Shown piece after piece: positions 1-43,089 of a stretch of DNA of 43,089 nucleotides. Position numbers and translations under genes: made by a program. This DNA is from a virus: IMG/VR virus record IMGVR_UViG_3300033144_002967, positions 1 through 43,089 of that record; one strand, 5' to 3'. The stretch's first letter is position 1; the number at the start of each line of letters is the position of its first letter. Below the pieces are notes generated by a model. That model was given only the letters and a program-made list of their open reading frames with translations, was not told the DNA's origin and ran no database searches.

Positions 1-114
1 CTGGCGCATTACTGACGGCGCCGGCGCCCTTTCGGCCTGGGCCATTGCAGAACACAACCAGCGAAAATCGGCTCGGATCATTCCCGAGAGAGCCTCGACC
101 AGGTGCGCGGCCGT
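1..114. repeat. Terminal direct repeat, left copy
   Basis: The first 114 bases are identical to the last 114 (42976-43089). An open reading frame crosses the joint when the ends are fused through this overlap, so the repeat most simply marks a circular assembly. It may also reflect circularly permuted packaged DNA. A biological short terminal repeat cannot be excluded from sequence alone. Confidence 0.93.
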
Positions 115-366
115 TACCTGTCTATGGATCGGGAAGTCCTGTTTATAAATCCAGCTCTCGAGCTCCTGACAGTCGTCCAGGTGGATCGCGAGTTTCGCAC
201 GGTTGACAGGAATCGGATCGGGATCGGGGAGGGCCTCGCCATATAACCGAGGATCGTCGCCTGGTTGATCGCCCTCGTTCGCTCCTGGTGCCGGCCCTCC
301 GGTACTATCCCCGAGGAGATCGTCGCGCCTGGGCGAAATGAGAGCGTCTCGATCGGCCTTTTTCAA
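1..366 (-). CDS. Unknown 133-aa protein, N-terminal part (gene continues across the circular joint)
   Basis: Reading leftward from a TTG at 366-364 gives 122 codons to position 1. After closing the circle, 11 more codons follow and a TAG stop lies at 42942-42940, for 133 aa in total. The TTG overlaps the TGA of the upstream zinc-ribbon gene (TTGA), which suggests translational coupling; no strong Shine-Dalgarno sequence is seen, so the start is uncertain. The first 60 residues are rich in Pro, Asp and Gly (a PDPDPIPV stretch) and probably disordered. Residues from about 60 to the end look helical and contain a KLAIHLDDCQELESW segment. I do not recognise the family. Cotranscription with the SSB-tailed protein suggests a DNA-metabolism setting, by context only. 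Confidence 0.7.
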   Translation of the reverse strand, partial: MKKADRDALISPRRDDLLGDSTGGPAPGANEGDQPGDDPRLYGEALPDPDPIPVNRAKLAIHLDDCQELESWIYKQDFPIHRQVTAAHLVEALSGMIRADFRWLCSAMAQAERAPAPSVMRQ

Positions 367-725
367 AATGGAATATCGTCGAATCCGTCGTCGTTATCTT
401 TAACCGCCTCGACTGGTTTTCTCGGCGGGTAGGCTTTCGTGTCATAGCGGCTTTTTGATCGCGCCGGCTGGTCGCCGAAATTGCCCGTTTCGGAATTATC
501 CGGCCTCTGGAATCCCTGACGACCTGGCCGGCTATTTTTAAAACAGGTCTGGCAAGTTTTCATCCAGGGCGCTCCCTGGAATTTCTGATTACAATCGGCG
601 CAAGTTTGCTCGAGCTCGCATCGATGGAATTCCCGAGTCCCTGGTCGGACTGGCTTCCAGCGGCCATTATCTAATTGGATGAAATCGATCGGGGCGTGGC
701 AATCTTTACAGGCGCTTGAGGCCAT
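363..725 (-). CDS. Zinc-ribbon protein with SSB-like acidic C-terminal tip
   Basis: This 120-aa protein has paired metal-binding motifs: CKDC at residues 6-9 with His34/Cys36, and CADC at 42-45 with CQTC at 58-61. A basic, disordered linker follows, and the protein ends in DDGFDDIPF. That ending nearly matches the acidic tip of bacterial single-strand DNA-binding protein (DDDIPF), which is known to recruit RecO, RecQ, exonuclease I and the clamp loader. No OB fold is apparent. Inference: a DNA-binding zinc protein that recruits, or competes for, host SSB partners. The start is an ATG with an AGGAG box about seven bases upstream. It lies downstream of the 1086-1122 terminator, so it probably has its own promoter in 726-1085. 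Confidence 0.85.
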   Translation of the reverse strand: MASSACKDCHAPIDFIQLDNGRWKPVRPGTREFHRCELEQTCADCNQKFQGAPWMKTCQTCFKNSRPGRQGFQRPDNSETGNFGDQPARSKSRYDTKAYPPRKPVEAVKDNDDGFDDIPF

Positions 726-1085
726 TTTTATCTCCTGGTTTTATGCACAACAACGGCAACAGTTAAAAGAAAATCTTTTTTTTATCTAAGATTCCGAGCG
801 GAAAGGGAGGCAGCCCGAGGCCGTCCCGATATAGATCGAGATCCTCGGACGCCTCACCTAAAAAACGATTAAGACTCGTCGCGTTTTATGGTCGGCCCTG
901 GACGCTTGTCGGCACGGTTCCAGGCTCGCCTCGTGTGATGGTTGTCCGAATCCCCGAGTCCCATCGATTAAACCGACGCGCTCGCGTTAGCCGCTCACGC
1001 CGGAACCGATTAATTTTTATTTGCAGGGAGGACGAAATTCTGGTAATTTTGCGAATTCGGTGTCCAGCCTGCAAAGCATTAACCG
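726..1085. other. Non-coding spacer with AT-rich tract
   Basis: About 360 bases without a convincing gene, between the terminator of the main leftward operon and the zinc-ribbon gene. An AT-rich stretch at 761-795 contains the inverted repeat AATCTT (772-777) and AAGATT (788-793) flanking a T run. It could be a weak hairpin, a promoter area for the zinc-ribbon gene, or an easily melted segment. A CATAAA hexamer lies near 743-748 on the minus strand without a good -35 partner. Short frames exist on both strands, but none has a good ribosome site plus family resemblance. Confidence 0.45.
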
Positions 1086-1122
1086 AAAAAAAAGCCCCGT
1101 CGAGATCACCTCGCGGGGCTTT
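1086..1122 (-). terminator. Rho-independent terminator of the leftward operon
   Basis: On the minus strand, AAAGCCCCG pairs with CGGGGCTTT. An inner CGAG/CTCG stem closes a GTGAT loop, and a run of eight T follows (plus-strand A run at 1086-1093). It begins about 30 bases after the stop of the gene at 1155-1466. On the plus strand only a broken T tract follows, so any rightward termination should be weaker. Confidence 0.88.
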
Positions 1123-1154
1123 ACTTTTTACTCCCTAAATTAATCCAGGTCAAT

Positions 1155-1466
1155 TTATTTATATTTTCGCCGGCGCTCTCCTGTGATTTGATGGATTCGA
1201 GCGAGTATATTTTGACCTGATTGGGCTCCGGTAGCGTCCAGACTGTCCTCGAAATGTTCCTCGAGTTTTCGGATCGCTCTCCGGAATTGAGCCCGCACCA
1301 GATCCGGCTCGTTCGCCGCGATCGCGGCCGCCACCTCGGAGTCGCTCGCTCGCTGGTTATGCTGGCGGACGGGTTCCTGGTGAGCCTCGCTCGGGATCGT
1401 TTTCCGATTGCGCTCGTCGTGTGCCTGGGCGTCGGCGTCGTTTTTGATATCATCAAACCAGTTCAT
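1155..1466 (-). CDS. Small charged protein of unknown function
   Basis: 103 aa, polar and mostly helical by composition. The N-terminus is acidic (NWFDDIKNDADAQAH), the middle alternates Arg and Glu, and the end is basic (GERRRKYK). The ATG overlaps the TGA of the upstream gene by four bases (1463-1466). A GGAG box lies six bases before the start, so translation is coupled to the preceding gene. It is the last gene before the operon terminator. No family recognised. Confidence 0.8.
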   Translation of the reverse strand: MNWFDDIKNDADAQAHDERNRKTIPSEAHQEPVRQHNQRASDSEVAAAIAANEPDLVRAQFRRAIRKLEEHFEDSLDATGAQSGQNILARIHQITGERRRKYK

Positions 1467-2014
1467 TGTCCGCTCCTGGTCGCCAGCTCGTTTCGAGATT
1501 CCCTGGCCAGCTCGACAGCGCGTTTAAACGGGTTCCCGACTCGGAGCCCTCGCGGCAATGCCTGATTATATTTAACCCAGGAGCTCGCCCAATAGCCGAA
1601 CATTTCAAATTTATATCGACCGAGAGCGTCCCAGGCTTTGACCTTTGCCTCGGCCCTGGCTTTCAGAACATTGTCCAGGCAATCGAAAGCCTCCTCGACG
1701 TCGCGATCGATCGTTTCCTTTGAGACCTCGGAAACCTCACGGCGAGCGATCAGGGCGGCGCCTATATGCTCGGCCTCGGCCTCGGCCTTTGCGATCGATT
1801 CCGGATCAAAGCCGAGACTCTCGAGCGTGTCCCCGTCCTCGAGCGCGTGGAGCTCGCCGGCCCAGGACGTGACCGCGATCGGGAAGTCGCCGACGATAGC
1901 GACGACCTCCTCGGACTGGATCACCAGGACGTCGCCGTCGTTAATGCCCTCGTCGGTTTGCGCGGCCTCGTAAGCCTCGACGGTCGTGTTAAAAAAGTGC
2001 GTTATGATTTCCAT
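1463..2014 (-). CDS. Unknown protein, paralogue of the gene at 2302-2595 with a helical extension
   Basis: 183 aa. Residues 1-85 align without large gaps to the whole 97-aa protein at 2302-2595. Shared landmarks are an initial MEI, an AYEAA/AYDAA motif, GDVLVI, P(I/V)AVT, AG(E/Q)LH, DG-TLE and GFDP(E/D)S. Residues 86-183 are unique, helical and charged, with a tryptophan/tyrosine patch (FGYWASSWVKYNQ). The strong leader CGGAGAAAATTATGG places GGAG close to the ATG. The shared module suggests local duplication followed by fusion or extension. Function is unknown. Confidence 0.85.
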   Translation of the reverse strand: MEIITHFFNTTVEAYEAAQTDEGINDGDVLVIQSEEVVAIVGDFPIAVTSWAGELHALEDGDTLESLGFDPESIAKAEAEAEHIGAALIARREVSEVSKETIDRDVEEAFDCLDNVLKARAEAKVKAWDALGRYKFEMFGYWASSWVKYNQALPRGLRVGNPFKRAVELARESRNELATRSGQ

Positions 2015-2027
2015 AATTTTCTCCGGT

Positions 2028-2312
2028 TTAAGTTTGGGATTGTTTCCAGGTCGAGGCGACGATCGAGACGGCCTCGGCGTCGGTTATATTGAGCGCGTAC
2101 TCGTTAAGCTGGTCGGCGTATGTCATAGCCGCGCCCATTGAGTCGCAACGGAACCACGAGAGCGGGATCGGCCAGAAACCGGCCTGGTCTCTAATGGCGA
2201 GACCGAGCCCTCGAGTCGTCCCGACGAACGCGATCGCCTGGCCCTTATGCATTGCTCGAATATGGCCGAGCTCGAAATCGCCGAGCTCTAATTTTTGGGT
2301 TTTACTTTTCAT
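2028..2312 (-). CDS. Unknown 94-aa protein
   Basis: Small protein with a central hydrophobic patch (GQAIAFVGTTRGLGLAIRD) and a tryptophan-containing segment (FWPIPLSWF). The ATG follows CCGGAGCAAATA, the same style of ribosome site as the other leftward genes, and the gene overlaps the end of its upstream neighbour by 11 bases. It lies between the two paralogous genes, so the three may be expressed together. No family recognised. Confidence 0.8.
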   Translation of the reverse strand: MKSKTQKLELGDFELGHIRAMHKGQAIAFVGTTRGLGLAIRDQAGFWPIPLSWFRCDSMGAAMTYADQLNEYALNITDAEAVSIVASTWKQSQT

Positions 2313-2595
2313 TATTTGCTCCGGTTGTGTTTAAGGGAAAGCCGTATCGGGCCGCGACGTGCTCGGCCTTGTCGACGCTATCGGGATCGAAACCATATCC
2401 CTCGAGAGTCAGGCCGTCGCGGACGTGGTGCAACTGGCCAGCCTCGAGCGTGACGGCGACCGGCCAGGTGTCCGCCAGGCCGATAACTCCCTCGCCCGTT
2501 ATCACCAGGACGTCGCCGGTTTGAATGGTGTCGTCGCTCATTGCGGCGTCGTAAGCGGCGCCGGTCGATTCAAAATGTAGGATCTGAATTTCCAT
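2302..2595 (-). CDS. Unknown 97-aa protein, paralogue of the N-terminal half of the gene at 1463-2014
   Basis: Residues 1-85 share a gap-poor alignment with the N-terminal module of the gene at 1463-2014 (roughly 40-45 percent identity by eye), including GDVLVI, AG-LH and GFDP-S. The short beta-like segments suggest a compact domain. The start codon sits in a hairpin with the stop of the upstream gene (2592-2612). Function is unknown. The paired copies could be subunits of one complex or diversified inhibitors of different host targets, but nothing in the sequence decides this. Confidence 0.82.
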   Translation of the reverse strand: MEIQILHFESTGAAYDAAMSDDTIQTGDVLVITGEGVIGLADTWPVAVTLEAGQLHHVRDGLTLEGYGFDPDSVDKAEHVAARYGFPLNTTGANNEK

Positions 2596-2612
2596 AATTT
2601 TCTCCGTTATGG
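2592..2612 (-). promoter_or_regulatory. RBS hairpin coupling two leftward genes
   Basis: On the minus strand CCATAA and TTATGG pair across the nine-base loop CGGAGAAAA. The loop displays the Shine-Dalgarno GGAG. The stem holds the ATG of the gene at 2302-2595 on one side and the TAA of the upstream gene (2607-2864) on the other. Ribosomes terminating upstream would open the stem. The same 21-base arrangement recurs at 3394-3414. Confidence 0.55.
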
Positions 2613-2864
2613 TTTAGGATCGCGGAGCGCCAGGCGTCCCGCTTTAGTGATACCGAAATTCGTCGCGCACTTTCGCAGCCGGCGACGGGCCTTTTTGATC
2701 GGGTAATCGATCTCGTGATATCGGCCGCCGTCTATGGCGACCTTGTTAATGGTCATGCCGGACGAGTCTGGCCAGATCACGCCGAGCCATTTCGGCCCGA
2801 CGGTCACGACCAGGCCAGTCCGGACGCCCTCGTCCTCGTGTACTGTGACGACTGTATTTTTCAT
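2607..2864 (-). CDS. Small basic protein of unknown function
   Basis: 85 aa. The N-terminal half is beta-like (VVTVHEDEGVRTGLVVTVGPKWLGVIW) and resembles a small SH3-like barrel by pattern only. The C-terminal half is basic (KKARRRLRKCATNFGITKAGRLAL) and suits nucleic-acid binding. The ATG overlaps the TAA of the upstream gene by one base (TAATG at 2862-2866). No family assigned. Confidence 0.8.
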   Translation of the reverse strand: MKNTVVTVHEDEGVRTGLVVTVGPKWLGVIWPDSSGMTINKVAIDGGRYHEIDYPIKKARRRLRKCATNFGITKAGRLALRDPKP

Positions 2865-3397
2865 TAATAGAGCCTCGCAATATAACGGACGCTTTGCAGG
2901 TGCTCGCCTGGAAGTCGTGCGCGGCCCCTGGTGCGGTTCGCGACCTCCTCCTGGCTCCGGTATTTTGTGAACGTCACATGATGGCGCCAGGCTGAAACCG
3001 CCCCGCTCGCCGGCAAGTCGTAACAGATTTTAAGCCGCGTCGGCGTGACAAAGCTCGGCATGATGAAACATTCGCGATCGGCCTGGTTGATAAACTGATC
3101 GAAAAAATCCTCGTCCTCCTCCAGGAGGTAGCCGGTCAAAAAAACGTCGATCGCCCGAACGGCGTCGACCGCTTTCAGCTCGTAAAGATGGCCGGCGCCG
3201 ATCGTTTGACTCAGGTCGAAATCGCGATCGCGAAAGGTCAGATCGTATCGACCAGCGACGGATTTCGTCGAGTCAATATCGACCGTCCGATCGTATTCGC
3301 CGAGGTCGTCCTGGCCCTCGTGGTTAATAAACGAATGGCCGAGGTCGTCGGCCTCGACTAGAAATTTCCTGATAATTGTTTCGTGATTGTGATCCAT
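2864..3397 (-). CDS. Unknown 177-aa protein
   Basis: Acidic N-terminal two thirds (for example LLEEDEDFFDQF) and a basic C-terminus (RTRGRARLPGEH). No metal-binding cluster, membrane segment or known motif is evident. The start is an ATG after CGGAGAAAATT, inside the hairpin at 3394-3414. It lies directly downstream of the PAPS-reductase-like gene in the same operon. Function is unknown. Confidence 0.82.
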   Translation of the reverse strand: MDHNHETIIRKFLVEADDLGHSFINHEGQDDLGEYDRTVDIDSTKSVAGRYDLTFRDRDFDLSQTIGAGHLYELKAVDAVRAIDVFLTGYLLEEDEDFFDQFINQADRECFIMPSFVTPTRLKICYDLPASGAVSAWRHHVTFTKYRSQEEVANRTRGRARLPGEHLQSVRYIARLY

Positions 3398-3414
3398 AAT
3401 TTTCTCCGTTATGG
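3394..3414 (-). promoter_or_regulatory. RBS hairpin before the gene at 2864-3397
   Basis: Second copy of the CCATAA / nine-base loop / TTATGG arrangement. Its loop CGGAGAAAA carries the Shine-Dalgarno sequence and its stem holds the ATG. Here the upstream stop is about ten bases further away, so the conserved hairpin is not merely a by-product of stop/start overlap. Confidence 0.5.
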
Positions 3415-3422
3415 GTTAAGGA

Positions 3423-4211
3423 TTATCGAGCGATTCTCTCGGCGAGAGTCTCGGTCGAAAACATGGTGGTACGAACCTCGATCTCCAGCGCGGCGAAAGC
3501 GGCCAATAATTCGGGACGCTCGGCGGCGGCGTTTCGGAGATCGTTCGCTGATCCAAAAATACAAAACGCGCAGCTCAGTCGATCATTACCGGCCGCATAG
3601 GCTGGATGACGTTTTTTTCCGGCGGCCTCGATCTCGGCCCAAACTTGATCGATCGACCAGTGAGCGATCGGCCACCAGTCGAAAGCCTGGCGTTTAGAAT
3701 TCGTGTTTTTCTGGTTGACGTTCAGAGTCCCGCGAGTGCCGATTTTTTTGGCTCGGGCGGCTGACTCCTGGGCGCGAATCCCGACGCAATTAACGACGAT
3801 CGCATGGCCCTCGGCGCGGATCTCGCGCCAGATCGGGCCGGTTTTTAAATCGCTAGTACAAAAGCGAGCCGCTGACGACGGGAACGCCGGCGCGTCGTGA
3901 TTTCCTTTCGCGTCCAGTGAGGCGCGACGCTGGCGGATCAGGCTAAAAAAATCAGCGGGCCGGCCGTCCTTGTGGAAAGCGCGAGCGACTATCAGGTCGC
4001 GGCCGTCGATGTTATTCCGAATAAAATCCTTTACGTCGACGTGCTCGACCTCGCCGAGGTCGGCGTGAACGACGCGGATCTGAGCCGCCGGCACGAGCCG
4101 CAAAATGGCCTCGTACATTGCCGCCGAATCCTTACCGCCCGAATGGCCGATATAAAAAATGGCGCCAAGTGCCGCCAGGGCGAGGATTTCTTTTTCGTTT
4201 GCGATTGTCAT
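3423..4211 (-). CDS. Phosphoadenosine phosphosulfate reductase-like PP-loop protein
   Basis: 262 aa from the ATG at 4211, which has GGAG seven bases upstream; an upstream in-frame extension lacks a ribosome site. A PP-loop SGGKDS at residues 24-29 binds ATP-type nucleotides in this superfamily. Typical later features are RFC-TSDLK-GP (about 117-126), GIRA-ES-AR (about 144-153) and a late CAFC pair (214-217). Relatives include CysH and the DndC/phage proteins of the adenine-nucleotide alpha-hydrolase superfamily, which act in sulfur transfer or nucleotide activation. Phage copies are common and mostly uncharacterised. No DndB/D/E partners are present, so phosphorothioation is not supported. 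It sits directly downstream of the SprT-like gene. Confidence 0.88.
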   Translation of the reverse strand: MTIANEKEILALAALGAIFYIGHSGGKDSAAMYEAILRLVPAAQIRVVHADLGEVEHVDVKDFIRNNIDGRDLIVARAFHKDGRPADFFSLIRQRRASLDAKGNHDAPAFPSSAARFCTSDLKTGPIWREIRAEGHAIVVNCVGIRAQESAARAKKIGTRGTLNVNQKNTNSKRQAFDWWPIAHWSIDQVWAEIEAAGKKRHPAYAAGNDRLSCAFCIFGSANDLRNAAAERPELLAAFAALEIEVRTTMFSTETLAERIAR

Positions 4212-4255
4212 AATTTGCTCCAGGGAAAGGCGGCCAGGTCGGCCGCCCTCGTGGT

Positions 4256-4873
4256 TTATGCCGCTTTCCGGTTTGCGCCGGCGACGGCCTCGATCATTGT
4301 CGAATGACAGTTCGGACAAATCGGAGCGCCGAACGTGTCAGCGTCTAACCAGGTGCGGGTCATGCGAACGCTAAATTCCGGATGCTCGGGACAAGCGACT
4401 TTAATCATTCGCGTCCCCTGTTTACGAGTCGCGGCCGAAGCGTCGACCGTGGCGTGGGGATACTTACCGATTTTTTTCAGTACCGGCTTGATCCATTTTG
4501 TAAACTCAGGGCCGGCGACCGTGGCGGTCATTTTGCCAGTGAGGCCGATAGCGATCGCAACGTCGCGAAATGCTTTACCGTGACCGGCGGCCGTGCCGAC
4601 CGAGGCGTGGATCATTTCGTGGGCGAGGATCTGAGCGGCGTCCGCCTCGTTATCGATAAACATCGAAACGATCATTTCGGTCGTTTTGTCCTTGCTACAT
4701 GATTTATCGAAACATTGACCGATCACTTTATTTTTACGAGTGAGGGCTTTACGTGAGGGCCAGCCGCAAGTCACGCGATAGTTAGGAAGCGCGGGAGCGC
4801 CGACGCGTTTAAACAGTCTCTCTAATTCTTTAGCGACTCGGTTTAACCATAATTCTCTATTAGTGTTTTTCAT
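4256..4873 (-). CDS. SprT-like zinc metalloprotease
   Basis: 205 aa from the ATG at 4873; a longer form could begin at 4924, but its first 17 residues look like leader sequence. The HEMIH motif (His85, Glu86, His89) followed by a third His in GHGKAF (98) is the SprT/Spartan active site. The C-terminal third has a zinc ribbon (ACPEHPEF with ICPNCHS), as in SprT proteins. Eukaryotic Spartan cleaves DNA-protein crosslinks; the role of phage SprT proteins is not settled. It is the first gene of the leftward operon, next to the divergent control region, and so is probably expressed early. Confidence 0.9.
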   Translation of the reverse strand: MKNTNRELWLNRVAKELERLFKRVGAPALPNYRVTCGWPSRKALTRKNKVIGQCFDKSCSKDKTTEMIVSMFIDNEADAAQILAHEMIHASVGTAAGHGKAFRDVAIAIGLTGKMTATVAGPEFTKWIKPVLKKIGKYPHATVDASAATRKQGTRMIKVACPEHPEFSVRMTRTWLDADTFGAPICPNCHSTMIEAVAGANRKAA

Positions 4874-4910
4874 TTTCTCGTTTTCCTTTTGTTGTTTACT
4901 ACTCCTTATA

Positions 4911-4921
4911 GTGTAGTACAC
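4911..4921. promoter_or_regulatory. Inverted repeat GTGTA-N-TACAC, possible operator
   Basis: An 11-base palindrome GTGTA/TACAC with one central base lies about 40 bases before the SprT-like start. On the minus strand it abuts TATAAG, a possible -10 hexamer, so a bound regulator would overlap a leftward promoter. No convincing -35 is seen, hence the low confidence. Confidence 0.4.
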
Positions 4922-4952
4922 CATGCGACTATTGCTAGGGTAAATATCTCAC

Positions 4953-4967
4953 ACTATGCGACATAGT
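4953..4967. promoter_or_regulatory. Inverted repeat ACTATG-N3-CATAGT, possible XRE operator
   Basis: Six-base arms separated by CGA, midway between the divergent SprT-like and XRE genes. Related ATGCGAC-type words occur nearby (ATGCGACTA at 4923, TTGCGACGC at 4976), which could be further half-sites. It is a likely target of the neighbouring helix-turn-helix protein, by position only. Confidence 0.45.
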
Positions 4968-4999
4968 TGCGCGAATTGCGACGCAGTCGACACTTTCTA

Positions 5000-5028
5000 T
5001 TGTTTTTTGGGCTATGCGCTGTTAGAGT
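5000..5028 (+). promoter_or_regulatory. Possible sigma70-type promoter for the XRE gene
   Basis: TTGTTT (5000-5005) and TAGAGT (5023-5028) are separated by 17 bases. This would start transcription about 20 bases before the ATG at 5055. Both hexamers are imperfect (three and four of six consensus bases). Confidence 0.35.
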
Positions 5029-5054
5029 CTCACGTGATACGACACGAGGCGAAA

Positions 5055-5282
5055 ATGACAGTTAAGACTCTCCGACAAGCGAGGCGCGATAGCGGCCTCA
5101 CGGCTAACGCGGCGGCCCAGGCGGCCGGCTGCGATCGGGCCACGCTCTACCGGATCGAGGCCGGCGAAAACCTCCCGAGTCGAGACCTCGCTCGCTCCCT
5201 GTTCGAGCTCTATGGCGGAACCGTTCCGCTCGGGGCGATTTATGATCCAGATTTTTATCGGGCCGTCGCCTCGGCGGCCTGA
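5055..5282 (+). CDS. XRE-family helix-turn-helix regulator
   Basis: 75 aa from the ATG at 5055, which follows GAGG by five bases. The frame is open upstream but has no ribosome site there. The segment LRQARRDSGLTANAAAQAAGCDRATLYRIEAGENLPS is a standard XRE/Cro HTH; the recognition helix lies around CDRATLYRIEAG. It has no dimerisation extension or peptidase domain, so it is a minimal Cro-like protein. Its position at the divergence of the two arms suggests that it sets the balance of leftward and rightward transcription, probably by binding the inverted repeats at 4911-4967. Confidence 0.88.
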   Translation: MTVKTLRQARRDSGLTANAAAQAAGCDRATLYRIEAGENLPSRDLARSLFELYGGTVPLGAIYDPDFYRAVASAA

Positions 5283-5331
5283 CCGATTTAACCGACTCGG
5301 CGCTCGTGCGTTTTGTGTGCGCCATTTTCTC

Positions 5332-5350
5332 GGGGAGTGTGAGACTCCTC
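5332..5350 (+). promoter_or_regulatory. GTGAG-loop hairpin 1
   Basis: Loop GTGAG (5339-5343) closed by GGGGAGT and ACTCCTC-type pairing (seven pairs, one G-T). It lies about 70 bases before the membrane-peptide gene and 25 bases before hairpin 2. Member of the plus-strand family with a constant loop and variable stem. Confidence 0.65.
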
Positions 5351-5373
5351 TGGCGCCGTGGTCGGTTTTTTAA

Positions 5374-5392
5374 TCCTGGCGTGAGGCCAGGA
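5374..5392 (+). promoter_or_regulatory. GTGAG-loop hairpin 2
   Basis: Loop GTGAG (5381-5385) with a perfect seven-pair stem TCCTGGC/GCCAGGA. Its 3' arm runs into the strong AGGAGGAG ribosome site (5389-5396), so folding should mask part of that site. Confidence 0.75.
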
Positions 5393-5404
5393 GGAGCAAA
5401 TGCT

Positions 5405-5482
5405 TTGCAGCAAATAATAATCGCGATCGGCGTCGTCCTGGCGTTCGGGATCGTCCAAACAATTTTCGTGGTGTACTTGTGA
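5405..5482 (+). CDS. 25-residue single-span membrane peptide
   Basis: A TTG at 5405 opens a 25-aa frame ending at the TGA 5480-5482. The product, LQQIIIAIGVVLAFGIVQTI followed by FVVYL, is almost entirely one transmembrane helix. Support comes from AGGAGGAG 8-10 bases upstream, from hairpins 1 and 2 in the leader, and from the GTGA overlap of its stop with the GTG of the next gene. An overlapping ATG at 5400 gives only five codons. Function is unknown; small phage membrane peptides often modulate envelope proteins or exclusion, but that is not shown here. Confidence 0.55.
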   Translation: MQQIIIAIGVVLAFGIVQTIFVVYL

Positions 5483-5775
5483 CCGCGCCGGCCGAAATCT
5501 GGATCGACGAGCGCGTCGTCCGGACAATGAAAACCGAGCCCGACGAGGAAGCGGCCGAGCGTGGCGTCGTCCAGGTGCGTTATATCAGCGCCGAACGCGT
5601 CGGCGAGTTAATGCACGACCAGGGAAACGAGTTTTTTATCCAGATCGACCACGCCGCCGGCGGGATCATATTCGCGCTGACCAATTACGGCCGAATATTT
5701 CGCCAGTCCGTCGGCGCTCCCGAGTGGGAGATTGTCGCCGTCCCTGATTTCGCCACGGCCGAGCCGGCCACGTGA
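5479..5775 (+). CDS. Unknown 98-aa protein
   Basis: Starts at a GTG overlapping the stop of the membrane peptide and ends overlapping the next GTG, so it is part of a tightly coupled string. The middle segment (FFIQIDHAAGGIIFALTNYGRIFRQ) reads as beta strands, resembling small WD/propeller-like single-repeat phage proteins, but no family can be named. Acidic overall. Function is unknown. Confidence 0.75.
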   Translation: MTAPAEIWIDERVVRTMKTEPDEEAAERGVVQVRYISAERVGELMHDQGNEFFIQIDHAAGGIIFALTNYGRIFRQSVGAPEWEIVAVPDFATAEPAT

Positions 5776-6080
5776 GACACTGGAAAAAAACCCGAGTCCC
5801 GCCCGAGCGCGTGTTCCTGTATTTCCACGAGCATCCTCGAAAGCTATTTACAATCGAGCACGTCACCAGCCAGACCAAAATCCGCCGCGTCCTGGTGCGC
5901 GAGATCGTCGAACACTTACTCGATCGAGGAAAGCTCGAGGCGATCGAGACCGTGAGCGCGAGAAAGTGGGGCCGGCCTCGAGTCATGTATCGGGCAATCC
6001 ATATCGGCCCCGACTCTTATAAACAGGCCGAATTATTTAGTCGGTTGCTCCCCTGGATGGATACGAGGATCGAGGCGTGA
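5772..6080 (+). CDS. Small winged-helix-like DNA-binding protein
   Basis: 102 aa from GTG 5772 (four-base overlap with the upstream stop). Residues 15-75 (YFHEHPRKLFTIEHVTSQTK, then REIVEHLLDRGKLEAIE-V, then a basic GRPRVMYR wing) fit a winged helix: helix, recognition helix, then a beta hairpin. A second winged-helix candidate lies at 9305-9607. Possibly a phage transcription or replication regulator, inferred from fold pattern and early position. Confidence 0.7.
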   Translation: MRHWKKTRVPPERVFLYFHEHPRKLFTIEHVTSQTKIRRVLVREIVEHLLDRGKLEAIETVSARKWGRPRVMYRAIHIGPDSYKQAELFSRLLPWMDTRIEA

Positions 6081-6292
6081 GGTTCATAATCTCCGGCCCG
6101 TGGTTGCCGGCGTACCGGCGCGGCTATGTGATCGAACACGCTCACCCCGCCGGCTGGCTTTTCCGCCTGGTCGTGGTCGGCCAGTTTAAGGGCCAGGTCG
6201 TCTCGGTTCCGGCGACGCCGATTAATCGCGCCCTGGTTTGGTTTTTCGATATTCATTTCGACCAGGCCGACCAGCTCGGGCTCGTGCCGTGA
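6077..6292 (+). CDS. Unknown 71-aa protein
   Basis: Starts at GTG 6077, overlapping the upstream TGA, and ends overlapping the next start (GTGA at 6289-6292). Aromatic and beta-rich (WLPAYRRGYVIEHAHPAGWLFRLVVVGQF). No motif recognised. Overlap on both sides supports it as a real gene of the early string. Confidence 0.7.
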   Translation: MRFIISGPWLPAYRRGYVIEHAHPAGWLFRLVVVGQFKGQVVSVPATPINRALVWFFDIHFDQADQLGLVP

Positions 6293-6516
6293 GCGTCGGC
6301 CGCTGGCTTTGTAATAAGTGCGGGCGCCGGTTCAGGGAGCCGGACTATTCGCTCGTCGATTACAGGCTCCAGGCCGACGAAATGATCTCGGACGACGATC
6401 CGACCCTCCCGCCTGGCCAGGTTATTAAATACCAGTGTCCGACGTGCGGCTCCGGCGACCTGGTCGGCTCTGCGAATCCTGACCCGTTCACTCCGAAAAA
6501 GGTAAAACGAAAATGA
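6289..6516 (+). CDS. Small zinc-ribbon protein
   Basis: 75 aa from GTG 6289 (four-base overlap with the upstream stop). CNKC at residues 8-11 and CPTC at 50-53 form a classic two-knuckle zinc ribbon; the tail is basic (TPKKVKRK). Such minimal ribbons bind nucleic acid or RNA polymerase in many systems. The specific role is unknown. The stop overlaps the ATG of the next, also cysteine-bearing, gene. Confidence 0.78.
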   Translation: MSVGRWLCNKCGRRFREPDYSLVDYRLQADEMISDDDPTLPPGQVIKYQCPTCGSGDLVGSANPDPFTPKKVKRK

Positions 6517-6785
6517 GCCGTGTCCACGTTTACAGCGCCCCGATCCAGCCGCTCGTCCAATACTCGGACAATAATGTCGAAGGGCCGCCGATCATGTTCG
6601 AGACGCCTTATCGCAAGGTTTACACGTGCGGCCGCTGTGGCCGCCGGCGCCAGGCTCGAAACCTGTCGATCCAGATCTATTACGACGCCACGTATATTTT
6701 TTGCCGGACGACGGTCTGGCGTCGGGCCTCCCGATTCCCGTTTGAATATGGTCATTTTTGCCCGCCGCCGCCGGCGATAAAATGA
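6513..6785 (+). CDS. Cysteine-containing small protein, possible zinc ribbon
   Basis: 90 aa from ATG 6513. CGRC at 39-42 supplies one knuckle; single cysteines at about 64 and 82 (FCRTT and HFCPPPP) could complete a site. Basic and aromatic, with a proline-rich end. It is translationally coupled to the preceding zinc-ribbon gene. Function is unknown. Confidence 0.72.
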   Translation: MSRVHVYSAPIQPLVQYSDNNVEGPPIMFETPYRKVYTCGRCGRRRQARNLSIQIYYDATYIFCRTTVWRRASRFPFEYGHFCPPPPAIK

Positions 6786-7135
6786 CAAACCGACGCGGCG
6801 AGTTTGGCTGTCCCGAGTACCTCGAGAAATACCGGAAAAAACTTTTCGGCCAGCTCGGCGACAGCTCGAACGGTTGCCTCGATATTCGGCCTCGAGGGAT
6901 GCACGTTATTTTTTCCAGCGGCGGCGGTTGGGAACATATCAGCGCAAAGCGCCGGAACCGGACGCCGAGTTATGCCGACCTGGATCGATTAAAGCGAGAA
7001 TTCTGGCCTCCCGACGCCGTCGTTATGCAGCTCCACGTCTCCGCCTCGGATCACATAAACGACCACGATCACGTCCTCCATTTATGGCGCCCGATCGATG
7101 GCGAGATCCCGCTCCCGCCGCTAATATTTGTCTAA
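6782..7135 (+). CDS. DUF7694-like protein
   Basis: 117 aa from ATG 6782, overlapping the upstream TGA. The pattern GGWEHISAK, WPPDAVVMQLHVSASDHINDH, LHLWRP and PLPPLIFV matches a family of uncharacterised phage and prophage proteins that I recall as DUF7694. The many conserved His and Trp residues suggest a metal or nucleotide site, but no activity is established. It closes the early string before the promoter at 7145-7173. Confidence 0.75.
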   Translation: MTNRRGEFGCPEYLEKYRKKLFGQLGDSSNGCLDIRPRGMHVIFSSGGGWEHISAKRRNRTPSYADLDRLKREFWPPDAVVMQLHVSASDHINDHDHVLHLWRPIDGEIPLPPLIFV

Positions 7136-7144
7136 ATAATCGCG

Positions 7145-7173
7145 TCGACTTTCGTCGCGCCAGGCGCTACAAT
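7145..7173 (+). promoter_or_regulatory. Probable sigma70-type promoter for the recombination genes
   Basis: TCGACT (7145-7150, four of six consensus) and TACAAT (7168-7173, five of six) with a 17-base spacer. It lies in the only sizeable gap of this block and would yield a leader of about 20 bases with GCAGGAG before the ATG at 7200. Confidence 0.5.
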
Positions 7174-7199
7174 TAACGCTCACTTTGCAGGAGTACACC

Positions 7200-8198
7200 A
7201 TGACCGAAACCAAACGGGGCGAGCTCGTCTCCCTGGATCAAGCCCTCGAGCAAAAACAAATCATCGAAACGCGCAACGCTTACGACCTCGAGCCGGCCGA
7301 TTTTCGAGCCGGCATTAATCGACGATTCTCGAACCGTAAAACCTTTATTACTAAGATAAATAAACAGCTCGTCGCCGGTAAAGATTTCGGCGAGATCGTC
7401 GTCCAGGGCCGCAAGTGTCCGACGCTATTCAAACCAGGCGCCGAGAAAATCGCCGGCCTCCTCGGCGTCCGCTCCAGGTGGCCGACGATCGACGAGCAAA
7501 TCGATCGAGTCCAGGCCGGCGCCAAGTGCGTTATTTTGAAATGCCAGCTCCTCGACCTCGAGGATCGGATCGTCTCCGAGGGCGTCGGCGCCAGGCTCCT
7601 CGACCAGGATCAGGGCGACTTAAACAAGGCTTTCAAAATGGCCAAAAAGTCGAGCCTGATCGACGCCGTCCTGAATTGTGGCGGGCTCTCCGAGCTCTAC
7701 TCTCAGGACTTGGAGGATATGCCGCCCGAGACTCTCCAGGACGAGGCCAGCGCCACGTACTCGAGGAGCCCGAGCGATTGGGGAGGCGATACGAACGCCG
7801 GCTCGGGGACGTCTCTGGCGACTCATTGCCCGCTCGGCAAACACAAGGGCGAGCCGTGGGACAAGGTTCCCGATTCTTATTGTTCGTGGATCGTTCACAA
7901 TATCCTCGACAATAAGCCGCTGAATGAACGAGCTCAAAAAGAATTAAACGACCGCTCTCTCGAGAGCCAGGAGTCGAGCGACCGCCGAAAGGACGAGGCC
8001 GCGCCCGAGCACACGGCCGGCGACGGGATTAAATTACCGTCCCAAACGCGCCAGGAACGTCTCGATATGTTTGCGAAAGCGATCGCGAACGCTCGAACAC
8101 TTGACGAGATCGGAATTATTAAGGAGGATATGCCCGAGGATCTCCGGCCGGTTTTTCGCGCTTACCTGGCGAAACGATCGGTCGATCTCCGAGGTTAA
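7200..8198 (+). CDS. Probable Rad52-like single-strand annealing protein with C-terminal DUF3820-like domain
   Basis: 332 aa from ATG 7200, which follows CAGGAG. Residues 40-170 carry the pattern GKDFGEIVVQGRKCPTLFKP, GAEKIAGLLG (about 78-87) and NKAFKMAKKSSLIDAVLNCGG (about 141-161). This recurs in phage proteins thought to be Rad52-type annealing proteins; my assignment rests on motif memory. Residues 210-245 (CPLGKHKGEPWDKVPDSYCSWIV) match the DUF3820 module also found at the end of exonuclease X-like proteins. Role: annealing single strands during phage recombination or replication. It is followed by an accessory coiled-coil gene. Confidence 0.65.
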   Translation: MTETKRGELVSLDQALEQKQIIETRNAYDLEPADFRAGINRRFSNRKTFITKINKQLVAGKDFGEIVVQGRKCPTLFKPGAEKIAGLLGVRSRWPTIDEQIDRVQAGAKCVILKCQLLDLEDRIVSEGVGARLLDQDQGDLNKAFKMAKKSSLIDAVLNCGGLSELYSQDLEDMPPETLQDEASATYSRSPSDWGGDTNAGSGTSLATHCPLGKHKGEPWDKVPDSYCSWIVHNILDNKPLNERAQKELNDRSLESQESSDRRKDEAAPEHTAGDGIKLPSQTRQERLDMFAKAIANARTLDEIGIIKEDMPEDLRPVFRAYLAKRSVDLRG

Positions 8199-8211
8199 TT
8201 TTTCAATCCGA

Positions 8212-8224
8212 GGGCGTGAGGCCC
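8212..8224 (+). promoter_or_regulatory. GTGAG-loop hairpin 3
   Basis: Loop GTGAG (8216-8220) with a four-pair stem GGGC/GCCC, immediately followed by AGGAG (8225-8229) and the ATG at 8236. The stem abuts the ribosome site directly. Confidence 0.6.
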
Positions 8225-8235
8225 AGGAGTTACAA

Positions 8236-8952
8236 ATGGACGCAGCAAACACAAAAGATTTAGCAATGGCCGAGCTCCGGCCGATGGTGACGACCGTCGC
8301 CGCCTACACGACGACCCTGGAGGCGGTCGACATTGTCGACGACGAAAGTCACGCCACGGTCGGCGACCTGGTCAAATATTTACGCCAGGCAAAATACAAG
8401 CTCGAGGACAAACGGAAAAGCCTGGTCGATCCGCTGAATAAAGTCGTCAAAGATATCAACGCGCTATTCAAACCGACGCGGGATTCGATCGAGGCGTTAA
8501 TGCACAAGGCCAGCGCGAAAATGAACCAGTACGCCAGCGCCCAGGAGGCCATTAAACAGGCCGAGGCCCAGGTGATCCGAGAGGAGGCCGCCAGGGAGGA
8601 GGCCGAGGCCCGCGATCTGGCCGAGCGACTGACGGCCGCCGCCGGCGAGGACGCGGCACCGACGGCCGCCGCCGTGATCGAGGTCGCCGAGAAAAACGTC
8701 GCGAAAGCCGAGGAAAAGCCGAAACTGACACTCGCCCGAGGCGAGACGTCGACGACCTCGACGCGTCAAAACTGGACGGCTCACGTCGTCGATCTGAAAC
8801 TCCTCGCGCTCGCTGTCGGCGAGGGCCGGCTCCCGATCGATTGCATCCAGGCCAGTCAGGCGGCATTGAATAAAGTCAGCCGCGAGACTAAAGAAAATCG
8901 AGAGGTCGATGGCGTTAAATTTTTCGCCGAGACTAAGGCGGTCGTCCGATGA
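8236..8952 (+). CDS. Coiled-coil phage recombination accessory protein
   Basis: 238 aa from ATG 8236 with AGGAG six bases upstream; the frame stays open upstream inside the previous gene but without a ribosome site. Residues 45-150 are long charged helices (QAKYKLEDKRKSLVDPLNKV, then EAQVIREEAAREEAEARDLA). The C-terminal 60 residues (NWTAHVVDLKLLALAVGEGR, then GVKFFAET) match a module common in phage proteins encoded beside annealing proteins or nucleases. No catalytic residues are seen, so it may be a scaffold or end-protection factor. Confidence 0.75.
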   Translation: MDAANTKDLAMAELRPMVTTVAAYTTTLEAVDIVDDESHATVGDLVKYLRQAKYKLEDKRKSLVDPLNKVVKDINALFKPTRDSIEALMHKASAKMNQYASAQEAIKQAEAQVIREEAAREEAEARDLAERLTAAAGEDAAPTAAAVIEVAEKNVAKAEEKPKLTLARGETSTTSTRQNWTAHVVDLKLLALAVGEGRLPIDCIQASQAALNKVSRETKENREVDGVKFFAETKAVVR

Positions 8953-9308
8953 AAGTCCGACTCGATACGCGACCATTTCCGCCGCCCGTTCTGGCCGACT
9001 ATTCGGCGAGCATTGTTAAAAACGAGCTGAAAATCGTCGACTGTGATCTCGGGAATATGTCGGTCACGAATGACCTGGAGGCCGTGCTCCTCGAGGTTTT
9101 CCGGAACCTCGTCCCTAATGAGGTCGATTTTCCAGACCTTAAAATCCGCTATCGCGACAGTTCGGGGATATGGGACTGGATACTGATCGATCGCGATCTG
9201 ACGGCCGACTATGACGTCTACACGGCCGAGGTCGTGAGCGGCGCCCTCGATCCTGATCCGCTTCCCGATCCCGTTTTCCAGCCCTTGCCGGCGGAGTTCG
9301 ACCAATGA
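8949..9308 (+). CDS. Unknown 119-aa protein
   Basis: Starts at an ATG overlapping the upstream TGA (ATGA) and ends overlapping the next ATG. Acidic, with a proline/aspartate-rich end (DPDPLPDPVFQPLP). The middle (NDLEAVLLEVFRNLVPNEVD) is amphipathic. No family recognised; the operon position suggests a DNA-processing partner only by association. Confidence 0.72.
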   Translation: MKVRLDTRPFPPPVLADYSASIVKNELKIVDCDLGNMSVTNDLEAVLLEVFRNLVPNEVDFPDLKIRYRDSSGIWDWILIDRDLTADYDVYTAEVVSGALDPDPLPDPVFQPLPAEFDQ

Positions 9309-9607
9309 GCAAACCAAAGGCCAGCGCCGAGGACGGTAAACAGCTCTGGAGGCTCCTCGAGGACGGCCGATTTCATAAGGCGAAAGATATCGACATGGGC
9401 TCGCGAATGATCCGCTCGATTTGCTCCGCCTATCCGGACAAATTTATCTCGACTCAAAAAGGATATAAGCGATTCCCGTCGGCGACCGACGACGAGATCT
9501 CGAACGCGATCGCGGATCTAAAATCGCGCTGTGGACATTTGACGCGGCGCTATATGGCTATGGAAAAAGGTCTCCGCGAACGGCACCAGCCAGGGCTCGA
9601 GCTTTAG
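9305..9607 (+). CDS. Small helix-turn-helix / winged-helix protein
   Basis: 100 aa. Residues 12-60 (LWRLLEDGRFHKAKDIDMGS, then RMIRSICSAYPDKFISTQKGYKRF) fit a winged helix: helix, a turn with a recognition helix beginning at SRMIRSI, then a basic wing. The C-terminal helix (GHLTRRYMAMEKGLRERHQ) is typical of small phage DNA-binding proteins that often sit near replication genes. It is coupled to the upstream gene by a four-base overlap. Confidence 0.7.
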   Translation: MSKPKASAEDGKQLWRLLEDGRFHKAKDIDMGSRMIRSICSAYPDKFISTQKGYKRFPSATDDEISNAIADLKSRCGHLTRRYMAMEKGLRERHQPGLEL

Positions 9608-9610
9608 GAA

Positions 9611-9943
9611 ATGGACGACGTCGCTTTCAATTGGTTTTGGCAGCCGCCAGTCGACGGCCAGCCTGGTTTAATCATGTTACGCGACGAGCATCCTGGCCCC
9701 GACTCTCCCGAGATCAGGTTTATAATCGAGGCCCTGGTCGACGTGCTCGCTCATATCGAGGCCAGGATCGCAAAGGACTTGCAGCTTTTCCAGTTCCGGA
9801 TTTATGTCCGCGACGTTTACACTCGCTGGATCGAGATCGTCGTGGCGCCGGCTCGCCGGAATTATCGAATCCGGACGCCCCGAGTCAGCCAGGCCCATTT
9901 ATCCGAGCTATGGGATTCACGACGCGACGCGACGCTCCAATGA
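9611..9943 (+). CDS. Unknown 110-aa protein
   Basis: Begins at an ATG three bases after the preceding stop. Tryptophan-rich N-terminus (FNWFWQPPVDGQPG), a helical acidic middle and a basic C-terminus. No motif recognised. Its TGA overlaps the ATG of the following membrane protein. Confidence 0.72.
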   Translation: MDDVAFNWFWQPPVDGQPGLIMLRDEHPGPDSPEIRFIIEALVDVLAHIEARIAKDLQLFQFRIYVRDVYTRWIEIVVAPARRNYRIRTPRVSQAHLSELWDSRRDATLQ

Positions 9944-10197
9944 GTACGTGGCAAATAATCGCGATATTTGCCGGCGGCGTCGGTTGCGGCCTCGCGCTCG
10001 GATGGGCCGGCGGCCACGCGCTCGGCTTTTATTTTGGCCAGCGTGTCGAGCGGAGACGGATCTCGAAACTCCTGGCCGGCCAGACCGCGCTCGAGGTCGT
10101 CACTCAGCTAATGGAAACAGGAAAAATCGAACCAGCCGAAAGGAAAAAGTCCACGCTTAAACAGGCGTGGCCACCGAGGGACGAGACCAGGCATTAA
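9940..10197 (+). CDS. Small single-span membrane protein
   Basis: 85 aa from ATG 9940 (ATGA overlap). The N-terminus is one glycine-rich transmembrane helix (residues about 5-30, IIAIFAGGVGCGLALGWAGG), followed by a basic RVERRR stop-transfer and a polar helical tail. The glycine zipper-like spacing suggests helix packing. It is the last gene before the hairpins at 10216-10300. Confidence 0.72.
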   Translation: MSTWQIIAIFAGGVGCGLALGWAGGHALGFYFGQRVERRRISKLLAGQTALEVVTQLMETGKIEPAERKKSTLKQAWPPRDETRH

Positions 10198-10215
10198 AGT
10201 ATGCTCTTAAATGTT

Positions 10216-10241
10216 CAGATCGGGCGTGGTTTCCCGATCTG
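10216..10241 (+). terminator. Perfect hairpin preceding the main terminator
   Basis: Nine-pair stem CAGATCGGG/CCCGATCTG with an eight-base loop and no T tract directly after it. It may stall polymerase or protect the 3' end ahead of the terminator 20 bases on. Confidence 0.6.
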
Positions 10242-10260
10242 GTGCCTAGTCTCAAACCAG

Positions 10261-10300
10261 GGCGCTCGAGCTCCAAGTGACTCGAGCGCCTTTTCTTTTT
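10261..10300 (+). terminator. Strong rho-independent terminator
   Basis: Ten-pair stem GGCGCTCGAG/CTCGAGCGCC with a ten-base loop, followed by TTTTCTTTTT. It ends the early/middle block and separates it from the lysis cassette. Confidence 0.93.
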
Positions 10301-10329
10301 GCGGGAAAGGTTTAAAATGCCGGCTATTC

Positions 10330-10346
10330 CGAGTCGTGAGGATTCG
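10330..10346 (+). promoter_or_regulatory. GTGAG-loop hairpin 4
   Basis: Loop GTGAG (10336-10340) with six pairs CGAGTC/GATTCG (one G-T). It lies between the terminator and the endolysin ribosome site (AGGAG 10361-10365), so it would be in the 5' part of a lysis transcript. Confidence 0.65.
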
Positions 10347-10371
10347 AGTCTCTAACGACCAGGAGCTCACA

Positions 10372-10854
10372 ATGGCGGACTTTCATCAATACGGCGCGGC
10401 CAGCCTGGCCAAGCTCGATTCGTGTCACCCTGACCTCGAGAGAGTGTTTAAACGCGCTCTCCGAATGACTCCGGACGCGATCGACATAACTATCGTTTGG
10501 GGATTCAGAAACAAGGCCGAGCAAAACTCGATCGATCCTCGATTTACAAATGCCCGCTGGCCTATGTCCTACCATAACGCGACCAATCATTTCGAGGAGC
10601 CGCTCTCGGACGCTGTCGACTTTGCGCCTTATATCACGCTCCGGAGCGGGAAAAAGGGAATCCCCTGGTCGGATAATAATCTGTTTTGTTTGCTCGCGGG
10701 GATCATCCTGGCGGCCGCCTCGATCGAGAATGTCGGGATTACCTGGGGCGGGGACTTTGATCGGGACGGCTCGACCGAGGATCAGACTCTCGCGGATCTC
10801 GGACACGTTCAACGCACAAACGCGGATCGACGTCCGAGGACTATCGCAGCATGA
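10372..10854 (+). CDS. Endolysin, M15-family peptidase (L-Ala-D-Glu or VanY type)
   Basis: 160 aa from ATG 10372 with AGGAG six bases upstream. The chain follows M15 zinc carboxypeptidase/endopeptidase order: VWGFRNKAEQN (42-52), SYHN with His68, DAVDFAPY with Asp83, then WGGDFD and DLGHVQ with Asp142 and His145. His68, Asp83 and His145 would hold zinc. Family members cut peptide crosslinks in peptidoglycan (phage T5 Lys is the model). No signal peptide is present, so it needs a holin. The holin candidate and spanins follow. Confidence 0.88.
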   Translation: MADFHQYGAASLAKLDSCHPDLERVFKRALRMTPDAIDITIVWGFRNKAEQNSIDPRFTNARWPMSYHNATNHFEEPLSDAVDFAPYITLRSGKKGIPWSDNNLFCLLAGIILAAASIENVGITWGGDFDRDGSTEDQTLADLGHVQRTNADRRPRTIAA

Positions 10855-11300
10855 CAGCGCAAAAATTCACCGAACAATCCGCCGGCCGTCAGTGGTCGAC
10901 CATTATCGGAATAATCGCGGTCGTGTTTGGCGGATTCGGCGCCGCCGTTTGGTCGGCTGGTGATGCCGTTATCGATTTAAAATACGCGACCGACGCGGAC
11001 GTGAAGGCCGTCCAGGAGACCGTCGTCCAACAATTCCAGGCGATCCAGCGAACCGTCCAGGCGAACACGGCAACGGTTCAAGCGACCTCGAGCTCGGTCG
11101 ACGGCCTGACTCTGGTCGTCCTGGATCTCCGAATCCGCGACCTCGAGGACGACCTGATCGATCTCGAGTCGGAGAAGCTAAACGCCGGCGCTAATTGGAC
11201 AGCTCGAAACGAGCGAACGATGCGCGATCGCGACAAGTCCCTCGACGATCTCAAAGTCCAGCGCGATCGATTATTTACTCGAATCCTCGAGGCGAACTAA
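10851..11300 (+). CDS. Membrane-anchored coiled-coil protein in the lysis cassette
   Basis: 149 aa, ATG overlapping the endolysin TGA. One transmembrane helix at about 17-36 (STIIGIIAVVFGGFGAAVWS), then a long coiled coil (about 45-145) including an acidic segment (DLRIRDLEDDLIDLESEKL). It could be an antiholin or holin partner, or a structural membrane protein; the sequence does not decide. Its TAA overlaps the ATG of the two-span protein. Confidence 0.75.
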   Translation: MTAQKFTEQSAGRQWSTIIGIIAVVFGGFGAAVWSAGDAVIDLKYATDADVKAVQETVVQQFQAIQRTVQANTATVQATSSSVDGLTLVVLDLRIRDLEDDLIDLESEKLNAGANWTARNERTMRDRDKSLDDLKVQRDRLFTRILEAN

Positions 11301-11575
11301 TGAACGGCGAGGCCGATCCCTGGATCGTTTGGGCCGGCCGAGCGGACGCCTGGCGACTGATCCCTCGAGTCCTGATCCTGACCTATTACGTGTTTTCGAT
11401 TTGGGCCTGGTGGTTCGTCGTGTCGTGGTTTATGGCTTACGATTTCGCCAGCCTCGAGTCCGAGGTCGTCGCTCTGGCCGTGGTCGGATTCCCCGCGATT
11501 ATTCTCGGCGTGATAACGACCGTCCTCGGCTCGCTGACGAATAACTATTTCAGAACCGGCAAAGCCCCGACGTGA
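11300..11575 (+). CDS. Candidate holin (two membrane spans)
   Basis: 91 aa from ATG 11300 (TAATG junction). Hydrophobic helices lie at about 23-46 (VLILTYYVFSIWAWWFVVSW) and 56-80 (VVALAVVGFPAIILGVITTV), with short polar ends. Size, topology and position between endolysin and spanins fit a two-span holin that permeabilises the inner membrane at lysis time. Direct family assignment is not certain. Confidence 0.75.
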   Translation: MNGEADPWIVWAGRADAWRLIPRVLILTYYVFSIWAWWFVVSWFMAYDFASLESEVVALAVVGFPAIILGVITTVLGSLTNNYFRTGKAPT

Positions 11576-11934
11576 ATTTTCAAGTCCTGATAATCGCCGC
11601 CCTAATGATCGCCGCCGGCGGCTGGATTGTTAAGGGCCAGATCGACGCCCGAGTCGTCGCCGAGATCTCCGCCACGGCCGAGCGGACACGGGCCGACCTA
11701 TCAGAGAAACAAGTCGAGCGCCTCGAGGCCGCGCTCGTCTCCGATCGCGAGCGCCAGGCGCTACTCCTCCAGGAGCTCGACGAGGCCCGCGCAAACGAGA
11801 GCGCGTCGACGGCCGTCCTCCAGGATCGCAAACGCCTCGAGAGATTAACCAGTGCGAAACCTGGTCTCCTCGAGTTAAAGGCCAGAAAGGCCACGACGGC
11901 GGTATGGAAAACGATCGAGGACGAGTCTCAGTGA
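11572..11934 (+). CDS. Rz: i-spanin (Rz-like)
   Basis: 120 aa from GTG 11572 (GTGA overlap). An N-terminal transmembrane anchor (FQVLIIAALMIAAGGWIV) is followed by a periplasmic coiled coil (about 25-90) rich in Glu, Arg and Ala, the usual Rz plan. With the outer-membrane lipoprotein that follows, it would span the periplasm and fuse the two membranes in the final lysis step. This implies a Gram-negative host. Confidence 0.82.
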   Translation: MNFQVLIIAALMIAAGGWIVKGQIDARVVAEISATAERTRADLSEKQVERLEAALVSDRERQALLLQELDEARANESASTAVLQDRKRLERLTSAKPGLLELKARKATTAVWKTIEDESQ

Positions 11935-12266
11935 TCCGCGTCGCCTTGTTCGTAACGCTCCTCGTGTCTGGTTGCTCGCTCTTTTCACCGAAACCGCCGG
12001 ACGTCGTGATCCGCGAGAATCCTGTCCCCGTGGTTTGCTCCTCGATCGATCAGTCGCCCGACGCCCTCGAGCTCCAGGACACTCCGCCGACGCTGGTAAT
12101 GGACGAGACCGAAACCTGGGGATACTGGTTTCCGTCCGAGCTATATGCCGCGCTCGCCGAAAACCTCCAGGCCATGCGTCGGTATATGAAACAGCTCCGA
12201 GGGATTAATTCGAGCCTGGTCGATTGTATCGAGTCCCATAACGACGGGATCGCGCCGCCGGCGTAA
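11931..12266 (+). CDS. Rz1: o-spanin (Rz1-like lipoprotein)
   Basis: 111 aa from GTG 11931, which overlaps the Rz stop; an upstream in-frame ATG at 11904 would spoil the signal sequence. The start MIRVALFVTLLVSGCSLF is a lipoprotein signal with lipobox VSGC, lipidated Cys at 15. The mature N-terminus is proline-rich (SPKPPDVVIRENPVPVV), as in Rz1. It is longer than classical Rz1 and is arranged after, not embedded in, Rz. The stop lies two bases before the 25-bp palindrome. Confidence 0.82.
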   Translation: MIRVALFVTLLVSGCSLFSPKPPDVVIRENPVPVVCSSIDQSPDALELQDTPPTLVMDETETWGYWFPSELYAALAENLQAMRRYMKQLRGINSSLVDCIESHNDGIAPPA

Positions 12267-12268
12267 TC

Positions 12269-12293
12269 TGTTTGTATGTCGGACATACAAACA
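12269..12293. promoter_or_regulatory. Perfect 25-bp palindrome, possible operator
   Basis: Arms TGTTTGTATGTC and GACATACAAACA pair perfectly around a single central G. It lies two bases after the Rz1 stop and upstream of the small membrane gene at 12355. No T tract follows, so a terminator is less likely than a dimeric-regulator site. A weak -10-like TATACA lies at 12310-12315, which would place the palindrome over the -35 area. Confidence 0.65.
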
Positions 12294-12354
12294 AACTTAA
12301 AGTAATTTCTATACAGTCGCCGGCCGGCGTGTGATCTGGTACGATCGCGGCGCC

Positions 12355-12540
12355 ATGTTTGAATTTATAGCCGAGCACTGGATTTTATTCACGATCGCAA
12401 TTGTCGCCGGCGTCAATACGTCGTTTGTATTGGGCCGTATGAACGCGGCGAGACGTGACGAACAGGCGGAGCAATGGCGGGCCGAGGAGCTCGAGCGAAT
12501 CGAGGAAATTAATAATCAGATAGGAGGGCGTGATGCCTGA
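12355..12540 (+). CDS. Small membrane protein
   Basis: 61 aa from ATG 12355; an in-frame GTG at 12331 would add eight residues. One transmembrane helix at about 8-26 (WILFTIAIVAGVNTSFVLGR), then a charged helix (EQAEQWRAEELERIEEI). First gene after the palindrome. Its end overlaps the next start. Function is unknown. Confidence 0.68.
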   Translation: MFEFIAEHWILFTIAIVAGVNTSFVLGRMNAARRDEQAEQWRAEELERIEEINNQIGGRDA

Positions 12541-12775
12541 CGAATTAGAAACCGAGGAAATCCCACAAACCGAAATCCCGAAATTACGAGTCCAGCGAGT
12601 CGGTAAAAAATTTCGGATCGTTTACGAGGCCAGCCGCAACGTCGCGAAATTCAACTCGGGCGAGCCGTGCGACCTGGGCGGATTCGACGACACGATCGAG
12701 GCATATCGACAATTAACGAAAGTCGTCGGCGACAGTAAACAGGCCGATCCCGAGCTGGAGGAGGTCGGCGCGTGA
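12533..12775 (+). CDS. Unknown acidic protein
   Basis: 80 aa from ATG 12533, five bases after AGGAGG; a GTG at 12530 is too close to that site. Glu/Pro-rich start (DELETEEIPQTEIPKL), a beta-like middle (KFRIVYEASRN) and an acidic end. No family recognised. It overlaps the preceding gene by eight bases. Confidence 0.7.
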   Translation: MPDELETEEIPQTEIPKLRVQRVGKKFRIVYEASRNVAKFNSGEPCDLGGFDDTIEAYRQLTKVVGDSKQADPELEEVGA

Positions 12776-12790
12776 ATCAACCGGACGACC

Positions 12791-12805
12791 CTGGCGTGAG
12801 GCCAG
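12791..12805 (+). promoter_or_regulatory. GTGAG-loop hairpin 5
   Basis: Loop GTGAG (12796-12800) with a perfect five-pair stem CTGGC/GCCAG, about 30 bases before the ATG at 12835. The stem resembles that of hairpin 2 while its surroundings differ. Confidence 0.65.
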
Positions 12806-12834
12806 CCATTAAACCCAAACCCAGGAGCTCGAGA

Positions 12835-12948
12835 ATGTGGATATATTCGATCGTTTTAATCGCCGGCATTGTTATCGGCTGGAATCTCCCGCAACCGGAA
12901 ATCGCGAAAAAGGCCCAGGCGTATCTATTGGAAAAAATTGGCTTTTAA
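12835..12948 (+). CDS. 37-residue membrane peptide
   Basis: ATG 12835 follows AGGAG by seven bases. The product begins MWIYSIVLIAGIVIGWN, one transmembrane helix, and ends in a short amphipathic basic tail. An in-frame GTG at 12772 could extend it to 58 aa. It lies completely inside the out-of-frame N-terminal extension of the histidine-rich gene. Hairpin 5 is in its leader, as hairpin 2 is for the membrane peptide at 5405. Function is unknown. Confidence 0.55.
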   Translation: MWIYSIVLIAGIVIGWNLPQPEIAKKAQAYLLEKIGF

Positions 12949-13610
12949 TCCTGGCGCTGGTCGTGTCGATCGTGATCGTGATTAATCCCGTCGAGGCCAA
13001 AAAGCGAGGCGGGTATGGCCACGGCCACGGCCACGGCCACGGCCACGATCACAGCGACGGCCCTGGCCACGGTAACGGCCACGACCACGACGACGACAAT
13101 GGCCACGGGAACGGGAACGGGAAAAGCAAACCGGCGCGGGCTCGTGACGGCGGCGGCGAGTGTGCAATGGTCGACGGCGTCAATCCTTGCACAGGTGCGG
13201 AAAGCGCACCAGGTACGAAAAGCGCACCCGTCGAAATCGCTCCAGGCGTGTTTCAATATTACGGCGCTTTTGGCCAGGTGATCGGGACGTCCATTATCAC
13301 CAGGTACGAGGACGAGATCCCCGCGATTGTTCCACGTGAAACATTGACCAGCTCGCCGGAGTTCGAGCCGAAAGTCGTCGAGCCGATCGTCGCAAAACCG
13401 CAGCCCGTCGCCATTGTTAAAAAAACAGTTTTAGATCTAAAACAGAAAAAAGCGCCCGAGGCTAGAAAACGGACGATCCTCCCGCCGGAGAAATCGGGCG
13501 ATCAGATCCTCGATATTCTAATCCTCCAGGCGCTCGAGCGGCGTCCCCAGGAGGAGCCGCCGGCCGCCGAAATAATCCGACCTGTCGAGTCGTGCCAGTG
13601 TCTCGAGTAA
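12837..13610 (+). CDS. Histidine/glycine-rich exported protein
   Basis: Coordinates start at the first possible GTG (257 aa). The true start may be later, for example the ATT at 12927, which would put KNWLLILALVVSIVIVINPV at the N-terminus as a signal peptide or anchor ending near VEA. Then comes a tract of Gly-His, Asp-His and Gly-Asn dipeptides (from about residue 60), likely to bind divalent metals. Two cysteines follow (ECAMVDGVNPC), then a Pro/Lys-rich region and a CQC near the C-terminus. No family recognised; it may be an envelope-directed or metal-sequestering phage protein. It is downstream of the lysis genes. Confidence 0.6.
   Translation: MDIFDRFNRRHCYRLESPATGNREKGPGVSIGKNWLLILALVVSIVIVINPVEAKKRGGYGHGHGHGHGHDHSDGPGHGNGHDHDDDNGHGNGNGKSKPARARDGGGECAMVDGVNPCTGAESAPGTKSAPVEIAPGVFQYYGAFGQVIGTSIITRYEDEIPAIVPRETLTSSPEFEPKVVEPIVAKPQPVAIVKKTVLDLKQKKAPEARKRTILPPEKSGDQILDILILQALERRPQEEPPAAEIIRPVESCQCLE
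13017..13046 (+). repeat. Tandem hexanucleotide repeat GGCCAC x5
   Basis: Five exact copies encode Gly-His dipeptides. Degenerate copies (GATCAC, GGCCACGGTAAC and similar) continue to about 13110. Copy number is a likely site of slippage between isolates. Confidence 0.9.
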
Positions 13611-13756
13611 AAAATAAGCCTGTCCGCCAAGTCGTCCATTTAACCGGAATCGCTCGAGGCGTTAAACAGGCGCTCTATGATTTGCGAGCCGATTCATTCA
13701 GAGAGAGGGCCGCCCGTGAGAGGCTACCGTCGAAACAAGTATCGAGCAAAGCCTGA
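13598..13756 (+). CDS. Possible small basic protein
   Basis: A GTG at 13598 (another in frame at 13592) opens a 52-aa frame beginning MSRVKNKPVRQVVHLTGIAR and rich in Arg and Lys. It fills the gap between the histidine-rich gene (13-base overlap) and the DUF1064 gene. No clear Shine-Dalgarno sequence is present, so this is a tentative call. Confidence 0.35.
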   Translation: MSRVKNKPVRQVVHLTGIARGVKQALYDLRADSFRERAARERLPSKQVSSKA

Positions 13757-14084
13757 AATCGTCGACGGGATTCGGTTCGCCTCAAAACGTGAGGCCAAAC
13801 GATACCGCGAATTAAAGCTCCTCGAGGCCGCCGGCCTGATAACCGAGCTCGAGCTCCAGCCGAAATTTAAACTCGGCACCGACGACGCTCCGATCCTTAT
13901 GCGATCCGAACGCTATCCGAACGGCCGGCGAGCTGTTTACCTGGGCGACTTTCGTTATCGAGACGACGCGCTCCGAGACGGCGAGATCGTAATCGAGGAC
14001 GTGAAAGGGATCGACACGCCGTTATCGAGGTTAAAGCGAGCTATCGTCGAGGCGCAATATAACGTCGAAATCGTGCTAATTTGA
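13716..14084 (+). CDS. DUF1064 phage protein, nuclease-like
   Basis: 122 aa from GTG 13716, six bases after GAGAGAGGG; an in-frame ATG at 13677 gives 135 aa with a weaker site. It shows the DUF1064 order: RNKYRAKPEIVDGIRFASKR, YRELKLLEAAGLITELELQP, then YLGDFRY, IVIEDVKG and LKRAIVEAQYNVEIV. The E-x-D-x-K-like acidic/lysine spacing (DFRY then EDVKG) resembles PD-(D/E)XK nucleases. It lies just before terminase, where phage nucleases involved in recombination or packaging are common. Confidence 0.82.
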   Translation: MRGYRRNKYRAKPEIVDGIRFASKREAKRYRELKLLEAAGLITELELQPKFKLGTDDAPILMRSERYPNGRRAVYLGDFRYRDDALRDGEIVIEDVKGIDTPLSRLKRAIVEAQYNVEIVLI

Positions 14085-14185
14085 ACCGCAACCGAAACCG
14101 AATAGGGCCGTTTTGTCACTTTGTCGAGCACTATGCCCGCCGCTTTGTTATTGTATGAGCCCTACAACCCGACATAAAAGCCGAC

Positions 14186-14196
14186 CGCGTGACGCG
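14186..14196 (+). promoter_or_regulatory. Possible variant hairpin with GTGAC loop
   Basis: CGC/GCG closes GTGAC (14189-14193) shortly before GGGAGG and the terminase small-subunit ATG. It resembles the GTGAG family but has only three pairs and a changed last loop base. Confidence 0.3.
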
Positions 14197-14210
14197 ATAG
14201 GGAGGCCGTG

Positions 14211-14726
14211 ATGGCCCGAAAAAAAACGATTACTCGCCGGCGGCGCTTGTTATTCCTGGCCGAGCTCCTGGATACTGGCGCCGTGACTATGGCCGCAAAG
14301 GCCGGCGAGATCGGCCGCTCCTCCTGGTATGATCTCAGATCCCGCGATCCAGAATTCGCCGGATTATGGGACGACGCCGAGGCGGAATTCATGGACAAGG
14401 TCGAGGCCGAGGCGTTCAGGCGCGGCATGGAAGGCGAGACGAAATCGATCCCATATACCGACTACAATGGCGACGATAAGAAAACGAAATTTTATAAGAT
14501 CACGACAAAGTCGGACAAGCTCCTCGAGCTATGCCTGAAATCACGACACCCGCTTTACAAGCCGAGCAAAACACTCGCGCACGAATTCCCCGACGGCCCG
14601 CCGCTCCAGGCGCCGGCCGATCAACCGGATTGGGATAATCTGACGCCGGACGAGCTCGAACAGCTCGTTATTTTGCAGCGGAAATTACACGCCGCCCGCG
14701 ATCGTGACGTCGGCGCTCCAGGCTAA
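14211..14726 (+). CDS. terS: Terminase small subunit
   Basis: 171 aa from ATG 14211, five bases after GGGAGG. A basic N-terminus leads into a helix-turn-helix (about 8-45, LLFLAELLDTGAVTMAAKAG then RSSWYDLRSRDPEF). An oligomerisation region and an acidic C-terminus (WDNLTPDELEQLVIL) follow. Small subunits recognise the packaging site and activate the large subunit. It overlaps the large-subunit gene by 23 bases, the usual arrangement. Confidence 0.85.
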   Translation: MARKKTITRRRRLLFLAELLDTGAVTMAAKAGEIGRSSWYDLRSRDPEFAGLWDDAEAEFMDKVEAEAFRRGMEGETKSIPYTDYNGDDKKTKFYKITTKSDKLLELCLKSRHPLYKPSKTLAHEFPDGPPLQAPADQPDWDNLTPDELEQLVILQRKLHAARDRDVGAPG

Positions 14727-16230
14727 ACTCGAAAACCTCCCCGAGCTCGAGGTCAGGCTCGCCGAGGAGTGCGAGAATCATCTCCGGATATTTACGCGCC
14801 AGGCGTGGAAGCATCTCGACCCCGTCCCGTTTATCGGCGGCCGGCATATCGATTTAATGGACGAGTATCTCGAGGCATTTATCGCCGGCGAGATCCCGCG
14901 CCTCCTCCTAAATATTCCGCCTGGTCACATGAAAAGCCTTTCCGTTTCGGTTTTGTTAAACGCCTGGGCCTGGACGAAACCCGCGAGGACAGGGCTCCGG
15001 TTTATGGCCACCAGTTACCGCGCCGACCTGGCGCTCCGAGACGCGGACAAAACTCGCGAGCTGATCCGCTCGCCCTGGTATCAAGAAAGGTGGGGCAATG
15101 TCGTCGGATCAATGCGCGAGACTAAGCTCCAGATCAGGCGAGACCAGGATCAGAAAACACGTTTCCAAAACAGCAAAGGCGGTTATCGATTCTCGACCTC
15201 GACGTCCGGAATTATGGGCGAGGGCGGCGACTTTATAATCCTCGACGATCCGCACAATGTCGAGTCGGCCGAGTCCGATTATCAGCGATCGCAAACCGTC
15301 GAGCGGATTCGGATGGCGCTCCCGACTCGAGTCCGATCTCCGAATGGCGGCGTTTGCGTAATGATGCAAAGGCTCCACGAGCGCGACTATGCCGGCGCCA
15401 TGATTGCCGACGCGACCGACCTGGTTCATTTGTGCCTCCCTGCCAGGTACGAAAAAAAGCATCCATTTGTATCCGTCCCGATCACGCTCAAAAAGTCCGG
15501 TCGAAAATTGCCTGGCGATTTCCGAACCGAGGAGCGCGAGCTCCTCTGGCCTGGCCTGTTTAACGAGGAGCGCCTCGCCGGCCTCGAGGTCGAGATCGGG
15601 AGCTATGCAACCGCCGGCCAGCTCCAGCAACGGCCACACCCTCGAGAGGGCGGACTGTTTAAACGCTCCTGGTTCGAGGAGAGATTCGTCGACGCCGCAC
15701 CGAAAGGCGGGGCCGTGGTTCGAGGATGGGATCTCGCGGCGACCGACGCCACGGCCAGCAACGCCTCGACGGCCGCCTATACGGTCGGTTTGCGTTTGCG
15801 TTATGTCGGGCGTAAAATTTATATCGAGGACGTGAATCGTTTTCGAGGATCGCCTGGTAAAGTTCGTAAAACAATGAGAGACGTCGGGGAGCTTGACGGG
15901 AAAGGCGTAACAATCGATTTTCCTCAAGATCCAGGACAGGCCGGAAAAGCGCAAGCGATAGACATAGCAGCGGATTTTCCGAGTTATCGGATTCATTACT
16001 CGCCGGAGTCTGGCGATAAATCAGTCCGAGCCGCCGCTCCGGCCGCACAAGCCGAGGCGGGCAATGTTTACATAGTTCGGGGCGCATGGAATAGCGAATT
16101 TATGGCCGAGCTCTGCGCGTTCCCTGGTGGCGCATTTGCCGACCAGGTCGACGCTTTCTCTCGTGCGTATCATCGAGCCGTCAGGCAACCAGGTCGACCG
16201 ATCTCGGGCGCCATTCGAGGAGCCCATTAA
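14704..16230 (+). CDS. terL: Terminase large subunit
   Basis: 508 aa from GTG 14704. Walker A is NIPPGHMKS (70-78, an atypical but common terminase form) and Walker B FIILDD (177-182). The nuclease domain begins with GWDLAATDA (Asp343), and GLFKRSWF (318-325) precedes it. It is the ATP-driven packaging motor plus headful or site-specific nuclease. The ATPase-to-nuclease spacing and length fit the family. Confidence 0.95.
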   Translation: MTSALQAKLENLPELEVRLAEECENHLRIFTRQAWKHLDPVPFIGGRHIDLMDEYLEAFIAGEIPRLLLNIPPGHMKSLSVSVLLNAWAWTKPARTGLRFMATSYRADLALRDADKTRELIRSPWYQERWGNVVGSMRETKLQIRRDQDQKTRFQNSKGGYRFSTSTSGIMGEGGDFIILDDPHNVESAESDYQRSQTVERIRMALPTRVRSPNGGVCVMMQRLHERDYAGAMIADATDLVHLCLPARYEKKHPFVSVPITLKKSGRKLPGDFRTEERELLWPGLFNEERLAGLEVEIGSYATAGQLQQRPHPREGGLFKRSWFEERFVDAAPKGGAVVRGWDLAATDATASNASTAAYTVGLRLRYVGRKIYIEDVNRFRGSPGKVRKTMRDVGELDGKGVTIDFPQDPGQAGKAQAIDIAADFPSYRIHYSPESGDKSVRAAAPAAQAEAGNVYIVRGAWNSEFMAELCAFPGGAFADQVDAFSRAYHRAVRQPGRPISGAIRGAH

Positions 16231-16245
16231 ACGGTCGAAATATTA

Positions 16246-16264
16246 ACGGCGTGTGAGACGCTGT
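16246..16264 (+). promoter_or_regulatory. GTGAG-loop hairpin 6
   Basis: Loop GTGAG (16253-16257) with seven pairs ACGGCGT/ACGCTGT (one G-T), 26 bases before the portal ATG and upstream of its AGGAG. Confidence 0.7.
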
Positions 16265-16289
16265 CGGTTTAAATTACAGGAGCCCGACA

Positions 16290-17933
16290 ATGTCGACACT
16301 AGCAACCAATACGACCGCACCATTACAACCAGGAATCACGACACCACAAACCGCCGCCGGCGGCGGCTCCGCCGTCTCAAATCCACACCCTGATTATTTG
16401 GCCAGGCAACCCGACTGGAAATTAATGTTCGACACGAACGAGGGCCAGCGCCACGTCAAAGCGCAGAAAAATTTATACTTGCCGGCGACCTCGGGAATGA
16501 GAGCCCTCGGCCTGACTAAGGCCGACGACGAGGGCGCTCAGTTATACGCCTCCTATTTGACGCGGGCCTTTTTCCCCGACCTGGTAAAGGAAACCGTCCG
16601 AGCCCTGGCCGGAATCCTGGATCGGGAGCCGGCGAATATCGAGCTCCCCGCCGCCCTCGAGGATATGCGCGAGATCGCAACCCCGAAAGCCGAGTCGCTA
16701 AATGATCTCCTCGTTCAGATCCACATGAATCAGCTCCTATATGGCCGCCTGGGCCTCCTGGTCGACGTCGATCCGTCGAGGGACTTGCCGGTTATCGTTA
16801 ATTATCCAGCGCCCCAGGTCATTAACTGGGACGATCTGACGCAAACCGCCGACCCGAAACAAACCGACGACCAGAAACGAAAGGAAGCGATCCGCCGGTT
16901 ATTGTTCGTCGTCCTGGACGAGACCCGATTCGAGCGCGACACGGGCGATAAATTTACCTGGAACCTCGTCCCTCGATATAGAGCCCTAAGTCTCGGCGAC
17001 GCCGCCTCGGACGTGTACACGAGCCAGGTCGAGCGAGACGGCTCACTCCAGGAGGCGATCGTCCCGAGTATCCGAGGGAAAACCCTCGACGAGATCCCGT
17101 TCGTTTTTGTCAATACGACCGACCTGGCCACAAAGCCGGCCGACGTCCCGCTGGTTAATCTCGCGAATCTATCGCTCGCGATCTATCGAGGCGAGGCCGA
17201 TCACCGGAGCGCCCTGTTTATGTCCGGCCAGGATACGCTCGTCCTGATCGGGTACGACCTCGGAATGAGCGACGAGGGAAACCCAGGCGACGGATCGGCG
17301 AAACCGATTATCGGTTCCGGCGCTTATTTGAACCTCCCGAATCCCGAGGCCGACGCTAAATTTATCGGCCCCGACTCGAACGCATTATCGGAGCAACGGA
17401 CGAGCCTCGAGAATGATTACGTCAGAGCCGGCGAGGAGGGCGTCAAGTTGCTATCGTCCGGAGCTGGTGCCGAGGCGGCCGAGACGCTCCGGATCAGAGT
17501 CGCGGCCAGGACGGCCACGCTCCAAACCATCGCAATGACAGCGGCGAGCGCCCTCGAGACGTCTCTCCGCCAGTGTGCGGTATGGGTAGGAGCAAACCCT
17601 GACGAGGTAAAGGTCGAGCCGAATCTCGACTTTATCGACGAGGCGAGCGACGTCGCCGACCTGGTTAAATTCGCCCAGGCCAAAAAATCGGGGACTCCGA
17701 TCTCCTGGAAATCCGTCCATAATTGGCTCCGGCAAAAAGATTTCACCGAGTTTACATTCGAGGAGGAGCTCGATCAGATCGGCGAGGAGGACGACGACGA
17801 CCGGCTCAAAGGCGGCGACGATCCATTGCGCGGAATGTTTGAGCCAGGTCAGCCGCTACCAGGTCAGCCAATACCAGGCCAGCCGGCCGCCGGCGGGGAC
17901 GACGGGGACGACGACAGCAACGACGAGGAGTAA
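16290..17933 (+). CDS. Portal protein (DUF4055 type)
   Basis: 547 aa. After a low-complexity Thr/Gly-rich start come ARQPDWKLMFDTNEGQRHVK, YLPATSGM and FFPDLVKETVRALAGILDRE, characteristic of DUF4055 portals. The middle (LFVVLDETRFERDTGDKFTW) and helical stretches (about 390-420) follow the portal plan. The C-terminus is acidic and then has a proline/glycine repeat (PGQPLPGQPIPGQPAAGGDD). Twelve copies would form the DNA channel of the head vertex. It follows terminase directly. Confidence 0.9.
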   Translation: MSTLATNTTAPLQPGITTPQTAAGGGSAVSNPHPDYLARQPDWKLMFDTNEGQRHVKAQKNLYLPATSGMRALGLTKADDEGAQLYASYLTRAFFPDLVKETVRALAGILDREPANIELPAALEDMREIATPKAESLNDLLVQIHMNQLLYGRLGLLVDVDPSRDLPVIVNYPAPQVINWDDLTQTADPKQTDDQKRKEAIRRLLFVVLDETRFERDTGDKFTWNLVPRYRALSLGDAASDVYTSQVERDGSLQEAIVPSIRGKTLDEIPFVFVNTTDLATKPADVPLVNLANLSLAIYRGEADHRSALFMSGQDTLVLIGYDLGMSDEGNPGDGSAKPIIGSGAYLNLPNPEADAKFIGPDSNALSEQRTSLENDYVRAGEEGVKLLSSGAGAEAAETLRIRVAARTATLQTIAMTAASALETSLRQCAVWVGANPDEVKVEPNLDFIDEASDVADLVKFAQAKKSGTPISWKSVHNWLRQKDFTEFTFEEELDQIGEEDDDDRLKGGDDPLRGMFEPGQPLPGQPIPGQPAAGGDDGDDDSNDEE

Positions 17934-17936
17934 ATC

Positions 17937-19076
17937 ATGGCCACAGTAAACGAGGAGATCCGCGACCAGCTCCTCGCGCACCAGGTCGAATTAATCCGTT
18001 TCGGTAAAGGAATGTCGACCAGGATAACGCGAATCCTGGACAAGGCCGAGCCCGAGCTCCGCGCCGCGATCCGCGCCCGCCTCGATCGGATCGCTCACCT
18101 CGGCTATGATCCAGGGCCGGCGACCACGGCCAGGATGATCCGAACATCGAAATTAATCGCCGAGATCTCAAAGCCGACATTTCAGGACATTAATAAACTC
18201 GTCCGCGACGAGCTGGTCGGCCTCGCGATCGGCGAGACGCAATTTATCGCCGGCGTTTTTAACGACACGCTCCCCGTTATATTTGCGCCTGTACTCCCGA
18301 CCGCCAGGGAGCTCCGAGGGATCGTATTCGCCCGACCGTTTGAAAACCGGATTCTCCGCGACTGGCTCGCGACTTATCGAGTCGGGGATCAGCGTCGCAT
18401 GATGGACGAGATCCGCCAGGGCCTCGTATTCGGCGAGACGCCGACGCAAATCGGCCAGCGCATATTCGGGACGAGGGCGCTCGGCGGCACCGACGGGACT
18501 CGAGAGATCACCAGGCGAGGAGCTCAGACTCTCGCGTCGACCTCGATCTCCGCGATCTCGAACGCGACCCGTCAGGAGTTTTACAAAAAAAACCGGCGGA
18601 TAGTAAAGCGCGAGGTCTACACGGCGACGCTCGACTCGAGGACGACGCCGATTTGTTCGAGCCTGGACGGCGACGTTTTTCCAGTCGGCGAGGGATCGAT
18701 TCCGCCGCTCCACATCAATTGCCGATCGATCCGCGTCCCTGTCGTCGACGGCCGCCGCCTCGGCACCAGGCCGAGCGTCGCGGCCACGGCCCGACAGCTC
18801 GAGGGACTCTCCGGCCCCGAGAGGCGCCGCGCCCTGGATCGCCTGGTCGGCCGAGTGCCAGCCGAGACCACGTATCAAGCCTGGTTAGGCCGTCAAACCG
18901 TCGGATTTCAAAACGAGGTACTCGGCCCGACTCGAGGGATTCTATTCCGAAAGGGCGAGATCGATCTAAAGGGATTCGTCGACGTCAGTGGCCAGCGGCA
19001 CACGCTCCGCGAATTATACGACCTCGATCCGACCCGATTCCAACGTGCCAACATACCGGCGCCACCGCTCGATTAA
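17937..19076 (+). CDS. Head morphogenesis protein (Mu gpF / SPP1 gp7-like)
   Basis: 379 aa, ATG three bases after the portal stop, with GAGGAG upstream. The signature near residues 220-265 (REVYTATLDSRTTPICSSLD, VFPVGEG, PPLHINCRSIRVPVV) is the Mu F-like/minor head domain, with Cys and His residues typical of the family. Members bind the portal and enter the prohead in a few copies. The C-terminal 80 residues (RLVGRVPAETTYQAWLGRQ then ILFRKGEIDLKGFVDVSG) match the usual extension. Confidence 0.92.
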   Translation: MATVNEEIRDQLLAHQVELIRFGKGMSTRITRILDKAEPELRAAIRARLDRIAHLGYDPGPATTARMIRTSKLIAEISKPTFQDINKLVRDELVGLAIGETQFIAGVFNDTLPVIFAPVLPTARELRGIVFARPFENRILRDWLATYRVGDQRRMMDEIRQGLVFGETPTQIGQRIFGTRALGGTDGTREITRRGAQTLASTSISAISNATRQEFYKKNRRIVKREVYTATLDSRTTPICSSLDGDVFPVGEGSIPPLHINCRSIRVPVVDGRRLGTRPSVAATARQLEGLSGPERRRALDRLVGRVPAETTYQAWLGRQTVGFQNEVLGPTRGILFRKGEIDLKGFVDVSGQRHTLRELYDLDPTRFQRANIPAPPLD

Positions 19077-19122
19077 ATTTATTTGTTGGCAATAAGAAAC
19101 CCGCGCCCCGTATGGCTCTCGA

Positions 19123-19160
19123 CTATGTCGCCAATACTTTTTCGACCTATGTCGCCAATA
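19123..19160. repeat. Two 14-bp direct repeats in a 220-bp gap
   Basis: CTATGTCGCCAATA occurs at 19123-19136 and 19147-19160, 24 bases apart start to start (just over two helical turns). The flanks TGTTGGCA (19084-19091) and TGCCAACA (19161-19168) form an eight-base inverted repeat around them. A consensus TTGACA follows at 19169-19174 without a matching -10. It looks like a protein-binding array; a promoter operator or packaging signal is possible. Confidence 0.6.
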
Positions 19161-19297
19161 TGCCAACATTGACAGGCCGGCCCGTTTATGGTTGCGGAAT
19201 CAGAGAGCCCGTTTAAACGACTTCCCTTTCGAGCGGCGCGGCGTTATGATCCGGCCGGAGTCACTCGACCAATTGCTCGCGAGGAGTAAATTATCAA

Positions 19298-20116
19298 ATG
19301 CCACTAGCAGCCATAATTGACGATAAGGCGGGAATCCCCGCCGGCCTTGAAAGTTTTTACACCGAGACCGACGGGAAATTTATCCTCCAGGTCGACGGCA
19401 TGAAAAGCCAATCCGATTTCGACAACTATGCCGAGGCATTAAAAAAGCGTTTCACCGACGCGGCGGCGGACTTCTCAAAAAATAAAGGCGCCGACATAAG
19501 TCGCGACGACGTGGCGGCAATGATTAAAGAGGGATTCGAGAAATTCGACCCGAAAGCCAAACCGAACGGCGACGGCGGCGAACCTGGTGGCGACGTGCTC
19601 GTGAGACTTCACGACCTCGAGCGCGACGTGGCCAGCTCGACCGAAACGATCGCCAAACTAACCCAGGAGCGTGACGACGCGCTCGGAGCCAGCCGCTCCA
19701 CAACAATAAAAAACGCTTTAAATTCGGCGGCTCAAAAAGCGGGCGCGACGCCCGAGGGAATCTCTAACCTGGTGACGCTGGTCGAGACTAATTTCGAGCT
19801 GACTCAGGACGGCCAGGTCGTGACGAAACTCGATAGCAAAAACACAAGCCCGAACACGAGCCCCGACGATTTTTTTAGCGGCGCCGCTCGCGAGAAACAA
19901 TATCGAATGTTTTGGCCAGCCTCGAAAGGCGCCGGCGCTGATAACGACACCGGCGGAGCCGGCAATGGCACCGACCTCGGAGCCGGAAATCCCTGGACGA
20001 TCAAAGGCTGGAACATGACAAAGCAAGGCGAGATTTTTAGAAACGACAAAGCCGAGGCCGAGCGACTTTTGAAAGCCGCCGGCGTAAAACTAGGCGCGAC
20101 TGCCGGAATCAGGTAA
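19298..20116 (+). CDS. Scaffolding-type protein
   Basis: 272 aa. ATG after GAGGAG. A beta-like first 30 residues (YTETDGKFILQVDGM) is followed by charged helices and a coiled coil (DLERDVASSTETIAKLTQER, about 105-125). The middle has few aromatics; the C-terminus is glycine-rich, then basic (KAEAERLLKAAGVKLGA). Composition and position immediately before the capsid gene match phage scaffolds (DUF6651-like). It should template prohead assembly and be absent or cleaved in mature heads. Confidence 0.78.
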   Translation: MPLAAIIDDKAGIPAGLESFYTETDGKFILQVDGMKSQSDFDNYAEALKKRFTDAAADFSKNKGADISRDDVAAMIKEGFEKFDPKAKPNGDGGEPGGDVLVRLHDLERDVASSTETIAKLTQERDDALGASRSTTIKNALNSAAQKAGATPEGISNLVTLVETNFELTQDGQVVTKLDSKNTSPNTSPDDFFSGAAREKQYRMFWPASKGAGADNDTGGAGNGTDLGAGNPWTIKGWNMTKQGEIFRNDKAEAERLLKAAGVKLGATAGIR

Positions 20117-20135
20117 ACTCGCGCCAATTAAACCC

Positions 20136-20157
20136 GCCGTCGCCGTGAGGGCCTGGC
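20136..20157 (+). promoter_or_regulatory. GTGAG-loop hairpin 7 (weak stem)
   Basis: Loop GTGAG (20145-20149) closed by GCC/GGC. After an internal loop a second GCC/GGC stem forms, in the 59-base gap before the capsid ATG. It is the weakest family member. Confidence 0.45.
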
Positions 20158-20175
20158 ACAAATAGGAGCCCTCTC

Positions 20176-21237
20176 ATGGCCGAAGTAAGAATTGCTGACG
20201 TAGTAGTCCCCGAAATTTTCGCCCCGTATGTGGCCACAATGACCGAGCAAAAAACCGCCCTGGTCGACTCTGGCGTCGTGGTGCGAGATCCCGCTCTCGA
20301 CGGCTTTCTAGCCGGCGGCGGCACAACCTTTAACGCTCCGAGCTGGCGCGACATAGACGACGATTCTAATATCCTCGTCGACCGCGTCTCGAGTGACAAT
20401 CCCGCAACCGTAGCAACCCCGAACAAAATCCAAACGAACCAGGAGCTCGCCGTCAGGCTCTCCAGGAATAACTCGTGGAAAACTATGGATCTGGTCGCGG
20501 CTCTCGCTGGTGATGATGCATCGACCGCGATCGCTAACCGAGTCGCGGCATATTGGCGCCGTCGCCTCCAGGCGGTATTCGTCGCAACCTGGACAGGCAT
20601 TTTCGCAGATAACGCCCAGGTCGCGCCAAACGACGACCCTCGTGTCGGCATTACGAACAACGCCGTCCAGGACGATTTAACCGTCGACATTTCCGGCGCC
20701 TTTACGCCTGGCGTGACTGACTTCTCAGCCGAGGCGTTTATCGACGCCATTACCACGGCCGGCGATAGCCAGGGCGATTTTGTCGCTGTAATGATGCACT
20801 CGATCGTATTCAGCAAGGCGCAAAAAAACAACCTGATCGATTTTGTTCCCGATTCCATCAACGCGGCCGCCGCCGATATTCCGACCTTTCTCGGCCGGCG
20901 TGTAGTCGTCGACGATTCAATGCCGAACGCCGCCGGCGTTTTCGATACCTGGATTTTTGGCGCGAGTGCGAGTCGATGGGGAGTCGGGAATCCGAAAGTC
21001 CCCGCCGAGGTTGATCGCGAGCCAGCCGAGGGAAATGGTGGCGGCTCCGAGTCGTTATTCTCTCGGATCGAGTGGTCTATGCACCCTGTCGGACACCGTT
21101 TTCTATCTGGCTCAGTCGCTAACCCCGACGGCGGCCCGACAAACGTGGAAGCGGCCGACGGCGTCAACAATTGGGCGCGGACATTTCCCGAACGTAAGCA
21201 AATCAAAGCCGCTCGACTGGTCACAACTGAATTTTAA
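20176..21237 (+). CDS. Major capsid protein
   Basis: 353 aa. The start MAEVRIADVVVPEIFAPYVA and later SRNNSWKTMDLVAALAGDDA, AAYWRRRLQAVFVATWTGIF and MMHSIVFSKAQKNNLIDFVP are typical of an HK97-fold coat family found beside scaffold and head-tail connector genes. It forms the icosahedral shell. AGGAG precedes the ATG. A 371-codon antisense open frame across this gene is a composition artefact. Confidence 0.9.
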   Translation: MAEVRIADVVVPEIFAPYVATMTEQKTALVDSGVVVRDPALDGFLAGGGTTFNAPSWRDIDDDSNILVDRVSSDNPATVATPNKIQTNQELAVRLSRNNSWKTMDLVAALAGDDASTAIANRVAAYWRRRLQAVFVATWTGIFADNAQVAPNDDPRVGITNNAVQDDLTVDISGAFTPGVTDFSAEAFIDAITTAGDSQGDFVAVMMHSIVFSKAQKNNLIDFVPDSINAAAADIPTFLGRRVVVDDSMPNAAGVFDTWIFGASASRWGVGNPKVPAEVDREPAEGNGGGSESLFSRIEWSMHPVGHRFLSGSVANPDGGPTNVEAADGVNNWARTFPERKQIKAARLVTTEF

Positions 21238-21257
21238 AAACTGACGGTCGTCGGAGA

Positions 21258-21281
21258 TCGGCCTCGTTTAAACGGGGCCGG
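21258..21281 (+). terminator. Hairpin after the capsid gene, weak terminator candidate
   Basis: CGGCCTC pairs with GGGGCCG around the self-complementary GTTTAAAC, followed by GTTTATTCTTT. The T tract is interrupted, so partial termination or 3' protection of the capsid message is plausible. Confidence 0.5.
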
Positions 21282-21310
21282 TTTATTCTTTAACCCAGGA
21301 GCCCCGACCA

Positions 21311-21955
21311 ATGGCTAAAGCAAAAACAAATGATGATACTAAACGCACGAAAGCGCCGACACCCGACACCGCCGCGACCGAGACGGTCGCGTCCGATCCA
21401 GTAGTCGACGAGGCCGCCGGCGATCCGCCGGAGCCTGACCACGGCGCCGTCCCTGGCGTCGAATCCGAGCCCGTGAGCGAGGCCAGGGCCGCCAGCGGAA
21501 CCGATAAAAAGACCGCCGACAAGGCCAGGCGCGAGGCCGCGATCGCCGAGCACCAGGAGGCCGTCGCTAACGCGCCAGTCGACGAGGCTCTCGCGGAAAG
21601 CGATAAGAAAAAGGCCAAAATCCTCGGGCGAATGGACGAGCTCGCGGCCGAGGTCGCCGAGCACGACGAGGCGATTAATGTACTCCGCGAGGAGTCCGCC
21701 GCTCTCCTCCTCCAGCTCTATCCACAGCAAGGCGAAAACGATAAACACTCGGTCGCGGTTCGCGGCTATTTGAACGCGTCGGCCAGGGAACGCCAGCACC
21801 GGAAAATCGCGCCGGCTCGTTTGAAATCGTTACTCGAAAAGGCGGGACTCGCTCCGATCGACGCGGCTTTCTCACGAGCTCGAGGTCGAGGCATGGCCAG
21901 GCCAGCTCGGACGGTTGAGAAAAAGGCCGAAAAGTCGACCGAAAAGTCGGAGTGA
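21311..21955 (+). CDS. Ala/Glu/Lys-rich structural-region protein
   Basis: 214 aa, ATG after AGGAG. The first 70 residues are low complexity and acidic (Ala, Thr, Asp, Pro). A helical region follows (KKKAKILGRMDELAAEVAEH, about 98-145), and a basic tail ends in Lys/Ser/Glu repeats (VEKKAEKSTEKSE). No family recognised. Its place just after the capsid gene suggests a minor head protein or a head-tail assembly factor. Confidence 0.68.
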   Translation: MAKAKTNDDTKRTKAPTPDTAATETVASDPVVDEAAGDPPEPDHGAVPGVESEPVSEARAASGTDKKTADKARREAAIAEHQEAVANAPVDEALAESDKKKAKILGRMDELAAEVAEHDEAINVLREESAALLLQLYPQQGENDKHSVAVRGYLNASARERQHRKIAPARLKSLLEKAGLAPIDAAFSRARGRGMARPARTVEKKAEKSTEKSE

Positions 21956-21958
21956 TCT

Positions 21959-22648
21959 ATGGCCACGCCAACGGGATCGCGAGCCGATAATGCTCGAGGT
22001 TGGTTTGCCCGTGAGAGGCGCCGGAAAAAACAGGATCAAAAGGATTTCGACCTTGCAGGATTTGAGGTTGCGCCCTTTCGGATAATTGCCCTCGCCGTCA
22101 ATGCTGGCGGCGGCGGGTATAACGTCGGCGACGAATTCCTGATCGCCGGCGGGGCGTTCTCGATCCAGGGCCGAGGTTATGTCGTCGCGGAAGTCGCGAA
22201 CGTCGTCACGGCGATAGTGATCCAGGTCGCCGGAGCTTATACCGTGACGCCTGGCGCCGGAGCGGCAACCGTCGCGCAGACCGGCGGCGGCGACGATCTC
22301 CTGACTGTCGACGTCACGCTCTCGACGCCGTTCGATTTCGGCGCCGTGGCCGCTGGCGGATCGTCCGCTAATGTCCTGACACTCCCCGCCGATATTGCGA
22401 TCGCGCTCGAGATCAACGCCGCGAGCCTCGCCGGCGACCTGGGCGTCCTGGACGTGACGGCCGGCGTCGACTATGTATCGGCCGAGGCCGGCGTCTCTGG
22501 CGGCCGCGTCAATATCCGGCACCTATTCCGCGAGCCTCACCAGGTACGAATCACGCGAGCGATCGGAGCGCCGGCCGGCGCCGTAATCGTTTATTTTCGA
22601 GGGCCGAAATCTCAGTTAATCCAGGTCGGGGCGGCGACGTTCACATGA
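21959..22648 (+). CDS. Beta-rich structural protein with reused glycine-rich module
   Basis: 229 aa, ATG three bases after the previous stop. After a basic start (residues 1-30), residues 43-121 form the module GGGGYNVGDEFLIAGGA, VVAEV, AGAYTVTPG and LLTVDVTLS. It recurs in the genes at 32702 and 42374. The rest (about 130-229) is also beta-rich (VRITRAIGAPAGAVIVYFRG). It may decorate the head or join an exposed appendage; the exact role is unknown. Confidence 0.7.
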   Translation: MATPTGSRADNARGWFARERRRKKQDQKDFDLAGFEVAPFRIIALAVNAGGGGYNVGDEFLIAGGAFSIQGRGYVVAEVANVVTAIVIQVAGAYTVTPGAGAATVAQTGGGDDLLTVDVTLSTPFDFGAVAAGGSSANVLTLPADIAIALEINAASLAGDLGVLDVTAGVDYVSAEAGVSGGRVNIRHLFREPHQVRITRAIGAPAGAVIVYFRGPKSQLIQVGAATFT

Positions 22649-22676
22649 TCCCGCAAACATTCAGGAGGCCGATCAA

Positions 22677-23045
22677 ATGCCTATAGCCGCGCAAGTCTCG
22701 AACCTGGTAATCGAACAGGGCGCCAATTTTACAAAGCGTTACACGTGGAAAGCGGGCTCGCCCGCGTCGCCGGTCGATATATCTGGATGGGTCGCCAGGA
22801 TGCAAATCAAAGATAAAAAAGGCGGGACTGAAATCCTCCTATTGACCGAGGGCAATGGCCGGCTAATCAATGGCGGGGCCGCTGGAACGATCGACCTCGC
22901 TCTCGACGAAACGACGACTCTCGGGCTCACGTTCAAAGGCGAGGCGTTTTTCGACCTCGAGCTCCGAGAGACCTCGAGCGGATTCGTCCGGCGCCTAGTC
23001 GAGGGCCGCGCCGAATTGAGCCTGGAGGTCACGACGGCACCATGA
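22677..23045 (+). CDS. Small beta-rich virion-region protein
   Basis: 122 aa from ATG 22677, after AGGAGG. The pattern IEQGANFTKRYTWKAGS, PVDISGWVARMQIKDKKG and LALDETTT matches a common phage protein type with an immunoglobulin-like beta fold that is usually encoded near head decoration or baseplate genes. It overlaps the following ATG by four bases. A function in the virion is inferred from context. Confidence 0.7.
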   Translation: MPIAAQVSNLVIEQGANFTKRYTWKAGSPASPVDISGWVARMQIKDKKGGTEILLLTEGNGRLINGGAAGTIDLALDETTTLGLTFKGEAFFDLELRETSSGFVRRLVEGRAELSLEVTTAP

Positions 23046-23614
23046 CCGAGATAATCGAAACCACCAGCGACGAGACCGTCGTCGAAACGATCGATATAAC
23101 TCAGGTCGTCGAGCTCGGGCCGGACTCGGTCGAGATTACCGACCTCCAGCTCGAGACCGTGCTCGAGCTCCTCGAGGAGACTCAGATCGTTATCGAGGAC
23201 AGCGACGAAACGATCGTCGAGGTAATCGACGAGACCGAGATCGTCGAGGTCGGCGAACAAGGGCCAATCGGGCCACAAGGGCCGACCGGCGGAATCGCTG
23301 CGAATCAAACCGATACGATTATCGGAGCCAGCTCGACGGGGACGATCGATTTTATTACGCTCCTCGACGAGCGATCGGTTAAATGGTTTATTACTGTTAC
23401 CGACGCCGCCGGCGGGCTTTTCGCTTTTGGCGAGGTCGCCGCGATCCACGACGGGACGGTCGCCCGCTGGACGCATTACGCGAAAATCGGGGAGCCGCTC
23501 GACTACTCGATCGCGGTTAGTATTTCCGGCCTCCAGATGATTCTCGAGGCCACAAATAACGAGGCGGTCGACCTGGAATTTTCAGTCGTCCGCGTTAAAA
23601 CCGACACCGTTTAA
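23042..23614 (+). CDS. Acidic-repeat and collagen-like fibre or decoration protein
   Basis: 190 aa. Residues 1-70 are strikingly acidic, repeating Glu-Thr-x-Val/Ile units (DETVVETIDI, EETQIVIEDSDETIVEVIDE). A short collagen-like tract GPIGPQGPTGG (about 74-84) follows, then a beta-rich C-terminal domain (about 85-190). The plan of stalk, Gly-X-Y tract and globular head is that of trimeric fibres. Located among head genes, it may be a head fibre. The stop TAA lies inside a GTTTAAAC site followed by a T-rich stretch. Confidence 0.7.
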   Translation: MTEIIETTSDETVVETIDITQVVELGPDSVEITDLQLETVLELLEETQIVIEDSDETIVEVIDETEIVEVGEQGPIGPQGPTGGIAANQTDTIIGASSTGTIDFITLLDERSVKWFITVTDAAGGLFAFGEVAAIHDGTVARWTHYAKIGEPLDYSIAVSISGLQMILEATNNEAVDLEFSVVRVKTDTV

Positions 23615-23652
23615 ACGCGGTTATTTTTAACTTGATAGGGTAGGATTTAACA

Positions 23653-24807
23653 ATGAGCCAGGATTTTTTCAGACCAGAAAAGGGCGTCGATATTGACGAC
23701 GCCGTCCGCCTAGCAGGGACGGGAGTCCCAGGCACGGGAGGCGATACCGACGCGGTCGGCGTCGGCTCGATTTATTCTAATCTCTCAGGCCCGACCCTCG
23801 GGAATGGGTTATGGGTTAAAACGACCGCCGGCACGGGGACGGATAAATGGACGGAATCCGGCACCGGAGCGGGGCCGGTCGATTATAAGGACTCGGTATT
23901 GCTCGCGACGTTTGCGGCCTTGCCAGCTTATACGCAACTCGGCGACGGCCCAAACGCAACGCTGACCGCGACAGCGGTCGGAGTGCTCACGGTTGACGGC
24001 CAGGCGACCGTCCTCGGCGACGATATTCTCCTCACCCTGGGCGCGGCCGGATCGGATAACGGCATTTATACCGTTACCATAGAAGGCACGGCCGGCGTCG
24101 CGTTCGAGCTCACAAGGCGAGGCGACGCGGACGAGGACAGCGAGGTCACGAGTCAGATGCGCGTCCCCGTCGAGGAGGGAACCGAAAACACGAGCTCGGT
24201 TTTCATCCTGGTATCGAACGACCCGATCGTGGTCGACACGGACGCGCAGACATTCGTCAAAGCGACCGACGCGGACACGCTCGCCGAGCTCCAGTTTATC
24301 CGGACGTTTATCGGCAAAACCGGAGCGGGCTCCGAAACTCCGGATTACTCCTCGAATAATTACGTCGCCGATGCGACCAGCCTCGAGACGGCGATCGGAG
24401 CCCTCGACGCCCAGGTCGGAACGAACGCGGCGGAAATCCTCGAGGCCCGAACCGAAACCAGCCTGACGAATGTAACGGCGATAACTGTCCTCGATAGCGT
24501 ATTGGTCGACGCCGTCGCCGCCTGTAAATGGCAAGTTCACTGTGAGGGCAACCTCCTCGCCGACGCTGCGAAAAAGGTCGTCGTCGAGATATTTGCGACG
24601 CACGACGGCCACAATAACGGGGCCGGCGCCGACGCGGCCGACGCGGATTACACGGTATTCGCCAAGCTGAAAATGGGCGCGGCCCTGACCGGCTTGTTAT
24701 TTACCGTCGACGTGACTGGTGCGCTCGGAGCTCAGACTATGCGCCTGTCGATTACCTCGACCACAGCGGTCGACGTTCGCGCCATTCGTAAGATTATTAA
24801 TTTCTAG
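23653..24807 (+). CDS. Putative virion surface protein, beta-rich
   Basis: 384 aa. The N-terminal part (VGSIYSNLSG then GLWVKTTAGTGTDKWTESG) resembles the GS-L-x-N-G-x-L-W/F-K segment frequent in phage fibres. The central region (SDNGIYTVTIEGTAGVAFEL then RRGDADEDSEV) matches a phage fibre repeat of beta type. The C-terminal 140 residues are again beta-rich (KVVVEIFATHDGHN). Probably exposed on the virion. It is followed closely by a related-looking shorter gene. Confidence 0.68.
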   Translation: MSQDFFRPEKGVDIDDAVRLAGTGVPGTGGDTDAVGVGSIYSNLSGPTLGNGLWVKTTAGTGTDKWTESGTGAGPVDYKDSVLLATFAALPAYTQLGDGPNATLTATAVGVLTVDGQATVLGDDILLTLGAAGSDNGIYTVTIEGTAGVAFELTRRGDADEDSEVTSQMRVPVEEGTENTSSVFILVSNDPIVVDTDAQTFVKATDADTLAELQFIRTFIGKTGAGSETPDYSSNNYVADATSLETAIGALDAQVGTNAAEILEARTETSLTNVTAITVLDSVLVDAVAACKWQVHCEGNLLADAAKKVVVEIFATHDGHNNGAGADAADADYTVFAKLKMGAALTGLLFTVDVTGALGAQTMRLSITSTTAVDVRAIRKIINF

Positions 24808-24816
24808 TGGTGGCCA

Positions 24817-25392
24817 ATGTTCCCCGATCGTTCATTTGAGGCTCCCGACGGGATTTTATTAAATGACCTGGCGGGAGTTTTAAGCGGGACATTCGACCCG
24901 AGCGTCTCTGGCCAGGCGGGGCCGATCGGGACGCTATTCCTGCGAACGAACGGGGAGCTATTTAAAAAAATCGCCGCCGCCGATTCTGACTGGCTGGAAA
25001 TTGATATTTTTGGGAGTCAATTTAACGCGGCCGAGAGCCTGGGGAGGTCGACGACGACCTCGGTCGTTTTCCAATTTAAGCTAAATCTAAATGTGACCGT
25101 GCCGGCCGGCGATTATATTATCAACTGGACGGCCGCGATCGGAAACAACGACGAACAGGTCGGCGTCGGCTTTCGAGTCGAGCTGGATAACACGACCGAG
25201 CTGATTAACGTCCGGCCGGCTGTCGGCCGTAGGATCGATGACGAGTGGAGCCACAACCCAGGCGGCCACGCGATCGTTACTCTTGACGGGACGCATGATT
25301 TCGATATTGATTTCCGATTCGTCGAGAACATCAGTTCCGCCGGCGTCGCCTTTATCGAGGACGCATATCTGGCGCTCTGGAGAGTTACATAA
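24817..25392 (+). CDS. Putative virion surface protein, beta-rich
   Basis: 191 aa. It begins with GTLFLRTNGELFKKI then DSDWLEI, the same kind of N-terminal segment as the gene before it. A lectin-like or jelly-roll-like pattern follows (VTVPAGDYIINWTAAIGNND, VGFRVELDNTTELINV, HAIVTLDGTHDFDIDFRF). No catalytic residues are evident. Its TAA overlaps the next ATG (TAATG). It probably forms an appendage with its neighbours. Confidence 0.68.
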   Translation: MFPDRSFEAPDGILLNDLAGVLSGTFDPSVSGQAGPIGTLFLRTNGELFKKIAAADSDWLEIDIFGSQFNAAESLGRSTTTSVVFQFKLNLNVTVPAGDYIINWTAAIGNNDEQVGVGFRVELDNTTELINVRPAVGRRIDDEWSHNPGGHAIVTLDGTHDFDIDFRFVENISSAGVAFIEDAYLALWRVT

Positions 25393-25865
25393 TGGTCGAC
25401 GTCTCACTGGTTAAAAATATCGGATCAAATACCGGCGTCCAGGTGATCGACGAGCGATCGCGTTTCGAGTATCCGGTCGAGCATTTGGGCGCCTCGGCTG
25501 GCGTCAATGGTGGCGACGAGATCAGAATCCATTTGTCCGGCTCACCGAATACGGCGGCGGCGGTCGCGATCCTGGCGGCGGTCGAGCGGCCGATTTGCGC
25601 GGCGGCCGTGCTCACCGTGACCGTAAACGTCGGGACTTACCTGGTCAATGATACGACCGCGATAACCGACGGCCTGGACAAGTTCGCGCTCGCGACCCTG
25701 GCGCTAGATAATATAACCGGCGCCCTCGAGGTTTTGGTTTTTGAGAAGTCCGGCCCGCTGGCCGAGTATGGCGAGACGCCGGCGGGAAAAACATTTGTCG
25801 CGAAATTAAAGGAATATCAGATCGTCGCGGCGGCCCTGGTCGAGATCAGGGATTTTATTAGGTGA
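25392..25865 (+). CDS. Unknown virion-region protein
   Basis: 157 aa, ATG overlapping the upstream TAA. Small residues and beta-like segments dominate (AAVLTVTVNVGTYLVNDTTA), and the C-terminal helix is charged (FVAKLKEYQIVAAALVEIRD). No family recognised. Expressed with the surface-protein cluster. Confidence 0.65.
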   Translation: MVDVSLVKNIGSNTGVQVIDERSRFEYPVEHLGASAGVNGGDEIRIHLSGSPNTAAAVAILAAVERPICAAAVLTVTVNVGTYLVNDTTAITDGLDKFALATLALDNITGALEVLVFEKSGPLAEYGETPAGKTFVAKLKEYQIVAAALVEIRDFIR

Positions 25866-25869
25866 GAGA

Positions 25870-26268
25870 ATGGGCGAGATAGTAAAAGAGCGGAATCGAA
25901 CCTGGCAAAAGGCCGAGGCGAACGCCGTCCAGACAAAAAACGGCGGCCCGTTTACGACGTTTCTCGAGCTCAATGCTAGACCGCTCGGCCGTGGTCGGTA
26001 TAGAATCGCGTGGAATTCCGAGGCCAGGCTCGCCGCCGGCGCCGTGTCAATTCCGAAAATGAGAGTCGTCCTAAATGGCGACATTATCGGGATCGGTTGT
26101 TTTCAACCAGCGAGCGACGAGTGGGACAGCCGCGCCGGATGGGACTTTGCGCGGTTCGCCGCCGCCGCCGAGCCAGTGATCGAGATCCAATTCCGCCGAG
26201 AGGGCGGGGGTAATACTGTCCAGATGCGACGACTAAAATTATCAATTGAGCTTATGGACGAGGAATAG
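25870..26268 (+). CDS. Unknown virion-region protein
   Basis: 132 aa, ATG four bases after the previous stop, weak ribosome site (GAGAG). The pattern LGRGRYRIAWNSEARLAAGA, RVVLNGDIIGIG and EIQFRREGGG suggests a beta sandwich. This kind of small protein is often found just before head-tail connector genes, but no name can be given. Confidence 0.65.
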   Translation: MGEIVKERNRTWQKAEANAVQTKNGGPFTTFLELNARPLGRGRYRIAWNSEARLAAGAVSIPKMRVVLNGDIIGIGCFQPASDEWDSRAGWDFARFAAAAEPVIEIQFRREGGGNTVQMRRLKLSIELMDEE

Positions 26269-26283
26269 CGAGAGGATGAAAAC

Positions 26284-26853
26284 ATGGCACTAATTAAAGA
26301 AACGGGCGCGATCGTCGCGGGCGCTAATTCCTACGCCGAGGCGTCCGACGCTGACACGTTCCAAACCAATCGAGGACGGGCCGCCTGGTGCGATTCTGGC
26401 GCCGACGTTAAGGACGCGGCCCTGATCCGAGCAACTGATTATATCGAGAGTCGATTCGGCCTCTCGTTTATCGGCGACCGGATCGGCGACGTCCAGCTTT
26501 TGAGCTGGCCACGAACCGGCGCTCGCTATCCGGCCACGGGTAACGACTTCCCGATCGACGAGGTTCCGGTCGACGTCGTGAACGCTTGCATTTTGTACGC
26601 CGAACAAGTGATCGGCCCAGGCGACGACGTCGCGGCCATGACCGAGCTCGCGATTACTCCCGAGGTCGACGAGTCGGGCGGCACCGTCACCAGGTTAAAG
26701 GAAAAGGTCGACGTCCTCGAGACCGATACCACGTTCGCCGGCAACGACAGCGGCTCGACGTCGCTGCGATTGATCCGCCCGATCCCCGAGGCCGATCGAC
26801 TGATTCGCCGCTGGTTCCAGCTCGGGCGCGTCGGCCTGACGGTTAGAATATAA
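26284..26853 (+). CDS. Head-tail connector protein (DnaT-like / gp15 type)
   Basis: 189 aa. The start ALIKETGAIVAGANSYAEAS and the segments RATDYIESRFG, LLSWPRTGARYPATGNDFPI and VNACILYAEQV are the signature of phage adaptor proteins often annotated as DnaT-like single-strand-binding proteins. By position they are the first connector ring below the portal. The end, RLIRRWFQLGRVGLTVRI, is also family-typical. The TAA overlaps the next ATG. Confidence 0.82.
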   Translation: MALIKETGAIVAGANSYAEASDADTFQTNRGRAAWCDSGADVKDAALIRATDYIESRFGLSFIGDRIGDVQLLSWPRTGARYPATGNDFPIDEVPVDVVNACILYAEQVIGPGDDVAAMTELAITPEVDESGGTVTRLKEKVDVLETDTTFAGNDSGSTSLRLIRPIPEADRLIRRWFQLGRVGLTVRI

Positions 26854-27221
26854 TGGCGCTCCAGGATACAGCTCTGGCCCTGATCCGAAAATTCGGGGAG
26901 GATCGCCTGGTGAGCCTGTTAATCCCGAACACGCCGCCGGCCGATCCGACGAAACCGTGGGACGTCGATCCGACAGTGGCCGAGACCTCGATCACCGTGC
27001 CGGCCGTGGTCGTCCCGATCGCGAGGAGCCTGGTCACGGGCGAGAGTGTCCAGCAAGGCGACGAGACCATATTGATCGCCGGCCTATCGCTCGGCGCGAC
27101 GATCCCCGCGACGAATAGCAAAATCCTCGACGAGGGCCAGGAGAAAAACATTATCGCGATCGAGAGAATCCGGCCAGGGAAAACCGATTTCCTTTATAAA
27201 TTCCAGGTGAGGGCGAGCTAG
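26853..27221 (+). CDS. Head closure / neck protein
   Basis: 122 aa. Beta-rich (TSITVPAVVVPIARSLVTGE, ETILIAGLSLGATIPATNS), with the small-barrel look of head-completion proteins. It sits between the connector and tail-completion genes, where the stopper belongs, and overlaps both neighbours. The assignment rests mainly on gene order. Confidence 0.72.
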   Translation: MALQDTALALIRKFGEDRLVSLLIPNTPPADPTKPWDVDPTVAETSITVPAVVVPIARSLVTGESVQQGDETILIAGLSLGATIPATNSKILDEGQEKNIIAIERIRPGKTDFLYKFQVRAS

Positions 27222-27664
27222 TGGCGAAAATATTTAATGCTCGAGAGATCACCAGACAATTAAACATCGTGCTCGATAAGGATTTCGGCTCGACCACGTT
27301 CGCGATCCTCCGGAACCTGGTCGCCGGCTCGCCGGTCGGTAATCCCGACCTATGGCAAAACCCGCCGCCTCCTGGTTATGTCGGCGGACACTTTCGTCGA
27401 AACTGGCAGGTATCAGTCGGCGGCTTTATTGATAGCGAGCTCGAGGGCGAGGACAATACCGGAGCGACGACCCTGGCCGCCGGTAAAGCGAAAATCGACG
27501 GCTTTGTCCGGAGCGGCGGCGGGGCGAACCTGGTTATCCAGAATAATGTCCCTTACGCGAACCGCCTCGCGCAAGGTTGGAGCCGGCAAGCGGCGGCCGG
27601 ATGGGTAGACCGTCAGATCGACGCGGCCCTCCTCACGCCTGGCGGCTCTAAGGCCGTGCCATAA
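27221..27664 (+). CDS. Tail completion / neck protein (HK97 gp10-like)
   Basis: 147 aa from GTG 27221. AGSPVGNPDLWQNPPPPGYV then GGHFRRNWQV near 40-65, VIQNNVPYANRLAQGWSRQA near 105-125 and GWVDRQI later are hallmarks of phage neck or tail-completion proteins of the gp10 type. It follows head closure and precedes the tail terminator in conserved siphovirus order. Confidence 0.85.
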   Translation: MAKIFNAREITRQLNIVLDKDFGSTTFAILRNLVAGSPVGNPDLWQNPPPPGYVGGHFRRNWQVSVGGFIDSELEGEDNTGATTLAAGKAKIDGFVRSGGGANLVIQNNVPYANRLAQGWSRQAAAGWVDRQIDAALLTPGGSKAVP

Positions 27665-28098
27665 TGGGCGCGTCAACCAGAACGCCGGCACAATTCCGCG
27701 ACGTCGTGCGGACGGCTTTCGGGACGGCCTGGACTGACGCCGGCGAGTCGCTGGATAATGTCGCCTGGGATAATCTGGCCTATCGACCAGGCGCTCGCGA
27801 CGATTATGTCCTCCTCGACCTGGCCCATTCGTCCGGCACGTTTGCCAGCCTCGGCGCCGGCGCTTCCATTCAAGTCCGCCGCGTGGCAATATTCGCCGCG
27901 CAAATATTCGTCCGGCATAACACCGGACAGGCTCGGGCCGACGCTCTGGCCGAGATCGTCCTGGACTTTTTGGAGAGCGCCCATTTAACCGGAATCCGAA
28001 TTTCGGAGATCGGCATGGCCGAGACCGGCCGAGTCGGCCAGTATTTCCAGGTTAATGTCAGCGCCAATTTAGAGTATGATTCATTTCGCAGCGTGTGA
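27664..28098 (+). CDS. Tail terminator protein (DUF4128-like)
   Basis: 144 aa, ATG overlapping the upstream TAA. The plan TPAQFRDVVRTAFGTAW, ARDDYVLLDLAHSSG, FVRHNTGQARADALAEIVLD and YFQVNVSANLEYDSF fits tail terminator proteins that cap the tail tube and join it to the neck. Its TGA lies inside the loop of hairpin 8. Confidence 0.8.
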   Translation: MGASTRTPAQFRDVVRTAFGTAWTDAGESLDNVAWDNLAYRPGARDDYVLLDLAHSSGTFASLGAGASIQVRRVAIFAAQIFVRHNTGQARADALAEIVLDFLESAHLTGIRISEIGMAETGRVGQYFQVNVSANLEYDSFRSV

Positions 28099-28104
28099 GG
28101 CGCT
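28090..28104 (+). promoter_or_regulatory. GTGAG-loop hairpin 8
   Basis: Loop GTGAG (28095-28099) with five pairs AGCGT/GCGCT (one T-G). It contains the stop codon of the tail terminator gene and lies 26 bases before the tail-tube ATG. TATGAT at 28075-28080 resembles a -10 box, which would put the hairpin at the 5' end of a tail-tube message. Confidence 0.6.
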
Positions 28105-28129
28105 CAGTTAATTAAACGGGAGTCTTGCA

Positions 28130-29644
28130 ATGTCAGATACTAATAGAGTCGGTTTGCGGTTTTTTCGCAGCGCCCAACGTACCGCGCCGATTCCGGCGGG
28201 GCCTTTCAACCTCGAGCAACTCCGTTTCACTGGAACGCCTGGCCTCGCCTTTGTCCCGACGACAATCGTCAGCGAGGAGATCCGCCCCGATCGGCAAATC
28301 TCCGACCTGATCCTGGTCGGTGCCGAGGCCGGCGGCGATACAGGGATCGAGCTCAGTTACGCCGCTTTTGACGAGCTGATTACCGGCGCCATGTTTGCGC
28401 TATATCAGAACACCGAGAGCAAAACCGGAACGGGCGAGATTACCGCGTTCGGCGTCGGCACGATCGACGTCGACGTCGGCGGCGATTTCATTGTCGGCCA
28501 GATTGTCCGGCTCCAGAAACTCGCGACTGGTGACGTCGGCGACGGGATTTTCGAGATCTCGGGGATCGCCGTAAACGTCCTGACGGTCGGCCCGTTACCT
28601 GGCACGAACACGACAGCGGTCGCCGGCACCGAGACCGCCGACGCGGACACTAATCTGGAAGTGACGGGATACGTCGCGCAAGGCGTCGGGCTTATTAGCC
28701 TGGTCGTTACTGGTTCGGACGCTGTATTTACTTTTCCAGCCGGCGCTCTCGACGACGCAATGGGGACAGGCATCCCGCTCGAGATCGGGGCCTGGATCAA
28801 ATTCGCCGAGTTTCCCACGGCCGCGAATAACCTCTGGAACCGTGTCCGCGAGATCGACCTGGCGGCCGATACTGTCACTTGTGACACTCAAACCGGCATG
28901 GTGACGGACGCCGCCGCCGCCTCGCTCGTCCAGGCGTTTTATGGTTCACGCGTCGAGAATGGCGCCGAGGCTATCAGCGCGCACCAGTTCGCCGTCGAGA
29001 GACGGTTCGAGGATCACTCGCCGATCACTCGCGAGCTATTCCTGGGGATGGCATTAAATAATTTTAATATTACCCTGGCGCCCCAGGCGATCGCGGTCGG
29101 CTCGCTGACCTGGTTCGGATTTAGCTCGGCCGTCTCTGACGATTCGCCGCTATATGCCGACCTTTATGCGAACCTCCCGACCGACCTCCTGGCCGAGCAA
29201 TTCGACGTCTATAACACGTCGAGCGATATTGGCCGGCTCGGCCGTGGCGTCGACGCGATCGACGCGGCCGGCGTGAATTTCGTCCTCGAGGCGACGATCG
29301 AGATTAATAACAATCTCAGGCGCCAGCCAGCGGTCGGAGTATTCGGCGCGGCCGGTCTCGGAGTCGGGGAGCTGTCAGTCACGGGAACGCTGTCGACTTA
29401 TTTCGATAACGACGAGATCCTCCAGATTATTCTCAATAATACCGAGACGAGTCTCGACCTGATTACGCAAGGCGGCGACGGCCGATCTATGGTTTTCGAT
29501 TTGCCGCGAATCAAGTTTTCAGGCGGAGCGCCGGACGTCCCTGGCAAAAACGCGGACGTTACAATTCCAGGAACGTATCAAGCTATTTTATCGCCGATTT
29601 TCGGCTATACCATATCAGCGCAAAACGTATCATTTGCGAGGTAA
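28130..29644 (+). CDS. Major tail tube protein
   Basis: 504 aa, ATG preceded by GGGAG. The start RVGLRFFRSAQRTAP, then TTIVSEEIRPDRQISDLILV and YAAFDELITGAMFA, match the long phage tail-tube family. The centre has an inserted beta domain (about 90-250) with VGQIVRLQKLATGDVGDGIF. The end, DVTIPGTYQAILSPIFGYTI, closes the tube fold. It polymerises into the tail shaft. Confidence 0.88.
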   Translation: MSDTNRVGLRFFRSAQRTAPIPAGPFNLEQLRFTGTPGLAFVPTTIVSEEIRPDRQISDLILVGAEAGGDTGIELSYAAFDELITGAMFALYQNTESKTGTGEITAFGVGTIDVDVGGDFIVGQIVRLQKLATGDVGDGIFEISGIAVNVLTVGPLPGTNTTAVAGTETADADTNLEVTGYVAQGVGLISLVVTGSDAVFTFPAGALDDAMGTGIPLEIGAWIKFAEFPTAANNLWNRVREIDLAADTVTCDTQTGMVTDAAAASLVQAFYGSRVENGAEAISAHQFAVERRFEDHSPITRELFLGMALNNFNITLAPQAIAVGSLTWFGFSSAVSDDSPLYADLYANLPTDLLAEQFDVYNTSSDIGRLGRGVDAIDAAGVNFVLEATIEINNNLRRQPAVGVFGAAGLGVGELSVTGTLSTYFDNDEILQIILNNTETSLDLITQGGDGRSMVFDLPRIKFSGGAPDVPGKNADVTIPGTYQAILSPIFGYTISAQNVSFAR

Positions 29645-29673
29645 CATTAACGGGGCCGAGAGCCCAGGAGTTC

Positions 29674-29688
29674 AGACTGTGAGAGTCT
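29674..29688 (+). promoter_or_regulatory. GTGAG-loop hairpin 9, containing a start codon
   Basis: Loop GTGAG (29679-29683) with a perfect five-pair stem AGACT/AGTCT. Unlike the others it lies downstream of the AGGAG (29666-29670), and the loop itself supplies the GTG start of the tail chaperone gene. Protein or RNA binding here would act directly on initiation. Confidence 0.65.
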
Positions 29689-30104
29689 TACAGGCTTTTG
29701 AAACTAGCACTAAATTGATCGACGAGGGCCGAACGTGCGAGATCGAATTCGATGGCAAAGTGATCGCGACCGTCAAGGTGAGACCGGCGGACGCGATGCT
29801 CAATTCGGATTATCGCCGATCGATCGCCGAAATGTCGATCGACGCGGCGCGTTTAAACGGGGCCGACCCGATCGACAAAGTCCAGGATCAGGCGTTTTTA
29901 TATCAGCTCTACGCTCGGGCCGTGATAACCGGCTGGAAATGGACAGATCCCGAGGATCAGAAAGCGACCTCGCTCCGGTTCAACGAGAAAAACGCCGTCG
30001 CTTTATTCAAAAAGGCGCCAAAATTTTTCGAGGCGATCCAGGTCGCGGCTCGACAGTGGTCGCATTATCGAGCGGCTCACGAGGAAAAAGCGACGGGAAA
30101 CTGA
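29679..30104 (+). CDS. Tail assembly chaperone, short form (gpG-like)
   Basis: 141 aa from GTG 29679. TCEIEFDGKVIATVKVRPAD near 20-40 and ARAVITGWKWTDPE near 85-100 are typical of phage tail chaperones. A GGGAAAC slippery site directly precedes its TGA, so a minority of ribosomes should continue in the -1 frame to make the long form. Position between tail tube and tape measure is diagnostic. A frame open upstream to 29634 lacks a ribosome site. Confidence 0.85.
   Translation: MRVLQAFETSTKLIDEGRTCEIEFDGKVIATVKVRPADAMLNSDYRRSIAEMSIDAARLNGADPIDKVQDQAFLYQLYARAVITGWKWTDPEDQKATSLRFNEKNAVALFKKAPKFFEAIQVAARQWSHYRAAHEEKATGN
30095..30101 (+). promoter_or_regulatory. -1 ribosomal frameshift site GGGAAAC
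   Basis: The heptamer G GGA AAC is in the correct zero-frame register and is followed at once by TGA (30102-30104). After slipping, reading continues CTG ACG GAC to the stop at 30473-30475. The analogous lambda G/GT site is GGGAAAG. Confidence 0.9.
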
Positions 30105-30475
30105 CGGACGTCCTCGATCATCAACTCCGAATCGGGGACGTCAAAGTCGCGGAGTCAATAATCGCCGCCTATAAAGAGCGGGGACTGACACCGCCCGAGA
30201 ATATCGAAAACCCGCCGGAGATCCGCCAGGAGTTTCTCGTTTATTGGGAAGCCTATCGCGACCTGATTAGCGAGCGCCGCCAGCCTCGAGGCCCGATCCC
30301 CGCCCTCGCCGTGATTCAATACGCGGACGCCTACGGCCTCGATCGCGACGAGTTAAAGCGGATTATCTGGTCGGTCGATCGCGTCCTGACCGATCACTGG
30401 AACGCCCTGGACGACGCGGCAAAGGTAAAGCGAGACGCCGGCCAGAAAACTAAACAAATCGGGAGCTCTCAATGA
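30101..30475 (+). CDS. Tail assembly chaperone, frameshift extension (gpT-like part)
   Basis: 124 codons in the -1 frame after the slippery site, with no good start of its own. The product LTDVLDHQLRIGDVKVAESI then PPENIENPPEIRQEFLVYWE is highly charged and helical. Fused to the short form it makes a 265-aa GT-type protein, which in lambda-like phages binds the tape measure and recruits tube subunits. Its stop overlaps the tape-measure ATG (ATGA). Confidence 0.86.
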   Translation: MTDVLDHQLRIGDVKVAESIIAAYKERGLTPPENIENPPEIRQEFLVYWEAYRDLISERRQPRGPIPALAVIQYADAYGLDRDELKRIIWSVDRVLTDHWNALDDAAKVKRDAGQKTKQIGSSQ

Positions 30476-32688
30476 CTGATCGAGTGATCCGAGTCGTCGT
30501 CGACTCGAGAGGAGTAACAACCGGAGCCAGGAAAGCGAAAGGCGAGCTCGACAAGCTCGACCGCCAATCGAAAGGACTCACGACAGGCTTTAAAGCGGCC
30601 GCTGGTGCCGTCGCCGCGTTCGCCGGCGCTCTCGCCGTGCGCGAGGTTTTCAAGGCCGTAGACGCTTACCAGGGACTCCAGAACCGCCTCCGGATCGTGA
30701 CCGACTCGAGCGAGGAGCTGGCCCAGGTTCAAAAAGAATTATTCGACATTTCCCAGGACACGCGGACAGGATTCGAGGCGATCGCGTCGCTCTATGGATC
30801 GGCCGCGATCGCAGCCGACGAGCTCGGCGCGTCGACCGAGCAACTCCTCCGACTGACTGAGATCTCGGGCAAGGCGCTCGCCATCCAGGGCTCGAGCGCC
30901 CAGGAATCGCGGGGCGCATTGCGCCAGCTCTCGCAATCATTCTCGAGCGGCATCGTTCGCGCCGAGGAGTTTAACTCGATCCTCGAGGGCGCGTTCCCGA
31001 TCGCCCAGGCGGCGGCCCGTGGATTCGGCGAGGCCGGCATATCAGTCGGAGAGCTCCGGAAACGTGTCACCGAGGGCGAGGTCTCGAGCACGGAATTTTT
31101 CGACGCGATCCTGAAAGGCGGCGAGGGCATCGACGAGCAATTCGGAAAAACTGAGGTCACACTCGGCCAGGCCGTCCAAACGATCTCGAATTCATTTTTA
31201 AACCTGGTCGGCCAGCTCAACCAAACGAGCGGCGCCGGCGAGGGATTGGCGGGGATACTGATCGGCGTCTCGGACGCGATCGACGACCTGGCCCTGGCCC
31301 TGACCGGAACGCTCCAGCCCGAGGACGAGCTCACCGACGGCATGAAACAGCTCGCGACCGCCGCCGTGTCCGTCGGCTTTGTTATGAGCGCCCTCGCGGA
31401 TTCCCTGGTGACGACCGTCCAGACCGCTTTTAATATTGTCGGCGAAACGATCGGCGCCACGGCGGCCGGCATCGTCGCATTTTTGTCGGCCGATTTCAGG
31501 GCCGCCGATCAAATATTTACCGAGCTCGGCGAGAGCAACGCGAAAGCATTTACCGAGGGATTCGGCGGGCTCGGGGAGCGCCTCACCGCAGACACCGAGG
31601 CCGCGATTTCAAAATTAACCGAGATATGGGACGAGGGCTCGAGGGATATAATCCTGGCCGCAACCGGCGGCGGCGGCGGCGACGATCGCCCGATATTGCC
31701 GCCGAATTCGGCCGAGGATCTCCTGGAAGCCAGGGAAGCGGCCCAGGATTTTAAAGTCCAGCTCAATATCGCCGGCGAGGAGCTCCGACTGACGGCCCTC
31801 CACGGCGAGGACGCGGCGAAAGCGATCCGCGAATTTCGCGAGGATTTAGAGCTCGCGACAGCGGCCGGCGATATATTCGGCGAGCTGGTTCCGACCGAGC
31901 AAGTCCTCGAATTAACCGACGCGTTCGTGAGATTCGGCGAGGAGGCCCTGGCAGCTCAGAGAGCACTCCGCGAGGAGATCGAGGCCGCCGAGTTAAAGGC
32001 GACATTCGACGAACAGATCGAGGCCCTCGAGGAGGAGATCTCACTCCTCGGCGCCGATAACGAGGCGCTCGCGATTAATGCCGAGCTCCGAGCTCTCGCC
32101 GGCGGCGCGACCGCCGAACAGGCCGAGCGAATTCGAGAGCTAACCGAGGCGCTCCTGGACGGCCAGGACAAACTCAAAGAGTCGTCCGACACGCTAACGC
32201 AATTTTTTGACGACGCCGCTGGTGCGGCCCAGGATACGCTCGGCGGAATCCTGGCCGATCCAATGGCCGAGGGCCTGGACGAGCTCCCGTTCGCGTTTGC
32301 TCAAACATTGCAAAAGCTGGCGGCCGACGCGCTCGCCTCCGATCTGTTCGATATACTCGGGAACCTCGGCGGCGGCGGCGGCGGCGCCGGCGGGATCGGT
32401 TCGCTTGTCGGCGGCTTTTTCGGATTTCAAAGTGGCGGCCAGGTCTCGGGAGGCCAGCCGATCGTCGTCGGCGAACGCGGGCCGGAGTTATTCACTCCGC
32501 CAGGCTCCGGAGCGGTCACGCCGAACGTAAACATTAACCAGGCCGCACAATCGGCGCCGGTCGTAAATATAACGAACGTCACCGATCCGGCCGACATTCC
32601 AGCCGGCCTCGCGACCTCCGAGGGCGAGGAGGCAGTTATTAATATCATCCAGCGCAACCCCGACGCGGTTCGGAAGTTGCTCGGGTAG
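30472..32688 (+). CDS. Tape measure protein
   Basis: 738 aa. The N-terminal domain (VRVVVDSRGVTTGARKAKGE, AGALAVREVFKAVDAYQGLQ, EEFNSILEGAFPIAQAAARG) is the tape-measure N-terminal family. Hydrophobic segments lie near 260-350 (for example TAAVSVGFVMSALADSL) and a long coiled coil near 425-570. The glycine-rich stretch near 640-655 precedes VVGERGPELFTPPGSG, a common tape-measure ending. By the usual 1.5 angstrom per residue rule the tail would be about 110 nm. Confidence 0.93.
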   Translation: MTDRVIRVVVDSRGVTTGARKAKGELDKLDRQSKGLTTGFKAAAGAVAAFAGALAVREVFKAVDAYQGLQNRLRIVTDSSEELAQVQKELFDISQDTRTGFEAIASLYGSAAIAADELGASTEQLLRLTEISGKALAIQGSSAQESRGALRQLSQSFSSGIVRAEEFNSILEGAFPIAQAAARGFGEAGISVGELRKRVTEGEVSSTEFFDAILKGGEGIDEQFGKTEVTLGQAVQTISNSFLNLVGQLNQTSGAGEGLAGILIGVSDAIDDLALALTGTLQPEDELTDGMKQLATAAVSVGFVMSALADSLVTTVQTAFNIVGETIGATAAGIVAFLSADFRAADQIFTELGESNAKAFTEGFGGLGERLTADTEAAISKLTEIWDEGSRDIILAATGGGGGDDRPILPPNSAEDLLEAREAAQDFKVQLNIAGEELRLTALHGEDAAKAIREFREDLELATAAGDIFGELVPTEQVLELTDAFVRFGEEALAAQRALREEIEAAELKATFDEQIEALEEEISLLGADNEALAINAELRALAGGATAEQAERIRELTEALLDGQDKLKESSDTLTQFFDDAAGAAQDTLGGILADPMAEGLDELPFAFAQTLQKLAADALASDLFDILGNLGGGGGGAGGIGSLVGGFFGFQSGGQVSGGQPIVVGERGPELFTPPGSGAVTPNVNINQAAQSAPVVNITNVTDPADIPAGLATSEGEEAVINIIQRNPDAVRKLLG

Positions 32689-32701
32689 GAGTTTAAAAAT
32701 T

Positions 32702-33997
32702 ATGTTTCACCAGGGCCAGGCAACCGATTACATAGACCTCCTCGTCCAGCTCGAGGAGCTGGCGGTTAATTCACACGTCGACGCGATCGCCTTAAATGTC
32801 GGCGGGACACTCTGGGCGGTCGGCGATCGGTTCACCATTAACGGCGGGACGACTGTCGGCGGCCACGCCGCGATCGGCGAGGTATTGACCGAGGCGGCCG
32901 GCGTCGCGCTGACTGTCCGGATATTTGCCGGCGGCGCCTACACCGTGACGCCAGGCGTCGCGGCCACGACGACCGCGATCCTCCCCGCTGTCGGGATTAA
33001 TCTCACCGTCGACGCGACGATCCTGGCGACAGGCTGGTCGACCGATCGGAGCCAGGTACTCGCCGCGCCCGAGCGCGAGCTGTTACTCCGAGGCGTGGGC
33101 TCCGGAGCCGACGAGATTTTTATCGGCATAGAAACAAAACGCAACGTCAGCGCCGGCGCGTTTTATTGGGAGCTCGCGGGGAATACCGGATTCGATAATG
33201 GCGAGGCGTTCGACGGTCAGCCAGGCTCGAGTCGGTCGGTCGTAGCGACCGACACGCTAACGACGCCGCTCAATAACGGAATCATTGATTTTTTTATCGT
33301 GATCGACGGCTTTCATATTAAGCTAATCGCGAAATCCGGCGCCTCCTATACAAACGCATATCTCGGCTTTATTTTCACTTATGCCACGCCGGCGGAGTAT
33401 CCCTATCCGCTGTTAATTATGGGTTGCGGCTCGTCGAATCTCCGCGACGAACCATTTAACACGTCGTCGAATTATTTGTCGGGGATGCACGACCCGCTCC
33501 AGGACGCAAACAACGACGGCGGCCCTGGTGCGATCCGCGAGGTCGATGGTCAGTGGTATGTCATAGCTAACGCGTTTCAGCAAGGCGTGAGCAAAATTAA
33601 AAAATCCGATCGCGTTATCTATCCGGCGGGGAGCATCCCGCACAATGACGCGGTCGAATATTTAGAGATCGATCGATTTAATCCCTATGTCCAGGCCGAC
33701 GATCCGAGCGTTTGGTTTGGCAACGCGTCCGACACGGCGGCGCCGGCCAAAACTCTCCAGCCCTCGGTCGACAGCGGCGGCGATATTGCGTTTCTATGGC
33801 CGACTATGCTTTATCAAAAAAAGCCGTCTCAGCAATTCCTCGGCGAGCTGATCGACGTCTATCCCGTGGTCGTTTTCGGGATCGGCGCCGTGTCCGAGGA
33901 CACCATGACCGACGCGAATGGCGACGTTTATTTGTTATTTCAGAATTGCAACCGGACGGACGTCTGGACGTTTTTCGCTATTAAGAGGACGTTTTAA
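32702..33997 (+). CDS. Tail-associated protein with glycine-rich beta module
   Basis: 431 aa. Residues 26-109 hold the module GGTLWAVGDRFTINGGT, GGAYTVTPGVAATTTA and LTVDATIL, shared with the genes at 21959 and 42374. The remainder (about 115-431) matches a family seen just after tape measures, including FFIVIDGFHIKLIAKSGASY, PLLIMGCGSSNLRDEPF and FNPYVQADDPSVWFG. Probably a distal tail or tail-surface component; no enzyme motif. Confidence 0.7.
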   Translation: MFHQGQATDYIDLLVQLEELAVNSHVDAIALNVGGTLWAVGDRFTINGGTTVGGHAAIGEVLTEAAGVALTVRIFAGGAYTVTPGVAATTTAILPAVGINLTVDATILATGWSTDRSQVLAAPERELLLRGVGSGADEIFIGIETKRNVSAGAFYWELAGNTGFDNGEAFDGQPGSSRSVVATDTLTTPLNNGIIDFFIVIDGFHIKLIAKSGASYTNAYLGFIFTYATPAEYPYPLLIMGCGSSNLRDEPFNTSSNYLSGMHDPLQDANNDGGPGAIREVDGQWYVIANAFQQGVSKIKKSDRVIYPAGSIPHNDAVEYLEIDRFNPYVQADDPSVWFGNASDTAAPAKTLQPSVDSGGDIAFLWPTMLYQKKPSQQFLGELIDVYPVVVFGIGAVSEDTMTDANGDVYLLFQNCNRTDVWTFFAIKRTF

Positions 33998-33998
33998 A

Positions 33999-35000
33999 AT
34001 GGCTTACGAAACCGGAACCAGCTCCTCGATCCAGGACTTAATGCAAAAGCTCTCGATCTTCCTGGTGGCGAATGGCTGGACTCAGGATTTCGCCACGACC
34101 GGCGACCCTGGCCTGATCGCTTTCAGTAAAAACTCGATTTTCGTCGCGTTCCAATACACCGAGGCAACCGACGGCGGGACGCTCGCCATTTATCAAAATT
34201 TCTCGAACGACGACCCCGTGAGTGTCTGGCTCTCGACCGGCGACTCGGGCGTCGGCGCGGCGTCCCTGGTGGCGAGCGCGTTCGATACCGGCCGGAGCGT
34301 TAATATATTTGCCGGCCCTCACGCCGCCTATCATTTTTTTGAACAGAACGCCGCGCCGGCTTATTGTCACATTGTCGTCGAGGTTGATACCAATAGATTC
34401 CGCCATTTTGGTTTTGGCGAGATCGAAAAAATCGGCGACTGGCAGGGCGGCGAGTATTCTTATGGCCACAATTGGCGGCAAGCCGTCTCACAAATTGACG
34501 CGCCGACCTCGTCGACTCACACGATCGGCCTCGAGTCAAACTCGGCCGGAGCCGGAACGAATTTTTATGCGACTATGCACGTCCGAGACCAGCCCGAACA
34601 AGCCGCCGCCGATCGATGGGCGCTGATCGGGTCGTCAAGTAATTTCCCCGTCCAGCAAGATCGCGCCGGTAATGACCGGCTCCCTTGCCAGGGCGGTTCG
34701 CGGGGCGGGATGAATGGGCAAATGACACCGTTCAGGCTCTCACAATTAACCGCTTTTAAGCCGCTGATCCCGATCGTCGTCCACGTCGCCGATAATACCG
34801 GCGTTCCGGACACGCGTCGGCTATTGGGAACGCATCCCGACGTCCGCGTGGTCAATATAGCGAACCTCGATCCAGGCGAGACGTTTGTTATTGCCGGCGA
34901 GACCTGGTTCGTTTTCCCGTGGGTACGAAAGCAATTTCTGAAAAACGATACCGAGGAGAGCTGGAACGGCGGACTCGCTTATCGTCAGGAATTGGCGTAA
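33999..35000 (+). CDS. Tail-region structural protein
   Basis: 333 aa from ATG 33999, one base after the previous stop; an in-frame upstream start would overlap that gene. SIQDLMQKLSIFLVANGWTQ at the start and HIVVEVDTNRFRHFGFGEIE in the middle recur in tail proteins encoded between the tape measure and the tail tip. Later, GETFVIAGETWFVFPWVRKQ suggests a beta-rich end. It pairs with its upstream neighbour by gene order. Confidence 0.72.
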   Translation: MAYETGTSSSIQDLMQKLSIFLVANGWTQDFATTGDPGLIAFSKNSIFVAFQYTEATDGGTLAIYQNFSNDDPVSVWLSTGDSGVGAASLVASAFDTGRSVNIFAGPHAAYHFFEQNAAPAYCHIVVEVDTNRFRHFGFGEIEKIGDWQGGEYSYGHNWRQAVSQIDAPTSSTHTIGLESNSAGAGTNFYATMHVRDQPEQAAADRWALIGSSSNFPVQQDRAGNDRLPCQGGSRGGMNGQMTPFRLSQLTAFKPLIPIVVHVADNTGVPDTRRLLGTHPDVRVVNIANLDPGETFVIAGETWFVFPWVRKQFLKNDTEESWNGGLAYRQELA

Positions 35001-35003
35001 ACG

Positions 35004-36890
35004 ATGGCCGATTTCCCCGCCGTCCTGGGCTTCCCCGCCCTCTCGATTAACGACCAGGTCGGGAGCCCTCGAACGCTCCGGCTTTATGTTCCAGGGCTCG
35101 GCACGTCTCCATATTTCGACCCGCCGAATAATCCAGTCCCGCTCGCTCGAGCACCGGCCGGCCAGGTCGGAGTCACTGACGGATCTCGATCTGGCCAGCG
35201 CCTCGCGTTTTTCTATCGGGCGGCAACCTCGGCGGCCGTGTCCTCCTGGGGAACCGGCGGCGATGGCCTGACTCTGACGAGGGAGGTTAATCGTCGAGCC
35301 CTCCCCGCTGTTAAAACAAATCGCCAGACCGTGATCGAATCCGAGATCGCGGGCAAAATTGCGCTCGCCGTCGGCCCCGAGTGGTTCGAGAAGTGTCACG
35401 TATTCCCTGGACGGATCGACCTCGGGAACGTGCTCTCGGTTCAGATCCGGACGCTCGAATTATTTAATGCTTTCCGCCGGCCGCCGGAGCCCGTGACCTG
35501 GGAAACTTTCGTCAACAATGCCGGCTCGGGGATCACAGTAACGAACCTCCCTGGCCTCCCGTTCGTGATCGAGGCATTTGCCTCGTTTATTGCGAACGTC
35601 CAGATTTCAACCAGCGGGCCGCCGTCGATCTCCGGCTCGCTCGACTTTGGATTCTCGGCCCCGACGTCCGCGACGATTTCGGTGCCGGTCACGGGGAACC
35701 GGATCACGATTTTTCAATATCGGCCACAAGCGCCAATCCGCGAAACCCTGGCATTTAAAACCGACATAATCCGGCTATTCGATGGCACCGAGCAACGGAT
35801 CAAACTCCGCGAGGCGCCGCGTCAATCGTTCGCTTTCACGGTTCGCACCGACGACGATCGCAGCCGCGACAAAATAAACGCCGTGCTTTTCGACTGGCAA
35901 GCGCGAGTTTTTGGGATTCCAATGTGGCACGAGGCCGAGCCGCTCGGGGCCGCGATCGCGATTAACGACCTGGTGATTACCGTCGACACGACGACGAGCG
36001 ACTATCGAGACGACTCCCTGGTCATGGTTTACGATGGCGATTTTAATTTCGAGGCGCTCGAGGTCGACTCGTTCACGCCGACCGCGATCACGGTTAAAAC
36101 TGGATTTCTAAATAATTTCAGTACGCTGTCGGCGATCGTTATGCCGCTCCGTTCCGCCTACACAAAACCGAGCCTCCAGGATAATCGTTTCGCTATCGGC
36201 CCGAGTGACTTCTCTATGGTTTTCGACGTCCTCGACAATATCGACCTTTCGGATATTGGAGCCGTGACGACGTTCCAGGGAACCGGCCAGACAATCGCGA
36301 AACCTGTCCTCGACGGCCTTAACTTTATGAGCGGGAACACCATCCAGGAGGGAATCCGCCGGCGAACCGTCGAGCTCGATCACCAGACCGGCCCGAAAAT
36401 AACTTTCTCGCCCTGGTCGAAAGGCAAGCCGCTTTATCAATTCGCGACCGAGGCGAAAAGCCAGCTCGAGACCTGGGACTTTCGTAAATTGATGCACTTT
36501 TTAAAAGGCTCACAAACCGCGTTTTATATCCCGACGGGCCGGCGAGACTTTAAACCGCTGTTAGACATTGGGGACAGCGCGACAGGATTCACGATTCCGA
36601 ATATCGGCTGGACTGATTTCGTCGGATCGATCACGCCTCGGAGCGACCTCCTGATCCTCCGAACCGACGGGACTCAAAGCCTCCATTTGGTGACGGGCTC
36701 GAGCGTGGCCAGTGAGCTCGTCGAATCGATATCGATCACGCCGCCGATCACGCCGGCGCTACCATTGGCCGAGATCGAGCGAATGACGATTTTAACGCTC
36801 TCGCGGATCTCCGACGATAAAGTGACGCTCGAGCACCGGCGCCCAGGCGAGACCAGGATATCGATTAAATCGATCGGAGTGCCGTCGTGA
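35004..36890 (+). CDS. Distal tail / baseplate hub-type protein
   Basis: 628 aa, ATG three bases after the previous stop. Beta-rich throughout, with a repeated turn pattern (IAINDLVITVDTTTSDYRDD, VMVYDGDFNFEALEVDSF) and a C-terminal PRSDLLILRTDGTQSLHLVT region. Family members precede DUF2163 and the J-like protein in many siphoviruses and are probably distal tail components. The TGA overlaps the next GTG. The exact role is inferred from order. Confidence 0.72.
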   Translation: MADFPAVLGFPALSINDQVGSPRTLRLYVPGLGTSPYFDPPNNPVPLARAPAGQVGVTDGSRSGQRLAFFYRAATSAAVSSWGTGGDGLTLTREVNRRALPAVKTNRQTVIESEIAGKIALAVGPEWFEKCHVFPGRIDLGNVLSVQIRTLELFNAFRRPPEPVTWETFVNNAGSGITVTNLPGLPFVIEAFASFIANVQISTSGPPSISGSLDFGFSAPTSATISVPVTGNRITIFQYRPQAPIRETLAFKTDIIRLFDGTEQRIKLREAPRQSFAFTVRTDDDRSRDKINAVLFDWQARVFGIPMWHEAEPLGAAIAINDLVITVDTTTSDYRDDSLVMVYDGDFNFEALEVDSFTPTAITVKTGFLNNFSTLSAIVMPLRSAYTKPSLQDNRFAIGPSDFSMVFDVLDNIDLSDIGAVTTFQGTGQTIAKPVLDGLNFMSGNTIQEGIRRRTVELDHQTGPKITFSPWSKGKPLYQFATEAKSQLETWDFRKLMHFLKGSQTAFYIPTGRRDFKPLLDIGDSATGFTIPNIGWTDFVGSITPRSDLLILRTDGTQSLHLVTGSSVASELVESISITPPITPALPLAEIERMTILTLSRISDDKVTLEHRRPGETRISIKSIGVPS

Positions 36891-37714
36891 CTTTTGACGC
36901 GTTAGAGAATAGCCGCGAGGACGGGAACGTCCTCGAGCTTTACGAGTTTCGCTATGGCGCCGAGACGACCAGGCTCACCAGTTACAACCAGGATATAGTT
37001 TTCCAGGGCGTGACCTGGACGGCGATCCAGATCTCCCGAGGCCAGGTTCAAAACTCGGTCGAGCAAGCGATCAATGAATTAAAAATCGATATGCCATTGA
37101 GCCATCCGATCGCCTCGCAATATATCTCGAACGTACCTGGAAAAGTCGGGTCGGTTCGGATTTTCAGAGCCCACGCTGACGATCCCGCCGAGGAGACCCT
37201 TTTGCTGTTCGACGGCTTTGTGGCCCAGGCCGGATTCGACGGCGCCCTGGTGGCGACGCTATCGTGCTCGCCATCGACGAGCGTGTTTAAACGCTCCGGC
37301 CCGCGATTCAATTATCAGTCGTTATGTAATCACGTGCTCTATGATGGCCGCTGCAAAATCGTCGAGGCGGCGTTCCGGTTTACGGGGACAGTCGCGTCCG
37401 TCAATGGTCGCGAGATCGAGGTCGCCGGATTGTTCGCGGCCGAGGGCGCCGGCTGGACGACGGCCGGCTTTGTCCGAGCTCCCGCCGGCACGTTTGACGA
37501 CGCCCGCCTGATCCTGGCGCAATCGGGCGACGTGCTCACGCTGTTAAATGCATTTGCCGAGCCCGTGCTCGGCACGAGCGTCGACGTGTTTGCCGGCTGC
37601 GATCACTCGCTGGCGACGTGCGATACTAAATTCGCGAACGTGGATAATTACGGCGGCTTTCCATTTGTGCCGATTAAAAACCCATTCGGCTCGAGCATCC
37701 GAGGCGGTAAATAA
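36887..37714 (+). CDS. DUF2163 / BR0599-type tail tip protein
   Basis: 275 aa from GTG 36887. The N-terminal pattern LELYEFRYGAETTRLTSYNQ, then NELKIDMPLSHPIASQYISN, matches DUF2163. The end CDHSLATCDTKFANVDNYGG then FPFVPIKNPF is the BR0599 C-terminal signature, whose cysteines (also LCNHVLYDGRCKIVE) may bind metal. Related proteins in gene transfer agents and siphoviruses sit at the tail tip. The TAA overlaps the following ATG. Confidence 0.9.
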   Translation: MTFDALENSREDGNVLELYEFRYGAETTRLTSYNQDIVFQGVTWTAIQISRGQVQNSVEQAINELKIDMPLSHPIASQYISNVPGKVGSVRIFRAHADDPAEETLLLFDGFVAQAGFDGALVATLSCSPSTSVFKRSGPRFNYQSLCNHVLYDGRCKIVEAAFRFTGTVASVNGREIEVAGLFAAEGAGWTTAGFVRAPAGTFDDARLILAQSGDVLTLLNAFAEPVLGTSVDVFAGCDHSLATCDTKFANVDNYGGFPFVPIKNPFGSSIRGGK

Positions 37715-40700
37715 TGCCATTTTTTACGATGCTTTTAACGTACCTGGTGACGTTTTTAATCACCGAATTACTCCGGCCGAAACCAAAACTCGAGAACGCA
37801 AAGCCGGCCGGTATCGGCGATTTTAATGTCCCGACCGCGACCGAGGGCCGAGTCGTCCCGATCATTTGGGGAAAGGTCAAACTCGGCGGCCCGAACATCG
37901 TTTGGTATGGCGATCTCACCACGTCCGCGATCACTAAAAAAGTGAAAACCGGACTATTCTCGAGCTCGACTCAAACGACCGGATACACGTATTTTATCGG
38001 CCTCCAGTTTGCATTATGTCGCGGGCCTTTTAACGGCGCTCTCGGCGACGCCTTGCACCATATCCGCGTCGACGATAGTTATGCCTGGGGACTCGAGGCG
38101 GACACGGCCGACCCGCCGCTGATACCGACCGACGCCGGCGCGGTCGGGGATATCAACCAGCCGAAATTTTTTGGCGGCTCCGACGCTGGCGGCGGCGGCG
38201 GACTGATCGGGCCGTTTCGATTTTATCGAGGATCTGAGACGCAACTCGTCGACGCTTATTTGACGGATTTCCAAACGCCGACGCCGACCTATCGCGGGAC
38301 GGTTTATATATCCTGGGAACATGGCAACGTCGGGACGGCGCCCTCGCTCCGGCCGTTCGCTTTTGAAATCTCTCGTTATCCCGACGGCCTCGATCTCGCG
38401 ACGCTCCAGCCAGGCGACGAGATCGTCGATTTCGGCGCTAATCCAATGAACGTAATTTTCGAGGTTTTGAATAATGAGGAGTGGGGCCTCAATATTGCGG
38501 CGGTTAATATTAACGTCGCAAACTTTCGGATTCTCGCCGCCACGCTCGCAACCGAGGGCCAGGGATTCGCCTGGATATGGGATCGAGTCCAGGACGTCCT
38601 CGAGACGATCCGGATTGTCGAGGAGCAAGTCGACGGGATTTTGTTTCAAGATCCGATCTCGGGCCGGTTCGATTTCCAGCTAATCCGCGACGACTACACG
38701 CCTGGAACGCTCCCGCTCCTGGACGAAACAAACGTCGAGGCGCTGACTAAATTCACGCGGCCCTCCTGGGCGTCGACCTCGAACGTCGTCAACGTCAATT
38801 TTACCTCTCGAAATAAAAATTACGCCGTGAGTTATGCGCTCGCGCAGGATATGGCGAACGTCGATATTAACCAGGCCGTGAACGCGGTCGAGATCAAACA
38901 GCCAGGCGTCAAAACGCCGGCACTGGCGAATATAATCGCCTGGCGCGAGCTCCGCCTGTTATCGTTCCCGCTGGCCACGGGCTCGCTGACCTCCGACCGG
39001 AGTCAATACGATCTCAAACCTGGCGACGTGCGCGAGCTGTCCTGGAGTGTGCTCGGCCTGACTCGCCTCCCGATCCGGATAACAAAAGTTAATCGCGGCC
39101 AGATCCTCGACAATAAAATAAAAATCGATTTCACCGAGGACATATTCACGACCGGCGCGGCCAGCTTTGCCGATCCGACCGATTCAATGTGGACGCCTCC
39201 CTCGGACTCGGCCGTCGCAGCGTTCGCCGAGATCCTCCTCGAGCTCCCGTTCGTCCTGACCGACGTCAGCGACACCGGCATACCGACGACGTTCCTCCAG
39301 GTCGGCGACATTGTCGTCCGGACTCCTGGGAACATGACCGCCGATTTTAATATTTTCGCGACGGAAGTCGACGCGCCAGGGCCGGCGGCCGCGCCGACCG
39401 AGGGCGACGTTATTCCGCCAGGATCAGGCGGCGAGTTTTCTCCCTATGGTTTATTGAACGGCGCGATCGATCGAGGCGAGACCAATGGATTCCAGGACGC
39501 GGTCGGCTTCCAGATTGACGCCCCGATCGACGTCGATCGAGTCCTCGACGCTGACGCGATCGGGCTCGAGGCCCTGCAAAATCTTTTATTAATCGACGAC
39601 GAGCTGATCCTATTCTCGACGATCGTGGATAACCTCGACGGCACTTTCGAGATTCAAAATATATTTCGAGGCGCTCTCGATACATTGCCGGCGCCTCACG
39701 CGAACGATTCGCCGGTCTGGATTTTTTCCTATGGGATCGGCCTGGTCAATTCATTACCGAACGACGACCGGACTCGAAATTACCAGGTTAAAAACCAAAC
39801 ACAAACGCCGTTTTCTGTTTTCCCGTTTGGCTCGATCGTCGCGATCGGAATCACCACGACCGGACGGGGCGCGTTTGCCTATCCGCCTCGAGACGTCCAG
39901 ATTAATCCGACGGCACCAGGCGGCGGGTATTTTCCAGTCGACGCCGGCTCACCGTCAGGCGCCGAGCTGGTCGGGACGTTCTCGATCCGCTGGCACGGCT
40001 CCGACAAATTCACACAAGCCAGGGCGACCGCCTGGGACGATCCGCACGTGACCGAGGAGAATGGCGTCGGCTTCCATTTGCGGATTATTCAAGATCCGGC
40101 CGGCGTCCCTGTTACCGTGCTCGACGTGGGCGGCATCCCCGCCGGCGTGACTGAGGGAGCGTATAACGCGCAAGGATTCGCCGACGACACGGTTACAGAC
40201 CAATATCAATTCGAGCTCTCGAGCCAAAACGTATTCGGCGAGTCGGAAATCTGGACGATCGGCCCGTTCGCGATCTATGGAATGGGTTATAAATTCGACG
40301 AGAAATTCGGCGGCGATTCGTTTGGCGTGATCCTGGTTAAAGGCGATCCGCCGGCGGGGATCGTTCCCGTTCCAGGCGTCTCGACCGAGTCACTATTCCG
40401 CCTCACCGCCTCGGGGACTTTCGACAGCGACGACGACCTTTATATCCGGATTACTTTCCTCGAGCTCGGCGGCACGATCGGCCAGGACGAAAATTATATT
40501 ATCCTCGGCACCGCCGGCGGGAAAACGGCCGTCCGCGATTACCTGGTCGAAATCCGCGATCTGATCGCGGCCGATTTCGATCCGGTCAAAGTCTCGGCCA
40601 GCGTGGTCGGCGACGTGCTCACCGTGTCGTCGTTTTTCGGATCGCTCGGCGGATCAATCCAGAATAATTCGGCCGGATCTCGAGCTGACATAATCGAGGA

Positions 40701-41673
40701 GGCGAGCTCGATCCTGAACGGCAAGGCTCAAATAATGCACTTTGATTTATTCCAGGGCGACGACTCAGTGAGTCCCGCGATCGAAAGCCTGGCGCCGGAC
40801 ATTGCCGCGACCTATAACAGCGCCGTATCTCGAACCAATAAACTCGACCTCGCCGTGGTCGGATTAACGGCCGAGGCGAAAAAGTCGATCGACGCCGGCG
40901 GGATTCAATCGCTCGCGATCTCCTGGGGAGGCCGTGAAGTCGCTCCAGGGACTCAGGCAATTAATCGCCAGGTTCCGCTCCGAGACGGGACGCCGGCGGT
41001 CGTGGGATTGCCTGGCGACTCCGATTTACTCTCACAGCTCGAGGAGCTCGCCTCGAGTGTCTGGTCGGAATATATCCTCGCCGTTCGCTGGTCGAATTAT
41101 TCGCCCGTGCCAGGAGCCGGCTCGCCCTTTTTCGGCCAGCCTCAAGATCGCGTCGGCGTCGAGGTTACAATGAAACAAAATTTCGCCCTGGTCGCTCCGG
41201 AGTTTTGGGAAACCGCTCCGGATAATACGATCTACCAGGGCGGATTCGGGCCGCTCCGATTGCTCGGAAAGCAATTATTTAAACCGCAAGTATTCTCACA
41301 GCAGGGACGCCACCAGGCGATCCGCGTCTCGTTCGATACTGAATACCGAACCAGTACCTCGCCGATTTCGCCGGTCACGCTCGGCCAGGTGTACACGATC
41401 GACCTCGGCGGGACTCTATTCCAGGAAACCGCGACCGCTCCCGACGCGGCGGACTCGCCTTATCGCGACGACATTTATGCCAGGCTAACGACCGCGATTA
41501 ATCTCTCGGCGTCGTTTACAGTGGTCAATACAAATCTAGCGATTCGCGAGATCGGCGGCGCGACCTTTGTAACGTCGATCGAGATCGAGCACAATAGCGC
41601 AAACGCGATTTTTACTTTCGACGCTCGGGCGAGTTTTGGCCTCGAGCTCCTGGTCGAATCATTTACACAATAG
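37714..41673 (+). CDS. Tail tip attachment protein (J-like, probable receptor-binding hub)
   Basis: 1319 aa, the largest gene. It has a hydrophobic start (FTMLLTYLVTFLITELLRP), then ATEGRVVPIIWGKVKLGGPN and YFIGLQFALCRGP, typical of J/GTA host-specificity hubs. A central region (about 300-600) includes FDFQLIRDDY and DPTDSMWTPP. Around residue 748-860 a fibronectin-type-III-like domain is suggested (GTFSIRWHGSDKFTQARATA then YQFELSSQNVFGESEIW). The C-terminal third is beta-rich and likely most variable. It closes the tail tube and contacts the receptor. Confidence 0.85.
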   Translation: MPFFTMLLTYLVTFLITELLRPKPKLENAKPAGIGDFNVPTATEGRVVPIIWGKVKLGGPNIVWYGDLTTSAITKKVKTGLFSSSTQTTGYTYFIGLQFALCRGPFNGALGDALHHIRVDDSYAWGLEADTADPPLIPTDAGAVGDINQPKFFGGSDAGGGGGLIGPFRFYRGSETQLVDAYLTDFQTPTPTYRGTVYISWEHGNVGTAPSLRPFAFEISRYPDGLDLATLQPGDEIVDFGANPMNVIFEVLNNEEWGLNIAAVNINVANFRILAATLATEGQGFAWIWDRVQDVLETIRIVEEQVDGILFQDPISGRFDFQLIRDDYTPGTLPLLDETNVEALTKFTRPSWASTSNVVNVNFTSRNKNYAVSYALAQDMANVDINQAVNAVEIKQPGVKTPALANIIAWRELRLLSFPLATGSLTSDRSQYDLKPGDVRELSWSVLGLTRLPIRITKVNRGQILDNKIKIDFTEDIFTTGAASFADPTDSMWTPPSDSAVAAFAEILLELPFVLTDVSDTGIPTTFLQVGDIVVRTPGNMTADFNIFATEVDAPGPAAAPTEGDVIPPGSGGEFSPYGLLNGAIDRGETNGFQDAVGFQIDAPIDVDRVLDADAIGLEALQNLLLIDDELILFSTIVDNLDGTFEIQNIFRGALDTLPAPHANDSPVWIFSYGIGLVNSLPNDDRTRNYQVKNQTQTPFSVFPFGSIVAIGITTTGRGAFAYPPRDVQINPTAPGGGYFPVDAGSPSGAELVGTFSIRWHGSDKFTQARATAWDDPHVTEENGVGFHLRIIQDPAGVPVTVLDVGGIPAGVTEGAYNAQGFADDTVTDQYQFELSSQNVFGESEIWTIGPFAIYGMGYKFDEKFGGDSFGVILVKGDPPAGIVPVPGVSTESLFRLTASGTFDSDDDLYIRITFLELGGTIGQDENYIILGTAGGKTAVRDYLVEIRDLIAADFDPVKVSASVVGDVLTVSSFFGSLGGSIQNNSAGSRADIIEEASSILNGKAQIMHFDLFQGDDSVSPAIESLAPDIAATYNSAVSRTNKLDLAVVGLTAEAKKSIDAGGIQSLAISWGGREVAPGTQAINRQVPLRDGTPAVVGLPGDSDLLSQLEELASSVWSEYILAVRWSNYSPVPGAGSPFFGQPQDRVGVEVTMKQNFALVAPEFWETAPDNTIYQGGFGPLRLLGKQLFKPQVFSQQGRHQAIRVSFDTEYRTSTSPISPVTLGQVYTIDLGGTLFQETATAPDAADSPYRDDIYARLTTAINLSASFTVVNTNLAIREIGGATFVTSIEIEHNSANAIFTFDARASFGLELLVESFTQ

Positions 41674-41684
41674 GAGGCTAGACC

Positions 41685-42314
41685 ATGCCACAAACCGCCC
41701 TTTTAAATCTCGGCCTGAATTACGAACACGACGCCGGCTCGGACGGCTGGAAAGCGGCTTATGATAATAACGCTATGCTCCTCGACGCGTTCGCGCTCGG
41801 CACTGTGATCGATCAGCGAAACGCCTCGCCAGGAGTGCCGGCATTATCCGACGCTTATATCGTCGGCGACGCGGGCTCGGGCCTTTTTACGACTCACGAT
41901 AACGAGCTGGCCGTCTGGAACGCCGCGACGTCGCTATGGGTTTTCGCCGTGCCGGTTATCGGTTGGGAGGTTTGGGATCGGGCGCTCGACGTTTTGCGAC
42001 ATTGGGACGGGACACGCTGGCAAGCGATCGGCCAGGTAATCGCCCAGGCGGCCGATATAACGATCGACGGCTTTCACATGGACGCGACGATCGAGCTCGA
42101 CACCACGGCCGCCGCTCGAGCCGTGACGATCCAGACCGACGCCGGCGACCTTTTGCCGATCGGATTCGCGTTTTATGTCGTCAATAACTCCGGATTAAAT
42201 TCCGTCACGTTCACATTAGCGGGCCTCACGACTCGCGGAATCGTGTCTCTCGCGGGCGATCGTGATAGAGTCAGGATCGTTAAGGAATCCGCCGATACGT
42301 GGATCAGCGGCTAA
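41685..42314 (+). CDS. DUF2793-like tail fibre-associated protein
   Basis: 209 aa, ATG after AGGAGG. NLGLNYEHDAGSDGWKAAYD, LDAFALGTVIDQRN, SDAYIVGDAGSGLFTTHDNE, AVWNAATSLWVFAVP and VWDRALDVLRHWDGTRWQAI follow the DUF2793 plan found in phage fibres and tail-tip-attached proteins. The second half (about 120-209) is a beta domain (LPIGFAFYVVNNSGLNSVTF), as in trimeric fibre heads. Likely a host-range or side-fibre component. Confidence 0.82.
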   Translation: MPQTALLNLGLNYEHDAGSDGWKAAYDNNAMLLDAFALGTVIDQRNASPGVPALSDAYIVGDAGSGLFTTHDNELAVWNAATSLWVFAVPVIGWEVWDRALDVLRHWDGTRWQAIGQVIAQAADITIDGFHMDATIELDTTAAARAVTIQTDAGDLLPIGFAFYVVNNSGLNSVTFTLAGLTTRGIVSLAGDRDRVRIVKESADTWISG

Positions 42315-42373
42315 TCTGGACGCCCTGGCAACGTGTTTAAACGCACTCTTTAAAATTTAACGAGGATCTAACC

Positions 42374-42943
42374 ATGAGTAGTAATACACAATTGCAGAAA
42401 ATCAGCCAGCCGAGAATCCGCCGGCTCCGCCATCGAAATCGATTAGTCGCGGCCTCGGCCAGGTTGCAAGCTCGCCAGCCGGCGCTCGATAATTATCTGA
42501 TCCGAGAAGCCGCTCGAGCGAACGCGTCGCCGTTACGCGTACTTGACACGCTGGCCATTATCGCGGGCGGCACTGGTTACGCGGTCGGCGATCGGTTCGC
42601 CATTGTCGGCGGGACGTCCTCGCTCCAGGCGACCGGCATGGTCTCGGTCGTGGCGGCTGGCGTCGTGACTGGCGTTAAAATAATCGAGCCTGGCCAATAT
42701 ACGGTTAATCCTGGCGTGGCCGCCGCGACGACTGTTATCTCCGGAGCTGGTGACGCGGGCCTGACTGTTACGACGGCGCTTTCGTCGGTCGTCGTGGGCG
42801 TCACTGAGGCCGAGATCCTCGACGCTATCGAGAATGACAGCAACGTCGCCGGCACTGTCCCGACGTTCGTCGGTGCGGATACATTTCGCAATCGCCGAAA
42901 CTCGTCCGATAAATACGTGGCGGCTGGCGTTCCTATTTCCTAA
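42374..42943 (+). CDS. Terminal gene with glycine-rich beta module
   Basis: 189 aa, ATG after GAGG. A basic helical start (PRIRRLRHRNRLVAASARLQ) precedes the module at about 57-136 (GGTGYAVGDRFAIVGGT, EPGQYTVNPGVAAATTV, GLTVTTALS), shared with genes at 21959 and 32702. The C-terminal 50 residues contain VTEAEILDAIENDSNVAGTV. It may be a tail-surface protein. Its TAA overlaps the stop of the leftward gene by converging on the same four bases (42940-42943). Confidence 0.72.
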   Translation: MSSNTQLQKISQPRIRRLRHRNRLVAASARLQARQPALDNYLIREAARANASPLRVLDTLAIIAGGTGYAVGDRFAIVGGTSSLQATGMVSVVAAGVVTGVKIIEPGQYTVNPGVAAATTVISGAGDAGLTVTTALSSVVVGVTEAEILDAIENDSNVAGTVPTFVGADTFRNRRNSSDKYVAAGVPIS

Positions 42944-43089
42944 CGTAGGACGGCCACGTTCCGGTCGATTAGGGCCTGGCGCATTACTGACGGCGCCGGC
43001 GCCCTTTCGGCCTGGGCCATTGCAGAACACAACCAGCGAAAATCGGCTCGGATCATTCCCGAGAGAGCCTCGACCAGGTGCGCGGCCGT
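42940..43089 (-). CDS. Unknown 133-aa protein, C-terminal part (continuation of the gene at 1-366)
   Basis: This stretch is the 3' end of the leftward gene that runs off position 1. Bases 42976-43089 repeat 1-114. The new coding part (42940-42975) adds ALIDRNVAVLR and the TAG stop. The frame is preserved across the joint, which is why the gene is judged intact in the circular genome. Confidence 0.72.
   Translation of the reverse strand, partial: TAAHLVEALSGMIRADFRWLCSAMAQAERAPAPSVMRQALIDRNVAVLR
42976..43089. repeat. Terminal direct repeat, right copy
   Basis: Exact copy of bases 1-114. Removing one copy leaves a circle of 42,975 bp. Confidence 0.93.

Follow-up and report, generated by a model that had tools for sequence, protein, structure and literature searches.

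Hairpins with a fixed GUGAG loop and covarying stems at gene starts in a clade of uncultured bacterial viruses

Nine GTGAG words flanked by complementary arms, lying at or near start codons, raise the question of whether a 43,089-nucleotide virus sequence (here called the window: IMG/VR virus record IMGVR_UViG_3300033144_002967, positions 1 to 43,089) carries a repeated RNA element, and what such an element would do. The window's capsid protein shared 56% identity with its counterparts in Pseudomonas phage NP1 and other Queuovirinae. Scans with capsid, terminase, and tail proteins produced more than 100 related loci, mostly fragments with predicted gene starts, and about 70 of these formed the clade set. 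The clade consists of uncultured bacterial viruses, and the hairpin precedes many of their key genes.

GTGAG was read at all nine loop positions listed in a first-pass annotation of the window (Table 1). Stems at eight of the nine sites were perfect, with 4 to 7 pairs, and the ninth (loop at 20145) had three inner pairs, an internal loop, and three outer pairs. The annotation had placed all sites but one in short gaps before a start codon, which did not hold for the site at 29679, whose GTG is the chaperone start codon and is conserved as such in relatives; RNA folding placed the site at 5339 inside a terminator-like structure. A GTGAG start codon at 6077 was not counted as a member because its stem had only three pairs.

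Table 1. GTGAG hairpins of the window and the terminator-like structure associated with the first of them
Feature	Position	Strand	Further evidence
Terminator-like long stem with U6 tail after HTH gene, capped by GTGAG hairpin 1	5290..5371	+	RNA fold, TTTTTT tail, relatives
Hairpin 1 of leader after HTH gene, stem GGGGAGT/ACTCCTC, loop 5339-5343	5332..5350	+	
Hairpin 2 of leader after HTH gene, stem TCCTGGC/GCCAGGA, loop 5381-5385, overlapping AGGAGGAG ribosome site	5374..5392	+	Relatives L068:1095, L227:4625
Hairpin, stem GGGC/GCCC, abutting AGGAG of gene 8236-8952 (phrog_10477 exonuclease family)	8212..8224	+	
Hairpin, stem CGAGTC/GATTCG, upstream of endolysin 10372-10854	10330..10346	+	6/6 family members
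Hairpin, stem CTGGC/GCCAG, upstream of small membrane peptide 12835-12948	12791..12805	+	CTGGC/GCCGG in L008, L068
Hairpin, stem ACGGCGT/ACGCTGT, upstream of portal gene 16290-17933	16246..16264	+	
Hairpin, inner GCC/GGC, internal loop, outer GCC/GGC, upstream of major capsid gene 20176-21237	20136..20157	+	44/44 clade capsid leaders
Hairpin, stem AGCGT/GCGCT, upstream of tail gene 28130-29644; loop holds TGA stop of upstream gene	28090..28104	+	29 distinct relatives
Hairpin, stem AGACT/AGTCT, loop contains GTG start of tail chaperone 29679-30104	29674..29688	+	28 sequences (20 distinct)

On the plus strand of the window, 8 of 36 GTGAG words had a stem of at least four pairs and 7 had at least five, while none of the 44 words on the minus strand had a stem of four or more. 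Dinucleotide shuffles of the window (n = 400) produced a mean of 0.37 stems of at least four pairs (maximum, 4) and 0.15 of at least five (maximum, 2). Chance as the origin of the hairpins was excluded by these shuffles and by the opposite strand, and the strand specificity proposed in the first-pass annotation was borne out. GTGAG was the top pentaloop of the window by rate; by raw counts, another pentamer reached seven hairpins in 2 of 30 window shuffles. The window by itself is therefore suggestive, and the proof rests on the relatives. Across the first 45 loci, stems of at least four pairs were found at 109 of 401 GTGAG words on the coding strand versus 23 of 938 on the opposite strand. 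Within 486 non-redundant regions preceding an SD sequence and start, such stems closed 104 of 177 GTGAG words (background, 2.5%; z = 45; next best pentaloop, z = 6), with the proviso that non-redundant sites still share descent.

Pairing was also scored at GTGAG words that precede an SD sequence and start, taken without stem selection (80 non-redundant sites, likewise related). The first five pairs were formed in 85, 88, 85, 72, and 61% of sites, compared to 65, 48, 43, 38, and 39% after shuffling. At the remaining GTGAG words of the coding strand, pairing stayed near background, exceeding it by no more than about 11 points, and at those on the opposite strand of relatives it was at background. 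The first-pass annotation had inferred covariation from the differing stems of the window; differing stems within one genome are no covariation, and it is the orthologous sites that covary. In a set of 43 orthologous leaders of capsid and tail genes, 91.9% of the cells for the four inner pairs were paired versus 57.3% when shuffled, with 59 cells changed on both sides of the stem; none of 500 shuffles matched the observed pairing, and slid alignments reached at most 53.5%. The closing pair was almost always pyrimidine-purine (44 C-G, 17 U-A, 4 U-G, 3 A-U, and no G-C at the 80 sites). Coding constraint was rejected as an explanation: it accounts for the TGA stop that overlaps the loop at 28095 and for the GTG start in the loop at 29679 and not for leaders with neither, and the arms covary. 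The loop word was not avoided within coding sequence (112 seen, 79 expected), which suggests that recognition requires the stem, and the GTGAG hairpin was not always the favored structure in local folds of single sites. These sequence comparisons support an RNA structure on the coding strand whose loop is fixed and whose stem covaries, in agreement with the earlier proposal that structure is conserved rather than stem sequence, and it very probably serves as a shared recognition site. The two outcomes named in the first-pass annotation as refuting it, similar stem numbers after shuffling and homologues lacking the pairing, were both looked for and neither occurred, so the observation stands more firmly than the window alone could make it.

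The hairpin was found in at least one member of 13 gene families, including capsid, portal, scaffold, tail, endolysin, and exonuclease. It was present in every one of the 44 clade capsid leaders examined (which leave out the three outgroup rows L043, L045, and L046) and in 7 of the 8 members of the exonuclease family, on stems GGGC, GGCCC, GGCGC, and AGCGC. GTGAG was kept on altered stems in all 29 distinct tail leaders, and portal-leader stems in relatives included AGCGT/GCGCT, GCGACC/GGTCGC, and TTCGACC/GGTCGAA. The distance from loop end to ATG was 9 to 66 nt (42 nt or less at 75 of 80 sites), and the primary sequence kept at the sites was the loop and a generic AGGAG only. Several hairpins abutted or overlapped the SD sequence (loop at 5381, hairpin at 8212-8224, and scaffold leaders reading TCCT-GTGAG-AGGA). 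In many others it is free, which rules out occlusion by the hairpin on its own as the mechanism. A leader peptide starting at the GTG of the loop was rejected, as frames compared by eye differed among relatives and there was no conserved uORF.

Together these features point strongly to an RNA switch, so far undescribed, by which the production of virus parts is coordinated, and its mechanism we infer as follows. The element would be an RNA operator for a loop-specific, probably phage-encoded protein that mainly controls the initiation of translation of many genes, a reading to which we assign close to an even chance. Several phage genes would each carry, in the short untranslated leader or on the start codon, a copy of one cis-acting element: a stem of 4 to 8 pairs of free sequence with a pyrimidine-purine closing pair and a GUGAG cap. 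The protein would read the loop on any stem and, by occupying the start region, would jointly control translation initiation of the capsid, portal, tail, lysis, and recombination genes, probably repressing it until the right stage. Five loop bases that are invariant on free stems, in the absence of other stable loops, argue for recognition by a partner; the most likely step, given the copy on a start codon and those abutting or overlapping SD sequences, is translation initiation; and restriction of the loop to the clade makes a phage-encoded reader likely. What the sequences show is an element with its strand, fixed loop, covarying stem, position, and restriction to the clade; the protein, the sign of its effect, and translation as the controlled step are what we infer. 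An early protein (5772-6080) was considered as the reader and set aside: it is clade restricted, but its modeled winged helix resembles DNA-binding regulators, and it is kept as a lead.

The chaperone copy favors a role at translation initiation. In 20 distinct sequences (window included), the GTG start was kept and was never ATG, and pairs -2 to -4 of the hairpin were formed in all 20; stems in relatives included AGACC/AGTCT, with a C.A closing pair tolerated, and AAACC/GGTTT. The leader after the HTH gene, where hairpin 1 caps the terminator and hairpin 2 lies on the downstream ribosome site, favors instead a transcriptional role, or else a doubled site in the first leader. This layout recurred with changed stems in L050, L052, L054, L056, L059, L061, L063, L068, L227 to L231, L234, and L236 to L240; in a few relatives only the first hairpin keeps GTGAG. 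Its first hairpin, lying in a terminator and not at a ribosome site, is at odds with translational control, and under the operator model the same protein would bind both the terminator hairpin and the ribosome-site hairpin.

The main rival is antitermination, in which a nut/put-like hairpin near the nascent 5′ end would equip RNA polymerase with a phage factor that lets it read through terminators; we consider it unlikely. A -10-like TANNNT element was usually found 13 to 33 nt upstream of the stems (0.92 per site, versus 0.28 for genes without the hairpin and 0.43 in shuffled sequence), so that many copies probably lie near a transcript 5′ end, and in many genomes the leader after the HTH gene carries one hairpin on the terminator and another downstream of it. 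That layout, with the operon following, resembles the nutR/tR1 arrangement of lambdoid phages, and the earlier statement that the distribution is wholly unlike that of boxB is only partly right. No boxA-like or other companion motif was enriched (4 of 13 hairpin families versus 10 of 74 others). The boxB hairpins of nut sites have GNRA-like pentaloops read by N peptides, with loop classes that differ between phages (PMC12550061). The present element shares with them a short hairpin on the coding strand of an untranslated leader and a fixed pentaloop that, in sequence, fits a GNRA core plus an extra G. It differs in having no boxA, in occurring at least eight times per genome, in lying at ribosome sites and in one case on a start codon, and in its free stem sequence. 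The chaperone copy sits where ribosomes would displace a loading complex, and copies precede internal operon genes and stay near the ribosome site, both of which speak against antitermination. Of the two antiterminator families searched, PF03589 (Antiterm) had no match with a working positive control, while PF06323 had no match but its positive control was silent; N peptides are too short and diverse for such searches.

A switch made of RNA alone, in which the GUGAG loop of an mRNA would pair with its own start-codon CUCAY as a pseudoknot and so hide the start without a protein, appears improbable as a general explanation. CTCA(T/C), complementary to the loop, occurred in the SD-AUG spacer of 34 of 80 hairpin genes versus 13 of 221 others, including nearly all MCP and most endolysin leaders, and in the MCP local fold the loop region paired with the start region. 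Counted by family, any member matched in 6 of 13 families with the hairpin versus 6 of 74 without, rows within a family being related; the exonuclease, scaffold, and zinc-ribbon families had no match, and the portal and tail families had few. A loop-CUCAY pseudoknot may form in the capsid and endolysin genes. The complementary spacer in MCP and endolysin leaders also counts in favor of the operator model, whereas its being common in two families only, whose members are not independent, counts against that model.

A passive 5′ hairpin that protects or spaces the mRNA, with a GNRA-like loop favored on thermodynamic grounds, was held to be slightly more improbable again. The -10-like elements place sites near transcript 5′ ends, and T4 and other phages use leader structures. 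Against this, in regions before starts in the clade loci, only GTGAG was enriched, and GNRAG variants, plain GTGA, GAAA, GCAA, and UUCG were not, so the preference is not mere loop stability; the closing pair is also constrained. An RNase processing site is very improbable: intergenic placement before ribosome sites recalls the processing sites of T7, but most stems, at 4 to 7 pairs, are too short for RNase III, which needs about a helical turn, and cleavage at the chaperone copy, itself a start codon, would destroy the message.

The limits of the loop were sought among sister phages. The GTGAG hairpin was present in L074 to L079, L142 to L147, and L149 wherever the leader was included (the sequence of L148 begins at the capsid gene and has no leader part to score); in L074, L077, and L078, aligned capsids were about 58 to 59% identical to that of the window. 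It was absent from the next group, L150 onward (capsid identity to L078, 63% or less), where a different hairpin, C-AUGG-G, preceded starts and was absent elsewhere, with covarying pairs formed in 82, 76, and 67% of cases versus 40, 49, and 39% when shuffled. This hairpin occupied the same position in the capsid leaders of many distant relatives, which suggests that the hairpin position is old and the loop a clade-specific code. That one loop-reading protein controls at least eight transcripts as a genome-wide regulon, with loop class and reader switched together in evolution, is a tentative and rather doubtful extension.

The MS2 coat hairpin and Mu Com/mom are precedents in which a phage protein binds a hairpin close to a start; they act on one gene, against 13 gene families here. 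RegA of T4 and RB69 is a single protein acting on about 30 mRNAs at sites that overlap the AUG or lie just 5′ of it (PMC3014915). The regulatory logic of many leaders and one reader, the latter proposed here, is similar; RegA sites are unstructured and rich in A+U, whereas those described here have GC-rich stems, a fixed loop, and covariation. The start-associated sequences (SAS and ESAS) of Cluster K mycobacteriophages are repeats that occur in one orientation just upstream of starts, ESAS with inverted repeats, are restricted to non-structural genes, and according to the authors show little support for RNA pairing (PMC3203893). Both sets of repeats belong to one phage group and share orientation and placement, but SAS/ESAS conserve a 13-base primary sequence at the ribosome-binding site, in contrast to the covarying pairing and inclusion of structural genes found here. 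A CsrA/Rsm site was rejected, as the loop lacks GGA and five phage records contained no CsrA match (a host CsrA is still possible). The window had no Rfam match at gathering score, and phage searches and literature searches under the terms tried, the latter mostly of journals open without subscription, yielded no published description of the element. The element fails defining features of each known family tested and is RegA-like in logic and boxB-like in form.

If this reading is true, a group of double-stranded DNA phages coordinates its entire structural and lysis program by a structured RNA code and not only by promoters. The compact, repeated, stem-independent element would be one half of an RNA-protein recognition pair open to direct testing, and could join boxB and MS2 as a new orthogonal RNA tag. 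The hairpin is also a genome-readable marker for this uncultured phage clade.

Tetraloop hairpins of the form C-AUGG-G, with covarying stems, were found before gene starts in distant relatives of the window. This type occupied the capsid-leader position in the distant relatives, whereas GUGAG hairpins occupied it in the window's clade (the window and relatives with GUGAG-loop hairpins before gene starts). Hairpins of the GAGAC-ATGG-GTCTC type, in which the loop contained a start codon, lay approximately 1 kb 5' of the capsid gene in loci L154, L156, L159, and L160. Following the capsid gene was a conserved stem-loop of 8 to 13 pairs, the loop of which varied among relatives and read GTGAG, GTGAT, or an unrelated sequence.

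Hairpins of the GGGCC-N-GGCCC type, with variable loops, were located directly 5' of the AGGAGG of the tail chaperone gene (e.g., in L124, L130, and L111), and the ribosome site of this gene, the start codon of which lies within a GTGAG loop, was thus bracketed by two hairpins. A cassette consisting of a hairpin, TTATT, and AGGAG was present before genes in L162 as three near-identical copies, with the sequence conserved.

On the coding strand, 7 copies of the element TTGACA-N12-TANNNT were present, and spacings of 13 to 19 between the two motifs gave 0. The element resembles an activator box with a -10 element more than a sigma-70 promoter, and its spacing is similar to that of T4 MotA.

TABLE Locations of features in the window and in loci of related phages (L numbers)
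Feature	Locus	Position	Strand or context
C-AUGG-G hairpins	L173	1460, 1486, 6977, 7924	
C-AUGG-G hairpin	L176	7933	
C-AUGG-G hairpin	L208	7203	
C-AUGG-G hairpins	L216	1385, 1410	
C-AUGG-G hairpin	L043 (outgroup)	9903	
Post-capsid stem-loop	L013	11088	
Post-capsid stem-loop	L036	6603	
Post-capsid stem-loop	Window	21255-21284	
Hairpin/TTATT/AGGAG cassettes	L162	15345, 15690, 16328	Minus
TTGACA-N12-TANNNT	L023, L027, L031, L039, and others		5' of scaffold or small genes
Phosphoadenosine phosphosulfate reductase-like gene	Window	3423-4319	Minus

Just 3' of the double-hairpin leader, which follows the HTH gene, positions 5772-6080 of the window encoded a 102-aa protein that was modelled as a winged helix and was found in the window's clade only (16 loci). 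This protein is a candidate regulator. Compared to synonymous shuffles, CCTGG/CCAGG was strongly overrepresented in clade coding sequences, and CTTGG, CCAAG, and CCTAG were underrepresented, as expected for a host with Dcm/Vsr-like repair.
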